A stretch of 64,000 nucleotides of DNA from Arenicola marina. Taxonomy: Eukaryota > Annelida > Polychaeta > Arenicolidae. The DNA lies in assembly GCA_964019135.1 (NCBI GenBank), contig CAXHSH010000416.1:248001-312000 (forward strand). Reading direction: 5' to 3'. A program made the translations under genes and the position numbers. Under the pieces are notes generated by a model that was not told the origin of the DNA, did not search any database, and saw only the letters and a list, made by a program, of their open reading frames with translations. This document shows positions 1-64,000 of the stretch, one piece after another; position 1 is the first letter of the stretch, and the number at the start of each line of letters is the position of its first letter.

Positions 1-1687
1 AAAGAGAGAAAATTAAGAAGATAAAGACTGTTCTGCAGTTCACAAATTTATTTGTCATCAAAAAAACCAAATTCATATATTTATTGCTATGCACAAGTTA
101 TAGTTGGATGTAAAAGATGATCTTGATGAAATCCCGTGCAGCGCACTCAGTGCTCCATGGATCATGCGATTGCGTCACATTTATTTGCCGCACAGCACAT
201 CGGGGTAGGTAAGTCTCTTTTCGGTGTTTGGTTGGGTAACATGCGCCAAAAACGACAACAAGAAGCCTCGGCCGTTTGATGCTCCGCGAAAAGGTAGATA
301 TAAAAGTTGAACCTAATTTGCTTTTTATGGGTCAATGAGGTACATAAAGGATGAAAGAATACAAATATACCTAATTTAGCCGCTATGCGCCTCTAGATAA
401 TTTACAATTTCTAAATGCGCCTATTTTTTTTTAATGTCCCCGTGCGAAATGCAGGAATCAAGACCCAACGGCGGAACAGAGTAGGAATGCTGAACGCCGC
501 TAGGGGGCGCGCGGAAGCAATTAAAAGATTTCGCCCAGAAAAGCTTACCCGGAGATCGGTTATTGAATTACGGGCTATCGCGCACTTGTTACGTAACGTA
601 TCGGAGTACTAAAAATATCACTGAAAAGCCGAAAAAAAGGAGCATATGTTTTGTTCCATTGTCTAAATCTATTGAGAATGATCTTCGAAGCACACGCGAG
701 TAAAAACTTTTGTCTCAGTTGTTTCCAACAAAGCGCTTGAAAACGCTGATGACAGTCTCGTTCGTATTCGACCACCTAAACACGTAGACTATAACATTCA
801 CACCAAATTGCCGACGTATTCCCTCGTATTCATGGTTTAAATCCGCAATTTGAGTGGCGAAGCGCAAAGTTACAGTTCCTCAATTATCGACCACAATGCG
901 CAATTCGTCAATATCCGTCCGTTATCGGAGACTGCCTCGGAGAAATCCGGTCATTGCATGCCGCAGCAATACGGAATATGCCGAGAATATCCGAAAAATA
1001 CAGGACAAAAGTTCATTTGGCGCCCTGCTGAGGTTCTTAATTCTTGTCGTGCAATGCACTGAATGTTGAACATATAAATTGGCACTCTACCTCTGTTCGA
1101 AGAATGTTTTGTCTGTATGCATACAGACTTTACAGTTAATGTATCAACATGACATAGACTCATAGTTACAGCTAGGCACATATCTATATTTACATAATTT
1201 CAGAGGCTGGCTTTAATGTTGCAAATTTCGGTACTGCTATTTGGACCAGACGTAATGCAATCTACAAATCTTTCAAAAAATATGCAATATATATAAATAA
1301 ATCTGTAGTTTCTTTATGGTATATTTCTGCCCAGTAACCTTACATCAACCTAAAAGAAGCTTTTATAAAAATGAATTAGGCTTATAGAGGCTTTTTAGCA
1401 GACCTTGTCCTTTCAGTTTGGGTTATATCTACGTATCACGGCCCACGTATCACTATGTCTAGACTGCTACCAAAAGCACTATTTGCCTTGGTATTGACTT
1501 TTCTATTACTCTAATTATTTCAGCAATAGGCTGAAATCCCTCATTCTTTCTATCCAATAGTAGTGATTTCAATATGCATGTACATGTTTTGGTTTCAGAT
1601 TGCTCTTTATTCTAGATTTGCGGCTTTCATCACCTATTTAAAGGTCTGTTAGTATACTCTTCCCCATTTATTTGAGAATTTATTTCT
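1..1687. other. No recognisable gene, AT-rich flank
   Basis: Only short ORFs (up to 76 codons) occur here on either strand. None has a motif, codon pattern or splice context that I recognise. There is no strong tandem repeat. The stretch reads as intergenic DNA upstream of the decayed mobile element that begins near 1.7 kb. Confidence 0.6.
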
Positions 1688-1963
1688 ATGTCAACAATAC
1701 CCATGCCTCCTGAAATACGGTCTATGTGTGCCAAAGCAACAAAAGTCATTCTTCAACCTAATATTTATGCCAGAAATGAAGCGTCCAGGCATTCCTTAGC
1801 CAGGAATACACTGGCAATAACTTTGTCCAGACGTCTAATGGGGAGTAACCGTGCAGAAATAAGGAAGCTGATCAAGGCCTTAATCACTGTGCTAGGTGAC
1901 ACTTCTCTGGAGGGTTACGCGTGTGTCTTCCTTAGTGATGATAATGCAGACAGCTGCGATTGA
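1688..1963 (+). pseudogene. Possible 5' ORF piece of the decayed element
   Basis: This 91-codon ORF (first residues MSTIPMPPEIRSMC) lies 160 bases before the coiled-coil ORF and on the same strand. A second ORF at 1896-2117 overlaps it in another frame. I do not recognise either sequence, and their link to the downstream element is positional only. They could be the degraded N-terminal part or chance ORFs. Confidence 0.25.
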
Positions 1964-2126
1964 GACTCTTCAGGTTGAGCAATTCTTAGCCAAAGTATAC
2001 AAAGGAATGGAACTTGCTATGTCACTAATCCCATTTAGTGCGAAATATTTTCACTTTGTGGACATGTACATATCTTCATCAATACCATCATTGCTACCAG
2101 AAATAAGTGGTATCTAGGCATACTTC

Positions 2127-2756
2127 ATGAACATTTCCTTCCTTCATAAATTGATGATGAAGAAGTTGCAGGACTTTGACATAACTTCATCTATGTTGAA
2201 TGGTGAAGAGCATTTCCCGAAAGTGGTGTGGACAAATGAGTTCCTTGTAATTTTACACTTGCATTGCCAGGAAAATCATATCCCCCTGAAAAATGTGCAA
2301 TTGTGGATCAATGAACAAAATGCCATATGTGATCATGATATCAACTTTAGCGCTGTATTGGCTAAGATACGCCGAGTCAAACAGAAGGCCTCACAGTTAA
2401 GAGGAGCAAGAAGAGAATGCTTTCTGGCAGAGTTTTTTAACTTGCCAACCACAGGCCTGGTTTCATCCATGGATTACGGACCTTCTCCAGTCACCGATTC
2501 TTCTACCATGTTTAGTGACAGACAATCAGAGGAACTGAAAGCAGCCAGGTACCAAAAGAAACTACAGGCTAGAAAATTGAAACGTTTGATAGCAAAAGTG
2601 CAAAGACTGGAACACCAATTGGAACTGAGGAAAAAACGGGAAAAAGAATTACTGAAAACAAAAATCCATCAGAAGAAAGAAATGAAGAAAAATGAAAGAG
2701 ATTTGGATAGCAAAGAGAAACAACAGAAAAGGTTTCAGACAGGAATGCTCAGATAG
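2127..2756 (+). pseudogene. Coiled-coil N-terminal part of decayed element protein
   Basis: The 209-codon ORF has a globular N-terminal half that includes HCQENHIPLKNVQLWINEQN. It is followed by a long charged segment from about residue 130 to the end, rich in K, E, R and L in heptad-like spacing (LKRLIAKVQRLEHQLELRKK), which is a predicted coiled coil. The ORF stops at 2756. The coiled coil continues in shifted frames up to the next ORF at 2824, so the break is probably a lesion and not a true end. It most likely formed the oligomerisation region of the same protein as the downstream pieces. Confidence 0.5.
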
Positions 2757-2823
2757 AAGAAGGAGTGCAGACAAATTAAAAATAAGATGTTCTCACTGGA
2801 AGCCCATCTTGCTCAGTTGAAGG

Positions 2824-3606
2824 ATGAAAGTCATCACCTACGTAACAGCCGTGATACTTTGCTCAAGGAGTTTTAAGACACAAAATGAAGAGTTAAACAC
2901 CAGTTGCAGCTATCTTCAAGACCGTGTCAATGATGCTCCAGATATCGACCTCTTTAACACTACGACTGGAAATTTCAAAACAAGCACCATGCAGTGTTGC
3001 ATGAATCTCACCAATCTCGGCGTCGCTTCACGGAATGTTGCATCAGTCATAAGGGAGGTGATGACATTGTGTGGGAAGTCTCCCGATCGGCTCCCGGCGC
3101 GCCAGACTGTCGATGACATGACTACTGCCAAAGTTCCTCTGGTTCAAAACCAAATTCGCGCTGTGTTACCCGATAAGCATGAGACGACATTATTAACGGA
3201 TGAAACGACGCGTTTTGGGAAAAAATGTTGTGCTTATCTAGTAAGTGACAAGGAAAAAAACAGTTACTTGCTGGGACTGAAAAGTATGGCGGACAAATCT
3301 CGGTCTACTCTAGACATTTTGAGGGAAATTTTGTCTGACATCTCATCATCTTGTCATGGAGACGAGCAGCGTCATGAGAGTTCCACCGGATTGTATATTT
3401 TATATAACATAAAAAACACTATGTCCGATCGGGCAAGCACAGCAAAATGCTTCAACTGCTTGCTGAAGAAATATAGACAAGATATTCTTTCAAGTGTAGT
3501 GACTGGGTGGAAAGACATGGATGCACAACAGAGACAAAATGTTGCCCACCTGAACAACTTCTTCTGTGCTTTGCATTTACTAGTAGGTATTGCAGATGTC
3601 TGTTGA
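2824..3606 (+). pseudogene. Core domain of decayed element protein
   Basis: The 260-codon ORF carries the best-conserved blocks: LTDETTRFGKKCCAYLVSDK, SRSTLDILREILSDISSSC, IKNTMSDRASTAKCFN and LNNFFCALHLLVGIADVC. I recognise these as a recurrent domain of repetitive animal proteins. The TDETTRFG strand and later acidic positions are suggestive of a nuclease or transposase fold, but I cannot prove a catalytic set. The reading is lost at 3606. The homologous sequence resumes in the +2 frame around 3635, so at least one frameshift separates this ORF from the next piece. Confidence 0.55.
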
Positions 3607-3634
3607 ACGTCTCTGCACAGGTTCGAAACAAGAG

Positions 3635-4165
3635 TCCGGGACAGTGGCCTTGATACGACAGTGTGCAAAGGCGTTTTCTCGAGGTGGCGACGAGAAGAGC
3701 GGCTGCTTTCAGCATTGGAAGACATTTGTTTAAGCAGAGAAGGAAAGGGTTTTGTTTGTGCCATTTCATGGAAACAGATTTAATATAATCTTTTATCAAG
3801 CTGAAGCTGTTTTCTATCACAAGGAACGCATTGTCACTTTTCTAAGAGACACTCATGGAACATCCAATCGCCTTTTAATTGCTATAGAAGCAGGAATATC
3901 CAAAGAAATTTATTTGGCGAGTTGCAGAGTAGCACTCCTTTGGCGTGTGGCAGAAACTAGCAGCCACATCTTTGAAATAAATCAACACTACATCGAAATC
4001 TGCAACTTCCTGACAAATCAATCAGGAGACTGTGCACTTCTGGAAGGTAACAGCCCACTTGACGAAAGACTCATTGCAAGGGATGCCATACTGGAATGTT
4101 TACTGGACGACGCTGTAAATGATGCAATAGCCACACAGATATGCCACATACCAAAGAATTTATAG
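3635..4165 (+). pseudogene. Continuation of core domain, with stop
   Basis: The ORF is open from 3752, but the homologous frame starts earlier, near 3635, with SGTVALIRQCAKAF and GGDEKSGCFQHW. A TAA at 3731-3733 interrupts that frame just before VPFHGNRFNIIFYQAEAVFY. After this come helical segments ending in DDAVNDAIATQICHIPKN. The same order of blocks follows the preceding ORF in intact relatives as I remember them. The piece is therefore the next part of the same protein, broken by a frameshift and one nonsense codon. Confidence 0.55.
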
Positions 4166-4575
4166 AACAAGAAGCGAAAGCGCGACGTAAAGCGGTAACA
4201 AGACTTGCGCGGGCGCCGCCTAGTGGGGAGGGTTAATCAGCGCTCGGTCAACTCGGTGCAGACGGCAAAATGGACGCAGGTTGTAGCCGCTGGAAGTCCG
4301 GTCGTGGCACAATTTGTGCGACATGGAATTGCCACAATTATAAAGATACAAGAGGAGATATTTCCTTCTTTCAATTCCCCAGGGACAAAGAGAAGTAAGT
4401 GTTATTTCTATGAGGTTTCGGCGAACAATTGGGATTAGTCCATGACCATTTTTTTTTGTTTATGTTTTGACAGGCGAACTGTCATTGTCAACTGACTGTT
4501 TGACAGCTCAACCAGTGTCAGCTGCGTGTGTGAAGATCTGTAAATTAGGCATGATTGTTAGTCTGATCAGACTCA
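4166..4575 (+). other. Basic tail and unassigned sequence
   Basis: Immediately after the preceding stop the sequence still encodes a basic stretch (EAKARRKAVTRL) in a neighbouring frame. A 77-codon ORF at 4205-4438 follows, which I do not recognise. The likely reading is decayed linker of the same element up to the point where the 339-bp repeat block begins. Confidence 0.3.
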
Positions 4576-5360
4576 GGTGGTGTCAATGAAGCAAGCCTTG
4601 ACACTCAAGATACAATATTAAGTACAAGAAATCGTAATAAAAGGTATTAAAATAATAAAAAAAAACCTCTATCCTCCCCCCACCCCACCTCTACCCCGTC
4701 CTCCCACGACCCCCAGGGGATGGGTAATGTCAAACAAGCGAACCTGTAGACTAAAATACCCCAGAAGCCAAAAAATCGGTAAAAATATTGCTCTAAAAAA
4801 TTGCTCTAAAAAAATTCCTCAGTATGCCGACCCCCCCCCCCCCCCGCCTAAGGCCCTACCTTTCCCACGCCGCTCCGCTAATAACCGCCCCCATCCCACG
4901 CCTCTTAGCGGTCGGGTGGTGTCAATGAAGCAAACATTTTCACTCAAAAAACAATATTAAGTCCTAGAAAAAAACGTTAAAAAAATATTATTAAAATAAA
5001 ATAAAAAATCCCTCTGTATCCTAAACCCCCACACCCCTCCCCTAGGCCCCTGGCCCCCTCCTCCCACGCCCCCTAGGGGGTGGGTGATGTCAAACAAGCG
5101 AACCTGTAACCCACAAGCCAAAAAAATCGGTAAACAAAATTGCTTTAAACAATTTCATCAGAATGCCGACCCCCGCTTCCCTACGGCCCTACCCCCCCCC
5201 CCCCCCCATGGCCATTAGGGGTAGGTGAGGTCAAAGAACCTTTAGACTGAAATAACCCACAAGCAAAAATAAATCGTTACAAAAATATTTAAACAAAATC
5301 GGATCACAATAAGTTCAGAATAAGTTTCTCCTACCCCCCACGACCCCCCCCCCCCCCCCA
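4576..5360 (+). repeat. Imperfect tandem repeat, 339-bp period, C-rich
   Basis: The phrase GGTGTCAATGAAGCAA recurs with a spacing of 339 bases (4579 and 4918). The shared downstream order is an A/T-rich stretch, a block of CCCC-rich sequence, GTCAAACAAGCGAACCTGTA and AATCGGTAAA. A third, shorter copy starts near 5220. The copies differ mainly in the lengths of C and A runs. The block sits between two parts of the decayed protein, so it probably inserted into, or expanded inside, the element. Confidence 0.65.
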
Positions 5361-5624
5361 TGTCCAACACACGCGTAACCCCAGCGCACCCTGGGAGTGC
5401 AGGGCGGCAGCAATACCACGGTACAGACCTGTGGAATCAAGCAGCTCAGAACAAAATTTGGTGCGCACCCCGGAGGGTTCGCCATCGGCCTTCGTTCAGG
5501 CAGCAGGACACGCCCGTGCACACCTGGCTAGAGCGATGTAATAACCCTCACTGCTTGGCGGCGCCACCACGATTCTGTTACCGGGTTATAGATACGGCTT
5601 TCGCTTCTTTTCCATGCACGTTCT

Positions 5625-5969
5625 TTGCACATACTGAGCATGGCAATGAAAGGACTTTTGGAGAGGCTGGTAGCTGATCAGCTACCGGGAGACATATATT
5701 TTATGGCCACAGAAGAGGTCTGTAGGCAGACGATATCCGTACCGCTTCTCAACAAACAACCAGAATTTATCTTCAGCATCCTGGACCAATTGATGAGGAT
5801 CAGACCGAATGCTACGCTGCTGACAAATGAAGCTTTCCTCATGTACAGCCATAACAAGACTAAGGACTGGCTTGACGGAAGGGAGTCTGAGGAGAGAAGC
5901 AGGCAGCTGTCAGGGCCTTCAGAAGGGCCTTCAGAAGAAGGAAGCACCTCATCGAACAAGCTAGATTGA
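5625..5969 (+). pseudogene. RPNATLL segment of decayed element protein
   Basis: This 114-codon ORF contains LVADQLPGDIYFMATEEVC, FSILDQLMRIRPNATLLTNE and MYSHNKTKDWLDG. I associate this order with the C-terminal third of the same repetitive protein family as the ORFs at 2.8-4.2 kb. It ends in a low-complexity SGPSEGPSEEGSTSS stretch created by a small in-frame repeat of GGGCCTTCAGAA at about 5911-5937. Its stop overlaps the start of the next ORF by 4 bases, and the protein continues there in another frame. Confidence 0.5.
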
Positions 5970-6466
5970 AGGCACTACAGGAAAAAAAGATGGCCCTGGA
6001 GAAGAAACGGCAAAAAGTGCTTACTATGAAAGAAACTGCCACAAGGGACATTATCCATTATGGACTGTGGCAAAGCAAAAGTGAAGTAGAGATTAAATTA
6101 CTAGAAATTCCAAAAAGAGAACATGTAAAAGCCTTGCAAGCACAGTTGCGCTTCCGTCGCAATGTTTTGAAACAGCACAGTGAGGACATTTCAATCTTTG
6201 CCTTCTCCTGCAAGGACTTTGAGGGAAAATACCGAAAGCTCACTGTTGTGCAACTCACAGCAAATTTGCTGAAATTAATAGCAGTTGCACTGGCAGCTCC
6301 AAACACTATGCAGGAACACTCTGCAGTGCTACTTGCTGGGAAACGTGTGAAACACAAGTTCTCTGATGGAGAATGGTTCGGCAAAGTTATTTCAGTTGTC
6401 CCAGGTTTCCGCCAGTGGTATAATATCAAATATGATGCAGATGATGCTATTTATACCAAAAATTAA
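5966..6466 (+). pseudogene. C-terminal coiled coil plus Tudor/chromo-like module
   Basis: Residues 1-35 are lysine-rich (EKKMALEKKRQKVLTMKE). They are followed by IIHYGLWQSKSEVE, LKAQLRFRRNVLK-like text and a leucine-rich helix. The last 40 residues (GKRVKHKFSDGEWFGKVISV, then VPGFRQWYNIKYDADDAIY) resemble a small beta-barrel reader module of Tudor or chromo type, as in homologous repetitive proteins. The ORF ends with a stop at 6464-6466. This is probably the real C-terminus of the element protein; function is inferred from shape only. Confidence 0.5.
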
Positions 6467-8449
6467 TGGAAGATTACAAAACAGGTGACCTTAGCATTGT
6501 TCCAGAATAGCCTCTCTGACAGCATAAATTCAGGTACTATATATGTAAGGCCACATGCAATCATGAAATATATATTTTGGACAAGTTTCACAATGAAGTG
6601 CACAAAAGTGGTTATGCATGGGACGACACTGTTCACATTTTCACACAACTGCATGCTCTCATTGGACACATGTGATGCAGTTACATTAAATTTGCCCAAT
6701 AATATCCCGAAATATCCAGTTACTCTACAACCTGTTCTATATAAATATTATCATGTTAAACACACTATAGTCAAGATGGTGATACTGGTTGGACAATATA
6801 GACTTTAGTGAATCTATTCTATTTTGAATCTTTAGTCAATCTATCTGATATTTGCTCACTGTCATATATCTTTATCAAGGGTCGCACCACACTCCAACCA
6901 CACTTGTTAGTCTCTGCACTGTCGGGATGACACGCTGCACCCACATATCCTCATCCTCCAACCTGCACAACGATAGTTAGAAACACTACACTATCTTATT
7001 TAATATTTTGTGGTATATATTTCTTTAGTTTTATCTGTGAAAACTATGAGCATATAATATTGTCAAATTATCTAATTATACTGTCAGATTTTGATTTATT
7101 CTATTCTACCAAAGTTTCAGCAAAACTCTAAGGTCACAATTGGTCATAACAATACAAGTGGTAAATTTAGTGTAAATTGAAATATTACTGGTACCACATT
7201 TACAGTTTTTATTACTTATCGTAATATTTATGGAAATATATATGTCATCATTGTAATTATTTCAGGTGCCGCTATGTTCCATTTGAAGAGAAAACATGGA
7301 TATTATGTACAGTATACTTAACAGGTAAAAACAATTCTTTGCATACTTCCTATTAGTAATTTCTGAACCCTATCGGATGTTTCATATTTTATCCTTTTCA
7401 CATAGATGCATTTAAAAGAAATTTACTAAACTATGTATTTTACCGGTTAAAGAAAACATTTCTTTGTTTTCATTGATAATACCATGTTATATAGGAAGAT
7501 ATATTAGTAATGCAATTATTGTAGATATGTTCAGCGACTTGAAGAAATACCAGATTTCCGGCAAAAATTACCTGAAGGTATGTAACTTTGCAAAGCCATA
7601 AAAGCATTAATAAAAAATGTAGAAAGTTCAACGTCTACATTCTATTCATAGGTGTGTCTCTTATTCCCTTGCAGTTACAGACCTAAGACCATTTTTTTTA
7701 TCAAAAGTTATAAACACAGGTTCCACAATTAAAAGAGGGTGTGTAAGTTTAACATCTTCCAGAATCATTAATATTACACTTACAATGCTAGAATCAGCTT
7801 TATTTATCATCAGAGATGCATATATTTAAAATCGCACATATACATTTACAATAATCATGCACAGAAAATTCGGCCCAGCATTCCTAAACAGAGTGGGTCT
7901 CCAGAGGCCACGCTCGCATGTAAACAAAGTGTTGGTTCAGCGGAAGGTAGTCGTCAGTTACGTCAACGCCTTGCGTGTGATTGGCTAACTCTGGTCACGT
8001 GTTCAAAACATGTCGACACCCGCTTGATGGGCGAAAATGTGTATTTTATACTGTTGATTTGCGATTTTCTCGATAATGCTTTCTTGAAAAAAAACGATTA
8101 ACGGCAAATTGATTTTATACCAACAGAGTTTTATTTTTATATCACACTGTAGCCCCCCGTTTTTTTTAAGCCCAATGGTCATGGTAATAGAATGTGTTGG
8201 TGATTGTCATGCATGTCATAATAGTAAATACAAAAGTCACTGTACTCAGACATAAATGATACCACAAGTGAGTTTACTTAATGAACAGCAATGAATTGAC
8301 TTCTTTCTTCATTACTATAATTAGTAATGGTATTCACAATTTACAACCAAGTGTTATATTATATAGTTTATATTATATCAGTGCACCTAAGGCATGAAAT
8401 GGGTAAAGCGTCCTGAAAATACACTACCAACCAGTGCACCAAAATTACA
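6467..8449. other. AT-rich stretch without recognised gene
   Basis: A 107-codon plus ORF (6485-6808) and a 78-codon minus ORF (6463-6699) overlap each other and match nothing I know. The rest, to 8.45 kb, is AT-rich with many stops in all frames. GTAAA-like and TTTCAG-like signals occur but define no convincing exon. It probably contains the 3' end of the first element and the 5' part of the Harbinger element. Confidence 0.5.
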
Positions 8450-8762
8450 TCAAACATGACCTAAATACATACTATAAATTAGTTTCAATTTCAGTTCAAT
8501 CCCTGGCACCAAAGGTCGACACCGAACGCAGCTTGGACGAAGTTGTACTTCAGATGGCTGAAGTTGTAGGCCGTCGTTACCACCATCATGCCCACACGCG
8601 AATTCCGCTTTGACTGGAGCTCGTCCATGGTTGAAATTCTGTAAATTCGTTATCATATTAATAGTAATTGAATACTATGGTAACATATATTATCAGGAAT
8701 TAATTACTTAGAGAATCCCACTTTCTAACGTTTCCCACCCCCTTTCAGACTCTAAAGTATAT
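8450..8762 (+). other. Possible degraded upstream part of Harbinger element
   Basis: After a TTTCAG at 8487-8492, the plus strand reads SLAPKVDTERSLDEVVLQMA for a short way, and a 68-codon minus ORF overlaps it. Neither is recognised. Position directly before the Harbinger catalytic ORF suggests the transposase N-terminal exon should lie here. No helix-turn-helix could be identified and the polyC stretch at 8766-8785 disrupts the reading. Confidence 0.2.
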
Positions 8763-9467
8763 ATGTGCCCCCACCCCCACCCCCCTTTAAATTGTGTGGC
8801 TGAACAAGCTGAGACCTGCCGCATATATGAGGATATACACAACTATCCAGGTGTAATCGGCTTTATTGATGGGACACATTTCGAAATCAAAGCCCCTGTT
8901 ATACAGAAAGAGGACTATATAAACCGCAAAGATTACTACTCCATAATACTGCAAGCCGTTGTCACTTCAGATCTTCGCTTCGTCGATATATTTTGCGGTT
9001 GGCCTGGACGAGTGCATGATGCCCGTGTCTTTAGAAACTCTCCCTTGTATGAGCGTGGTGCAGCTGTCTGTGGTGAAAACCACATTCTTGGCGATGGGGC
9101 ATACCCCATTCTAAGATGGCTAGTGAAGCCTTACAGAGACAATGGTCACCTGACGAGGTCTGAGAAACGCTTCAATACTGTACATTCCACTATCCGAAGT
9201 GCAGTTGAGAGAGCATTTGGCAGCATCAAAGGTCGATTCAAGAGATTAAGGTTCATGGAGCACGCCAGCAGGCAGCACACAAATGAGACTGTTGCTGCTG
9301 CATGTGTCCTTCATAACATATGCATCGCAGAAGGAGACGGCATAGAGGACATCTACAGGAATGACATGCCTAACGAGGTAGTTCCTCTAGGAATGTTCAA
9401 CCATGCAGCTGAAGAGGAAGGGGCATTAAAGAGACTACAGATAACAAGACAAGTGAATGGTCAATGA
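8763..9467 (+). CDS. PIF/Harbinger transposase (HARBI1-like), 5'-partial
   Basis: The 234-codon ORF encodes a DDE_Tnp_4 nuclease domain. Visible motifs are YPGVIGFIDGTHFEI (first Asp), GWPGRVHDARVFRNS, NHILGDGAYPILRWLVKPY (second Asp) and STIRSAVERAFGSIKGRFKR (Glu), then HTNETVAAACVLHNICI, the usual C-terminal signature. About 100 N-terminal residues normal for the family are missing, and the first codons come from a polyC run, so the true start lies upstream or in another exon. Such enzymes cut and paste their element with a partner Myb/SANT-like protein, which I did not find nearby. The catalytic core itself has no stop or frameshift. Confidence 0.85.
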   Translation: MCPHPHPPLNCVAEQAETCRIYEDIHNYPGVIGFIDGTHFEIKAPVIQKEDYINRKDYYSIILQAVVTSDLRFVDIFCGWPGRVHDARVFRNSPLYERGAAVCGENHILGDGAYPILRWLVKPYRDNGHLTRSEKRFNTVHSTIRSAVERAFGSIKGRFKRLRFMEHASRQHTNETVAAACVLHNICIAEGDGIEDIYRNDMPNEVVPLGMFNHAAEEEGALKRLQITRQVNGQ

Positions 9468-11988
9468 ACATGGTTATTGCAGGGGATCCACTGCATGATC
9501 AATGATGATTAGTATAGTGTAGTACATCTGATAATGATACGCTGAAAGTATAAGGACTAGTTGCTTGTTAACAGCGGTATAAGTTTTTAAATGCATGTTG
9601 GGAATAACCAGATTACATGCATGCAACTGTCAATTATATTTCGTTGTCAGCGCCCGGGCTTAGTCACATGGTTTAGTAGCATCGCCATTGTCTCAATTGG
9701 TATCGTTACATGAAAATAAAAGAAGCCGCATGAGTGATACTGTTGCTATGCATGTGTTATGTATCCACATTTTTTATGTTGTAACAATGAGATATGTATT
9801 ATATAAGTAAATTTCCAGTGAGCAGTCGACATATATATACCAATAATAAACGCAATGATCAGAGAAGGAAGACATTTGAAAGCAACTCCGGGTTAAACAC
9901 ACAAACGGTTTATTTAAGTATTACGATACACCCAAACTCATGACTTGAAGGTATAATCTGGATTGGGGTATCTACAATGAGAAAGGTAATGAAATGCATT
10001 AACTGAAAAGGTAGTCCCAACTTTTATATATACAATAAATAATTGATGTATCATGCGCAACTAAATATATACAATATTGATTAATATCATTGATGAATAT
10101 CCTGTACTAGCAAATGGAAATCGATATATATCATGCACAACTAAATATGCACAACATCATATACAAGTTTCAACCAAGAGGCAATGACAGCTAATATTAG
10201 CAATCTATACCCAGAGAGCTTCCCTGTTGATCAACTGTTTCCGGTTGAAGAGGAGTCTTGTAAGATGTAAATATATTCGTGAGGGTATTTCATTACTATG
10301 CTACAAAGTTTTAACTATGTAACAAAGTATCCAATCCATGGCATACATTTCATGGTCATGAAATATCCTATATGCCGGCTATATAAACATTTTAACATAT
10401 ACAAAGGTTAATATCAGGTGTGCGATAGATACCTAGTTCTTTCACTCCTTCAATTGCTTTGTTACTAATTTGTCCTCACTTTTTTAGTTTTAAAGATTGA
10501 ACAGTGACATTTAGTGCCACAACACATGTTATCCGGCCTAGTGTCAATGTCAACCATAGTTGTTGCAGATCAGGCCATAATGTGGCAGGGTAGTGGAGAG
10601 GGGAATCACATACTGCATATGTCATGTGATACTGTAGTATTCCGGGTATTAGGTTATTTGATTTCATTATTGGTTACGTAAATCCGTGCTTTGGGAACGC
10701 GTCGAGATGGAATCCCCAGTGGATGACGTATGTCTCCTGGATACCTCGCGCGTTACCAAAGCAACGACGCTTGTCGTCTGCAGTTCCGATTTTAGATTTT
10801 GGACAGGAAGGCCGGCAGTCAAAAAGACGTCGGATTCCGCTGCTTTTAGGCCACATCTGAAGGGAACTGCAAGACAGAAGTGACCGCCGACTCACCGGTA
10901 GAAGCTTGGGACAAGTTGTATTTATATTTTATTAAGGGGAATTTAGCATAGTCCGAATAAAAGGGATCAGTCTGAAACTCTACTCCCGGCGTTTGTTGAG
11001 TTTCTCCCGTTGGTAAACACCTAAACTGCAGAAACGAACCTGGCTGTGAAAAGTACAAATTAAATTACACAAGTGTTTCTCTGTTCCCGTAACCATCGGG
11101 TTACGGCGGAGAAATACCACAATACCCTCCACCACCATTCTGTGTAACTGGCCTCTGCAGTGCTATTCATAGGGTAAACACGTATCTTATGGTAAGTAAA
11201 CATGATGAAATGGTTGATATAACTTTCATCTGAATACCATTTTTTCCCCCTATTTTTTCCATACAAGCATGTACGCCAGCATGATCCTCTTTTTGTGATG
11301 ATCAACCTCTGGCCAGAAGTATATATGATGTTATATTTCCCAAACTCTTATCATATTACTTATATACGGGTATAACTATAGCGGAATTCAACCTGTTATT
11401 TTGTTCTTTTACATGCAATATCATATAAACAATGATACAAAAAAAACAATGTCATAACAAATAAGATATTCTCGCACTGTTGTCAGTGGCCAATGTTGAC
11501 ACCAGTTCCGGGAAAAACCCATCCCGGTATACGTGTCAGAAATTGAGATTTTATCATATTAGATCTATGTGACAGATTGATAAATTAGTTTATGCGGCGA
11601 AATTTGGCGGCTTAACAGCTGAAACTTCCATTGTAAAATCCATTTTAGTCTTCCAATCGTGCGTTGTTTTGCGGCCGCCATTCACGTTACAGATCTTGTC
11701 ACTCAGTGCTCACCGCGTTGTCAATGCGCGCGTAACTGATATTTACATAAATAGTTCCAACAAACCCACCTAACTTAATAGCTATAGACCTGAATCATAT
11801 GAACTACAACTGTAGAATTAATAGCTACTATTTACGAAACAGAAGTTCATGTTAAGAAATATATACCATTTTGCCTAAAACAATATGTTCGTTAGGCCTA
11901 CCACAGCCCGCAGAGGCGTAATCACTTTGACGACGTCATATCTCCAGGGAAACACGTCACGCGAACACTTAGTTACTGGTGCTATTGT
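9468..11988. other. No recognised gene
   Basis: The stretch is AT-rich with short ORFs on both strands (for example 10674-10895 minus, 10686-10883 plus, 11060-11305 minus) that overlap one another and show no motif. An AACTAAATATxxxCAxxATC phrase recurs loosely around 10.06-10.16 kb. The stretch from about 11.9 kb runs into the 5'-truncated LINE. Confidence 0.5.
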
Positions 11989-13134
11989 ATGAATGTGGCC
12001 AGTATCAATGCTAAGATCGATGAACTTCAAATAATGATTGATATGTTATGTAAGAAAAGTATTGAATTTTCCGCTTTATGCATACAAGAGTCATGGTTAA
12101 GCGACATGTCAGATACATCCCTATTACATATTGATGGATATACGCTTATATCCAAAGGTAAAACTTGTAGTGAGCATGGTGGGCTAATGATATATTTAAA
12201 AGACACGCTAAGCTTCTCGGTTTTAGATATTCCTATTGACTCTGAAATTTGGGAAGGTCAATTTATAAAGGTAATGGAAACTGATAGAACTATTATACTG
12301 GGAAATATATATAGGCCGCCATGCGACGTTAACGAGAATTACTCGACATTCACTGAGGAATTTTCTAAAATACTATCTCTCTTTGAGAGAAAGAGCGGTG
12401 AATTATTAGTAACTGGAGATTTCAATATTGACTTGCTTCAAATCCATGGAAAAGCTGCATTTAGTACTTATTTTGACAGTATCACATCCCTTGGGTTCTT
12501 TCCAAAGATTACATTTCCAACAAGACTTTCATAGTATAAAGGAACCCTTTTAGATAATTTTCTGGTACGAATCTCCCCTGTCATGCAGTCGGCTGTTTCT
12601 GGTATTTTAGTGAAATCAATATCAGACCATTTCCCGTATTTTGTCAGCCTAGACATACAGCAAAAGGCAACGAGAAAATCACCCGCATATGTCACAATTA
12701 GAAACAATAATCCTGCTGCAATTAAATCGTTTTCTGATCACGTGGAAGGTTTAGATGTGTTTAGTAGACTAAACCATGAATTGGGAACTGACCCTAACCC
12801 AAACTACGATACCTTACAGGATATCTTAGTAAAATCCAAAGAAACTTTTTTGTCGGATAAAGTTGTGAAGTTTAATAAAAGAAAGCATAAAAAGTCAAAC
12901 TGGATTTCGAAAGGTATCATCAAATCTATTGTATTTAAGGATCGATTGTATAAGAAACTTAAGATGACTCCACCTACCAGTTCACAATATAATACGTTAA
13001 ATGTAAATTTCAAAACGTATAATAATATTTTAAAACAATGTATCCGTACTGCAAAAAAAAACTACTATTATAATTACTTCGATAAGTGTAAGGGGGATAT
13101 AAAAAAACGTGGCAAGCGATTAACACAGTCCTGA
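11989..13134 (+). pseudogene. LINE endonuclease region, one nonsense codon
   Basis: Residues from the start match the LINE AP endonuclease: INAKIDELQ, SALCIQESWLSD, GGLMIYLKD, ILGNIYRPP and LLVTGDFNIDLL (catalytic Asp and Asn), then SISDHFPYFVSLD (catalytic His region, SDHFP). A TAG at 12532-12534 splits the frame between ITFPTRLS and YKGTLLDNFLV, where relatives read on. After it the same frame is open to 13134. The final residues (KCKGDIKK) lead into the RT ORF through a frameshift in the A7 run at 13101-13107. Confidence 0.8.
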
Positions 13135-14930
13135 ATAACAATAGGGCGAAGAATAAATCATTGCCGGAGGAATTTAACATAAATGGAGAACTTATTAGTG
13201 ACAAAGTAGTCGTAACAAATACTTTTAATGCATTCTTCTCTTCTGTTGGTTCGACAGCCTGTGAAGGACTTCGAACTGAAGACCATCCCTCTTTTTCTCA
13301 ATACCTCGGATCACCGGTTAAGTCCAAAATGAACTTTAAGCTTATAACTAAAGCAACAGTAGAAAAAATCATCGACGGTCTCAAACCTAAACTAAGTACT
13401 GGGGATGATGGGCTATCTGTGAAACTACTTAAGGTATTAAAATTAGATCTAAGTGAGTCATTAGCCTTAATCATTAATCAATCGCTATCTACTGGAATAT
13501 TCCCCAGCAAACTGAAACTTGCAAAGATAACTCCTGTTTTTAAGAAAGGAGATGCTTCCAATATCGACAATTATAGACCTATCTCGGTTCTTCCTGCAAT
13601 TTCAAAGGTATTTGAAAAGACTATTTATGATCAAATCTATGACTATTTTCAGAAAGAAAAACTCTTTTACAACGGTCAATATGGTTTCAGAAAGAAACAT
13701 TCCACTCAGCTTGCCGCGCTTGAATTAGTTGATCGAACTTTGCAAAAACTGGATGAGGGCGAGGTTCCTCTCAGTATATATCTGGATTTGTCGAAGGCGT
13801 TTGACACTTTGAATCATAATATTCTTATCCATAAGCTAAAACACTATGGTATATCTGAACCAGCTATTTCTTTGTTAAAGTGTTATCTAACAAATCGTCA
13901 TCAATATGTACACTTGGGAGATGTTAAATCAACGGTAACGAAAATATCTCGAGGGGTACCTCAAGGTTCTATTCTAGGTCCCCTGCTATTTATTATATAT
14001 GTGAACGACATGTCACACGCTAGTCAACTATTTAGAGCCATTGTATATGCTGACGATACAACTCTGTGTAGCACGTTGACTGCGTCATCGTCTGATAATA
14101 TGCTTGTTGATGATGTGTTAAATAATGAACTCTCTAAGATATACGGTTGGCTATGTGCAAATGAGTTATCACTTAACGTTTCAAAAACCAAATTTATGAT
14201 ATTTTGTATGCCGCGCAAAGTTGTTAGAATTCCACACTTGTCTATAAATAACATACCTCTAGAGTGCGTAGATGAGTTTGACTTTTTGGGACTGACAATT
14301 CAGAAGGATCTCAAGTGGAATGGTCATATTAACAAGATATCTTCTAAAATATCCAAGGTTATTGGAGTTATGTGCAAGTTAAAACATACCGTACCATCCT
14401 ATGTTCTGAAACTTATATACAACTCTTTAATCCTACCCCATTTACATTATAATGTTCTAGCATGGGGTTATCAAGCTGATCGTATAAGGCTATTGCAAAA
14501 AAAGGCGACTCGTATCATAGCCAAGAGCTCTTATTTTTCTCATTCGGAACCATTATTTAAACAATTTAGTATATTGAAGTTGGCTGATATAATGATTTAC
14601 CACCAACTAAAATTTTATTACAAGTATCTCCACGGTGATCTGCCAGATTATTTTTTAACTGAATTGTCTATTTCTAAATTGTCGGATCTGCATAATTACA
14701 ACACAAGACACAAGGATGATCTGCTAGTTACACGTGTGAAGCATAAGTTTGCCGAACAATGTTTGAGATATCGCGTTGCCAGATGCATAAACCAAATGCC
14801 AGATATTATATTGAATAAGATTGAGACACATGTACTGGACGGTTTTTCAAGATATGTCAAAAATTTCTTAGTCGAGAAGTATTCTCTGGAATGTCATTTA
14901 GTTAATTGTTATATTTGTAAAAATGATTAG
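13110..14930 (+). pseudogene. LINE reverse transcriptase
   Basis: The ORF is open from 13161, and its frame is already homologous from about 13110 (WQAINTVLNNN). RT blocks in order are FKKGDASNIDNYRPISVLPA, FYNGQYGFRKKHSTQLAALE, YLDLSKAFDTLNHNIL (motif A), ISRGVPQGSILGPLLF (motif B), AIVYADDTTLCS (motif C, catalytic YADD) and LNVSKTKFMIF. A C-terminal region contains LLQKKATRIIAKSSYF, YNTRHKDDLL and a final CHLVNCYICKND. Length and catalytic residues look complete; it is listed as a pseudogene only because the upstream endonuclease frame is broken. Confidence 0.9.
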
Positions 14931-15059
14931 GTTATTAGAGGTCCTCCCCTGTTTTATATATCTCTAGAAATGGGCTATGTGTCTTTAATTTATCTCTCGC
15001 AAGATCCCTACATTTGTATACAAATGAGTGCAATGTAACCCTCTTACGATTAAGCGATA

Positions 15060-15121
15060 ATTTTTTGTTTTTTTTTTGTTTTTTTTTTGTTTTTTTGTTG
15101 TTGTTGTTGTTTTTGTTTTTT
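15060..15121 (+). repeat. T-rich/TTG low-complexity tract in LINE 3' UTR
   Basis: Runs of T8-T9 separated by single G and a short GTTGTTGTT repeat precede the 3' hairpin. A similar T-rich tract (53605-53632) precedes the hairpin of the second LINE copy. Its conserved placement suggests it belongs to the element's 3' UTR design and is not random slippage. Confidence 0.7.
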
Positions 15122-15134
15122 TTGCGGTGGCTCC

Positions 15135-15172
15135 GCTCCTATGCTAGCGACCATCGTGGTCTTAATAGGAGT
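15135..15172 (+). other. LINE 3' UTR two-stem hairpin, copy 1
   Basis: Outer stem CTCCTAT (15136-15142) pairs perfectly with ATAGGAG (15165-15171). The inner stem GACCA (15149-15153) pairs with TGGTC (15157-15161) around a TCG loop. Between the stems lie GCTAGC on the 5' side and TTA on the 3' side. The same design with different stem bases occurs in the LINE fragment at 53639-53676. Such 3' hairpins are known as recognition sites for the reverse transcriptase in several LINE clades, and that role is inferred here. Confidence 0.75.
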
Positions 15173-15423
15173 ATCCAGGGTAAGAATGAATTAAGTTACC
15201 ACTTTGTTTTGTATTTTTACGTTTGTATGCACTCGTTCTTGCCCAAATAAATGATATTTGAATTGAATTGAATTGAATTGCTATTGAGCGCCATTGTTAT
15301 GATTTTGACCAAATATTTACGTGCAGTCGTGAGTATTATTGTCATCGTTAGATCTCCGTGTTCACTTAATGGCGACGTTTAAAGTTCTATTCGTGCGAGA
15401 AAATACATATGTCACTGCTTCTC

Positions 15424-15514
15424 GTGCGAGATGGGTTTATCTCAGCACGCATCTCCGAAATCCTGATTTCGCCTGGCATGATTTTAGAAACCTGTAGATA
15501 AACCCATCTCGCAC
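15424..15514. repeat. 19-bp perfect inverted repeat
   Basis: GTGCGAGATGGGTTTATCT at 15424-15442 is the exact reverse complement of 15496-15514, with a 53-base spacer. It starts about 140 bases downstream of the LINE tail. It may be a very small hairpin-type MITE or a transcribed hairpin; no duplicated flank was noticed. Confidence 0.7.
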
Positions 15515-16611
15515 TCGACGCAATGCCATAGAGTATGCATATCATAATATAGGTTAGATCAGAATAGTATTTTGGGTTTAAGTTGCACCTGATTTCCTGT
15601 CGCCTTAGGGGTACAGACGACTTATACTCCGGTGTAACTTATAAATGAATGTGTTGACACCCTCCCCCCCCGCCCCCCCTTCGAGCCTTCCATTACGGCC
15701 TGCAGCGAACAAAGACGATTTGCTCCAGTGCCAATTGCGGATAAAAACTTTAACCAAGATATAGTGACATAGACCATATAGTCTAATTCCTAATTAATAT
15801 CCCATAACACATATTTATATATAACTACCCCAAACTTAATCTTAAAGAATGACGTAATATATATATGGGTGCTAAAAGTACCCCCTTCCTCCAGCTGGGT
15901 GGCAATTGTATTTGGCACAAGTGCCACCAGGATGACACCATCGAAGTAGCGGAGCTGCGCTTTTGATAATAACTGAAGACCAACAAATCATATGTTCATA
16001 AAATGTCTTTGTATAAGCTATGATGGTTGGAGGTTTAAACGCGCATATTTTAATTTCATTACAACATATTATACAATTCAGCCCACTTCTAGCCGTAGCC
16101 TCCCCACTAGAGTACACGATGAATAAGAATAAAACGGAGGGGAGTCTGTGGCTGGCCCTGTGTCACATGCGAAGTGCCCCCTTATACAAAATACATGATA
16201 TCGAGACCCTCTCCGCTCCATGCATTCGTACGGTGCCATTATCATTATGATAGAAACATAGTCATAGAGGGGATTTTCCGCATGGGACACCAGTTGGTTC
16301 ATTCTAAATACAATACCCCTCTTTCAGAGTCTTTGCATTCCGTCTAAATAGACTCATTTACTATTATGAAAGCGGCAAGTAAAATTTGACTTATTTAGAA
16401 TTATGTATGATTTTGCAAATGCGCGTATACACGTTTTTTAAACGTCAATTGCACAACAAACCTCTTTTCCGTCGCCATCTGGGAAATCCACGCGCATGCG
16501 ATTCGCTGATCAGTTCCGACTAAATCCCAGAACCGGTTCTGCAGTTCAAGAACTAGAACTACGGGCAAATCGAATGGCCGGTGTAGCATGATAATCTGTC
16601 CGGCGTGATAA
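15515..16611. other. No recognised gene
   Basis: Short overlapping ORFs on both strands (for example 15872-16117 minus and 16020-16250 plus) carry no known motif. From about 16480 to 16600, phrases such as AGAACCGGTTCTG and CAAATCGAATGG resemble the ends of the inverted-repeat element that follows. This suggests a fragment of a related copy abutting it. Confidence 0.4.
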
Positions 16612-17962
16612 GGGGTGCGTTCGATTGACTCGGTTCTAGAACCAGAATTGCAGGCTGCGCAGTGGGTTCTGGTTCTGGAATATGCGGTACGAATCGAACG
16701 ATACTAAAACTGGTACGAGGGTCAAGGTCGACATGTATGTTGTAGTCTTGGCGGGTTTACATTAGACTGTGTGGAGCTTTGTGCTCATGCTGTTCAGTTA
16801 CAGATGCTTTGAGCGTCGGATAAAACTGGTATTGAAGATGGACATCAGTAGCTGTTTCATTCTGGAAATAAAAACATTGTAGCTCCATTTTCATATCTGC
16901 ATCGGGGGGGGGGGTACTTTATACATTGCTGGGTTTGGGGTGGGGGTTCCGCAGTAACGCCTCCACCCCTTTTTCGTGCCCCAAATCCGCTTGCTCAGGG
17001 AGTTTTACCGCCCAAATCCGCACACGAAATGAATGAACGCACACTTTCAGAGCACCCCCCCCCCCCACCCCGGGTCGCAAGTTTTTAAATATCCGCTCTA
17101 TAGGAGTATTTTTCATCGCACATATGCGCTCTCTCAGGCATCAAGGCACCGCGGTTCCCCTCCACCAGATTTGTATAATAACTCTTTCTTGCAGTTGAAA
17201 ACTCTTACTGGGCCTACTTTTCTTGTTATGGGACCCTTCCAAGGGGGGTTGGCGGGAGGGGGGGGCGGGGGGGGGGGGGGGGGCAAGGGGGTATTGCCGT
17301 TAGTCGGGAACAAGCTTTCCATTTCACCGTGAGTTGGGAATGAGCAAACTAATTCTTCGTGAGCTGGGAATGAGATATTAGTCGACCGTCGTGATCAATG
17401 ATTTTCATTAATAATGAACTGAGAATTTTAATACTAAACAACCGTTAATTGGGAATGATGCATCCGCCCTTCCTTTGTATGCGGTGATTACTCCATTTAA
17501 TTCGTCGTGACCCGAGAATAAAGAAATTTATTCTTCGTGATTTGGGAACGCGACCACTCCCCCCCCCCCCCCCCCTTGCCCCCCGCCTCCCCTTCCAATC
17601 TCCGACATCAAAGGCAACCACTTTGTTCGTGATTTTGATGTCGGAACTAAGTGTTCCCGCGACTCCGCCGGTTTGTTTGTTTAGATTTTGTCTCAAATCG
17701 GTATCACGTAGCGAATATTACACTTCACAATTACATTTGAGCTGGTTTACGAACAACATGGGACTTTAAAATTGTCAAGCGTACAAGACCTAACTTACTG
17801 CCATCTTAATTTGGTCTTCGCGCATGCGCTTTGCGAACCATATCTGGCGAAAAATGAGAACCGGTTCCGAGATTCTGGAACTGGTGCAGGTGTCAAATCG
17901 AACGCGCAGAACTGACTGTTCTAGTTCTAGAACCAGATATGGCGCTCAATCGAACGCACCCC
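16612..17962. mobile_element. Non-autonomous element with 16-bp TIRs
   Basis: GGGGTGCGTTCGATTG at 16612-16627 is matched exactly in reverse complement at 17947-17962, giving a 1351-bp unit. Next to both ends lie subterminal palindromic motifs of the TTCTAGAACC type (TCTAGAACCAG near 16635 and near 17924), as transposase binding sites often appear. The inside has no transposase, only C/G runs and degenerate repeats. A clear target-site duplication was not found, so the family (hAT-like is possible) stays open. It ends 83 bases before the start codon of gene A, so it could lie in that gene's promoter. Confidence 0.6.
17300..17570. repeat. Degenerate repeat around TGGGAATGAG, with C/G tracts
   Basis: Variants of TTCGTGAGCTGGGAATGAG recur about every 50-70 bases (near 17330, 17357, 17450, 17505 and 17540). 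They are flanked by a G run around 17260-17283 and a C run around 17560-17576. The block lies inside the TIR-bounded element. It appears to be an old minisatellite; no coding function is evident. Confidence 0.4.
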
Positions 17963-18045
17963 GTGTTCGGGGGGACGCATGCGCATCTGATGCAAATACT
18001 GCCTGCCGTGATAACTTGTCCGGGTGTCTTTTTATCAGGCTGATC

Positions 18046-18196
18046 ATGGCGGAGCCAGAGGAGAAACGAGCGTGGGACTCGTGGCAAACAAAATGCCGCG
18101 AAATCCGCAGTTACCTCACAACAAAAGTCTATCCTGAGGGATCAAGTGAAAGTAAGAAGCGGTCTCTCAGGCGATTGTCTGCCAAATATCGTTTGG
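18046..18196 (+). CDS. Gene A exon 1: N-terminal region
   Basis: It codes for residues 1-50 plus one base. It begins MAEPEEKRAWDSW and ends with YPEGSSESKKRSLRRLSAKY and RLG. The YPEG...KR..RR pattern is the N-terminal signature I associate with KRBA2-like and other GIN-type integrases. The donor GTAAGT starts at 18197. The frame is open upstream to 17824, but that part overlaps the TIR element and lacks family similarity. Confidence 0.75.
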
Positions 18197-21100
18197 GTAA
18201 GTTCGAATGTAACCTACTTTCAATTTTTAAAGCAATAACTTAAACAGTTAAAGGGCCTTTCAACTCCCTTTAGAAGCGCGACTCAGGAGGTCGAAGCGTT
18301 GTCATATTCTTGCCCAGGGTTCACTAAACTAATGCTAGTCTGGTAAGTTAATGGTATCATGCATGTAAAACAAACCAGAAGAGTCTCTCAGGGGTTTCTG
18401 AATACCTACTGAGCTACTGTATTTCTGCTATCCTAAAAATCACACGTTAATGTTGTGACAGTCTGAAGGATCGACACTACACTACATTTTATAAATGTTA
18501 GACAGTGTCCATCCTTCAGACAGTAGACTGTCACGACATTAACGTATGATTTTCAGGTTACAATTCTGCATGCCTGGTAACAGGAGTAATACATATGCCA
18601 GGCCAAAGCGTGTCTTTATATTATTATGGAACAACGACCGTGTATAGGTGTAGTTGTTGACTTGAACGGTGAATGTGACAAGCACAGGTACAGTAAATCA
18701 TCAGTGGAGGAGGAGGGTGGTGGGGGGGGGGGGGGTAGGGGCCCGACACCGCATACAAAAGTCTTTTGTATATAGTGTGCCCTCCCCCACTTAGCGATTT
18801 TAGAGATGTTTAATAGAGAAATCCAGTGCAGTCTGCCACAAAATTTCACAAGTAGAGTCTATACAAATTATAATGTAAATAGATGTAATTGTATTGATGT
18901 TTTATCATGTAGATCTATATGTTGTTCAACATTCGCTGGTGCCAATATCATATTTGTACGCTCTACATGCTAGCACAGCTACAGGGCTGGGTCTATTTTC
19001 GTATAGTAAATATTGTTGTCAATTCGTAGTCCTAAGAGACTAGGACTGAGTGATTGAGCACTAGGTTTACCTAAACTTTTGAGGTTTGGAACACATGTTA
19101 AACTTTTAATTGTTACATTCTACAGCTAGGGTTAGCCTAAAAGTTCAGACATTACAGTATTGACACTTGTGCCTTTACAGTCACAGCATACAGTACAGTT
19201 ACAGACTGTACAGTCACAAGAACAAGTGTCAAGACTGTAACAGCTGAACTTTCAGGCTAAGCTAGGATATAATGTTTGCCCAGGACGTGGGACCTTGCTC
19301 ATAATGCAGCCTTGACCCACTACCCAGAGCGGATAAGCCAGGGAGGGGCATGCAACAGGGCTACCTTGATCTTATGTGCAAAACTGAAATTATATCAACT
19401 TTCATGTCATGATGGGGGGTGGAACTTCTTGGGTAGGGGGAGGGGGCTCCACAAGTAAGCCTCAAGTGAGGGGTGGAACTCCTTGAGTGCAACTTTCTTC
19501 CTTTTTCTAACATTTGCTTTTATGTCATCCTTGTGTGCAGAGCTGTTTCAGAGATCCTCCTGAGCTGTTCTCAAACTCTTCCACGGCAATATTTTCAAAC
19601 ATAGGCCAAATTGCTTTATTATATTTGACAGGTGTAATAATCCCTTAAGTCACAAAACACTATTTGAAGTGCTCTTGCATGGTTTCAGTAGCAGGAGTGA
19701 TAATCCCCTTGATCTATACATAAACCAATTACACATTCAACAAAGTTAAAAATCCCCAAACAATGATAAGTCTTCACACCTCCTCAGCAGCCTGCACACA
19801 GAGCCAGCGCCACATTGTATACCACTTTATATACCCCTCGCTTCGTTCACCTGTTCAAGTTTTAGAGGTGTTATTAGAAGGCTAAATTTCACTTTTTTTA
19901 TTTATAGTTTTTATATCATACTGTACTTGGTTACTACTGCAACTTAAGACCGCTAGAAGAGTGTTAACATGTTATGTAACTTAGATAAGGATGTTTAAGA
20001 ACAAAGTATAACTATAAGGCTAAATTCTCTTTCTCTTGCACGCAAATCATTTTTAGAAAAACATGCATGTGTCTCAGCATTTTGTTTTGGTATCAATCAC
20101 ATTGTTGGTCAAAGCAAGTTCTGACTGCCTGGAGTAACCATGACACTAATAGGTTTCCAGGATATTCAGTACATTGCATAAATACTATGGAAGTTGCAAC
20201 TTGTATAAAGCAAGTTATTCCTGATCCCCCACTTTTTTAGTGATGGTGGGGCCTTACTACAGTTACAACGTCCTGCATCATTCCCTGCATCTTTAACATT
20301 ATATAGCGTTATATAGGTATTTAATCTTTTTTCCGTCAAGAATCCTTTCTGTCTTTATATAAGTTATGAATAATATTGTTTTGTATTTAATGCAACAGCT
20401 ATAGCTACTATAGTAAGTTATTGCTGATCATTATGTATAGTTCTACTTTCAGGTGTGTTGCAACATTTTTGCCCCAGTGTTATGGCATCATGTGGAATTT
20501 CAGCTGACATGAATTGACAGCAGCTATGCTCATAAAGACATAAGGATCTTCTTTATTGTTTATTTGTGTTTACTGTATTTCATTATTTTTCAGTCAAACT
20601 AACTTAGGTTAAGAGTAATGTTATCATGTAATTTTTCCATAAGGATTTTTCCATCAAGAATCCTTTCTGTCTTTATATAAGTTATGAATAATATTGTTTT
20701 GTATTTAATGCAACAGCTATAGCTACTATAGTAAGTTATTGATGATCATTATGTATAATTCTACTTTCAGATGTGTTGCAACATTTTTGCCCCAGTGTTA
20801 TGGCATCATGTGGAATTTCAGCTGACATGAATTGACAGCAGTTATGCTCATAAAGACATAAGGATCTTCTTTATTGTTTATTTTTGTTTACTGTATTTCA
20901 TTGTTTTTCAGTCACACTAACTTAGGTTAAGAGTAATGTAATCCTGTAATTTTTCCATAAGGGTTTTATTTCTAAAGATCAGCCACTCGTCCAGATAGCT
21001 TTCCTATTATGTTATGCTTGAATTTCATTTGTAAGTCATGGCATTTTATCTTCTTAACACTCAATTATAAACATACTACCGTAATCCACTTAGGTGTGAC

Positions 21101-24100
21101 TGAGCGGCAGTATAGGCTTGTCTGTGTGAAGGTTCGAGTCCTTCCCTGGGTTACCCTAGTTTCATGTTATACATATGGAATTTTTGTGCATATTACCCAG
21201 TGGCACAGCAGACAAGCATTAGATTCCTTAAAAGTAGGACATACAAAAATACGAGCTTACGATAATTGTCAGTATGTGTTTGTTCCAGGCTCAGACGATT
21301 CCCTTTTGTATTGTACAAAAGGAAGGGAGCTGCGGGTGGTAGATTCACGGGCCGAGTGTCATGAACTATTCGAACAATTTCATGACAGTGCAATCGGGGG
21401 CCACTCAGGGGTCAACAAGACGATTGATGCCATAAGTCAGCGTTTTTATTGGCCCGGAGTGTCAGAGGACATCAAGAAAGGGGTAAGTAATACTGGCAGA
21501 ATGTACAATTTATACTATAAAATAGTATTACAAACAACTGTAATACTATATGTATTGGAAAGCCAATAGGAAAGCAGGTAGAGGTGGGGAGAGGAGGCGG
21601 CGGATGGTGCGGGGAGGGGGTGGTACATTCATACGAGATGCGCGAAAGCTTCTTGCTTGCTTCTTAGCTTTTTCCATGATATCATTAAGTGCAATGGGGC
21701 AGGCAATTATATGGTTGTCCATGGGTGCCAAACATTCCCGATCATATAGTTAAAACAAAGCTCTATAGGATGACTCATCGGTCAAATACTATTATGTTGT
21801 AGGTAATTATTCTATATTATTCTGTTATTTTCAATTCTTTGTCACAAAAATTAAATTTGCCAGTCATGCTCTACACTAACTCCGAACATAATAATAATAA
21901 TATTTCTTACTATAAACAAATCAGAATTATACAAAAACAGTTTGGTAAGGAGCAGAACTAATTTTTACTTGTCTCACGTGACATGAACGTGTCGCACCCC
22001 CCCCCCCCCCAAAGACGAACCACAAGACATTGTTATCTTAAAGAGCCACTCCCACGATTTCAACTACTCGAGTGGATAGACAACTCTACTGTATCTTGCA
22101 TACCAGTTCACTCAATATATTTTTATCTTTACCATATCAAAATATGATTTTGTGAGGGAGACTTAAATCGATATTTAATAACCATGTCAGATAAAACAAA
22201 TATTTCTGACAAAATGAGAAGTTCACATGCTCTGGTGACACATCTGCAAATAACTTATTGTTCCACAATAAGTTTTTTCTTTTTTTCAATATGATGCATT
22301 CTGACAAATCAGTTGCATTGCTTTTTCTCCAAACACTGAAAACGAAGCCTTCATGAAGAAGCTAGAAGCTGTGTCAGATAGTAGTTCCAATGTAAATCAT
22401 ATAGGTCCCTCCTATGCACAAAAGATTATTAATACAAATATGTATAGACATGTTAAAAACATAAATATAGAGCCATATTGGAGAATTTCATGTTTTCTTA
22501 TAAATTCTAACATCAAGATGAAAGCATTTTTGTATATTTTACCTTTCACCATACATATACATATCATAATGATATAAAGCTTCTATTTCCCTTAACGGCT
22601 TAAACGGTCAAGATTACAAAAATCACATATATTCCTGAATATATTAAAATATTTTTAGGAAATATATTGATATGGTAAAGATAAATCGATATTTAATAAC
22701 CATGTCAGATAAAACAAATATTTCTGACAAAATGAGAAGTTCACATGCTCTGGTGACACATCTGCAAATAACTTATTGTTCCACAATAAGTTTTTTCTTT
22801 TTTTCAATATGATGCATTCTGACAAATCAGTTGCATTGCTTATTCTCCAAACACTGAAAACAAAGCCTTCATGAAGAAGCTAGAAGCTGTGTCAGATAGT
22901 AGTTCCAATGTAAATCATATAGGTCCCTCCTATGCACAAAAGATTATTAATACAAATATGTATAGACATGTTAAAAACATAAATATAGAGCCATATTGGA
23001 GAATTTCATGTTTTCTTATAAATTCTAACATCAAGATGAAAGCATTTTTGTATATTTTACCTTTCACCATACATATACATATCATAATGATATAAAGATT
23101 CTATTTCCCTTAACGGCTTAAACGGTCAAGATTACAAAAATCACATATATTCCTGAATATATTAAAATATTTTTAGGAAATATATTGATATGGTAAAGAT
23201 AAATCGATATTTAATAACCATGTCAGATAAAACAAATATTTCTGACAAAATGAGAAGTTCACATGCTCTGGTGACACATCTGCAAATAACTTATTGTTCC
23301 ACAATAAGTTTTTTCTTTTTTTCAATATGATGCATTCTGACAAATCAGTTGCATTGCTCATTCTCCAAACACTGAAAACGAAGCTTTCATGAAGAAGCTA
23401 GAAGCTGTGTCAGATAGTAGTTCCAATGTAAATCATATAGGTCCCTCCTATGCACACAAGATTATTAATACCAATATGTATAGACATGTTAAAAACATAA
23501 ATATAGAGCCATATTGGAGAATTTCATGTTTTCTTATAAATTCTAACATCAAGATGAAAGCATTTTTGTATATTTTACCTTTCACCATACATATACATAT
23601 CATAATGATATAAAGCTTCTATTTCCCTTAACGGCTTAAACGGTCAAGATTACAAAAATCACATATATTCCTGAATATATTAAAATATTTTTAGGAAATA
23701 AATGCCTATTCAGAACAAACATAATTAAATAGAGCAACAAGTAATTAATCTGAAGTGTATTTGATTCTTTACAGTCACAGCTGGCACATCTGTACCTTTA
23801 CTGAGACAATTAGTAGCCCCAAAACCGGACACGTATGATACTCAAAATATCACTGTCAAAGAGTTGTTATTACAACTAATGCTATTGTTATTTTGTGAGG
23901 ATCTTGCTAGTATCCCTTCCAACCACCGGAGCCACCCTACATCTTGATAAGATAACATAGGATAACATTTTATTTAGCGTCGGTGTGTAAAAGTTAACAA
24001 TAGAACATTAGAACAGGTGCTATTGACCGACAATGATCAAATGACATGAGATGATGTACATATGATAATGAAAGTAACAACCATTCTGTCTTTAATATGA

Positions 24101-27100
24101 ACCTTTAATATGAACCTGTAATAAAGTAACAACCATTCTGTTTTTAATATGAACCTTTACCAGTTAGCTATGTTACATAATGTGCACGAGTTACAGTGAC
24201 ACATGAACTCCTCCGATGTTGACAGAATTGCTTTAAATTCCTTCGCAGATATGGCTGACTTTGTTCCATGTGTGAGCATATTCCACAATTTCTGCCTTGA
24301 TACTTCACTGAATTTTGGCCATAAGCTGTTGTCTTAACGCGTGGTATACATATAGTTGGCCCATTTTCAACACGTAATTACTTTCCTTTAAATGATGCAT
24401 GTCATGAAGGTAACTGGGCGTGATCTTGTTAGTGGTCTTGTAAAAATATAAAGCTATTTTGAGAGGCTGCTGTGCGCTCACCCCCCCCCCCCACCTCCTC
24501 CATTTTTGCTGGTTTCAAAACGGCGGCCACATCAGGACATCAGTTCTGCCGCCTCATCGGTTGGCATCCGTTGTATGTCATAATGGTCAAGATCACAGTG
24601 GATCATTGCAACTTCCCTATGAGACTTTACTGCCTTAGACGCCGCATATACCGCATAATGGTAATCAGTGTCTGCGTTAGCTACACGACGGTTTTGAGCT
24701 ATTGAGCGTGGAAAAAACATTACTTCGCCTAAGGACATTTACGACTTATGTGACCACGTTTTAGCCTCCATCTGGTTGAAGGTCAAATTTCAAGGTCATG
24801 ATCATGCGTAATAAGAACCTTTTTAAGGGGTCGCCCTTTTCTTCATATGGGACATAGCGAGACAAGACTTTGGATAAAATCATGGGGGGGGGGGCATACA
24901 ATATGGTTGACTTTTTTGTTACTGGGAAAAGGGTTTGAGGTAAATGAGGTCCAACTTCAGGTTGTTGCACAAAACGGCAGTTGCAGTAGCCAGGTTAAGG
25001 ATAGGTTTAGGGTTATAAACTTGGCTTGGCACAGCGTGAAGGAAATTGTTGCGCGAGCATCTGGGTCGCGTGATTAGACAGATTTTTAATCATCGGGTTA
25101 TCCGTCCTTCATGCACTTTTTTATTCAAGATATCTGCTTGTGACAAATGCCAGCGCATTGGGCCTCTTGAAAAAAATGAACCTCTGCAACAGATTAAGGT
25201 TTGTAGGGATGTAAGGTTTGTTCGAATGATTTTCAATGATGGACAATTATTTTTAATGCAACACGCCCTTTACTTTACGTCTTTTAATATTTGATGCCAT
25301 CTAGATACCGATAAAAAAAATTGGTTGGCAGCAGCGATGCAGATCCAGACGCGACCAAGGCCATTTATATTATAGAAGGCATTACGCTGACAAGAAAGTG
25401 TATTGCAGTGACTGTCAAACTTCTCATAGAAAAATGGAAAGAAACTAATTTAGTGTTCAGTGTATAACGCACTCAACGCAATTTAATATATTTAACAAGT
25501 GCGATACTTGTATCGAGCATTGTGTAAACTATTGTATTCGACTTTAAATAATTATAAATGGCGTTACATTGATCCTGTCTATCCGGGTATTGATGAAGGT
25601 AACTACATAATTCATTGTTATAGTTAAATTTCATTTAATTTTTCTTCATTTTCTTCTTTTTATCTCCAAAATGTATATTTCAAAACAGGTGACACAACCA
25701 TGGGAAATGCTGGGCGTGGACCCGGTCGGCCCTCTTATTACCACTGGAATTGGCAACAAGTACATACTGACTGCCACCGATTATTTCACAAAATGGGTTG
25801 AGGCATTCCCCATTCAGAATAAAACGGCAGACAGTGTTGTTGCTTGTCTGCTAGAGATTTTCTACAGACACGGGGCCTCGCAAGCCGTCCTGACAGACCA
25901 GGGCCGTGAGTTTGTAAACCAAGTGAGTAACGACACATAATTATCTGTATACTAAATGTTACCGTAATTGTTTATTTTATTTACTACACGTTTTAGTGCA
26001 AGAGGCTTCTTCGAAAGGATTCCTTGCACAGAATGTTATGCCGAAGACCCTACTCGCAGCAGTAACATAAATTTTTCTCAGGCGCTTTAGAACGTCATCG
26101 TAAGTGTACCTCGACCAGGTGTACAGTTGCTCGCTTAAAGGTCCTGAATAGATATAAACCACACTAAAATTGTACCTTTGTAATAGACAGTTGGGGATAA
26201 GTCTGTTGCAAGCTGATAAGGTGATGACAGCTGGCGAACTAGTGGACCGCTTAGTTAGCTAGTAGTATATCACTTGTGGACTTAAGAGGCATGAAAAATC
26301 CAACGACAGGTGCATTCTTTCTCCCTTTGTGGGGCAGATTAACTTTTGCCAAATTTTATGGCTTGATAAAAATTGTTATCTCTTAATTCGTTTGGCATGG
26401 GTTGGTTGGTAGAACGGCCTTGGAATGGTTAACTGACATGCAGGGTAGGGATGGTAGATGGCAGAAAGCGGGGCAGTGCTATATCTGAGGAATAAGTGTT
26501 GCAGATTCAGCACTGGTCCGTTTCATATAATATGGTGCAAAACGGTAATATGTTCCGTCACTGTTAGTAACCAAATAAGTGAAATGAAAAATTAGAAGCC
26601 CATTTGTTCACTTTTAGTGGGCGTCAGGGAATTACGCCGAATGATAAAGTATAGAGATTCTGGCCGCATTAAAAAAATCGTCAAAAATCCGTAAGGCAAG
26701 CTACTCTGCGATCTTTGCGCTTCGTTGCGATCTTTGCGCTTCGTAGTAGGGCTGAACTATCTCGAAAAACAACTGGACTCAAAAATAACACAGTGCGCAT
26801 AGTGTGAGCGCCAAGTTACTACAAACATCGATACCCCCCCCCCCCCTCCCTCGCTCTGTCCCCCAAGAAGTTAGTATAATCGAGTACTGCAAAAGTACAT
26901 GAACCTTATGGGAACCACGGTTCTGACACGCGCGATGTTGATACCTTGTTTTGTATGTAATCGTTGCACCAGTTACTAAACGATTATTGCCGAATGACAT
27001 AATGATAGTCTCAAAACTCTTGTGATTGAAGTATATTTTGACTATAGGGAAATCGACTCAAGGCATTTTCCTTTTTGGAATAAGCACTTCTCGCTCTTTA

Positions 27101-28108
27101 TTGACCCTAGGAAGATGCATCCGTCTGGAAAAGACGGATGAAAGGTCTGTTTTGGTACGCATTGATTCGCCTGTAGCCTAGGACGCCTATCTTCCGCGGC
27201 TCATGGCGCCACAACGGACCACCCCGTTTTTCTTCGCTATCTAACGGCGGGTGTATGAAAACATAGCCATCATGGCGCGAACATGTATGGTTTTGCGGTG
27301 TCTGTGCATGTGCTGAAAGATGAAAAGAGTAAACTAAGACTAGCAATGTCACTTTTGTCAGTAACCGTCAGACTACAGCTGATTTCGGTACTGTTTAGTT
27401 TCTATTGTAAGTCGTTTGCTTCCTTTTAGATCAATAAAGACTTGTGCGAAAAGCTCAATATAACTCATAAGGTAACTGCAGCTTATCATCCGCAGACCAA
27501 TGGCCTGGATGAGCGCACAAATGGGACTATCAAGAGGTTAGTCTAATCGAGTACTGCAAAAGTACATAAACCTTATTGCAACCATGGTTCTGACACGCGC
27601 GATGTTGATACCTTGTTTTGTAGGTGATCGTTGCACCAGTTACTAAGCGATTATTGCCGAATGACATAATGATAGTTTCCAAACTGTTGTGATTGAAGTA
27701 TATCTAGATTACTCATTACTCATACCTGTCAAAGCGAAATGATATCGCATACTTCAAATAGCTTCATATACGATGAATTTTGTTATTTTTGTTCATTTCT
27801 GTTGCTCTATGAGTATTAGCTGCTCAGGTTGAAATTATGGAGTCCGCTGAAGACTTTATTTCGCAGTGACTGACAAGGCTATTGACAAGAATATGGCAGC
27901 CAACGCGAAAGGTTATTTTAGAAAAGAATTGCGTTTCAGAGCTTTGAAGAAACTAGTGTCCGAGAGAGGCGACAACTGGGACCAGTTTCTTGGGCCAGTG
28001 TTGTTCTCCTTGCGAACCAAAAAACAAGCCTCAACCAAATTCAGTCCGTTTCATCTGCTGTATCATAGAGAGGCGAAATACCCCGTGGAGCTGCCAGAGC
28101 CCTCATAA
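18046..28108 (+). CDS. Gene A: GIN/Ginger-type integrase, six exons
   Basis: Exons by splice signals and phase: 18046-18196, 21289-21482, 25130-25198, 25689-25922, 27430-27536 and 27940-28108. All five junctions keep frame (phases 1, 0, 0, 0, 2), giving 307 residues. Layout: basic N-terminus (1-50), H2C2 zinc module (H82, H89, C119, C122), rve integrase core with D149, D208 and E244 (exact DD35E spacing). Closest known group is Ty3/gypsy-type integrase reused in GIN genes, KRBA2-like genes and Ginger DNA transposons. Start chosen for the strong context atcATGG. The TAA at 28106-28108 lies 3 bases before a GTAAGT donor, and a decayed C-terminal exon follows, so the original protein was probably longer. 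Host gene or transposon gene both fit. Confidence 0.8.
18431..18557. repeat. Imperfect long hairpin in gene A intron 1
   Basis: CCTAAAAATCACACGTTAAT on the left and ATTAACGTATGATTTTCAGG on the right are imperfect reverse complements. Pairing continues inward through TGTGACAGTCTGAAGGAT and ATCCTTCAGACAGTAGACTG to an AT-rich loop near 18490. The arms are about 50 bases. It resembles a hairpin MITE or a miRNA-precursor-like fold; no mature sequence is claimed. Confidence 0.55.
19128..19262. repeat. Second imperfect hairpin in gene A intron 1
   Basis: GTTAGCCTAAAAGTTCAG at the left end and CTGAACTTTCAGGCTAAGC at the right end pair. Further in, TTGACACTTGT pairs with ACAAGTGTCAAG, and there is a short palindromic centre around CAGTACAGTTACAGACTGTA. 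The arms total about 55 bases with mismatches. With the hairpin at 18431-18557, this makes two independent foldback elements in the same 3.1-kb intron. Confidence 0.5.
20328..20963 (+). repeat. 318-bp tandem duplication in gene A intron 1
   Basis: The segment starting TCCGTCAAGAATCCTTTCTG repeats after 318 bases as TCCATCAAGAATCCTTTCTG and stays nearly identical to AATTTTTCCATAAGG. Only a few substitutions separate the copies, so the duplication is recent. It contains no ORF of note. Confidence 0.8.
21289..25198 (+). CDS. Gene A exons 2-3: H2C2 zinc-binding module
   Basis: Exon 2 (21289-21482) follows TGTTCCAG and starts with two bases that complete the Gly codon begun in exon 1. It holds LRVVDSRAECHELFEQFHDS, then AIGGHSGVNKTIDAISQRFY and WPG. 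Exon 3 (25130-25198) follows TTATTCAAG and holds ISACDKCQRIGP. Together they give HX6HX29CX2C, the integrase zinc-binding domain that precedes the catalytic core. Exon 2 ends before GTAAGT. Exon 3 ends before a weaker GTTTGT donor, and its small size (69 bases) would be easy for gene finders to miss. Confidence 0.75.
21540..22119. other. Gene A intron 2, unique part
   Basis: The stretch between exon 2 and the tandem repeat contains a purine-rich patch near 21575-21625, a C run near 21996-22010 and the phrase AGAGCCACTCCCACGATTTC (22044-22063). I have seen similar text in interspersed invertebrate repeats. There is no exon that I can support. Confidence 0.4.
22120..23701. repeat. Three 518-bp tandem copies with a reversed edge
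   Basis: Copies start at AAATCGATATTTAATAACC at 22165, 22683 and 23201, an exact 518-base period, and differ at only a handful of sites. The third ends at about 23700. Each copy carries the same 74-codon ORF, a by-product of the duplication. Just before copy 1, TTTTTATCTTTACCATATCA (22123-22142) is nearly the reverse complement of the copy junction TGATATGGTAAAGATAAA. The array is therefore bordered by an inverted motif, as in some tandemly amplified MITE or Helitron-like units. Confidence 0.85.
23702..25129. other. Rest of gene A intron 2
   Basis: A short direct repeat (AACAACCATTCTGT with AATATGAACCTTTA) occurs around 24085-24160. C and G runs sit near 24481-24492 and 24884-24893. ORFs at 24472-24705 and 24847-25077 are driven by these runs and are not recognised. 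Exon 3 of gene A follows at 25130. Confidence 0.45.
25689..27536 (+). CDS. Gene A exons 4-5: integrase catalytic core
   Basis: Exon 4 (25689-25922) starts VTQPWEMLGVDPVGPL (D149) and continues NKYILTATDYFTKWVEAFPI to VLTDQGREFVNQ (D208). Exon 5 (27430-27536) reads INKDLCEKLNITHKV, then TAAYHPQTNGLDERTNGTIK (E244). All three metal-binding acids are present with 35 residues between the second Asp and Glu, as in retroviral-type and Ty3 integrases. Donors are GTGAGT at 25923 and GTTAGT at 27537. Codons keep phase on both sides, which argues for recent selection or recent insertion. Confidence 0.8.
26865..27036 (+). repeat. Copy of the gene A exon 5 donor and intron start
   Basis: This stretch matches 27531-27703 at high identity, from CAAGA(A/G)GTTAGT through CGAGTACTGCAAAAGTACAT and GACATAATGATAGT to GATTGAAGTATAT. 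The downstream copy begins at the last six bases of exon 5 and runs into intron 5. The upstream copy therefore looks like a duplicated exon end plus donor placed 560 bases before exon 5. Sequence before it is C-rich and not exon-like. Confidence 0.8.
27531..27703 (+). repeat. Second copy, spanning the exon 5 donor
   Basis: This is the partner of 26865-27036. It includes the functional-looking junction AAGAG|GTTAGT at 27536/27537 and the first 167 bases of intron 5. The offset between copies is about 667 bases, and exon 5 lies between them. Confidence 0.8.
27940..28108 (+). CDS. Gene A exon 6: end of integrase core
   Basis: The acceptor TTTCAG ends at 27939. The first base completes the Arg codon from exon 5, after which the frame gives ALKKLVSERGDNWDQFLGPV, then LFSLRTKKQASTKFSPFHLL and YHREAKYPVELPEPS. 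This is the usual helix-rich end of the core. A longer ORF starts at 27866, but the family join is only restored by the 27939 acceptor. TAA at 28106-28108 closes the frame just before ATG|GTAAGT. Confidence 0.75.
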
Positions 28109-28287
28109 ATGGTAAGTGTAATTTCCCTCCACATTTGTGGATTTCCTTTAACGGATATTGCTTAAGCCCTGCCATACAAGAACTGTCAGCAAGGCAATAT
28201 CAGGGAATAATAATGAGAACAAATTTTCCGTGTAGGAGTTCTTAAGATTTCCACTGATGTTATTACTTCAAATCAAGTCTCGTTCAG

Positions 28288-28700
28288 GTCGTCAAAGCTA
28301 TCCCAGACGTAAAAGATGTGGAGGTTCAAGAGGAAGAAGTAGAAAGTGATCGGAAAGGTGTTCAAAAGAACGTTCTCACCAACATCGACTTCGCACATGA
28401 GCGGCAAAAGCGAAATACGTCGAAAAAAAAGGAAACATCAGAATCCTGTTAAGACCGGCGATCTCGTGCTGCGTTACAACGCAAAAAAAAAGACTCGCAA
28501 AGGAGGGCCACTTGAACCGGACTTTTATGATCCCTACAAGATCATCGCCCTGCTAATTGTTACAATCACCTCGGTCCCCTTTGTTTTTGTAGAGCGTAAC
28601 AATGTTTGCGTCATGCATGTCCTGTGGAACCGTGCCGTTGTTTCAACAAAGAACGAAAAGTTGGTGGAGATAAGGAAGCAACATAGCTTTACCACACTTC
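28288..28700 (+). pseudogene. Gene A exon 7 remnant: GPY/F-like domain, frameshifted
   Basis: The acceptor CGTTCAG ends at 28287 and phase 0 continues from ATG|GTAAGT at 28111. The frame reads VVKAIPDVKDVEV to DFAHERQKRNTSKKK and then stops. After an A8 run (28423-28430), the next frame gives NPVKTGDLVLRYNAKKKTRK, then GGPLEPDFYDPYKI. This is the chromatin- or DNA-linking GPY/F-type module that normally follows Ty3-like integrase cores, with DPY in place of GPY. Together with the TAA before the donor, this suggests that the C-terminal part was lost. Alternatively the two defects are an assembly error and a polymorphism. Confidence 0.6.
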
Positions 28701-28721
28701 AGTACTTTAGCAGGTATCCTG

Positions 28722-30000
28722 TCAATTCCAGGCGATTTCCCGCCCCCCAATGAATCGATTGCCTCGCCCAGCTCGAAAGCTAATCACCTCGCCGTCAAGT
28801 GACTTTAGAGGGGCCGATTTAGTGATCGTGGGGCCCAGGGCTTTCTTAATTCCGGAATAAATTGCTCGCATATTACCTCTATCAGAAGCGTCCTGGATCT
28901 CACAGAGATTTATCCAGTATTTATTGGCGCAATAACGTGCTGTTTTTTGTACTGCGTTTCTCGCCAGCCTCAGCTGTAAGAGATATGTGTTTGTCGCATT
29001 CAGGTTGTGCTTTATGTGTTCTTCATTTTTGGTTTCGGGAACCGGTTCCATCACTGCTGAGTGAGTGGCGAACCAATCCTTGTTGTCGGATTTCTTTTTT
29101 CACGAACGCTGTCATCGCGGCGCCAAAAATGGCAGAGCGCAGTGTGCCTCAACATTCTTCTACATCAGAAGATTGTTGAGTATCCGGCAGCGTCTGCTCC
29201 AAAGTCTGCAGAAAGTGATGACGCTTGTCGCTCTCCTGCGCACCAAGAGTATCAATCCGTGATTAAGATTTGTATTTAATTGCGTAGAGTTTCCTGGGGG
29301 TGATCAAAACCTTGCTTCGAACAAGCGAATGATCGGTATCGCAATCTGCACTGTGATACGAGACGTGTATTTATGACTCGAGGCAGATGACGCCGTTTTG
29401 GATAGCACCAAGAAACCTTATGCCTAAAGCTTCCTTGGAAAAATGTGTTGGTGATACAGAGTTCGCTCTGCGCGCAGAACTCAAGTAAACGTTGTCCACT
29501 TTCGTTTATTTTTCCCACCTCAAAATGTCCTATGCAACTCGACCAAGACTCATGGTCATCCCCAACACGTGCATTAAAATCCCCCAGAATGAAGAAATGA
29601 TCGCTTCTGGCGCCTGACTTATTACCTCCCGAAGAGAGTCGTAAAAACGATCTTTGTCTTCAGCGGTAGCATAAAGCGTTGGAGCGTATTCGCTGATTAT
29701 AGAAACGGGCGCCCGTTTGGAATGCATACGGAGGGACATTACTCTCTCAGAAACTGCGACAGGCTTTTCGATTGTCCTTGCCAGTCCTTGTCAGTCTATT
29801 TTTGACGGCAAAGCCCACACCGTGTTCGCGACGGTACTGCATGGGCCCCCTTACCTTGCCGCGCCAGTAAAACGTGTAATTAGCTTCTTTCACTTATCCC
29901 TCGTCAGCCAATCGCGTCTCCTGCAGGGCAAATATATCTACGTTAAACTGCGACCCACTACGTATTGCATTGTCGCGCCGACGAAGCCGCTATAGGTCTA
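28722..30000 (-). mobile_element. RTE-like LINE fragment, frameshifted
   Basis: On the minus strand, from about 30.0 kb downward, decayed frames read LQETRLADEG, HGVGFAVKNRL, ISEYAPTLYATAEDKDRFYD (29530-29739), INESGQRLLEFCAQSELCIT (29276-29518) and then NYWINLCEIQ-like text with NMRAIYSGIKKALGPT (28722-29054). This is the endonuclease-to-linker region of the LINE family often mislabelled craniofacial development protein 2-like, which I place near RTE. No RT palm is present, so both ends are truncated. It begins directly after the gene A exon 7 remnant, so it may have landed in that gene's 3' part. Confidence 0.65.
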
Positions 30001-30505
30001 ACTTGCTCAACGAAATCTGAGAAATACTACCGATTCCTCCAACCTTGAACAAACTGGAGAATTGACCACTGTTTGGCTCTCACGATTAGTCAACCGGATA
30101 CAAACTTATCCACATGTATCCATGTCCCGCCTTATCAACGAGCCTCGTCGGTTTATTTTTTTTTAATTGATGCTCATCTTTTATTCCCAATCATCAATGT
30201 AACAAACGAATGTTGGCCTATCTTATGGTCGTGTTACCCTCTTGTCAATGTCATATCAGTAATTTTAATTAGTTATACTCATTTGTGGTCACAATATAGA
30301 TAATGTACTTTATTTTATTGTGTATAGGTTTATATATATATATTTTATTGAATTATATTATATATGATACATACACACATGTTACGATTTCATGCAAAAA
30401 GAAAAAGCAAACTACCGATGTTGTACATTTGAAAAACACAAGATTATATAAACACCAGTTCAACTTGACAGAAAATATTCTAGCAACGATTTCCCGCATT
30501 TTTGC

Positions 30506-31340
30506 CTAAATTTTTTTAGTCAATAAAAATATTTTGCCCGTACATCTGGCCACATATATATATCTCTTTGCTACTAATAGAATTAAATTCAGAGGATCTT
30601 CATTGCTTTCTTTTAAAACCCCTATCATTATGTCTTTTGAAGTGAACACATCTACGTCTCTGATATTCGCTTGATTACGTAACCAATAATACAACTTTGT
30701 CCACAGTATCTTCACCTCGTCACATTCCACGAAAAGATGGTCCGTAGTTTCCGGATTTTTTCCACAGAAATTGCATATATTGTTCTCTATAATATTACAG
30801 TGCTTTATAAAGGCATTGGTCACAACTATCTGTGGATAACGGCAAACTGAAAACTCCGTAACTATTCATCGATAGTTATCAGATATGGTAATTTATATAT
30901 CATAGACCATTCATATGTAACTGTTTATTCCGAGTATTTCGGTCCACTTATGGTCGTTATTAAAACAAAACCGCAGACTGGTAACCAACCTTGTGTACAA
31001 ATAGTTGCATACTATTTTAACTGACAATAATTCTTCTAACCGCAGACACGAAACAACTTTTAGTTTCTGTCCTTCCTGTCCGGCCCGTGTAATTTCTCAT
31101 CCTACCCGCTACTTTAATCCACGAGTTAAACCAAATGGTCTCATTGAGAACTTCAGTCTTTGAGTCTATTTCGTGAAAGTGAAATGATGCTTCAATCACG
31201 CAGTGTATAAAATTGTTTTCTACATATCTCAATGGGAGTTCCTTGACATCAATACTCTTAACATTACATTTCCACATAATGTCCTTCATTTGTCCGAGGT
31301 AATGTGAAACTAGGTAGGACAGCGTATTTTTTTTTGCCAC
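30506..31340 (-). pseudogene. L1/Tx1 C-terminal region with zinc knuckle
   Basis: The ORF at 31340-31017 continues the RT C-terminus (YLVSHYLGQMKDIMWKCNVK). After a gap of about 200 bases, the ORF at 30823-30506 holds NICNFCGKNPETTDHLFVEC and DEVKILWTKLYYWL. This is the CxxC...H...C zf-RVT type motif typical of L1/Tx1 ORF2 ends. A minus-strand A-rich stretch at about 30530-30480 probably marks the 3' end. Confidence 0.7.
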
Positions 31341-32437
31341 CTCTTAACCCTTGAGGCTTTGACGGCCTTATCTCTTATCGATACATTTATGATGTTCATA
31401 CCGCCGTGGTTTCTGTCGTTATACATCACGGTTCTCTTTATACCTTCTGGTTTGCCATTCCATATAAATTTGAATATATCTTTTTGCAAAGCGTTATAAT
31501 AGTTCTCGTCGACCGTCGGTAAGACTGACATGACATAGGTAAGCTTTGGCAAAATATGCGTTTGTACAATGACATTTCTACCAAAGAGAGATAGTTTCTT
31601 ATTTTTCCAGAGATCAATAACACTTGCAATTTGCTGTTTGGTGTTGTTGTAATTTACCATACATCTATCCCTTTTGTTTGCGCAAACTATAATGCCAAGC
31701 ACCTTAACGGGGCCATTTGTCCAGATGATATTGCTTTCAGGTAGAATGATAACATAGCTATCCTTTATTTTGCCAATAGGAACAATTACTGTCTTATCAT
31801 AGTTAACTCTTAAACCAGAAAGCCCATAAAAGTTATCGAATGTATCAATTACCCTTTGCAGAACTCGCTTTGAATACTTCAAGAATAAACCCGTATCATC
31901 GGCGTATTGGATAATTTTGAACTCTTGTTCTCCACATTTTATGCCGACTATTTCTGGATCACTTCTTATCTTAATAGCTAGAATTTCTGTTCCTAGAAGA
32001 AATAAATAAGAAGATAGTGGGCATCCCTGTCGTAATCCCCTCGAGATAGGAAACATTTGTTGTCCACCCAATATTACGCAGCTACCTATGTCTTGGTAGA
32101 AAGTTTCTACCCATGTTAATATGGAATTCCCAAAGTTTAAGTAGTCAAGTGTCTGTCTTAGGAAGTTCCAATCTATGGTGTCGAAGGCTTTTCCAAAGTC
32201 CACAGACATAAATAAAGGTATCTGTATTAGGAAGTTCCAATCTATGGTGTCGAAGGCTTTTTCAAAGTCCACAGACATAAATAAAGCTTCTAGATTTTGT
32301 TCTTCCGCAATATCTATCAGTGTTGTAAGTGTCACAATATTCTCCCCAATATATCGATCCTTCATAAAACCCGTTTGGTTATGATGTATCAAGTTATCTA
32401 AGGTACTTTTCATCCGAGAAGCAATACTTTTGGTCAT
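31310..32437 (-). pseudogene. L1/Tx1 RT palm with duplicated motif A
   Basis: The 375-codon ORF contains MTKSIASRMKSTL, NQTGFMKDRYIGEN, motif A MSVDFEKAFDTIDWNFL, then a second motif A (MSVDFGKAFDTIDWNFL) 23 residues later. ISRGLRQGCPLSSYLF (motif B), IIQYADDTGLFLKY (motif C) and VKVLGIIVCANK follow. The extra motif A comes from a 69-bp in-frame tandem duplication. The ORF ends at a T9 run (31327-31335), beyond which the homologous frame is shifted. Confidence 0.85.
32161..32290 (-). repeat. 69-bp tandem duplication inside RT motif A
   Basis: GGAAGTTCCAATCTATGGTG occurs at 32161 and again at 32230, with CCACAGACATAAATAAAG ending both units. The two copies differ at single positions (TTTTCC against TTTTTC). 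Because 69 is a multiple of three, the RT frame survives with two copies of the DFxKAFDTIDWNFL block. Confidence 0.9.
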
Positions 32438-32458
32438 CAGTTTGTAATCAGAATTTAT

Positions 32459-33287
32459 TTATGAGAACGGACGCCAATCTTCAAGATAAACACTATCCTT
32501 GCCCGGTTTGGAGATTAAGGTAATGACTGCTTGTCGTTGAGATATGGACATGTGTCCCTTTCTGTATGCGAGATTGAATGAGTCAACGAGGAGTTCTTTG
32601 ATGTCGGCCCAGAAAACCCTATAGAACTCGTAAGGAAGCCCGTCCGGACCGGGTGATTTATTTTCTTGGCACGTTTGAAGAGCATTAAAAACTTCTTCTT
32701 TTGTTAATTCTCCTTCTATCGATTGTTGTGTTGGTGTGTTTAGCTTTGGGTGTTGCTCTACAAAAAAATCGGAATACGATTCTTGTTTTCGAGGGACCCT
32801 TGTGTACAATTTGCGATAAAAGTCTTCACATTGTGCGAGCACCTTATCTTTACCACTTATGATTTCGTCGTTGTTATCCCTTAATCGTTCTATGAGTTTT
32901 TTTATTGTAATTGCGATGCTCAAGTTTTAGAAAATAGCTTGTTGGTTTCTCGCCTAGTTCATACGTTAACGATTTGCTTCTCAGGATTGTACCTTTCATT
33001 TCAATTTCAACTATTTCATCTATCTCTTCTTTAACCAAACAAATATCGCGTTCTGTTTCACTGTCAGACGTAATTGCAAGTTTTTGTTCTAAACGTTTGA
33101 GACGCTTCTCAAGAGCGCTCAGTTTATTTTTACCAGATTTTTTCTTGCGTGACGAAAATGCGATTGATTGGCAGCGAATGTTGTTTTTAACTGCATCCCA
33201 AATTAACATGCTATCTTGTTCCGCTTCAATTTGCGTTGTTTCTAAAATTGTTCGTTTAATTATTTCACGATAGTCTTCATCCGCCAA
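32459..33287 (-). pseudogene. L1/Tx1 linker and RT N-terminal part
   Basis: Two ORFs in different frames (33287-32874 and 32923-32459) cover the linker with ADEDYREIIKRTILETTQIE and LGEKPTSYFLKLEHRNYNKK. They continue into the RT start with FNALQTCQENKSPGPDGLPY, LISKPGKDSVYLEDWRPFS. A TAA at 32461-32459 stands where relatives continue into the next RT block. The frame switch near 32900 is the second lesion. Confidence 0.75.
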
Positions 33288-34053
33288 CCAGCAACATTTT
33301 AGTTTCCATAGACCGCGGCCTCGAATTCCCCAAAATTATATTTATAAATACTGGTGAATGGTCGGAGAGAAATTTCGGTAGGATTGTTGAGCTCTGAGTC
33401 ACATTAACCAGTGCGGAGGATACAATGAAGAAATCTAATCTAGTAAAGATTAACTCAGGATAATGTGTATAGTATGTGAAGTCCCTTTCTGTTTCATGTT
33501 GCGCTCTCCATACATCTGTTATATCATTTTCTTCCATATACGTTTTTATAACCGCTCTACATTTTACATTTGGATGAAAGGCTCTTCCTCCCTTCTTGTC
33601 TAATTCGTTGTTTAAAACACAGTTAAAGTCTCCTCCAATTATTGTCTGCGTGGCGTTGAGGTCATCCAAAGTACTAAACATGTCTATAAAAAAATCTGGT
33701 AGGTCCTTGTTATAACCATAAATGTTAGCGAGCGTAAATTTAGATTCGTTTAATTCTACGTCAATAATAACAACACGCCCAAGTTCGTCAACTTTTTGGT
33801 TATGAATCTTAATATATAATTCCTTTCTTAACATAATACATACACCCCTAGCGCTGCTCGTACCATGTGAAAAGAACAGTTGTCCATCCCATTCGTTTCT
33901 CCATGTAAATTCATTCCTTTTAGTACTGTGCGTTTCTTGCAAAAACACTATATGGCATTTTTTAATTTTCGAAAACCAGTGGAATAGTTTCTTTCTTTTC
34001 AGCGGATTTTGCAACCCTCTAACGTTATGTGTTAAGAGTTTAATACCCTCCAT
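33277..34053 (-). pseudogene. L1/Tx1 endonuclease domain
   Basis: The 258-codon ORF starts MEGIKLLTHNVRGLQNPLKR and holds CHIVFLQETHS (catalytic Glu), RGVCIMLRKE, TLANIYGYN, QTIIGGDFNCVLNNELD (Asp, Asn) and LPKFLSDHSPVFINI (SDH). All classical AP-endonuclease residues are present. Reading is lost near 33300 around a short G run, after which GRGLWKLKCCWLADEDYR continues in another frame. Confidence 0.8.
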
Positions 34054-34297
34054 ATTCCGTTTGCGCGATAAACATACATGACATTATTACTGTATTCAAC
34101 GTAGATAACAATCGATCGCTGTGATTTTTAGCAAGAAGCATAGGGGCAGTATCTAATGTTTTAACGTGCTCCTGTGAATATTGATATTCTTCATTTGCAT
34201 TGTAACGCGATGCAAACAACGAAACAACTTCACAGAATCCACAACATGTAACATAATACAACAGACACACTTTCATTAGATGTTGCCAGCCTCTCAA

Positions 34298-34740
34298 TAT
34301 ATGCTGTTTACCCGATAACCGACATCATGAGATCAGTGCGGTGTGGCCCCGCAACCCCCGAGGCTGGGTCGCTTTCCGGGCAAGCGTTACTCATTGTCTT
34401 TATTCCTGCTCACGTCTTACCCTCGCCCAGCCACAATGCAGTACTCACTTTGTTAGAGGCCAGCATGGGCGATCAACCGGGGCCGTGAGTTATGCCACAG
34501 CTCGTTTTGAGCTTATATACTTTGTAATACGGTGCGACGTTAAAAGGTAATACCTGACAGTTTGGCCGACCTCTCACAACAGAGAAACCAGGTCACTGTG
34601 GCTGGTAGGCTCTAAGGCCAACACAAGTAAATGCACACTTAAATGTAGCAAGGACAAAAAAAGCAAAGCAAAGAAAAACTTTACCATTTGGAAGTTAAAT
34701 ACCTCCCATCAACCCGAATATAGATACACAACCAACCCTA
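34298..34740. other. Spacer between L1 ORF2 and ORF1
   Basis: Minus ORF 34297-34040 and plus ORF 34341-34550 are unrecognised. The interval between the L1-like ORF1 and ORF2 is longer than usual (about 700 bases). It carries GC-rich text such as CGCAACCCCCGAGGCTGGGT, and may contain a foreign insertion or a long inter-ORF spacer. Confidence 0.35.
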
Positions 34741-34762
34741 TCAATGTGCTATTATTCCACAA

Positions 34763-35468
34763 TTATCTGTACTTTTCCTTTTTGGCATCTTCTACTGTTT
34801 CTCCCCATCGGATTCTTGCGACTTTTCCTCGTTTGTCTTTTATGAAGCATTTTCCCTTCAAGCACCAACTTTGTGCGATATGTTCGTTGTTTCTCACTCG
34901 GTTCATCAGCTTGTACATATCTTCGCACAGGCCGTCGGCGATGGATATTCCTGAGCCCTTTAGGGTTTTCCGTCTTCTTATGACCTCTTCTTTTGTCTCT
35001 TCAGAGATGAACCTTACAATAATCGGTTTCATCGGGTTCTTGCTTGGCAGTTGGTGTGCTCTAACGATCTTGTCCGCGTCGATGTTGAGCGCCAGCTTAG
35101 TGCGGATCATTTCTGTCACCTCAGCCTTACAGTTTTGCGTGTCTCCTGACGCCTTTAATCCGAATATCCTGATATTTTCTCGCCTCGTGTATTGTGCGTT
35201 TTCGATGGCTAGTCGTCGCGTTATTTTAGTTTCTGCGGTCAAGAGAGTTATTTGTGCTTGGTCATTCTTCTTTTCTTCTTTGAGAGTGCTTACCCCCTCT
35301 TTTAGGTTTATGTTCTCCAGGTACTCCAGTAGAATGTTTCTTGCAAGACCGCCAAAGTGGTCTTAATGGTGGAAATCTCGCTCAAGATATTCGTCTCCAT
35401 TTTGGTTACTTTCTCTTGCATGCTCTGTTGGTGATGATCCAGCATAGCTTCTATTTCCTTAGTTGTCA
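34763..35468 (-). pseudogene. L1/Tx1 ORF1, frameshifted
   Basis: The first part, from ATG at 35468, reads MTTKEIEAMLDHHQQSMQEK and a heptad-like helix through KTTLAVLQETFYWST. The frame then shifts near 35320, and the ORF at 35242-34763 continues QYTRRENIRIFGLKASGDTQ, NPMKPIIVRFISEETKEEV and KGKCFIKDKRGKVARIRW. The layout of a coiled coil followed by an RNA-recognition-like fold and a basic C-terminus is that of L1 ORF1 proteins, which trimerise and coat the LINE RNA. Confidence 0.7.
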
Positions 35469-35558
35469 TTGTGTTATGTCTCTGTGGTTGTCCGACTCGA
35501 TCGTCGTAACAAGTCTATATTTTTTATATTTACCTGATAAAATATGTTTATAATCAAT

Positions 35559-35984
35559 ATGGCTTCAAACATTAATTTTGCAACTTTGGAAGAATTACAA
35601 ACTTTAAAGGGAATTGGTCTAAATCGTGCTACTGCTATCATCTCTTTGCGAGATGATAAGCAGACTGATCTCACTGTTGAAGATTTGTTGACTGAAATTA
35701 ACATCCCTGCTACTGTTTTACAACCACTAATTGATCAACAGTTGATTGCATTTGACACAATTTCTTTATCTGATGAACTTGACAATGCTGCAAATGCACA
35801 CCCTAATGTACAGTGGCAAACCTTTGTTACGGGTGTCAATGATTACAACTCACCGGAGTGTGGCAAGACTCACCGGAGAGTGGTACGGGAGGAGTGGTCG
35901 CCTGGAGTGAACTCTATTCGTCGTTACAACTCGTCGAGTCAACTCACCGGAGTGTGGTACGGGAGGAGTGGTCGCCTGGAGTGA
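35559..35984 (+). pseudogene. HhH-domain ORF, likely LTR-element gag start
   Basis: From ATG at 35559, the first 70 residues read INFATLEELQTLKGIGLNRA, then TAIISLRDD. This is a ComEA-type helix-hairpin-helix fold (GIG hairpin), and it is followed by VEDLLTEINIPATVLQPLID. I recall such N-terminal HhH modules in gag-like ORFs of invertebrate Ty3-type elements. After residue about 100 the frame runs into an 85-bp-type tandem repeat and stops at 35984, so the rest of the protein is displaced. HhH folds bind DNA or RNA backbone; a specific role here is not known. Confidence 0.5.
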
Positions 35985-36060
35985 ATTCTATTCGTCATTA
36001 CAACTCGTCGCGCATCTAGTGTGGCACATGAGGAGTGGTCGCCTGGAGTGAGTTCAGTCA
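35850..36060 (+). repeat. Tandem repeat around GGAGGAGTGGTCGCCTGGAG
   Basis: Three imperfect units of about 80-90 bases share GTGTGG or GAGTGG, TACGGGAGGAGTGGTCGCC, TGGAGTGAACTCTATTCGTC and GTTACAACTCGTCG. The unit begins inside the HhH ORF and probably caused its early stop. Confidence 0.75.
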
Positions 36061-36225
36061 CGTGGTTTAATTTGAGTAGACTGGACGTGATAAAAGAGAC
36101 CCCATGTCCTAGGGCCGATACGACCATCAACCTGACACCGTTCCGGGTCAGTTCTGCGGGACGCTGTCACCACTGATGTGACGTGTCGTCACTGACGCCG
36201 TGCCGGGACGGCTTTCTCTCAATCA

Positions 36226-36410
36226 CCCGAGCTTCATCTTCGTCGGGCCGGGCCGAACAATACCCGAGCTTCATCTTCGTCGGGCCGGGCCGAATAATAC
36301 CCGAGCTTCATCTTCGTCGGGCCGGGCCGAATAATACCCGAGCTTCATCTTCGCCGGGCCGGGCCGGTTTGTCGTCAACCACCCGAGCTTCATCTTCATC
36401 GGATTTCATC
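36226..36410 (+). repeat. 37-bp tandem repeat, five copies
   Basis: CCCGAGCTTCATCTTCGTCG followed by GGCCGGGCCGAATAATA starts at 36226, 36263 and 36300 (exact 37-base spacing), with two more diverged units to about 36410. It is GC-rich and has no spacers, so it is a minisatellite and not a CRISPR array. Confidence 0.85.
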
Positions 36411-36504
36411 GCCACGTCGCCTTCATCGTCCAGCCACTCCAGCCACTCCACTCCGGTTGCTTGCTAGCTAAGTAGACTTTAATGAACAATGCTTGTGAAC
36501 TTGT

Positions 36505-36540
36505 ATTCCAAGGGGGGTGTTATTGTTGTAAATATAGGTA
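36505..36540 (+). other. Possible polypurine tract and LTR start
   Basis: AAGGGGGG directly before TGTTATTGTTGTAAATA has the form of a polypurine tract followed by a 3' LTR beginning with TG. I found no matching second LTR, so this is only a suggestion that an LTR element edge lies between the HhH ORF and the gag-like ORF. Confidence 0.3.
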
Positions 36541-36599
36541 TACGTGAATAATCACCACGCGTCTGTTGTTTTGTTTCCGATAATGTACTTTTCTGTTCA

Positions 36600-37298
36600 C
36601 GTCACGTAACACCTTCAACAAGCTAGTTAGCCGCTTTGATACCTTGAGTGTTGACATGAAAATTAAAGAACAACAATTGGAAAAATCACAAGAAAAGGAA
36701 ATCACAGTTAAAGGCTGAAAAGAGTGAGAAGGAAGAGTTGCTGAAGATCAAGGGCAGAATAGAAGTAGATTTTCAAAAGCAAATAAATAAACTATGTGAT
36801 CAGTGGTCCCAGGATAGAGAAAACTTAATTAAAAGCAATGAAGCAATGAAATCTAAATTCGAGAGACAGTCAGCTGACATAAACAGGATGATTGATGAAT
36901 TACAGGAAGAAATAAAAGACCTCAAGGCTTCCCATATTAAATCTCATGAAGACTCTTCCCATTTCATGGTGGACAGTCTAGCACCTGGTGGTGTGTATGG
37001 ATTGGGGAAAGTAACCAAAAGAGATGTAGACAATACAACCCAAATTTTCCCACATATGGAACAACAATCGCTGAAATTGTCTGGATCTGAGTCAGACCAA
37101 TCCACTCGTAGAAAGATAATTGAAGGGCCACCTCCTCCAAAAATGGCCACGTTTGATGGAATGGAAGACTGGAAACCATTTGAAGTCCAATTTAAAAGAA
37201 TGGCTCAAATATATGCTTGGGACAATATGACCCAATTGGATAAATTAGTAGAAGTAGTAGAGTTATTATTGCAGTACTATTGTCATCATTTTGGATAA
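36600..37298 (+). pseudogene. Gag-like coiled-coil ORF, truncated
   Basis: The main ORF is 36738-37298. The homologous frame starts upstream, near 36615 (NKLVSRFDTLSVDMKIKEQQ), with a frame change near 36710. A long coiled coil (LCDQWSQDRENLIKSNEAMK, INRMIDELQEEIKDLKAS) is followed by GPPPPKMATFDGMEDWKPFE, then VQFKRMAQIYAWDNMTQLDK. The latter is the start of a Ty3/gypsy-type gag capsid region. The capsid is cut off at about 37290, just before the palindromic minisatellite. No protease, RT or integrase of this element follows. Confidence 0.6.
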
Positions 37299-37339
37299 GC
37301 TGATACCCCATGACATGGGCCTGTGCCATATCTGCCATA

Positions 37340-38250
37340 GTTATATACACTATAGTACTATGGTATTCCAGGTGATAGTGATACTATGGCTACCAAAACT
37401 ATAGTATTACTATAGTCAAGATAACTATAGTATTACTATAGTCAAGATAACTATAGTATTACTATAGTGCAGATGACTATGGTATTACCAAAGTCTAGAT
37501 AACTATAGTATTACTATAGCCTAGATAACTATAGAATTACTATAGTCTAGATAACTATAGTATTACTATAGTCTAGATAACTATAGTATTACTATAGTCT
37601 AGATAACTATAGTATTACTATAGTCTAGATAACTATAGTATTACTATAGTCTAGATAACTATAGTATTACTATAGTATTACTATAGTCTAGATAACTATA
37701 GTCAAGATAACAATAGTATTACTATAGTCTAGATAACTATAGTATTACTATAGTCTAGATAACTATAGTATTACTATAGTCTAGATAACTATAGTATTAC
37801 TAGAGTCTAGATAACTATAGTATTACTATAGTAATACAATAGTCTAGATTACTGTAGTATTACTATAGTAATACTATAGTAGCTAAAGACCGAGAAAGGC
37901 TAGTGTGGTTGGGCACTATAGTAATACTATAGTACAGTACTATTGTGCACGAAATTACCACCGATTTACTATAGTTATAAAAAACTATAGTTTTACTATA
38001 GCCTAGATAACTATAGTATTACTATAGTCCAGATAACTATAGTATTACTATAGTCTAGATAACTATAGTATTTCTATAGTCTAGATAACTATAGTATTAC
38101 TATAGTCTAGATAACTATAGTATTACTATAGTCTAGATAACTATAGTATTACTACAGTAATACTATAGTACAGTACTATTGTGCACGAAATTACCACCGA
38201 TTTACTATAGTTATGAAAACTATAGTATTACTATAGTTATGGACCATAGT
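37340..38250 (+). repeat. 26-bp palindromic minisatellite (ACTATAGTATTACTATAGT)
   Basis: About thirty units of ACTATAGTATTACTATAGT plus a CTAGATA linker run head to tail. Each unit is a near-perfect palindrome with 9-base arms around a central T, so each copy can form a hairpin on either strand. Two places (near 37910 and 38155) carry the same longer insert, ACTATTGTGCACGAAATTACC followed by an ACCGATTTACTATAG phrase, which marks a higher-order duplication. No coding potential is seen. Confidence 0.9.
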
Positions 38251-38299
38251 ACTTTTTCATCAGGGTCGTACCGATATTTAGGGGAAGTGTAATACTGGA

Positions 38300-39210
38300 G
38301 TCCAGTGTGTTTCCCTAGAATATAGCTAAAACCGAGTGTTTTGTAAAGTATGTCGCTATAACCGAGTGTTTTGTGTAGTGTATCCCTAAAACAGAGTGTT
38401 TTTAGTATCATGTCGTTAGAACCGAAGGTTTTGGTTAATAAAACGATCGTATCATGTTTGTTTGTATTGTATATGGCCAAAACCGAGTGTTTTGTACAGT
38501 ATGTCGCTATAACTGAGTGTTTGTGGTAGAATATCCCTGAAACCGAGTGCTTTGTGCAGTGTGTTGCTTTAAACGAGTTTTGTGTAGTACGTCCCTAAAA
38601 CCGAGTGTTTTCAGCAGTATATCGCTTGTACCGAGTGTTTTGGAAAGTGTAATACTGGACTGGCGTTTTCCTAGTATATCGCTAGAACCGAGTGTTTTGA
38701 GCAGTATATCGCGTGTACCGAGTGTTTTGCGAAGCGTAATACTGGACTGGCGTTTTTGTACAATATGTCGTTACAACGGAGTGATTTGTGTAGTATATCC
38801 CTAAAGCCGAGTCTTTCGATTAGTATTTTGTTAGAACCGTGTGTTTTGAGTAGTATATCGTGAGAACCGGGTGTTTTGTGTAGTATGTCGCTAAAAAGAG
38901 TGTTTTGAGCAGTTTATCGCTCGTACCGAGTGTTTTGTACAGTATGTCGCTATAACGGAGTGTTTTGCGTAGTATGCCCTTAAAAGCGAGTGTTTTGAGA
39001 AGCACGTCGCTAGAACCAAGTATTTTTGATAGTGTAATACTAGAATCGGGTGTGTTTACGTACCATTTCGGTAGGACCGGAGGTTTTGGTTAATATAATG
39101 ATCAAATCAGGTTTGATTGCGATGTATATCGTTAAAACCGAGTGTTTTGTACATTATGTCCCTATAAACGAGTGCGTTGTGTAATATGTCCCTAAAACCG
39201 AGCAACCCCT
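38300..39210 (+). repeat. 30-bp minisatellite (CCGAGTGTTTTG)
   Basis: Units of roughly 30 bases share ACCGAGTGTTTTGTGTAGTA and TGTCGCTATA. Exact 30-base spacing is seen at 38331, 38361 and 38391, and degenerate units continue to about 39200. Longer composite units with GTAATACTGGACTGGCG appear near 38650 and 38745. The array starts within about 60 bases of the end of the palindromic minisatellite. Confidence 0.85.
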
Positions 39211-41244
39211 AGCCACGTACACCCACCATTTTGATGGACTCCTCGCCCCGCCGCTCACCCACACCCACCCGGGTAATTGATTCCTTTTTGCCCAATCCCT
39301 ACATATATGTACTAGGCATCCGCCCGCCTCTTGCATTCCTGATAGACCCAAACCCGCGCCCACTGACACCCACCCCACCCTACCCCACTTGCCTTCCTGC
39401 CGCCCACGTCCCCCCACCCCCAAAGCCACCCACCAGACTCAGACTCATTCACTCCGGCTCCATGCCCCCCCCCCACCCCGACACCAACCAGATTCAGGCT
39501 TTAGGCGGGGGAGGGGTGGTGAGGTTGAGGTCATGACCGAGCCCGATCGAGTCATTACGGCGCTAGTAGAGGGCGCGAGGCGGCCATGGCGTGGCCGCGG
39601 TAGGCCGGTGTGGTCCTTTCAGCATAGGGAGGGGGTGGCGGAATCCAGGCCGCACTAGTCCCAAGTCCTGTTCCTCCCGCAGTGAACCAGTTATTACCAA
39701 CTTTCAAGGCCACGCAGGCACGCACCGCGGTCGCCAAGCACAGACAAACGGCAAAGCGACAGGCATATAACCACACAACCATATGAGCCCATTGGGAAAA
39801 CCCCGATAGCAGTGGTCGGGATTGCGGAGCATGCGACGTCACACACCGGTGACCTCATACCTACTGTTTAGCGCACGTACGGTGATCCAGAACTCTACGG
39901 TCAAACAAAGGGCGTGACCGGGCACGGTGGTAGCGCCAAATCTCGGTGTTATGCAGGGGTCGTAGCCAAAACACGGCGCCCGGAACCATATGCCAGAACC
40001 ATAGCCCTGAGGCACAGCCACGCGCCCGGAGGAGCCATATGCTGGAGCCATGGCTCGGACCCATAGCTCGGCGCCCTAGCCCGGCGCCCGGAGCCATAGC
40101 CCACACATTTCCCCTAACATAAGATCACTTTACCAATGGTTCTTGGAAGTTAACCAAGCATCCCAAAACAACTACTACACCCCGAATTCCCGGAACCATC
40201 CCCCCCCCAACGTCCCCCCGAGCGTGTCCGCATACGACTCCCCCACCCGATCTTTCCAAAGGCTTTCCATCTAGGCTTGCGGTAATGTCACATTTGCGAG
40301 AGTTTAAATAATCATGTATTGGTGACTGTGGAAGGACAAATGCTGATTTTTATTTTATTGATAGTGTATTTTGTAGTTTAGAAAAGTCTCTATCGCGCAC
40401 ATTTATGTACGTAGGCTATGTAAGTCACAATTCCCAGTGCGGGGTATCAACTAACTGGCCTCCCTGCTCTTTCGTGGAAGTAAAAATAAATGCGTGTGTG
40501 TGTGGGGGGGCGGGGGGGGGGGGGGTACGTTCGGTACGTTTGTAGATGCCAATCATAGATACATAAGGAGTGAAGGAAAACAGGTTTGACTACTAGGTTT
40601 GCAATTTGTTTTGGATAAATCCCGGGATAGCCCTGACTATAATGTACATGTGGAATGTGTTAAGCTTGTCCCTCAATGCCGGTCGGAAACGGCGCATGCG
40701 CATTGCCCGACTGCCTCCCGATATCAACCTATCCAGGCTGCTATTAATCCTGGTATTTGGTATGTTAGAATACCTATGGATGTCATGGAATTCCAGTGGC
40801 AAAAAATGCGTGAAACTGTAATCTGTCGATGGCTTGAAATAGAACCTGCGCAATTTGCCTTGTGTTATAATCACCCAACCGAGCAATTGTGCTACATAGC
40901 GACTACAGTGCGCAAATCGCCCGTTATATAATATGCGTTATTTAGCCCACATTGCCTGTTGAAGGCGCTTGTTAGACCAAGCCAAAATTTCCCGTTATAT
41001 GCGTTATTTAGACCAAATTGCCCGTTATATGCGTTCGTTCAATATTGATGCTATAACGTTGCGGTTTGGATCCCAGTGTGTAAACACGGCGTAGAGAGCT
41101 GTACGATATGTGGGTATAACTTACTTCTGTCAGTTCTTTCAGCCTACGGCTGTCTTGTTATTGCCAGTGTTTTGTTCATTCCTCATGCCTAAGCTTTCTT
41201 ACAGCGGTTACACATTACCGTAGACTATATCGCTTTTCTTACAG
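39211..41244. other. C-rich and mixed stretch, no supported gene
   Basis: 39.2-39.6 kb is CCCAC-rich with proline-rich chance ORFs. Around 39.95-40.09 kb, CGGAACCATATGCC and CGGAGCCATAGCC repeat loosely. A G run lies near 40505-40525. ORFs at 40599-40931 plus and 40886-40593 minus overlap. The plus one (ending EIEPAQFALCYNHPTEQLCY) has no known motif. Near 40.92-41.03 kb the phrase CCCGTTATATGCGTTATTTAG repeats three times. The first exon(s) of gene B should lie upstream of 41245 but could not be identified. Confidence 0.45.
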
Positions 41245-43563
41245 GACAAAATGTCAAGATTGATAAAACCAACTGGGAGTCGGTGCAGAAGAAGGTAACG
41301 TTGATTTTATGTATTAGTTTATATATCCCAATATTGTCATTTCTAGTTGTCAGATATCATATTGCGTTCCTGACGGAGCGTTAACATGTACATGTGACTA
41401 ACGTGTACAACATTTCAAGTCGTCGTTTCTCTCTCATTGAGTGTCTTTGACACTCTAGGCATCGCCCGGCCCCCTAATATGCTGGGTCTCTCTAAACCCG
41501 GAGAGCGGCCAGTTCTACAACTGTGGAGTGACCAACATTCGCTGTTCTGATAGTGTAGAGTGACGCGTGCTCGTTGGTCTGGCCTGCGTGAAACACCCCC
41601 TCTCGCTCCAGTTAGGCCCTTCACAATAGTATACGCTGAATAAATATTGTCGCTTTAATGGATATATACTAATTCTAAGATAAGTTTGTTCATCTTTTTC
41701 AGTATATTAATTGTATTAAAGACCATATGTATTCCTCCGCTATTTATATCTGCTTTACTTATTAAGGTGAAAAACTGGACGGAGAAGACAGGCGCTGCGG
41801 TCTTGGTTATATATGTCGCCAAACCGAATTCCCAAAACCCGGTGCCAACTGTGAAGTCTGAAGGTACTGTTTCTTCGGGTAATCATCGGGTTTAGACTTT
41901 GATGGCCAATGAGAGGTTTATATCATGTTAGTAGCAGTTTGTCAAATGTGAGCACGTTAGCGACATCTACTTATTGTAGAAATAATTGTTACATGAAATA
42001 TATGTAGACGTGTCAAATATATGCTTCAACACAGGCAGTGGCCATACTAATTAGTTTTTTAATGTCGGTATGTCTGAATATTGTACCTTGTTCAACACGC
42101 AATATTTGTGGTACTTTTCTGCAATAACATCGATTTTTCTAATTTGCATCGAACTTTGGGGCATAGATTAGAATGTGCAGTCATCTAATTGCTACAGGGT
42201 CGCCCAAATTGAAACAGTTTTTGGACACTGCCTCCGTCCGACAGGCCCTGTACCAGGCGTGTCTTTCGTCGGGCGTAGTCAAGGCGTCGCCATCTGTACG
42301 CGAAGGTGATTTGCATTGTCAAGATATTAGTATGATTTTGTAATTTTGTAAAAATGCACCTCAATGTTTCCACAGTAATGGAGCCGTTGACGATCCTTCC
42401 ATGGTCTATGGAAAACAAGAAAGCCATTATAAGCCAATTGGTTCGCCAGTATGGTACGTATATATGGTGTATGTGTAAACATCTGCCCTCCATCATAACA
42501 TTTCATATAACGTGATATGCATATATATATATATATGTAACATTTGATAAAACTTGCTTATATATATATATTACAGTCTTTATTACGGTCTTTAGTCCAT
42601 ACAAACATTAATAAACAGGCGGGAGGTTAGTGCCATTTTTGTCACACGTGTACATTTCTTTGTGGAAATGTGATGGCGCCAGTCATTATTTGGTACTTCA
42701 AATCAATACTGATAACATAATTAAGGTACACATTTTTAATTGCAAATAATATTCAGACATTTCTTTACTTTTTAAATCAATTTCTGTATGTAGGCAAATT
42801 GTGATTTGAGCACATGGAAGTTTTATTTCTTGATTATTCTGCTATTTAGTAATATGATTTCATTAATATGAAATTATTCACATGTTACAGTGTTGCTCAG
42901 ACAAGGATTGAAGAGAGACATCTGGGGCCATAGAGGTCTCATGCCAGAGTGGTGGCCGAAAGAAGTGGCCTATGTGTCTCCCAAGGAGAGGAGAAATATT
43001 GGTACGTGTAATAATACATGAATACCTGACTACAAGTAATGGACGATAATAATCAGATCGCCATAGGTCTCATTTAGCTTTTATCTCAGACTATTAAACC
43101 GCCGTCCGTTGTATTGTTTCAGATAATATTCATTTTAATTTAAGGCAATATGGACTCAGTCAGGTATTGACCTTTGACAAAACTATAACTTAAAATTATA
43201 CGCAGATACGATATCAAGTATTTCGCTCTCTTTCTTTCCCTCTTGCTACATGAACAACGTGACTCACTCCGTAGCCTTTATTTCGTAATTTGCTTGATAT
43301 CCCGGCACAAGGCCAGTAGACAAATATACCAAAGAGCATGGGGCCAAATTGTAAATTTTCTTTGGTTGAATGCGTGTGCTCATTTTTTGGCGTCTATTAC
43401 AATTGGGTTCTGGGTCGGAACTGCAATATTTATAAATGTCTCTCACTCTCTCTCTTTTTCCGTAAAAACCCTTGATAGTTTTATTTGATTCATGTCTCTT
43501 CTAGAACGGACCTTGTCCAACAAAGATGTGGATGAAGTCCTTATTTCTTATGTGGCTTGGAAG
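41245..43563 (+). CDS. Gene B exons 1-6: conserved-looking domain of unknown function
   Basis: Residues 1-167. Text includes IDKTNWESVQKKVKNWTEKT, GSPKLKQFLDTASVRQALYQ, MEPLTILPWSMENKKAIISQ, GLMPEWWPKEVAYVSPKERR and DVDEVLISYVAWK. Alternating phase-1 introns (exons 2 to 6) join cleanly: each exon ends in one base completed by two bases of the next. The WWP..V.Y.SP motif resembles a region I associate with uncharacterised invertebrate proteins of transposon-like families, but I cannot name the domain. Amphipathic helices dominate and there is no signal peptide or membrane segment. Confidence 0.65.
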
Positions 43564-46500
43564 GTATACAATATCTTCTTTTATTGTTATACTTTTTGTC
43601 GCATGTTCTTATATGTGACAAACTCAGTTTTAGCAGTTCATCACTATCGGTTCTACGTTTTTGGGTTTCCAATGATTATATGCATACATATATATCGGAT
43701 GCGTAAGTCCTTTACATACATGCATGCCCATGCGATGTTTGCTATCATATAAAACTCGCAACTTTAACTGTGTTAAAATGCCGTCGGATCCTGTCATTAA
43801 TTATTACTAATCATCTTATACTTACTTAGAATAGTGTTTTATGTAATTGATTAATTAATTTCCAATGCTAATTACACATATGATTAAAATGTGTTATAAT
43901 ATTTTAATGCCCTCCAAAATATGTAGACACTGACTACTTTATATTATAACAGACTTTGCATTGTAGTATGTAATTTTCGGTTCATTATTGCTCAGCAATA
44001 GTTTTCCCTGTAAATATATAAGACAAGAGACGTTCATTATATGTATTGGTACAAATATATATTATATGAAAACGTCCCCTATATGCAGGACGAAGGTAGT
44101 GACATGTCGCTGGAAAGTGACGGTGACGACGACCAGGTCCGGGAGGACACCCGTGCTCGGATCGACTCTCCGGACCTGTGTCCGGACAGCGACGACGGCC
44201 AGGTCCGGGAGGAGACGCGTGCTCGTGTCGACTCTCCGGACCTGCGTCCGGACAGCGACGACGGCCAGGTCCGGGAGGAGACCCGTGCCAGGGTCGACCC
44301 TCCGGACCTGCGTCCGGACAGCGACGACGGCCAGGTCCGGGAGGAGACGCGTGTATATCCGGATCTGGCCTACATCCAGCAGCAAGCCCAAGGATGGACT
44401 TGTCAACAAGTTAGCAATTGTATGTATCTACCTATTAAGTGCAATTAATCATAAGTCGCGTCTTTATTAATGCCAAAAAATATAAACTATATGTGATGAG
44501 AAAAATAAAATGTTACAATTAACAATTAAACAATTAAATTCACAATTGTATGTTTAAGTCCGTTAAAGATGTAAACGAAATTTAAGGTAAAATTGGTAAA
44601 TAATATAGTAAAACTAAACTGGACTTGGGAACGTTCGCGCATATACACTGTATTGTGCGACAATATGTTTTGCAAAAGCAAAAAAAATATACGGACATTT
44701 GTGCATAGTCTTGTAATATTTTAATTTTTTTGCGTGACAGACATAAAGCATGTCTGGAAGTCGGGACCAGCAGGGGAAGACGATATCCTCCTAGCCGTGG
44801 TTGGCGGCACCAAAGTGTATACAAAGTCTCTGGAGGCGGTAAATGACTTCGTCCCAGATGAGGCAATACACTTAATCCTTAATGAGCTTACATTCTTTGA
44901 TTTTGCTGCATATTTCATCCAGCAGAGCTAATCAGTATTTATTGAAATCGTTATATAATTTATGTGGTGTGTGATATTTGACAACTAATTTAAGGTACAG
45001 AAAATGTTTAATATACAGATAATTCCGCCATTTTTGGAATTCATAACAGTGTAAAATATCTACAAGCAGCTTGAAGAAAACTGTAACGCGCCACGTGTAA
45101 GCCCAGTGGGCACCCGACGTCGGGAAGACGTCTTATATTGGTCGGTCGGTCGAAGACCACCTGAAGACCAGGTCAAGACCAATTTAGTCTGGCCGCAATG
45201 TGGTCTTAACTCAGACGTCCCACGTGCGTCATAATTCAGACGTCCCACGTACGTCATAATTTAGACGTCCCACGTACGTCATAATTCAGACGTCCCACGT
45301 CTGTCCTAGCTAACTTGGCCGGGCTCGGGTATGGGATATAAGCCTATACTTACATTCATCCAAAATGCTCCTTTTTCACGTTTACTAATATCTCGATTGC
45401 GATTATGAAATCGATCAGATTGACGCTAACTGCAATGTGTAAGCGAGGTGTGAAAGTCGAGCTCGGGCGGGCTACGAAATCCGTTGAGCTATAGACCGAT
45501 TCCCGCTCAGTTTAAGCGGAGTACTAGTTTACGCGGAATAATATATTTCCAATATTTGCCAGATTTATCATTTATATAATTCAAGGAGAATTCAATATAC
45601 GAAAACATGTTTGCTTGAAACAAAGTGCTCACTGTATGGAACCGACATTTAAGGACTTAATATAAAGAGGGGATGGCGACCTACCCTTATGAAAATATAC
45701 CATGGTTTACCATGGTAAGTCCTGCTATACCATGGTATAGCATGGTATACCTTACCATGGTATACCTCCAGAGGAGGACTCTGAAAATGTGCGTTTGTAG
45801 AGCGAGTTTCCCGGGGAATATAATAAACCGAGCGGGCTCGGTCCAAGGAAAAAAATTCCCCTTCCGAGCGGATATTTTCGCGTTCAAACGTTCGAGCCGA
45901 TTTTCGGGGTGAAACGCCCCTGACAAGCGTATTTTGGCAGTCAAGTAGTGGTTTACCGCGGACCCCGTCTGCCCCCCCCCCCCCCCCAGCCGCAAACCCA
46001 ATAATGTACTGAGTCCCCCCACCCCACCCTGTGCCACAGCGCGCGAAGTGAGCAGTGCGCCACCAGGAGGCATATTACGCTGCCGCCTGGCGGAGATGCG
46101 CAGCGGAGATCCCACGGCGCATGCGCGAAGTTTTAAAAATATTGCGGAAAGGCGAGAGGAGTTCTGCGGCATGTGTATACGATTAGCTTATGTTCACGAA
46201 TATTTGCTTATGTATATGAATGAAAGGTGTGTATTTATAAATACTATACTGTATAGCACCTGAAAACACCCAGGTTTGAGCGTGACACCTTAACATAAGG
46301 ACAAAAGGAGCCTTTATAAATTGAAATTTGTTTACAGTCTTGTCAACGGCAGACTGGTCATACCACTCCTCCCCCCCCCCCCCCCCCCCAACCCCGCCAC
46401 CAGCCCGTGTCAGTTGATTTACGTCGCCTGTACAGCCACTGGCACTGACATACCAGGAACCCTCTACACTACAGTACAAGAACCCCAAGCCCCGGGTGAA

Positions 46501-49500
46501 ATGGCAAACGCCCCAGGTCGATCTGGAGCTTGTGGTTCGGTACTCAGATACTGTGTCCCCTAGACCCGAGTGCCTATTCCGCCACAGGGGGTTACATAGG
46601 CACGATAAAATGCAGGCAAAAATCCTGGGGCGATACAGCTCGAGACGCGCACCTGGCTTGTCCTTCGGACTGCGGGGCCCAAACCTACTTTTTTTTAATG
46701 CAGTTTCCATAAATCTCGCCCGCACGTGCAGTTACGCGTCACAATTGAATCTGGGTATTGCGAATTATTTCGTTGTTTAGATTTCGTGTACGAACAAGCG
46801 GCGCGTGACTCCGCTTCAGCCATATTGGAAACAAACGGCGAACTGTCTGTTTCGTGCACGAATATTTGTTCCTTGTGATAATATAAGTGTTTGCTGTGTG
46901 GCTGCAACCCCCCGTGCGGGCGAGATTTATGGAAGCTGCATTAAAAAAAGTAAGTTTGGGTCCCGCAGTCCGAAGGACAAGCCAGGTGCGCGTCTCGAGC
47001 GGTATCGCCCCAGGATTTTTGCCTGCATTCTATCGTGCCTATGTAACCCCCTGTGGTGGAATAGGCACTCGCGTCTATGTGTCCCCCTATACTATAGCAC
47101 AGGCGCTCAGATTTGTTGACAAACAATACCCCAAGCCAAGGCAAGGTACCCTTGGGGTATTGTTTGTCAACAAATCTGAGCGCCTTTGCCCTATAGTATA
47201 GGCTATACTGCCACACTAGCCTGGGGCCATTTTCATGGAACCTAGGTGCGCTAGCCGTTCGCCCCATCGCCAATGGCGAAAGCAAATTGTATGGGGCGCA
47301 AGACTGGCCCATACATGTCGCCACATTGACGAAAAAAAAAGTGGCCTGGTTTTTGATTAACGATCAAAACACAACTTTGCCAAACTGATTGCCTGCCGTG
47401 ATACGGAGGGGAAAAATACAACATATATGTGGCTAATGGGATCTGTGTGTGGCTAAAGTAAATTGAAGGTGTTTAGCCACAGTGGCTAATTGAAATGAAT
47501 TTCTAGAGCACACCCAGTGAAACCATCGTCTGTTCTTATGTGTATGAACCTTTGTACAGAGATTGGGACCCATAAGTCTTATTTCCCTCGTTAACATAAG
47601 TTACTTTAGGTTGAAGGCCACATGCCGTTCTGTTACTCAGGGAAACTTTCAATGGCTCAGGGAAAAACCAGGGAATTGTTTTAGTTTCATGTGGGAACCA
47701 TGTGCCACGGTATGGTCTTGGTTTTGGGCTATACCATTTATAAAATTATCTTTGGTATTTATTTTGCTTTTTACGTGATGTATTAATAAATGTGGTACAA
47801 ACTTTTGTATGATATCTTTCCAACATATTACCATCCATGTCTTATAATGCTAAACAACACTAGTGAATAATAATTTACTAAGATGATAAGTGTATCCTTT
47901 GTTACAGATCAAGTCAGGAGAAATTTTGTGGCAAAGATGTAAAAGAAATTTGCAAGTTAATGCGAGAGAAGATCAGCAATGTGGTACAGACTGGAAAGAA
48001 GAACTGAAGGATCTACTTGTTTTATCAATTGAAATGAATATATTTGTATATAAAGTATTGTTTATATATATGTTATATGCATTGAGTAGTAGTCATTTAA
48101 AAGTTGAGTAGTAGTTATATATAGTAGTTCCAAAGTACTGCATGGTAGTGCGTCTCATTCTGAGGTGGAATTGGTATGTATCAGTTAGGAATAAGAAAGA
48201 TTACTTTATCAATTCAATCATAACTAGATTAGAAGTCGATTCCTGCATATGAGTTAGAGTATACATATTATTTGGGTAGATTCCCAATACGGCTGTTTTT
48301 TCCATAATGGCATTTTCTTTCAATTCCTTCAAATGTATACATTGTAAACTGAACACAATTGAATTTCAATATTTAAACAAGCATTGTCACTTTAAAAAAA
48401 AATTATGTAAAATTTTAAATGTAATGTGTGGAAAATGTGCGTAAACATGATGCTGCTGTATGGTGTATAATATTATTTGTGGATTTACTTTGTATGTCAA
48501 TATGCATATAAGCAATGTACATTTCTTTACATAATGGTAGCTTATTTTTCTAATATATCTATATGAGCTAAATATATGTATATAATGTGCATGTCACATG
48601 TTCACATACTGCACCTTTTTATATTAATACATATATGAAAGCGGATTGTGAATCTTTGTATTCTTTATTCTTGTATTTTTCAGACTTGATGTCGATTAGT
48701 GCCTTAGTATAACATGGTATCCATGTAGTAAAGTATCATGGTATACATACCTTGGTAAGATACCATGTTACATTAGCATACCATGGTATGATACCATGGT
48801 AAATACCATGGTATAATACCATGGTAAATTACCATGGTACATTATACCATGGTATACCATGGTGTTTTGGCGATGGTAATTTACCATGGTATACCATTTA
48901 ATATTACCGGGGACCATGGTAATTTATCATGGTAGACCATATAATATTACCATGGTAAAATACCTTCGCCAAAACACCATGGTATACCATGGTAACCATG
49001 TTAAAACACCATGGTATACCACGGTAACCATGTTAAAATACCATATACATGTATTATCCTATTATATCCTGAATGTATTTCTTTGTTTTACTTGTATTGA
49101 ATTGAATGCAAGGGCTCTAGGGGCCAGGGTATTAGCCGGGGTTTTTTTGCCAGCCAAAAGCGTTCCCCCGCCCCTTGGATCCTCCACTGGGCTACAAACT
49201 GTATCTTTGCTATGTATTTCGTCAGAGAACCCAACTTTTACAATTACTTTCGTTTCTGTGACTACGTCCTGAAGACATCTTACCGAACACGTCTCTTCGA
49301 CTGAAGATGTCTTTTAGACGTCTTCTTCGACACGTCTCTTCGACGTTTTACTGAAGACGTATTTTAGACGTCTTTTTCGACACGTCTCTTCGACGTGTTA
49401 CTGAAGACGTATTTTAGACGTCTTCTTTAACAAGTCACCAAGACGTCCAACAAAAGACGTCGTGCAGACTTCCACCTGGGACCAGCTGAAGACTGGTTCC

Positions 49501-52433
49501 CGACGACTAGAATTGACGTCTTTGGGACGTCTTACCGACCAGAATGTGCCCACTGGGTATCTTTGCTATGTATGTCGTCAGAGAACCCAACTTTTACCAT
49601 TACTTTCGTTTCTGTGACTACGTCCTGAAGACATCTTACCGAACACGTCTCTTCGACTGAAGATGTCTTTTAGACGTCTTCTTCGACACGTCTCTTCGAC
49701 GTTTTACTGAAGACGTATTTTAGACGTCTTTTTCGACACGTCTCTTCGACGTGTTACTGAAGACGTATTTTAGACGTCTTCTTTAACAAGTCATCAAGAC
49801 GTCCAAAAAAAGACGTCGTGCAGACTTCCACCTGGGACCAGCTGAAGACTGGTTCCCGACGACTAGAATTGACGTCTTTGGGACGTCTTACCGACCAGAG
49901 TGTGCCCACTGGGAGGATACATATTTTAAACACCATTGTGTAAAAAAATTGCCGATATAATTACCGTTCATTAGAATTAAGGTACGTATACGACGTCACG
50001 TGTATGTCAACACACGTATTAATTCGTGTGGAATGAAATGAATTCACGATGTATAACATCAGGTTGAGGAATGTAACCTATTGCGTTGCAATGACATAAT
50101 GTGTTGCAGGTCATCGATGCCTATCTCCATGTGGCTGTTTCGATGCACCCGGTGAGTTACCATTTTGATAGTATACTTCTTGAAACATTGTTGTTTATGC
50201 CCCCATAATATAGATGATAGTTCGAGCTCTCGACCAGATATGTAATCAACTATGCCATGACATTATTCGAAGTCAATCATAGGACTCACAAAGAAGCTAG
50301 CTAGTACGATTTTTCCTTTATGAACGTTTTATAATTTTCCTAAAGACAACATTGTTAGCGTACATATTTTCATTTAGATGTCAATATTTTTCAGAAATAC
50401 GACTACATCCCGAGTTCGGTTGCCGCGATGATTTTCAACTGGAGTCACCAGAAGAAACTTGGAAAAGTAAGAGAAATAAGCTGATAGCGGCGTTAAAGGT
50501 GTGGTCTACCAGCGTGGTAGCTATAAAAGAATGGTAATTTTATACGTATTGTTGCTCATTTGTTGTTCGTGCTCAGCTTCTTTACTTAATGTCCTTTTTT
50601 ATTGTACGTTTAATGACTCATCTGAAAGCTAACTGCGATCAATGAATAGTGATAAACATATTAGTCCATGCATCAGTAATTGTTTTCCGGCACAGGTACT
50701 CTCACACGGAAGACATTACGTCTGTGTTGTCAACAGGCATGGCCAGCACTGGGTCTTTGTCGTAAGTCTTGTTGTGCCCACTCATTAATAGGCCATTGCC
50801 TTCTTCTACATTTTTGACTGGTTCAAATGAAGGCACAGATGTCATGCAGTTCATATCTTATTCATTAGTATTGTTACACCGAAACATATTTGGTCCATCA
50901 TGAGTGTAATGTCTCATTATATACATATACTTGTATAATAGTTACGTCCTAGTTACGTCTTAACATCTATAATTTCCACATATTAAGTGTCAACAGTTAA
51001 GACCTCCCAAATCTAATTTCAGGCCATTGAAATGGTGCATCAGATGCTGACCATCATGGACCCGCTTGGTAGTAAACTCCCGCAATGTCGGGAACTGAAG
51101 GCAATGTTGACGTAAGTGCCCTTTGATGTTACTTACTTTAATGTTTTCTTAAGCGGCAATAACAAAATATCTAATCATAAAACTCATTCAATGCGGACCA
51201 TTAAGAGCCCTTCTTACTTTATTTATGGCATTGGCCTTTTATACTATTCTACATTCTAAGATTTATGCCCCTTATATTATTGTACTTTCGCAATACATAT
51301 TTTATAGAAAGTTCCTGACATTTCACTGTCTCCATGGGGGAGGGACGTGGAAGTTAAATGTTCCAGCCCATGCCAGGCAGCACGATGGCCGCTCGTGTGG
51401 CCTGTACAGCATGAAGGTTCTTATGCTTGTCTGCTATTCATAACGCATTAGTGCTTGTGCATGGCGATTAAAACTAACAATGAATATTAAATATGGATGG
51501 CAATTTATTCGACTCACTTCAGTCATGGCTTTAATTTGCTTTATTGCATAGAAGGTAACACGCCAGTGTGTGGGGGGATTTTTAACTAGACGCAAGCGCT
51601 TGTTGCTTAATATGTTTAAATATACAATATATATATGTCCACCAGCTCGCCGAGGCCTACATGTCGAAAAGGACAGTACTCCATGGCACCGACATGGAAG
51701 ACTTCAAAATATCGGTGGTCAATGAATTCATTGCCAATTCAGGTAGGTTTCTATGTCTTGGTCGATAACAGATATTTACTTACAGAGACAACAATATTCA
51801 GAGTAGTGGAATAAGGTAACATGCCATCAAACCTGTATATCATGTACCGGTATTTCACTTTCATTGTTTTCAATATGTACACCTAGATGTTTTACTCATG
51901 TATAGATGTTTACAATGCAAATTACAGTCGGTGCATAATGACAACATTCCGTTTGTCTACAGATAGTTGCATTGAAAGACTTTGCCGGCGTTGTGCAAGA
52001 CAAATTCCGCGCGGGTGCAAGTCCAGAAAGGTTAAATGGGTTAGTATATTTACCCTGTGTCGCAAATCTGGAAGGCGGTAATTCTATAAGGAACACTTTT
52101 TCACCTCCTGAAAACTGTTCGGAAAAACCCCCAAATATCTTATGCTTGGAGTGGGAGACATTCCCATTGAGAGACCAAGCGGCCGAAGCCCAGGCACCAG
52201 ATAAATGGCAACGCTCTTTAAAAGTACTTGTACATTTTCAGATCGGATGTGATGCGTGCGTCACATACTGGGTCCACCAATCGTGTTGCGTACCGGCCAA
52301 GAAGAGCAGCACCTTGTTTGTCTGCCCAGTGTGTAAAAGGTATTTTTTGCCGAATGTACCGAATGTAGGTTCATATGAAACTGCTACCATCAAAAAGGGT
52401 CCCCAACAAACCAATGTCTACCCAGATATATAA
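41245..52433 (+). CDS. Gene B: Ulp1-type protease with PHD finger, 5'-partial
   Basis: Sixteen exons by splice signal and phase: 41245-41294, 41767-41863, 42198-42305, 42376-42453, 42891-43001, 43505-43563, 44089-44419, 44741-44862, 50110-50151, 50395-50466, 50696-50761, 51023-51111, 51308-51416, 51646-51742, 51963-52039 and 52242-52433. All fifteen joins keep frame, giving at least 565 residues (counted from the first whole codon) with a TAA at 52431-52433. Layout: unknown N-terminal domain (1-167), acidic 22-residue repeats (about 178-256), C48 protease (about 280-460; H374, D391, Q432, C438) and C4HC3 PHD finger (484-533). It should cleave SUMO-like links and read chromatin, inferred from family. 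The exon before 41245 is missing. Exon 8 to 9 needs a GC-AG intron of 5.2 kb. Confidence 0.75.
44089..44419 (+). CDS. Gene B exon 7: acidic repeat linker
   Basis: It encodes DEGSDMSLES, then 22-residue units (DSDDGQVREETRARVDSPDL plus RP), then YPDLAYIQQQAQGWTCQQ. Two donors are possible. GTTAGC at 44410 would leave the wrong phase, whereas GTATGT at 44420 leaves one base and joins exon 8 in frame as SN-Y-IKHVWKSG. I therefore chose 44419 as the end. The linker is probably disordered and separates the N-terminal domain from the protease. Confidence 0.65.
44119..44357 (+). repeat. 66-bp coding minisatellite in gene B exon 7
   Basis: Units start at 44119, 44185, 44251 and 44317 (exact 66-base spacing), with three full copies and a partial fourth. 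Copies 2 to 4 are nearly identical while copy 1 is diverged. As 66 is a multiple of three and the repeats are GC-rich, all three plus frames and one minus frame stay open. Only the acidic frame joins the flanking exons. Confidence 0.9.
44741..51742 (+). CDS. Gene B exons 8-14: Ulp1/C48 cysteine protease domain
   Basis: Exon 8 gives TKSLEAVNDFVPDE and exon 9 VIDAYLHVAVSMHP, the N-terminal C48 signature. Exon 10 holds KYDYIPSSVAAMIFNWSHQK. Exon 11 holds HYVCVVNRHGQHWVFV (His374). Exon 12 holds MLTIMDPLGSKL (Asp391). Exon 13 holds NVPAHARQHDGRSCGLYSMK (Gln432, Cys438). Exon 14 gives the C-terminal helices. His to Asp spacing of 17 and Gln to Cys spacing of 6 equal those of yeast Ulp1 (H514, D531, Q574, C580), a strong independent check on the exon model. 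Donors of exons 10, 11, 12 and 14 are GTAAG- or GTAGG-like; exon 13 uses a weak GTTCTT. Confidence 0.8.
44863..45101. other. Start of the long gene B intron 8 (or alternative 3' end)
   Basis: The frame of exon 8 remains open after the proposed GC donor as AIHLILNELTFFDFAAYFIQ and stops at 44928-44930. If no GC-AG splice is used, this would be an alternative terminus for a shorter protein of about 340 residues lacking the protease. Confidence 0.4.
45102..45310. mobile_element. End fragment of a CCCAGTGGGCAC element
   Basis: CCCAGTGGGCAC at 45102-45113 is the reverse complement of GTGCCCACTGGG found at 49546-49557 and 49902-49913. It is followed by GACGTC-rich text and about four units of a 26-base repeat, CAGACGTCCCACGTACGTCA plus TAATT. 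This looks like one end of a non-autonomous TIR element with internal tandem repeats. Confidence 0.6.
45311..45694. other. Intron 8, no supported feature
   Basis: The stretch between the CCCAGTGGGCAC fragment and the first CCATGG cluster is single-copy in appearance. It contains no ORF or inverted repeat that I can support. Confidence 0.4.
45695..45770. repeat. Small CCATGG palindrome cluster
   Basis: TACCATGGTTTACCATGGTA, TATACCATGGTATAGCATGG and TTACCATGGTATACC follow each other. Each is built from the palindrome TACCATGGTA. A larger cluster of the same motif lies at 48710-49050. Confidence 0.8.
45771..46545. other. Intron 8, C-rich stretch without gene
   Basis: C runs are found near 45973-45989 and 46372-46390. 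Overlapping ORFs on both strands (for example 46172-45687 minus) are created by GC-rich text and the CCATGG cluster. No family resemblance is seen. Confidence 0.45.
46560..47085. repeat. Large inverted duplication, arms about 175 bp
   Basis: Left arm, about 46560-46735 (from CGAGTGCCTATTCC to CTCGCCCGCACG), is matched in reverse complement by about 46912-47085 (from CGTGCGGGCGAGATTTATGG to GGAATAGGCACTCG), with scattered differences. The spacer is about 175 bases. Both arms carry mirrored ORFs, which explains similar peptides on opposite strands (RARFMETALKK and RARFMEAALKK). It is probably a foldback element or the product of an inverted insertion. Confidence 0.8.
47086..47202. repeat. Perfect 35-bp inverted repeat with extended arms
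   Basis: 47101-47135 (AGGCGCTCAGATTTGTTGAC, then AAACAATACCCCAAG) is the exact reverse complement of 47151-47185 around a 15-base loop. Outside, CCTATACTATAG (47086-47097) pairs with CTATAGTATAGG (47191-47202) with short unequal gaps. It directly adjoins the right arm of the larger inverted duplication. No mismatch in 35 pairs implies recent origin or conversion. Confidence 0.9.
47209..48700. other. Intron 8, unassigned stretch
   Basis: A possible exon follows TTGTTACAG at 47900-47908 (IKSGEILWQRCKRNLQVNAR and on to a stop at 48109-48111), but it does not fit the phase or family of gene B. The rest is AT-rich with no clear repeat. Confidence 0.4.
48710..49050. repeat. CCATGG palindrome cluster with inverted arms
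   Basis: More than fifteen copies of TACCATGGTA-like palindromes are packed here. On top of this, CCATGGTGTTTTGGCGATGG (48858-48877) is mirrored by CCTTCGCCAAAACACCATGG (48963-48982), giving a larger hairpin over about 48848-48990. The same core motif forms the small cluster at 45695-45770. Confidence 0.85.
49199..49913. mobile_element. Two 356-bp direct copies ending GTGCCCACTGGG
   Basis: TATCTTTGCTATGTAT starts at 49202 and again at 49558 (356-base offset). The copies are nearly identical. Each holds four to five units of AAGACGTATTTTAGACGTCT with CGACACGTCTCTTCGACG and ends in GTGCCCACTGGG, at 49546-49557 and 49902-49913. The ends are the complement of the start of the fragment at 45102, so all three belong to one TIR family. 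GACGTC is itself palindromic, so the array is hairpin-rich. Confidence 0.75.
51963..52433 (+). CDS. Gene B exons 15-16: PHD finger and C-terminus
   Basis: Exon 15 (51963-52039) gives SCIERLCRRCARQIPRGCKS, then RKVKW. Choosing the GTTAGT donor at 52040 keeps the Trp that precedes IGCDAC in exon 16. Ligands are C484, C487, C505, C508, H514, C517, C530 and C533, giving CX2C-X17-CX2C-X5-HX2C-X12-CX2C, the canonical C4HC3 PHD pattern. After VCPVCKR the frame reads on for about 30 residues (YFLPNVPNVG to NVYPDI) to TAA at 52431-52433. PHD fingers commonly bind histone H3 tails, but the peptide-binding residues were not analysed. Confidence 0.75.
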   Translation: MVALKDFAGVVQDKFRAGASPERLNGLVYLPCVANLEGGNSIRNTFSPPENCSEKPPNILCLEWETFPLRDQAAEAQAPDKWQRSLKVLVHFQIGCDACVTYWVHQSCCVPAKKSSTLFVCPVCKRYFLPNVPNVGSYETATIKKGPQQTNVYPDI

Positions 52434-52497
52434 AACTAGCGTCCCGAATATATAGCTTATATACTTCAGCAAATAACACGATAATCAACATAATACC

Positions 52498-52909
52498 CCA
52501 ACAAACATGACGCAATCGGACCAGTACTGGCCCGATGCAGGCTGTCCGATACTGCTGGTGCCGGCCCAATGCTGGCACCCGGTTTGGGGCCGGTAACCTG
52601 GTAACACCGTGCACAGCGGCGCAGAAATTGGCCGATGGTGGCACGCTGGTATGGATTGGTAACGGGCCGGTACTGAGCCGGCAAGTGATCGACGCTGGCC
52701 CGATTGCGGCTCGCCAGCAGTATATGCACGTAGCTCGGATTAGGGCTATTCTACATCGTCTTGTTACGATAATATAAACGGCAAAAAAGAACATTTCATT
52801 CTTTATTTCAACCATAAGCAGCAACCGTTACTGACCGGCCATGATGCCAGCATCTCCGTAATAAGCCGGACCGCTGCCAGTACTGGCCCGTTACCGTCAT
52901 GTTTGTTGG
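52498..52909. mobile_element. 412-bp MITE with 15-bp TIRs
   Basis: CCAACAAACATGACG at 52498-52512 matches CGTCATGTTTGTTGG at 52895-52909 in reverse complement. Close to both ends lies CCAGTACTGGCCCG, which contains the palindrome CCAGTACTGG. The inside is GC-rich and non-coding. The element starts 65 bases after the gene B stop codon, so it may sit in the 3' UTR. No convincing target duplication was seen. Confidence 0.75.
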
Positions 52910-53014
52910 AACGTGATTATATACGTACTATATTTATTCCGGGCTGCACCTTCTCCTTTCAGATCGTAACACTGACGAGGCCATATCAACACCAACGACG
53001 TCAACCTGTGACGC

Positions 53015-53777
53015 CGCACAGATCATCAGTATATTGCACACACGGACCCGCTATTCAAATATCTCAAAATCTTGAAACTAAAAGATATACATACATTACA
53101 ACAATTTAAATTTTACCACCAATTCATAAATAATAACCTACCAGCTTACTTTCTCGAACACATGACATTCCTCAAGATAAATGACTTACATAGTTATAAC
53201 ACAAGACAAAACCACACATTTCATATCCCGACTACCAAACACAAATTCTGTCAACTTACCTTAAGACATAGTCTCATCCGGCACCTAAACAACACCCCTC
53301 CGCATATCATTAGCAAAGCAACCACACATTCGCTGAAAAGTTATGCGTCTCATATTAAGGACCATTTATTAATCGGTTATAAGGAATGTTGTGAAGCCTC
53401 ATATTGTTATGTCTGTCACGCACGCACGGAATAGGTATTTAGCTTTCTTAAACTTTTACTTTGGATCGTCTGTGTTGTAGATATTCGAAATACCATATTT
53501 GCTGTTGTAAATAAATTATATAGTGCATATGAACTCAGAAACAATATGTTAGAATCAGTGTCATTTTTAGCGTAACGTAACTGGCTTGTGTAACTGGCGT
53601 TACGTTTTTTTGTTTTTTGTGTGTGTTTTTTTAGGTGGCTCACATGCTAGCGACTGCCTGGCAGTCTTAATGTGAGTCTCCTCGGTCAGGCAACCCTATC
53701 TAATTGTTGTGTGTGTTTTTCTTTTTCTGTTTGTTTTGTTATGTTTGCTTGACCCAATAAAACGATTCTGATTCTGG
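53015..53777 (+). mobile_element. 3' end of a second L2/CR1-group LINE
   Basis: The ORF region (about 53024-53434) reads HTDPLFKYLKILKLKDIHTL, LHSYNTRQNHTF and CCEASYCYVCHARTE, parallel to the C-terminus of the LINE at 13.1-14.9 kb (HSEPLFKQFSILKLADIM, LHNYNTRH, CHLVNCYICKND). The 3' UTR holds the two-stem hairpin (53639-53676), AATAAA (53756-53761) and a short GATTCT tail. The copy is strongly 5'-truncated. Confidence 0.85.
53639..53676 (+). other. LINE 3' UTR two-stem hairpin, copy 2
   Basis: Outer stem CTCACAT (53639-53645) pairs with ATGTGAG (53670-53676). Inner stem GACTGC (53652-53657) pairs with GCAGTC (53661-53666) around CTG. The internal loop is GCTAGC and TTA, identical to copy 1 at 15136-15171. 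Stem bases differ from copy 1 on both sides in a compensating way. Confidence 0.8.
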
Positions 53778-55366
53778 TGGTAAGTTGATCGTAGAGAGCA
53801 TATACAGTTGGTACGTGTCAGGGTTGCTTATTAAGCCCCTTGCTATTTGCTTTTTGCATTTCTTTGTTAGAATATTATTAACCATAACATAAATTTAGCC
53901 AACACGAAGGTAGTTGTTTTTCGAAGAGGTAGTAGAACAGGTTGCTCAAACAAAACGAGAGATGGTATTAGTAACTAGGGGCACAAATGTGTACATGCTA
54001 AATTCTTTAGACGCCAGTCGGGAATCGACTGTAGTTTTTATCAGAAATGTGTGCGCTTACAATCATAGTGTTTACGTATTCTATATACCTTGTTCTGACA
54101 TCAATAAAGTGTGTTAACACTGGTCTTTTCGGTTATATTTTCGCGAAGAAATGTTGGGGCACACGACTTTTCCGGACTAACCGTCCACTATATTTGTTTT
54201 TGGCGCATGCCAGTACCTGGGAATGCAACTTAGTTCCCCGCTCCGTTAGCATATGACTCTCCGCAAAAAGGGCGTTAATTGTCAGTCGCTCACTTTAAAC
54301 TTAACGACAACAGCAGCGCCTTCTTTCACGGGTAATTAATGGTTACAAAGTTTGAACCCAATCATATTTAATCAGATACAACACATATTATCATATACAA
54401 CACAGAAATACTTGAATTTAATCTCCAGGCGTTGCAGAATCACGGCTAAATATCGGCACCGGGGGTTATGTCCACCGGGGGTTTTGTCCGTTCCCCGTCA
54501 ATTATCACCTTATCCCGCGCATAATATCGCTTTCGGGTGCGGCGGGCTATCTGGCTTGGTGCCAACGGTAATATTTTTCCCAACGCATTATCGCCCGAAC
54601 CGTCATCAAAGCAAACAAATCCCGTACTGTCTCGCGCCCACAACTTCCCATCAGTAGCAAGAGAACGAACTCTGCCCGGGGAACCATGCCTAAAACCACT
54701 GATAACACGCTGCTCTTAACATCAGTCACAGCAGTATCCAATTATACAGGATAGTTAAGCGGACTACACGTCAATTCTATAGAACCAACCAGGAAGTCAG
54801 GCAGATTTTATCCACTCAAGGTAGTAGTACTACGTTAAATGACGAACAACGGACGGGAAACAGCCCCCATACTCAACCAAACTTTTTTTTGTTTTACTGA
54901 ATCAATCTATGAGCTTGGGCCTTAGTTTTACTGTGTTTTACTAGTTTTAGCCGCAATTTTGGTATTCTGTACTTGATGCACAATAATTGCACAGAAAGTG
55001 TTTAAATATTTTTAACATTTATGTCCCGTTATTCAGTAGCTCCCGGTCTCAATTGATGTCAATATAATTATCTATATTATTTCTGCCCAATGTCTACCTT
55101 CTGCCTGCTACTGTTTAACGTATAAAACAAAATAATGTCATACTGTTATTTCTTTCGCTTATTACTACGAATGATAAAAGCTACAGTCGTTTACCGACTG
55201 GCGTCAAAAACAACTTTGCATGGACGCTGTTGTGCCCCTAGAAAGCGGGCTTGCCTGGGGGCACTTGCGCCAAGCCTCTCTGGCTCAGCCGATCTCTGGC
55301 TCAGTTCAGTTAATTTCAGAAGACAGTAGACGGATTTTTTTTACTCTGAGGATCCCGCCTGTTATC
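53778..55366. other. Intergenic stretch before gene C
   Basis: Short ORFs on both strands (53914-54117, 54352-54657, 54741-54547) show no motif. The stretch should contain the gene C promoter and 5' UTR. The in-frame ATG at 55220 would add 49 residues, which I do not favour because of its weaker context (TTTGCATGGA). Confidence 0.45.
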
Positions 55367-58300
55367 ATGGCACTAATCACATTGGCTGCGCTAAACGAGT
55401 CACAAAATGAGATACATGGACCAATTCGGCTAACCGTGTGTGAACACTCCAGTCAAGGGTGGACGACCCTGGATTCCGCATCGAATTGTCTCAGAATGGC
55501 AGTCGGCGATGAGACATGCGCGAAAAGAGCCATTCTGTACAACGCGTCATTGGGAGAGACTATGGCGGTTGGACAGACCGTCATGGTCATGGACTTTTTG
55601 CACAAAAATTCCACCATATCCATACTGAAGACGACAAAAGTGTACAGGTAAGTGGCACTGACTTGTACTTGTAAGAACAATTATAACTTGTAAACGTTGG
55701 ACAGCTTCGGCATGGCTATGGTCTGTAGCGAAGTGTAAAAAATCTGTTAGACCTGTAAATTTCCTGAACATCATACGTTTCCATGACGGGTCAGGTAGGT
55801 TTAGTCCGTGGGCCCACTTGGATCGCAGTCTGTTTTAACCGCTGGATGATTTGAACACAGGGGCTCCTGTGACTTGACAGTGGAAGTGTGGAGGGGAAGG
55901 GGGTGTAGGGTTTGTGTATGGAAACCCCTGCAGGGACGGATCTAGAAATTTGCCAAGTGGGGGGGGGGGGGGTGATCATTGAAAACTTGCGCCCGGGGGA
56001 GGGGGGTCCTCTGTGAAAAATGCGACAGGGGGGGGGGGGCGTTGCTCGGAGAAGCCGACTTTAGCAGTGTATGTTCAGGTTCCCAAGGGGGGGGGGTCTC
56101 CCTAACCCCCTTCCCCCTTGGATCCGCCCCTGCCCTGTATGCACCTGCCTCTCGCAGAAAGCGCAGCATGTTATTTCCGTCAACCAGTTTAAAGTGGGTC
56201 ATGGGAAAAGGTCATGTTTGTTTTGACGCTTTATTTGCGTTTTGCAAAGGTAAATAGGCGGGCGGAAGATGTACCTTTGATTACCCATTTGATAGCCTTT
56301 GATAGGACGGGGCCAGTCGTTTATTATCATCAATTTGTACGTGCTCCGAGGCCCTGCTCTCCCCTATCGCTAATTGGCCTGAACAAAACAACAACCGTTT
56401 GATCGGTTCGCCCTTCACCGTCCGCTTAATCCCTAATCCCCTCTGCCCAATACCACCCCCCCCCCCCTCCCCCCCGCCTATATTAGTATTAAAATTGTGT
56501 GTTCTGTGAGGAACAAATGGGTATATGTTTAGTTAATTATACCCATGAGGCAGGAAGCCGATACGTCAGCCCCTCCCCCACCCGGCTGCCGCGCATTCGT
56601 CGAGGCGCAGACTAATCCGCTTGCTCGCGGCTCGACCCACCGCCCCCCCCCCCCTCCCACCACGCCCTGCCCACAACACCCTATGCCCCTTCCCCCCCAA
56701 CCCCCTTAAGCCCTTGTGCCGTTTTGCTGTCTGGCCATTATGACCATACACCGTGGTGTGTGGGGGTGGAGAGGGGGTGACAAAGTCTGTATATGACGTA
56801 TTGTACAATTAACTAGTGATAGACTGAAAAGACGTGTCACCTTGACAGTTAAAAATGGTTTGAGTACTGGGGGTGGGGGGTTGGAGAGTCCATAGAGACC
56901 TATGGGTGCCGAGGTACCGTCAGGCAGGAAAGGAACCTCAGGGGGTGAGGATTGACATGAAAAGCTGTGATCCCATGTGCTATGGTACGGAATGTATGGG
57001 AAAAGTGAAATAGTAAATCATGAACTGTGTCATTGGAAAAAATACCCCCTTTTGCATAACATATTGAATGATTGTAATATGGTGGGAGCAGCAAGTGTGA
57101 TGATTACGTGTAAATGGGTAGAGTAATGGTATGGGATGGTCACTGTGTTATTCATATGAATAGACTATTAAAGGCCCGAGAGAAGGACTGAACAAAATGA
57201 TATGGTCTCCCTAGCTGTATTCTGGTGAATGTGCCGTAATTACCGTGTGTTACATGTGGCAGAGATTTTAATATTGAAAATATGAGGAGGGAAACAATAG
57301 CTGACAGCATTGTGCATGTATGCATGAAGCTTTTGTATCCATGAGACAAGGAAATGGTGGTCTATGAGTTGCATAAATTTACTTTCAGTTTATGAGTAAA
57401 GGGAATTAATTGGTATTTTCGTGCGTAATGGCCACTGACAAGGTGTGATAAAATCCACGGATGGTTCAATGGTCTGTTTATATAAGTTCTTGAATGCTGG
57501 TTATTTTTTTCAAGTTTTGTTCAAAGTGGAACTACATTTTGTTATTTTTGCTGATGGATATTTTGATGTGTGATATGTAACGAAATACATAGCTGCTGTA
57601 GGTATTTAATGATTTCACTGGTAATTGTGATGTAGGTGCAGTTCTCAGAAGCTACCGGAGGCTATCCATGAACAAGGCAAGGGCTTGGCAAGCAGGGCGG
57701 TAAATGCCATCGTCTCCATATTGCAAGTGAATGCAATGCCCATCAAGTCGACAGTGTCGACCGAAGGGTCAGTTATTAACGTAAGTTTATAAGGACGAAT
57801 TGCACTTGGTTGAGAGATATGTCTGATGGCCATTGAAGTCAGTGAATTCATTTGAGACTGTTTGAGCAAAAAGTAAGTCTTAATGTGGTAGTTAGGACTG
57901 TTAAATATGTTAATGTGTTCGGCGTGTTGGCGAAATGGTTTTTGTCATGTCCTGGACAGTGCAGAGTACGCAATGTATATATTATGTTTTTATCAATGCA
58001 ATAGCATATATCTAATTAGTGGTAGGTATTGAAATAGATTTGGAAATGTCCGGTAACATTTGTACCAGTATCACCTGGCAAGTGGTAGTCTTTTCATTGT
58101 TGTGGAAATGTCTTGTTCATGTGCTAGTGATGTTTCCGCGTGTAGTCCGCTTAAGTGCAAAATTGGACACTGTGGTAATTGGTGTCTGGCGCTCGCGGGA
58201 CGTATAGCGCTGTTTTCGCATGTCATCCGCCTAATTGCAAAGTTGGACACTGTGTGTAGTGCGCTAGACTGTGATTTTGCAAACTGTACAGTTGCATACT

Positions 58301-60118
58301 GCATGTAGTGCGTTTAACTGTAAACCTGGATACTGCGTGTAGTCCGCGTAACTGTAAATTTGCATACTGTACAGTTGGATACTGCGGTAATTTGTGTCTA
58401 GCGCAGTTTCGCATGTAGTGTGCTTAACTATAAAGTTGGATACTGCCTGTAATTGCTTAAGTGGAAAGTTGGACGCTGCGGTTACCGATGGCTAGTGCTG
58501 TTTCCGCATACAGTACGCAACTGGTGTCTGACGATGTTTCTGCACGCAGTCCGCTTAACTCTAAAATTTGACACTGCAGTAACTGGTGTCTAGTGGGTGT
58601 GATATGTTGTTGCTTGGACGACGGTTTGGGCATTGCTACCAGCTTGCCACAGATTATCTAATATGGCGTTGAATTCGGCGATAAGGTGTTGGGACTAATG
58701 TTATTAGTGTTGCACCCAGCCAGGTATTGGTGACCATGCGGGAAAAGCACCGAGCGACAGTTCAAGGCGACTGCTTGCGCCAATGTGCTGGTGCAGGCAG
58801 TGGGTGCATCGGATGCATAAGTGGGACAGACAGACAGATATACACCTTCATTTTATTAGTACAGAATCTTATGTGGTTTACTAATTGTCAATATTGTATT
58901 GCTATATACATATTTTTGTCTGGTTGACTTAGATGTGACCTAGGATGAAGTAAATGGCATGGAGGAGCAACTAGGAATCTTCCACTTGCTTTCCTATTTG
59001 TGTGATGCTTAAGTGAACTATATGTGTTGTTCTGTTGTGCCTTGTTACATACATGTAATGCAGCATGACAGAGCTACGTTGTGTTGTAATAAGTGAAGTG
59101 ACGTTAGTAAGCCTTTTGCTATTTCAGGACAGTCCTGTGAAGATAGTTAACGCCAAAAGAAAGGACGCGGCCGTGAAGGAGATGATTTTGGAGGACGCGT
59201 CAGGAACTGTGAGAGTCGCCCTTTGGCGGTCGGCTACCACTGTGCCAGTGGCGGCCGGGGACCGTGTTCGCGTGAAAGACGCAACACTCACCTATTCTAA
59301 TTACTTTAAGGCACCAGTGTTAACGGTGAATCGTCCTGACCACGTCGAGGTAAGCCTGATGATGTTCTTTGATGTTGTCTCTGGATGATCGTTTGGTATA
59401 GTGCTTCTTTGTAAGGGCAATGTATTAATGGAATTGCGGGAGTTGAAGACGTGAGGCATTGTACGGTTTATGTATACATTTGCATTGATAAGTATACCTA
59501 AGTAAGTAGCATGGGATTGTCTCGTTCCTAATGTTATTGTCCTACTTGCATATGCCATAGTCTGGATAACAAATGTGTACCTGTTATAGGTGCTTAAAGC
59601 GGAACGAGGACACGCTGTTGCGACGGTGCTTGGCGTGATGCCCGTGATGAAGAGTGACGATGTAGCTGTCCTAATAGATGAAGCCGGCAAAGAAAAGGAG
59701 ATGGTGGCTAGCAGAAGGCTTTTGGCCCCGTTCGGCAACATGGACGAAATCCCCTCACTGTTGCCGCTCTACAATATTGTCATGGAGTACGAGGGGAACC
59801 GGTTATGTGCCATGAGTGAGGTGAGATGGAGTGTTTGATAGCTGTTTCGATGTTAGTCAAATGCATGTTGCATTACTAGCACATTGGTAGGACGAGAACT
59901 ATCCATAAAGCGGAATCAATGGGATAAAGTATGGGAAGTTGTGTTTTTGTAGGTAATTAGCAGCATCAGAATTTAGGATCGCATACGATAATTTTGTGAC
60001 ATTGTGTAGTACTTTACTGGAAGGCATATATGTTAAGTAAGGCGTACAAGGGATCTTTTTTTCACGAGAAAATATAAATTCACAGGTTGCTGAGGACGGA
60101 CCGGAGGATGTGCTGTGA
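55367..60118 (+). CDS. Gene C: OB-fold-like protein, five exons, 303 residues
   Basis: Exons: 55367-55647, 57636-57780, 59128-59349, 59590-59820 and 60086-60118. Donors are GTAAGT, GTAAGT, GTAAGC, GTGAGA; acceptors end TGTAG, TTTCAG, TTATAG, CACAG; phases are 2, 0, 0, 0. The total of 912 bases gives 303 residues and TGA at 60116-60118. Start chosen for the atcATGG context. Exon 3 (residues 143-216) reads SPVKIVNAKRKDAAVKEMIL, DASGTVRVALWRS, AGDRVRVKDATLTYSNYF, which has the strand pattern of an RPA-like OB fold. Exon 1 (IHGPIRLTVCEH, GQTVMVMDFLHK) may be a second. It probably binds single-stranded nucleic acid. No exact family is recognised; RPA1/RADX-like or a transposon accessory protein are options. 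Confidence 0.7.
55930..56120. repeat. G-tract cluster in gene C intron 1
   Basis: Runs of 9-13 G occur near 55961, 56029 and 56089, embedded in text such as GGATCCGCCCCTGCC and GGGACGGATCTAG. That text resembles an interspersed repeat end. On the minus strand it gives proline-rich chance ORFs. Further C runs lie at about 56455-56477 and 56641-56653. Confidence 0.6.
56121..57635. other. Gene C intron 1, remainder
   Basis: Apart from the C runs, the stretch is AT-rich with GGTATG-like motifs and no ORF I can support. Exon 2 of gene C starts at 57636. Confidence 0.45.
58125..58600. repeat. Degenerate repeat of about 60 bp in gene C intron 2
   Basis: Variants of GTAGTCCGCTTAACTGTAAA, TTGGACACTGCGGTAA and GGTGTCTAGCGCTGTTTCCG recur seven to eight times with 55-70-base spacing. 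Copies are strongly diverged, which suggests an old minisatellite. ORFs crossing it on both strands are by-products. Confidence 0.65.
59128..59349 (+). CDS. Gene C exon 3: OB-fold core
   Basis: The exon is 74 whole codons, phase 0 on both sides, and so forms a self-contained domain exon. Pattern: VKIVNAKRKDAAVKEMILED (beta 1-2), SGTVRVALWRSATTVPVAAG (beta 3 and loop), DRVRVKDATLTYSNYFKAPV (beta 4) and LTVNRPDHVE (beta 5). The order 'change in the meaning of a base sequence' strand, W-containing strand, G-D-x-V and N-Y/F aromatic resembles ssDNA-binding OB folds. Structural prediction would be needed for certainty. Confidence 0.65.
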
Positions 60119-60525
60119 TGGTATTTGATATCATGGGTCGCGACTTCGGGTAAGTGTGTTCGCCACCGTCTTTCGGAACAATTGTGTCACTTTCATCAGT
60201 GTAAGAGTGTTATAGTTTCTTTGTAATTATGACGGTGAAGGAAATGTCACTGGATGGAATTGGTGCTAGTTTGGTGTAAGGTAACACAGACTGTTGCAAA
60301 AAGATAGGCATAGCTGTGGTATGTGTGGTATGTCCGTAAAGAAATGTGTCATTATCACCGTATATATGATCGTTTGGCTGCTGCATGGATTGTATGTGCA
60401 TATACAAGATGGGTTGTTTTTACGTTGCAGTGTAGTGATCATGATGCCGGAAGTGATTGGTGATGTTGGTGGGAACTGGACGTGGCGTCCCTTTGCATGG
60501 CAAACAAACCCAAAGCGGCAACCAT
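60119..60525 (+). other. 3' flank of gene C
   Basis: An exon-like piece follows TTGCAG near 60431 (VIMMPEVIGDVGGNWTWRPF and on), running into the tandem duplication. It has no recognised homology and no clear polyadenylation signal precedes it. It could be an alternative 3' exon of gene C or chance. Confidence 0.35.
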
Positions 60526-62025
60526 CAGCATATGATATTTGTACCCATTTGCGTAGTCTTACTGTAAGGCCATTGTCTCCTGGACCTGTAGTAATTCGGT
60601 ATGTGTTAAAGACTGGTATAGATTAGGAAGTTTTATGCGGTGTATATGTAGACATTCCATAGGCACATGTTTGTGCCTATTGAAGGGCAATTATGGTGTA
60701 CATGTGATGTTAAACGGTAGTCGCATTTATTACTATGTGATTGTGTTCAGTTTGTATAGATTATTTGTTAGTGCAGGTGAACTGCTTTGTGTTGGGAAAA
60801 TGTGATTGGTGGAAGTTATTATTCAAGGAAAGTTATGATGTATTGTACGCTGGTCGGGACATGTCTCAGTTTGTGTGCATTTAGCAAGCGCGATAGGGTG
60901 GTTATTCAAGGCAGTTGCGTTATAGAAGGCTGTCCAGTGAACTTACTGTTCTCACTTTTGATCTCCACGATATTTTTGTTACGAAATACCTACTTTTGAA
61001 TCTAACTTTAATTATTTGCTTTCCGAGTCGCCATTTCAAAAATGCCGTAAATTAAGTGCTTCAGGAATGTGGAAGTGGGCACATTGAGTTCATAGGTCGT
61101 GGCCTGTTTTTTTTTGCGTCACGGTATATCCTTAAAATCGACACAAAATATTTTATCTATACCGTTAGTATGACGTGTTGTCGGTGGTTTATTTAGTATG
61201 AGCCTCAATAATGCTGCTACATCTGTTATTTGAGTCGTATTTTGGTAATTTTTATGGTTTGTATTTTTTCATCGGCATATGATATTTGTACCCATTTGCG
61301 TCGTCTTACTGTACGAGCATTGTCTCCTGGACCTGTGGTAATTCCGTACGTGTTAAAGACTTGTATAGATTAGGAAGTTGTATGCGGTGTATATGTAGGC
61401 GTTCAATAGGCACATGTTTGTGTCTATTGAAGGGCAATTATGGTGTACATGTGATGTTAAACGGTAGTCGCATTTATTACTACGTGATAGTGTTCAGTTT
61501 GTATAGATTATTTGTTAGTGCAGGTGAACTGCTTTGTGTTGGGAAAATGTGATTTCTGGAAGTTATTATTCAAGGACAGTTATGATGTATTGTACGCTGG
61601 TCGGGACATGTCTCAGTTTGTGTGCATTTAGCAAGCGCGATAGGGTGGTTATTCAAGGCAATTGCGTTAAAGAAGGCTGTCCAGTGAAGTTACTGTTCTC
61701 ACTTTTGGTCTCCAGGATATCTTTGTTACGAAATACCTACTTTTGAATCTAACTTTAATTATTTGCTTTCCGAGGCGCCATTTCAAAAATGTCGTAAATT
61801 AAGTGCTTCAGGAAAGTGGAAGTAGGCACTTTGTTTGTTTCATTAAGTTCATAGGCCGTGGCCTGTTCTTTTTTGCGTCAGGGTATATCCTTAAAATCGA
61901 CACAAAATATTTTATCTATACCGTTAGTATGACGTGTTGTCGGTGGTTTATTTAGTATGAGCCTCAATAATGCTGCTACATTTGTTATTTGAGTCGTATT
62001 TTGGTCATTTTTATGGTTTGTATTT
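60525..62025 (+). repeat. 747-bp tandem duplication
   Basis: CATATGATATTTGTACCCAT at 60529 recurs at 61276 (747-base offset), and similarity continues through TTAAACGGTAGTCGCATTTA, ACGCTGGTCGGGACATGTCT and TTTTATGGTTTGTATTTTT. The second copy ends near 62025. Differences are few, plus a small insertion (TTTGTTTCAT-like) in copy 2 near 61830. Both copies contain a matching ORF of about 70 codons (60787-60999 and 61534-61746), explained by duplication. Confidence 0.85.
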
Positions 62026-64000
62026 TTCCAGTTGTAACCTACTTTTTCGTAAGAGAGTATTGGACAGCCTGCAAGTGTTCATTCATGTGTTGTGATCGTT
62101 TACATGTTATGCTTTACGTGGTATTGTTAACGTTAAGAAATAAAGGTCGATTGTATACAATTACACGATGCTTCGTAACGTATGTGTGCTCTGTTGTCGC
62201 GGGCTAGCGGGGAGGAGTTTGATGCATTTGTAATAGAAATGTAATATATGATATCGATTACTGTTGAATTTCTATATATTTTGGACTTTCTGATCTAACT
62301 CCCGTCCCCCTTGGAGCTTAGCATGGACTTATGCATTCCATTGTGTCTCTTAAAATGGACAAGTTCTGACATCAGTCAGCTCGCCTCCGGTCAGCTCGAC
62401 TCGGCTGATTGCACCGTGACAGTTAGCGGTGTCAATATTAACTGGAACTGTTCATTATGAACATAATTAAAAGTAATGCACTGTTTTATCGTTTTTTATT
62501 AAAATAGCGCACACGTCAGTAAAGCACGGCAAGGTCTGTTTTCCGATGCATTTTGGTAGATAATGAGCACTTAAGGCGAAGGCGTGTCGTCACACATTTT
62601 CAAGTGAACTAGGAAAGTCGGGTAATTTCGGTCAGCGCGTAACTTCGACCACATGTATCCTTTTTTTCTCTGCTGCGTGGTCACATGTAGAATTTGTAAT
62701 ATAGTGAAGACGAAACAATTATTGTTCATGACCTTTATGACGTACGTCGCGGGAGAGTTGGCGGAATCAGTACTGTAATGTCATTGGCCTAATCAGCCGC
62801 ACCCGCGAAACTATAACTTTGGCGCGCTCCCTTTTTTGGCTGGGACGTCCCCCACCACAGATACGCCCACATACCTACCTATAGGCTGTAGTTTTGGTCT
62901 CCCTACAGCAGCTTTTTCTTTGCGAAGTGATACAATCTCATAACGTTTACGGGACAGGGAACTTGTTTGAAGTGTAGAGTACTAAAATGACATCTATTTT
63001 ATGCGATATTAAGGTAGTAAGATGACCGAATTTAGAGTAAAAAAAATGTTGCGCTTGGTGTAAATTCCATCAGTCGGTCGTGCAATATCGATCAGCCACA
63101 TGACGTAGGCCTGATCTACATATGTGCATGTGATAGCACAGCCAGACATAGCCCACTAAACTTGACCCTTCTGACAACAAGCTGATAGGCAGAAGGGGCC
63201 CTTACACCCCCGTTAGGGCCCGTTAGGTCGTGAGGGCTATGCATCAGGGCTAACGTAGACGGACGGGGGTTGAGGGACAATGGTTACTGGTGGATCCTTG
63301 GGACTTAGACCAAACCCGTCTCTCGCATTTTTTGCGGTGTGGACTCCCCCGTGAGTTCTCTAATAGAACAGACGTTTGTTGATAGAACTACACCGAAAAT
63401 GTGGAATTGTTTTTAAAAACAAACGAGTGATCGAAGTTACCCGCCGATATGGTCGACTTTACCCGCCCATGATCGAATTTAGCCGGATTCCCATTGGCCT
63501 TTTAAAACCGCCACTGACATTCAGATTTGCGGCATATTCGCTAGAGGGCGGCACTAAATAGAAGGCGACTCTTTACTGAAATACGATGATTATTAATTCA
63601 CGTATTAATAACTAAGACTATTGGTTCATTTCAGTAGCCTAACTATTGGATATACTGAGTCCCATGGTTTGGACTTTGAATTGAAAAGAAAAGGGTCGTT
63701 TTGGCGTCATTGCGTGGCCCAGGAATTCTATCAGCGGCATGGGTGAACTACTTATGGAGTCGTAGTGATGGTAGCGGTCGCCTAAGTAGGTGGGCAGATT
63801 GGAATAATGAGGAATAATTTGGGCTAAAAAGTGGCCTGCAATTGCCTATTTGGGCTGAGTAACGCCTTCAACGGGCAACGTACGCGCTTTAGACGTTATG
63901 AATGGTCAATTGGGCGCGGCGGGCACAACTTTGAACCATGTGCGCACTGTATAAGCCGATATTAACATAATGTTATTGGTAAAAGCATGCTTTACTACCG
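62026..64000. other. No recognised gene at the right edge
   Basis: ORFs at 61989-62207 and 63376-63561 carry no motif. Around 62785-62835, ATTGGCCT, a TTTGGCGCGC (E2F-like) string and GC-rich text could mark a promoter of a gene to the right, but no TATA box or first exon is evident. Confidence 0.4.

What the first reader, a model, noticed from the sequence alone, without database searches (positions are those of the whole stretch)
18046..60118. Three intact same-strand intron-rich genes with transposon-type domains
Gene A (integrase), gene B (Ulp1-type protease plus PHD finger) and gene C (OB-fold-like) are all on the plus strand. All keep frame over 5, 15 and 4 introns, while intervening LINEs, LTR pieces and repeats are mostly broken. 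Integrase plus cysteine protease plus a possible ssDNA-binding protein is an unusual combination for host neighbours. It would make sense as cargo of a very large Ginger-like DNA transposon, or as a domesticated module. I recall Ginger elements carrying accessory domains with their integrase but cannot verify the exact set here.
Basis: partly seen in the sequence, partly recalled or inferred. Interest (0 to 1): 0.8.

Follow-up and report, generated by a model that had tools for sequence, protein, structure and literature searches.

The report
Three unrelated neighbours, not one transposon
Three real spliced genes (a Ginger1-type integrase, a SUMO-protease-like gene and a single-strand-DNA-binding-like gene) sit side by side on one animal scaffold, but relatives of each lie apart elsewhere in the same genome, so they look like chance neighbours in repeat-rich DNA rather than one giant mobile element.

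Summary
The observation largely holds. A (18046-28108), B (41245-52339) and C (55220-60118) are spliced, same-strand reading frames with 5, 15 and 4 introns. A is an integrase, B a Ulp1-type protease, and C carries an RPA-type OB fold. A's frame stops before the GPY/F region, B has no visible start, and B's PHD finger gets no Pfam support.

The shared-mobile-unit reading fails. No convincing terminal inverted repeats were found. A's near-identical second copy (scaffold C613) shows no B or C match. B and C were duplicated without A in a ~35 kb inverted duplication. Among the listed matches outside this scaffold, A-type (58% or more), B and C relatives never lie within 4.9 Mb of each other.

The Ginger guess is partly right. 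A belongs to a dispersed Ginger1-type family, and three of A's 120 listed relatives carry a protease tail homologous to B's. One ancestral Ginger1 gene split into A and B remains possible but unlikely. C is RPA-like with no Ginger link; a Helentron lies in the same arm.

Selection tests show past constraint on all three. Ordinary, with one open lead.

The parts
18046..18196 (+). Gene A exon 1 (ATG; N-terminal part)
   Evidence: several relatives in the own genome match aa 6-54, close to this exon border
21289..21482 (+). Gene A exon 2 (HH half of the H2C2 zinc finger)
25130..25198 (+). Gene A exon 3 (CC half of the zinc finger)
25689..25922 (+). Gene A exon 4 (rve; first two catalytic D)
27430..27536 (+). 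Gene A exon 5 (catalytic E)
27940..28108 (+). Gene A exon 6, ends in TAA
   Evidence: the C613 copy has no stop at this codon
28343..28750 (+). GPY/F-like relic of A, beyond the stop; the stretch before it is in another frame
41245..44862 (+). Gene B exons 1-8: 41245-41294, 41767-41863, 42198-42305, 42376-42453, 42891-43001, 43505-43563, 44089-44419 (22-aa acidic repeats), 44741-44862 (GC donor)
   Evidence: weak Nrf1_DNA-bind match, E 0.0068, below cut-off
50110..51742 (+). Gene B exons 9-14 (Ulp1 protease): 50110-50151, 50395-50466, 50696-50761, 51023-51111, 51308-51416, 51646-51742
51963..52339 (+). Gene B exons 15-16 (PHD-like Cys-rich end): 51963-52030, 52242-52339 (or on to a stop at 52433)
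   Evidence: no PHD in Pfam
55220..55647 (+). Gene C exon 1 (N-terminal domain, fold not shown)
57636..57780 (+). Gene C exon 2
59128..59349 (+). Gene C exon 3 (RPA-type OB fold)
59590..59820 (+). Gene C exon 4
60086..60118 (+). Gene C exon 5 (TGA)
38266..64000 (.). Right arm of an inverted duplication (runs on to C244:321317, 9.3 kb past the window); holds B and C, not A
45102..49913 (.). 4.8-kb TIR element inside a B intron; empty site in the C3:17.75-Mb copy

Best explanation
A, B and C are three independent genes of different families that ended up beside each other in repeat-rich DNA. A is one copy of a dispersed, intron-bearing Ginger1-type transposase family. It keeps the zinc finger and the DDE residues, but it stops before the GPY/F part and shows no ends, so it is probably immobile. 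B is a member of a small intron-rich family (about nine loci, both scaffold arms counted) encoding a Ulp1/SUMO-protease-like enzyme with a His-Asp-Cys site, acidic repeats and a Cys-rich tail; it probably cleaves SUMO or ubiquitin-like modifiers in the nucleus. C is a member of an RPA-like family and probably binds single-stranded DNA. B and C share a 35-36 kb inverted duplication; A lies in its spacer. Shown: gene structures, domains, copies, linkage and past purifying selection. Inferred: enzymatic activity, ssDNA binding, immobility and present expression.
For: Gene models with open frames. Domains. A: 16 further loci at 58% identity or more, 13 of 16 with a match ending within 5 aa of an A exon border (my count); near-identical copy on C613. 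B: copies at C3:17.75, C3:48.7-49.2 and C10:12.75 Mb plus both C244 arms. C: relatives on C20, C3, C7, C49, C584, C1 and C4. Nearest same-chromosome distances outside C244 among listed matches: B to C 4.9 Mb, A-type (58% or more) to C 13 Mb, A-type to B 18.5 Mb (positions). No convincing TIRs. Inverted duplication without A. dN/dS 0.38-0.49 for B (five paralogs outside the arms) and 0.21-0.40 for C (four); A 7 of 207 synonymous vs 4 of 714 non-synonymous, stop codon left out.
Against: A within 13 kb of a B locus has a chance of about 3e-4 per A locus (computed after the fact), and both are Ginger1-like in sequence and in order. Gypsy-like integrases, common here, do lie near some relatives: C3:49128776 about 15 kb from a B copy, and a 36% match at C584:3115 about 13 kb from a C relative. 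The genome searches score only the best candidates, so unseen linked copies cannot be excluded. The C244 arms and C613 may be allelic or misassembled. No expression data.
Confidence: 0.77

Rival explanations
1. A and B are the integrase half and the protease-PHD half of one ancient Ginger1-type gene, inflated by nested insertions; B later spread by itself. C is unrelated.
For: Same strand, Ginger1 domain order (integrase, Ulp1, PHD) as in PMC2836005. Of 120 listed relatives of A, 3 carry a protease homologous to B's (P0034 3.5e-17, P0092 9.6e-6, P0035 0.002). B's protease region finds no Ulp1/SENP among solved structures at E up to 10, and B has no start exon of its own in view.
Against: A on C613 shows no B match. 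No A-type locus of 58% or more is listed on chromosome 3, where most B copies lie. A finds nothing in the fetched loci of B and C relatives (best E 0.58 at a C locus, 8.7 at a B locus), though these stretches are short. Ginger1-type protease matches elsewhere (8, 8) are not near A-type loci; the nearest integrase match of any kind that I saw is 44% identical, C14:5411627, about 31 kb from a decayed protease match. B's N-terminal half matches none of the 120. The one donor I looked at by hand near 28718 has the wrong phase for B's first exon (read, no separate call).
Confidence: 0.12
2. One very large Ginger-like DNA transposon carries A, B and C as cargo.
For: Three same-strand open genes between repeats; Ginger1 affinity of A and of B's protease.
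Against: No convincing TIRs; listed relatives unlinked; duplication and second copies do not follow an A-C unit; size and gene number outside the known range.
Confidence: 0.02
3. B and C were spread by the Helentron in the same arm, by gene-fragment capture.
For: A Helentron-type Rep/helicase with OTU and endonuclease parts lies 7.8-13.7 kb past C. At C3:31.67 Mb a C-like exon 2 with one stop lies 0.4 kb from a Helentron Rep match. Several C relatives are single exons.
Against: Of the fetched loci searched (the eight 10-kb C244 pieces left out), only L032 matches the Helentron; most of those loci show 1.5 kb of flank. The 10 kb around the C3:17.75 B copy has no match. The left arm's outer edge cuts the Helentron.
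Confidence: 0.07

Closest known systems
Ginger1 DNA transposons (PMC2836005; passages, section 8)
   Same: A: H2C2 finger, DDE core, introns, dispersed copies. B: protease of the kind fused to Ginger1-type integrases.
   Different: No TIRs or target duplication found; A and B are separate; GPY/F out of frame; 42 kb instead of 2.6-7 kb.
Gin-1/Gin-2 and Imagin, host genes from Ginger1 (PMC12863088, passages)
   Same: Multi-exon integrase genes; Imagin lacks inverted repeats and is under purifying selection.
   Different: Those are sets of orthologs kept between species, and Imagin is single-copy and lost its DDE; A keeps DDE, belongs to a dispersed family and carries a stop. Orthology across species was not testable here.
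Ulp1/SENP proteases (Peptidase_C48)
   Same: His-Asp-Cys site and fold family.
   Different: No detectable similarity to solved Ulp1/SENP chains by phmmer; acidic repeats and Cys-rich tail.
Replication protein A and related OB-fold proteins
   Same: Exon 3 matches RPA, TEBP and SSB chains, the last two weakly.
   Different: Only one OB fold shown; the N-terminal domain matches no RPA.

Membership tests
Ginger1 transposon | H2C2 zinc finger and DDE core | tested here: met
   the three acidic residues placed by eye on the alignment
Ginger1 transposon | Groups with Ginger1-type integrases, not Gypsy | tested here: met
   16-row group with support 90/96, drawn as open; 7 own-genome Gypsy-like rows outside, midpoint root, 23 rows. 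The 15 comparison rows were chosen from A's own hits and none is labelled Ginger1 by its source; one carries Ulp1 and one OTU.
Ginger1 transposon | GPY/F motif in frame | tested here: not met
Ginger1 transposon | 40-270 bp TIRs | tested here: not met
   (ungapped search with exact 12-base seeds, hits of 20 bp or more at 80%; flanks 12000-18100 and 28100-36000 for A alone). One 21-bp pair, score 15, shuffled maximum 16; the shuffles used a shorter minimum length, so they are not strictly alike.
Ginger1 transposon | CCGG/CCGT target duplication | tested here: not met
   2 CCGG-TGT words upstream, and 7 ACA-CCGG/CCGT/ACGG words downstream; no matching inverted repeats beside them
Ginger1 transposon | C-terminal Ulp1 or OTU in the same protein | tested here: not met
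   A ends at 307 aa; B is 13 kb away
Domesticated Ginger1 gene (Gin/Imagin kind) | Orthologs conserved between species | not testable with these tools
   no relatives of this genome are held
Peptidase_C48 | Score over curated cut-off and His-Asp-Cys site | tested here: met
   27.6 vs 20.7 bits; alignment to P0034
PHD finger | Pfam PHD match | tested here: not met
   E up to 10; Cys/His spacing seen by eye only
RPA-type ssDNA-binding protein | RPA-type OB fold | tested here: met
   3dm3 2.2e-6, 6.7e-5 with a four-row profile; by sequence only, no Pfam family over cut-off
RPA-type ssDNA-binding protein | Several OB folds | tested here: inconclusive
   no RPA match for exon 1; model of exon 1 pLDDT 36

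The most novel reading that the evidence does not exclude
A and B are the split halves of a Ginger1 transposase: integrase and SUMO-protease parts became separate, intron-rich genes under selection, with the protease half amplified as a host gene family on chromosome 3.
Probability: 0.12. Interest if true: 0.6.

Novelty: new member of a known kind. Interest (0 to 1): 0.27.

Why it matters
It removes a tempting candidate for a giant gene-carrying transposon and shows how a same-strand cluster of transposon-like genes can come about without being a unit, next to an inverted duplication. It leaves one testable lead: a protease family, apparently under past selection, whose closest relatives found here are fused to Ginger1-type integrases.

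Tried and rejected
Tried without result: B and C against 5.8 billion proteins gave no hit at E 0.001 (for B only the 7995 candidates sharing most words were scored). Structure of C exon 1 from one sequence: pLDDT 36, not used. Profile of C exon 1 against solved structures: four leucine-rich-repeat kinase chains and a phage fibre, taken as chance. Upstream search with window 9500-21300 was swamped by LINE copies. Five paper searches: for Ginger1 with Ulp1, nothing closer than PMC2836005 in the listings.

Rejected: A lacking half its zinc finger. My first model missed exon 25130-25198; searches used it, and it was corrected. Clenterotox match of an N-terminal ORF (17.3 bits, below cut-off, no stretch passing): chance. 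'Integrase beside Ulp1 is common here' as a base-rate argument: only 4 C48 matches in the genome by single open stretches, so I did not use it.
Full report
What is there. The window is C244:248001-312000 of an 867-Mb genome in 762 contigs, an animal by its gene and repeat content. I could not name the species. Gene A has six exons from ATG 18046 to TAA 28106-28108 (307 aa), with the H2C2 finger split over exons 2 and 3. Gene B has sixteen exons, 41245-52339, open for 531 codons, with one GC donor; its first exon begins at an acceptor, so its start is not in view, and its last exon can run on to a stop at 52433. Gene C has five exons, 55220-60118, 352 aa. Pfam gives rve and Integrase_H2C2 for A (284-aa first model) and Peptidase_C48 for B, all over cut-off, and nothing over cut-off for C. 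C exon 3 matches archaeal replication factor A at 2.2e-6, and with three relatives also other RPA chains (0.0039 to 0.084) and, weakly, TEBP and SSB chains. B's PHD finger is not supported by Pfam; a weak Nrf1_DNA-bind match lies in its N-terminal half (E 0.0068, below cut-off).

Are the genes real? Against paralogs, coding change is skewed to synonymous sites: B dN/dS 0.49, 0.38, 0.49, 0.39 and 0.41 (five paralogs outside the C244 arms; the arm pair gives 0.56 on 3 changes), C 0.33, 0.40, 0.21 and 0.22 (four; the arm pair has no coding change). Fisher one-sided p was 0.017 to 1.2e-4 for the four B pairs tested and 0.027 to 3.4e-7 for the four C pairs. A against its C613 copy: 7 of 207 synonymous, 4 of 714 non-synonymous, p 0.004, stop codon left out. 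Many paralogs are themselves decayed or partial: C3:60.35 and C3:54.11 of C have 2 and 1 stops, six of the eleven comparisons hold one exon with a frame-changing gap, and some splice dinucleotides are lost; flags a stop in the C7 place as well. The left-arm B has one stop and the left-arm C lacks exon 3. So the frames were selected in the past; present function is not shown.

A is Ginger1-like. The best of 377 relatives (120 listed) are integrase-like proteins, most of the named ones from fish and called 'Gypsy retrotransposon integrase-like protein 1' (44-51% among the first 15), and a Tegillarca protein at 63% over 57% of A. In a 23-row tree A groups with such proteins (90/96, drawn open) apart from seven own-genome Gypsy-like integrases, pairing with the Tegillarca protein (83/83); some branches are long and comparison rows were chosen from A's hits. 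A's N-terminal 138 aa finds, besides C244 and C613, 16 places at 58% or more, 13 of 16 with a match ending within 5 aa of an A exon border (my count, 150 of 1425 candidates scored), so A belongs to a dispersed intron-bearing family. Its GPY/F-like stretch lies past the stop, with a frame change before it. The C613 copy has no stop at that codon, but its tail has length differences and a 10.9-kb insertion.

B's protease. BLASTP of B's protease part to P0034, an integrase plus Ulp1 protein, gives 31% over 178 columns, E 7e-20 in a single comparison. Among all 120 listed relatives of A, 3 match B's protease: P0034, P0092 and P0035. No Ulp1/SENP chain of the PDB is found at E up to 10. This makes B's protease Ginger1-like. 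It does not prove that A and B were one gene: B's N-terminal half finds nothing in the 120, and the genome's other Ginger1-type protease matches (8 each) are not near A-type loci.

Linkage. B matches 102 places, falling by my count into about nine loci: both C244 arms, C3:17.75, five at C3:48.7-49.2, and C10:12.75 Mb. C matches 25 places: both C244 arms, C20, C3, C7, C49, C584, C1 and C4. Among these listed places outside C244 the nearest B-C distance is 4.9 Mb, A-C 13 Mb and A-B 18.5 Mb on the same chromosome, taking A-type as 58% or more. Gypsy-like integrases, of which this genome has many (1687 candidates), do lie nearer: C3:49128776 about 15 kb from a B copy, and a 36% match at C584:3115 about 13 kb from a C relative. 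C613 (577 kb) has A at 99% and 98% DNA identity in the exon 4 and exon 2 pieces, yet no B or C match is listed on it. Collinearity with C613 is seen at window 17976-20300, for exon 2, and over 24544-31098 with gaps, beyond which C613 runs into a 93-bp repeat. C613 may be an allele or a duplicate.

The inverted duplication. C244:203876-about 240032 and C244:286266-321317 are inverted arms, 95.9-99.6% identical in the long blocks and lower in minisatellites; B and C are in both, A is in the 46-kb spacer. The left arm's outer edge falls inside a Helentron-type gene set with DUF6570, OTU, Helitron N-domain, PIF1 and an endonuclease domain. A haplotype misjoin cannot be excluded.

No transposon ends. 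Inverted-repeat searches between the flanks of A..C, B, B..C and C gave no pair of 20 bp or more at 80% identity; A alone had one 21-bp pair scoring 15, where shuffled sequence reached up to 16. The search was ungapped with exact 12-base seeds, and the shuffles allowed shorter pairs than the real search, so the control is rough. CCGG/CCGT words beside TGT or ACA occur, but without matching inverted repeats.

How it most likely works. A: a relic transposase gene, DDE kept, probably unable to move its own copy. B: a nuclear SUMO/ubiquitin-like protease (inferred). C: an ssDNA-binding protein (inferred).

Known before? Ginger1 with Ulp1 or OTU tails, and Gin/Imagin host genes, are in print (PMC2836005, passages and section 8; PMC12863088, passages). 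My paper searches listed no work with a three-gene Ginger unit in its title or abstract start; they cover only the held open-licence library.

Noticed in passing
45102-49913: 4.8-kb element with 12-bp TIR CCCAGTGGGCAC and an AG duplication inside a B intron; the C3:17.75-Mb B copy has the empty site.
   Followed up: partly
about 16619-17962: 1.35-kb repeat with TIR GTGCGTTCGATTGA, many copies up to 99%; C613 looks like an empty site.
   Followed up: partly
44089-44419: B's acidic 22-aa repeat exon; in the chromosome 3 cluster and C10 copies such repeats lie in open frames of up to 861 and 921 aa.
   Followed up: partly
C244:315912-321862 (outside the window): Helentron-type ORFs on the minus strand; at C3:31.67 Mb (L032) a C-like exon 2 lies 0.4 kb from a related Rep piece.
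   Followed up: partly
C244:243979-245922 (outside the window): Minus-strand PHD-finger ORF and DUF6589 ORF in the spacer of the inverted duplication.
   Followed up: no
8712-9467: Harbinger-type DDE_Tnp_4 transposase ORF (the superfamily name is recalled).
   Followed up: no
22164-23700: Three tandem units at 518-bp spacing, 98-99% alike over the 300 bases compared, in A's second intron.
   Followed up: no
2118-6466: Plus-strand ORF series without a clear Pfam family.
   Followed up: no
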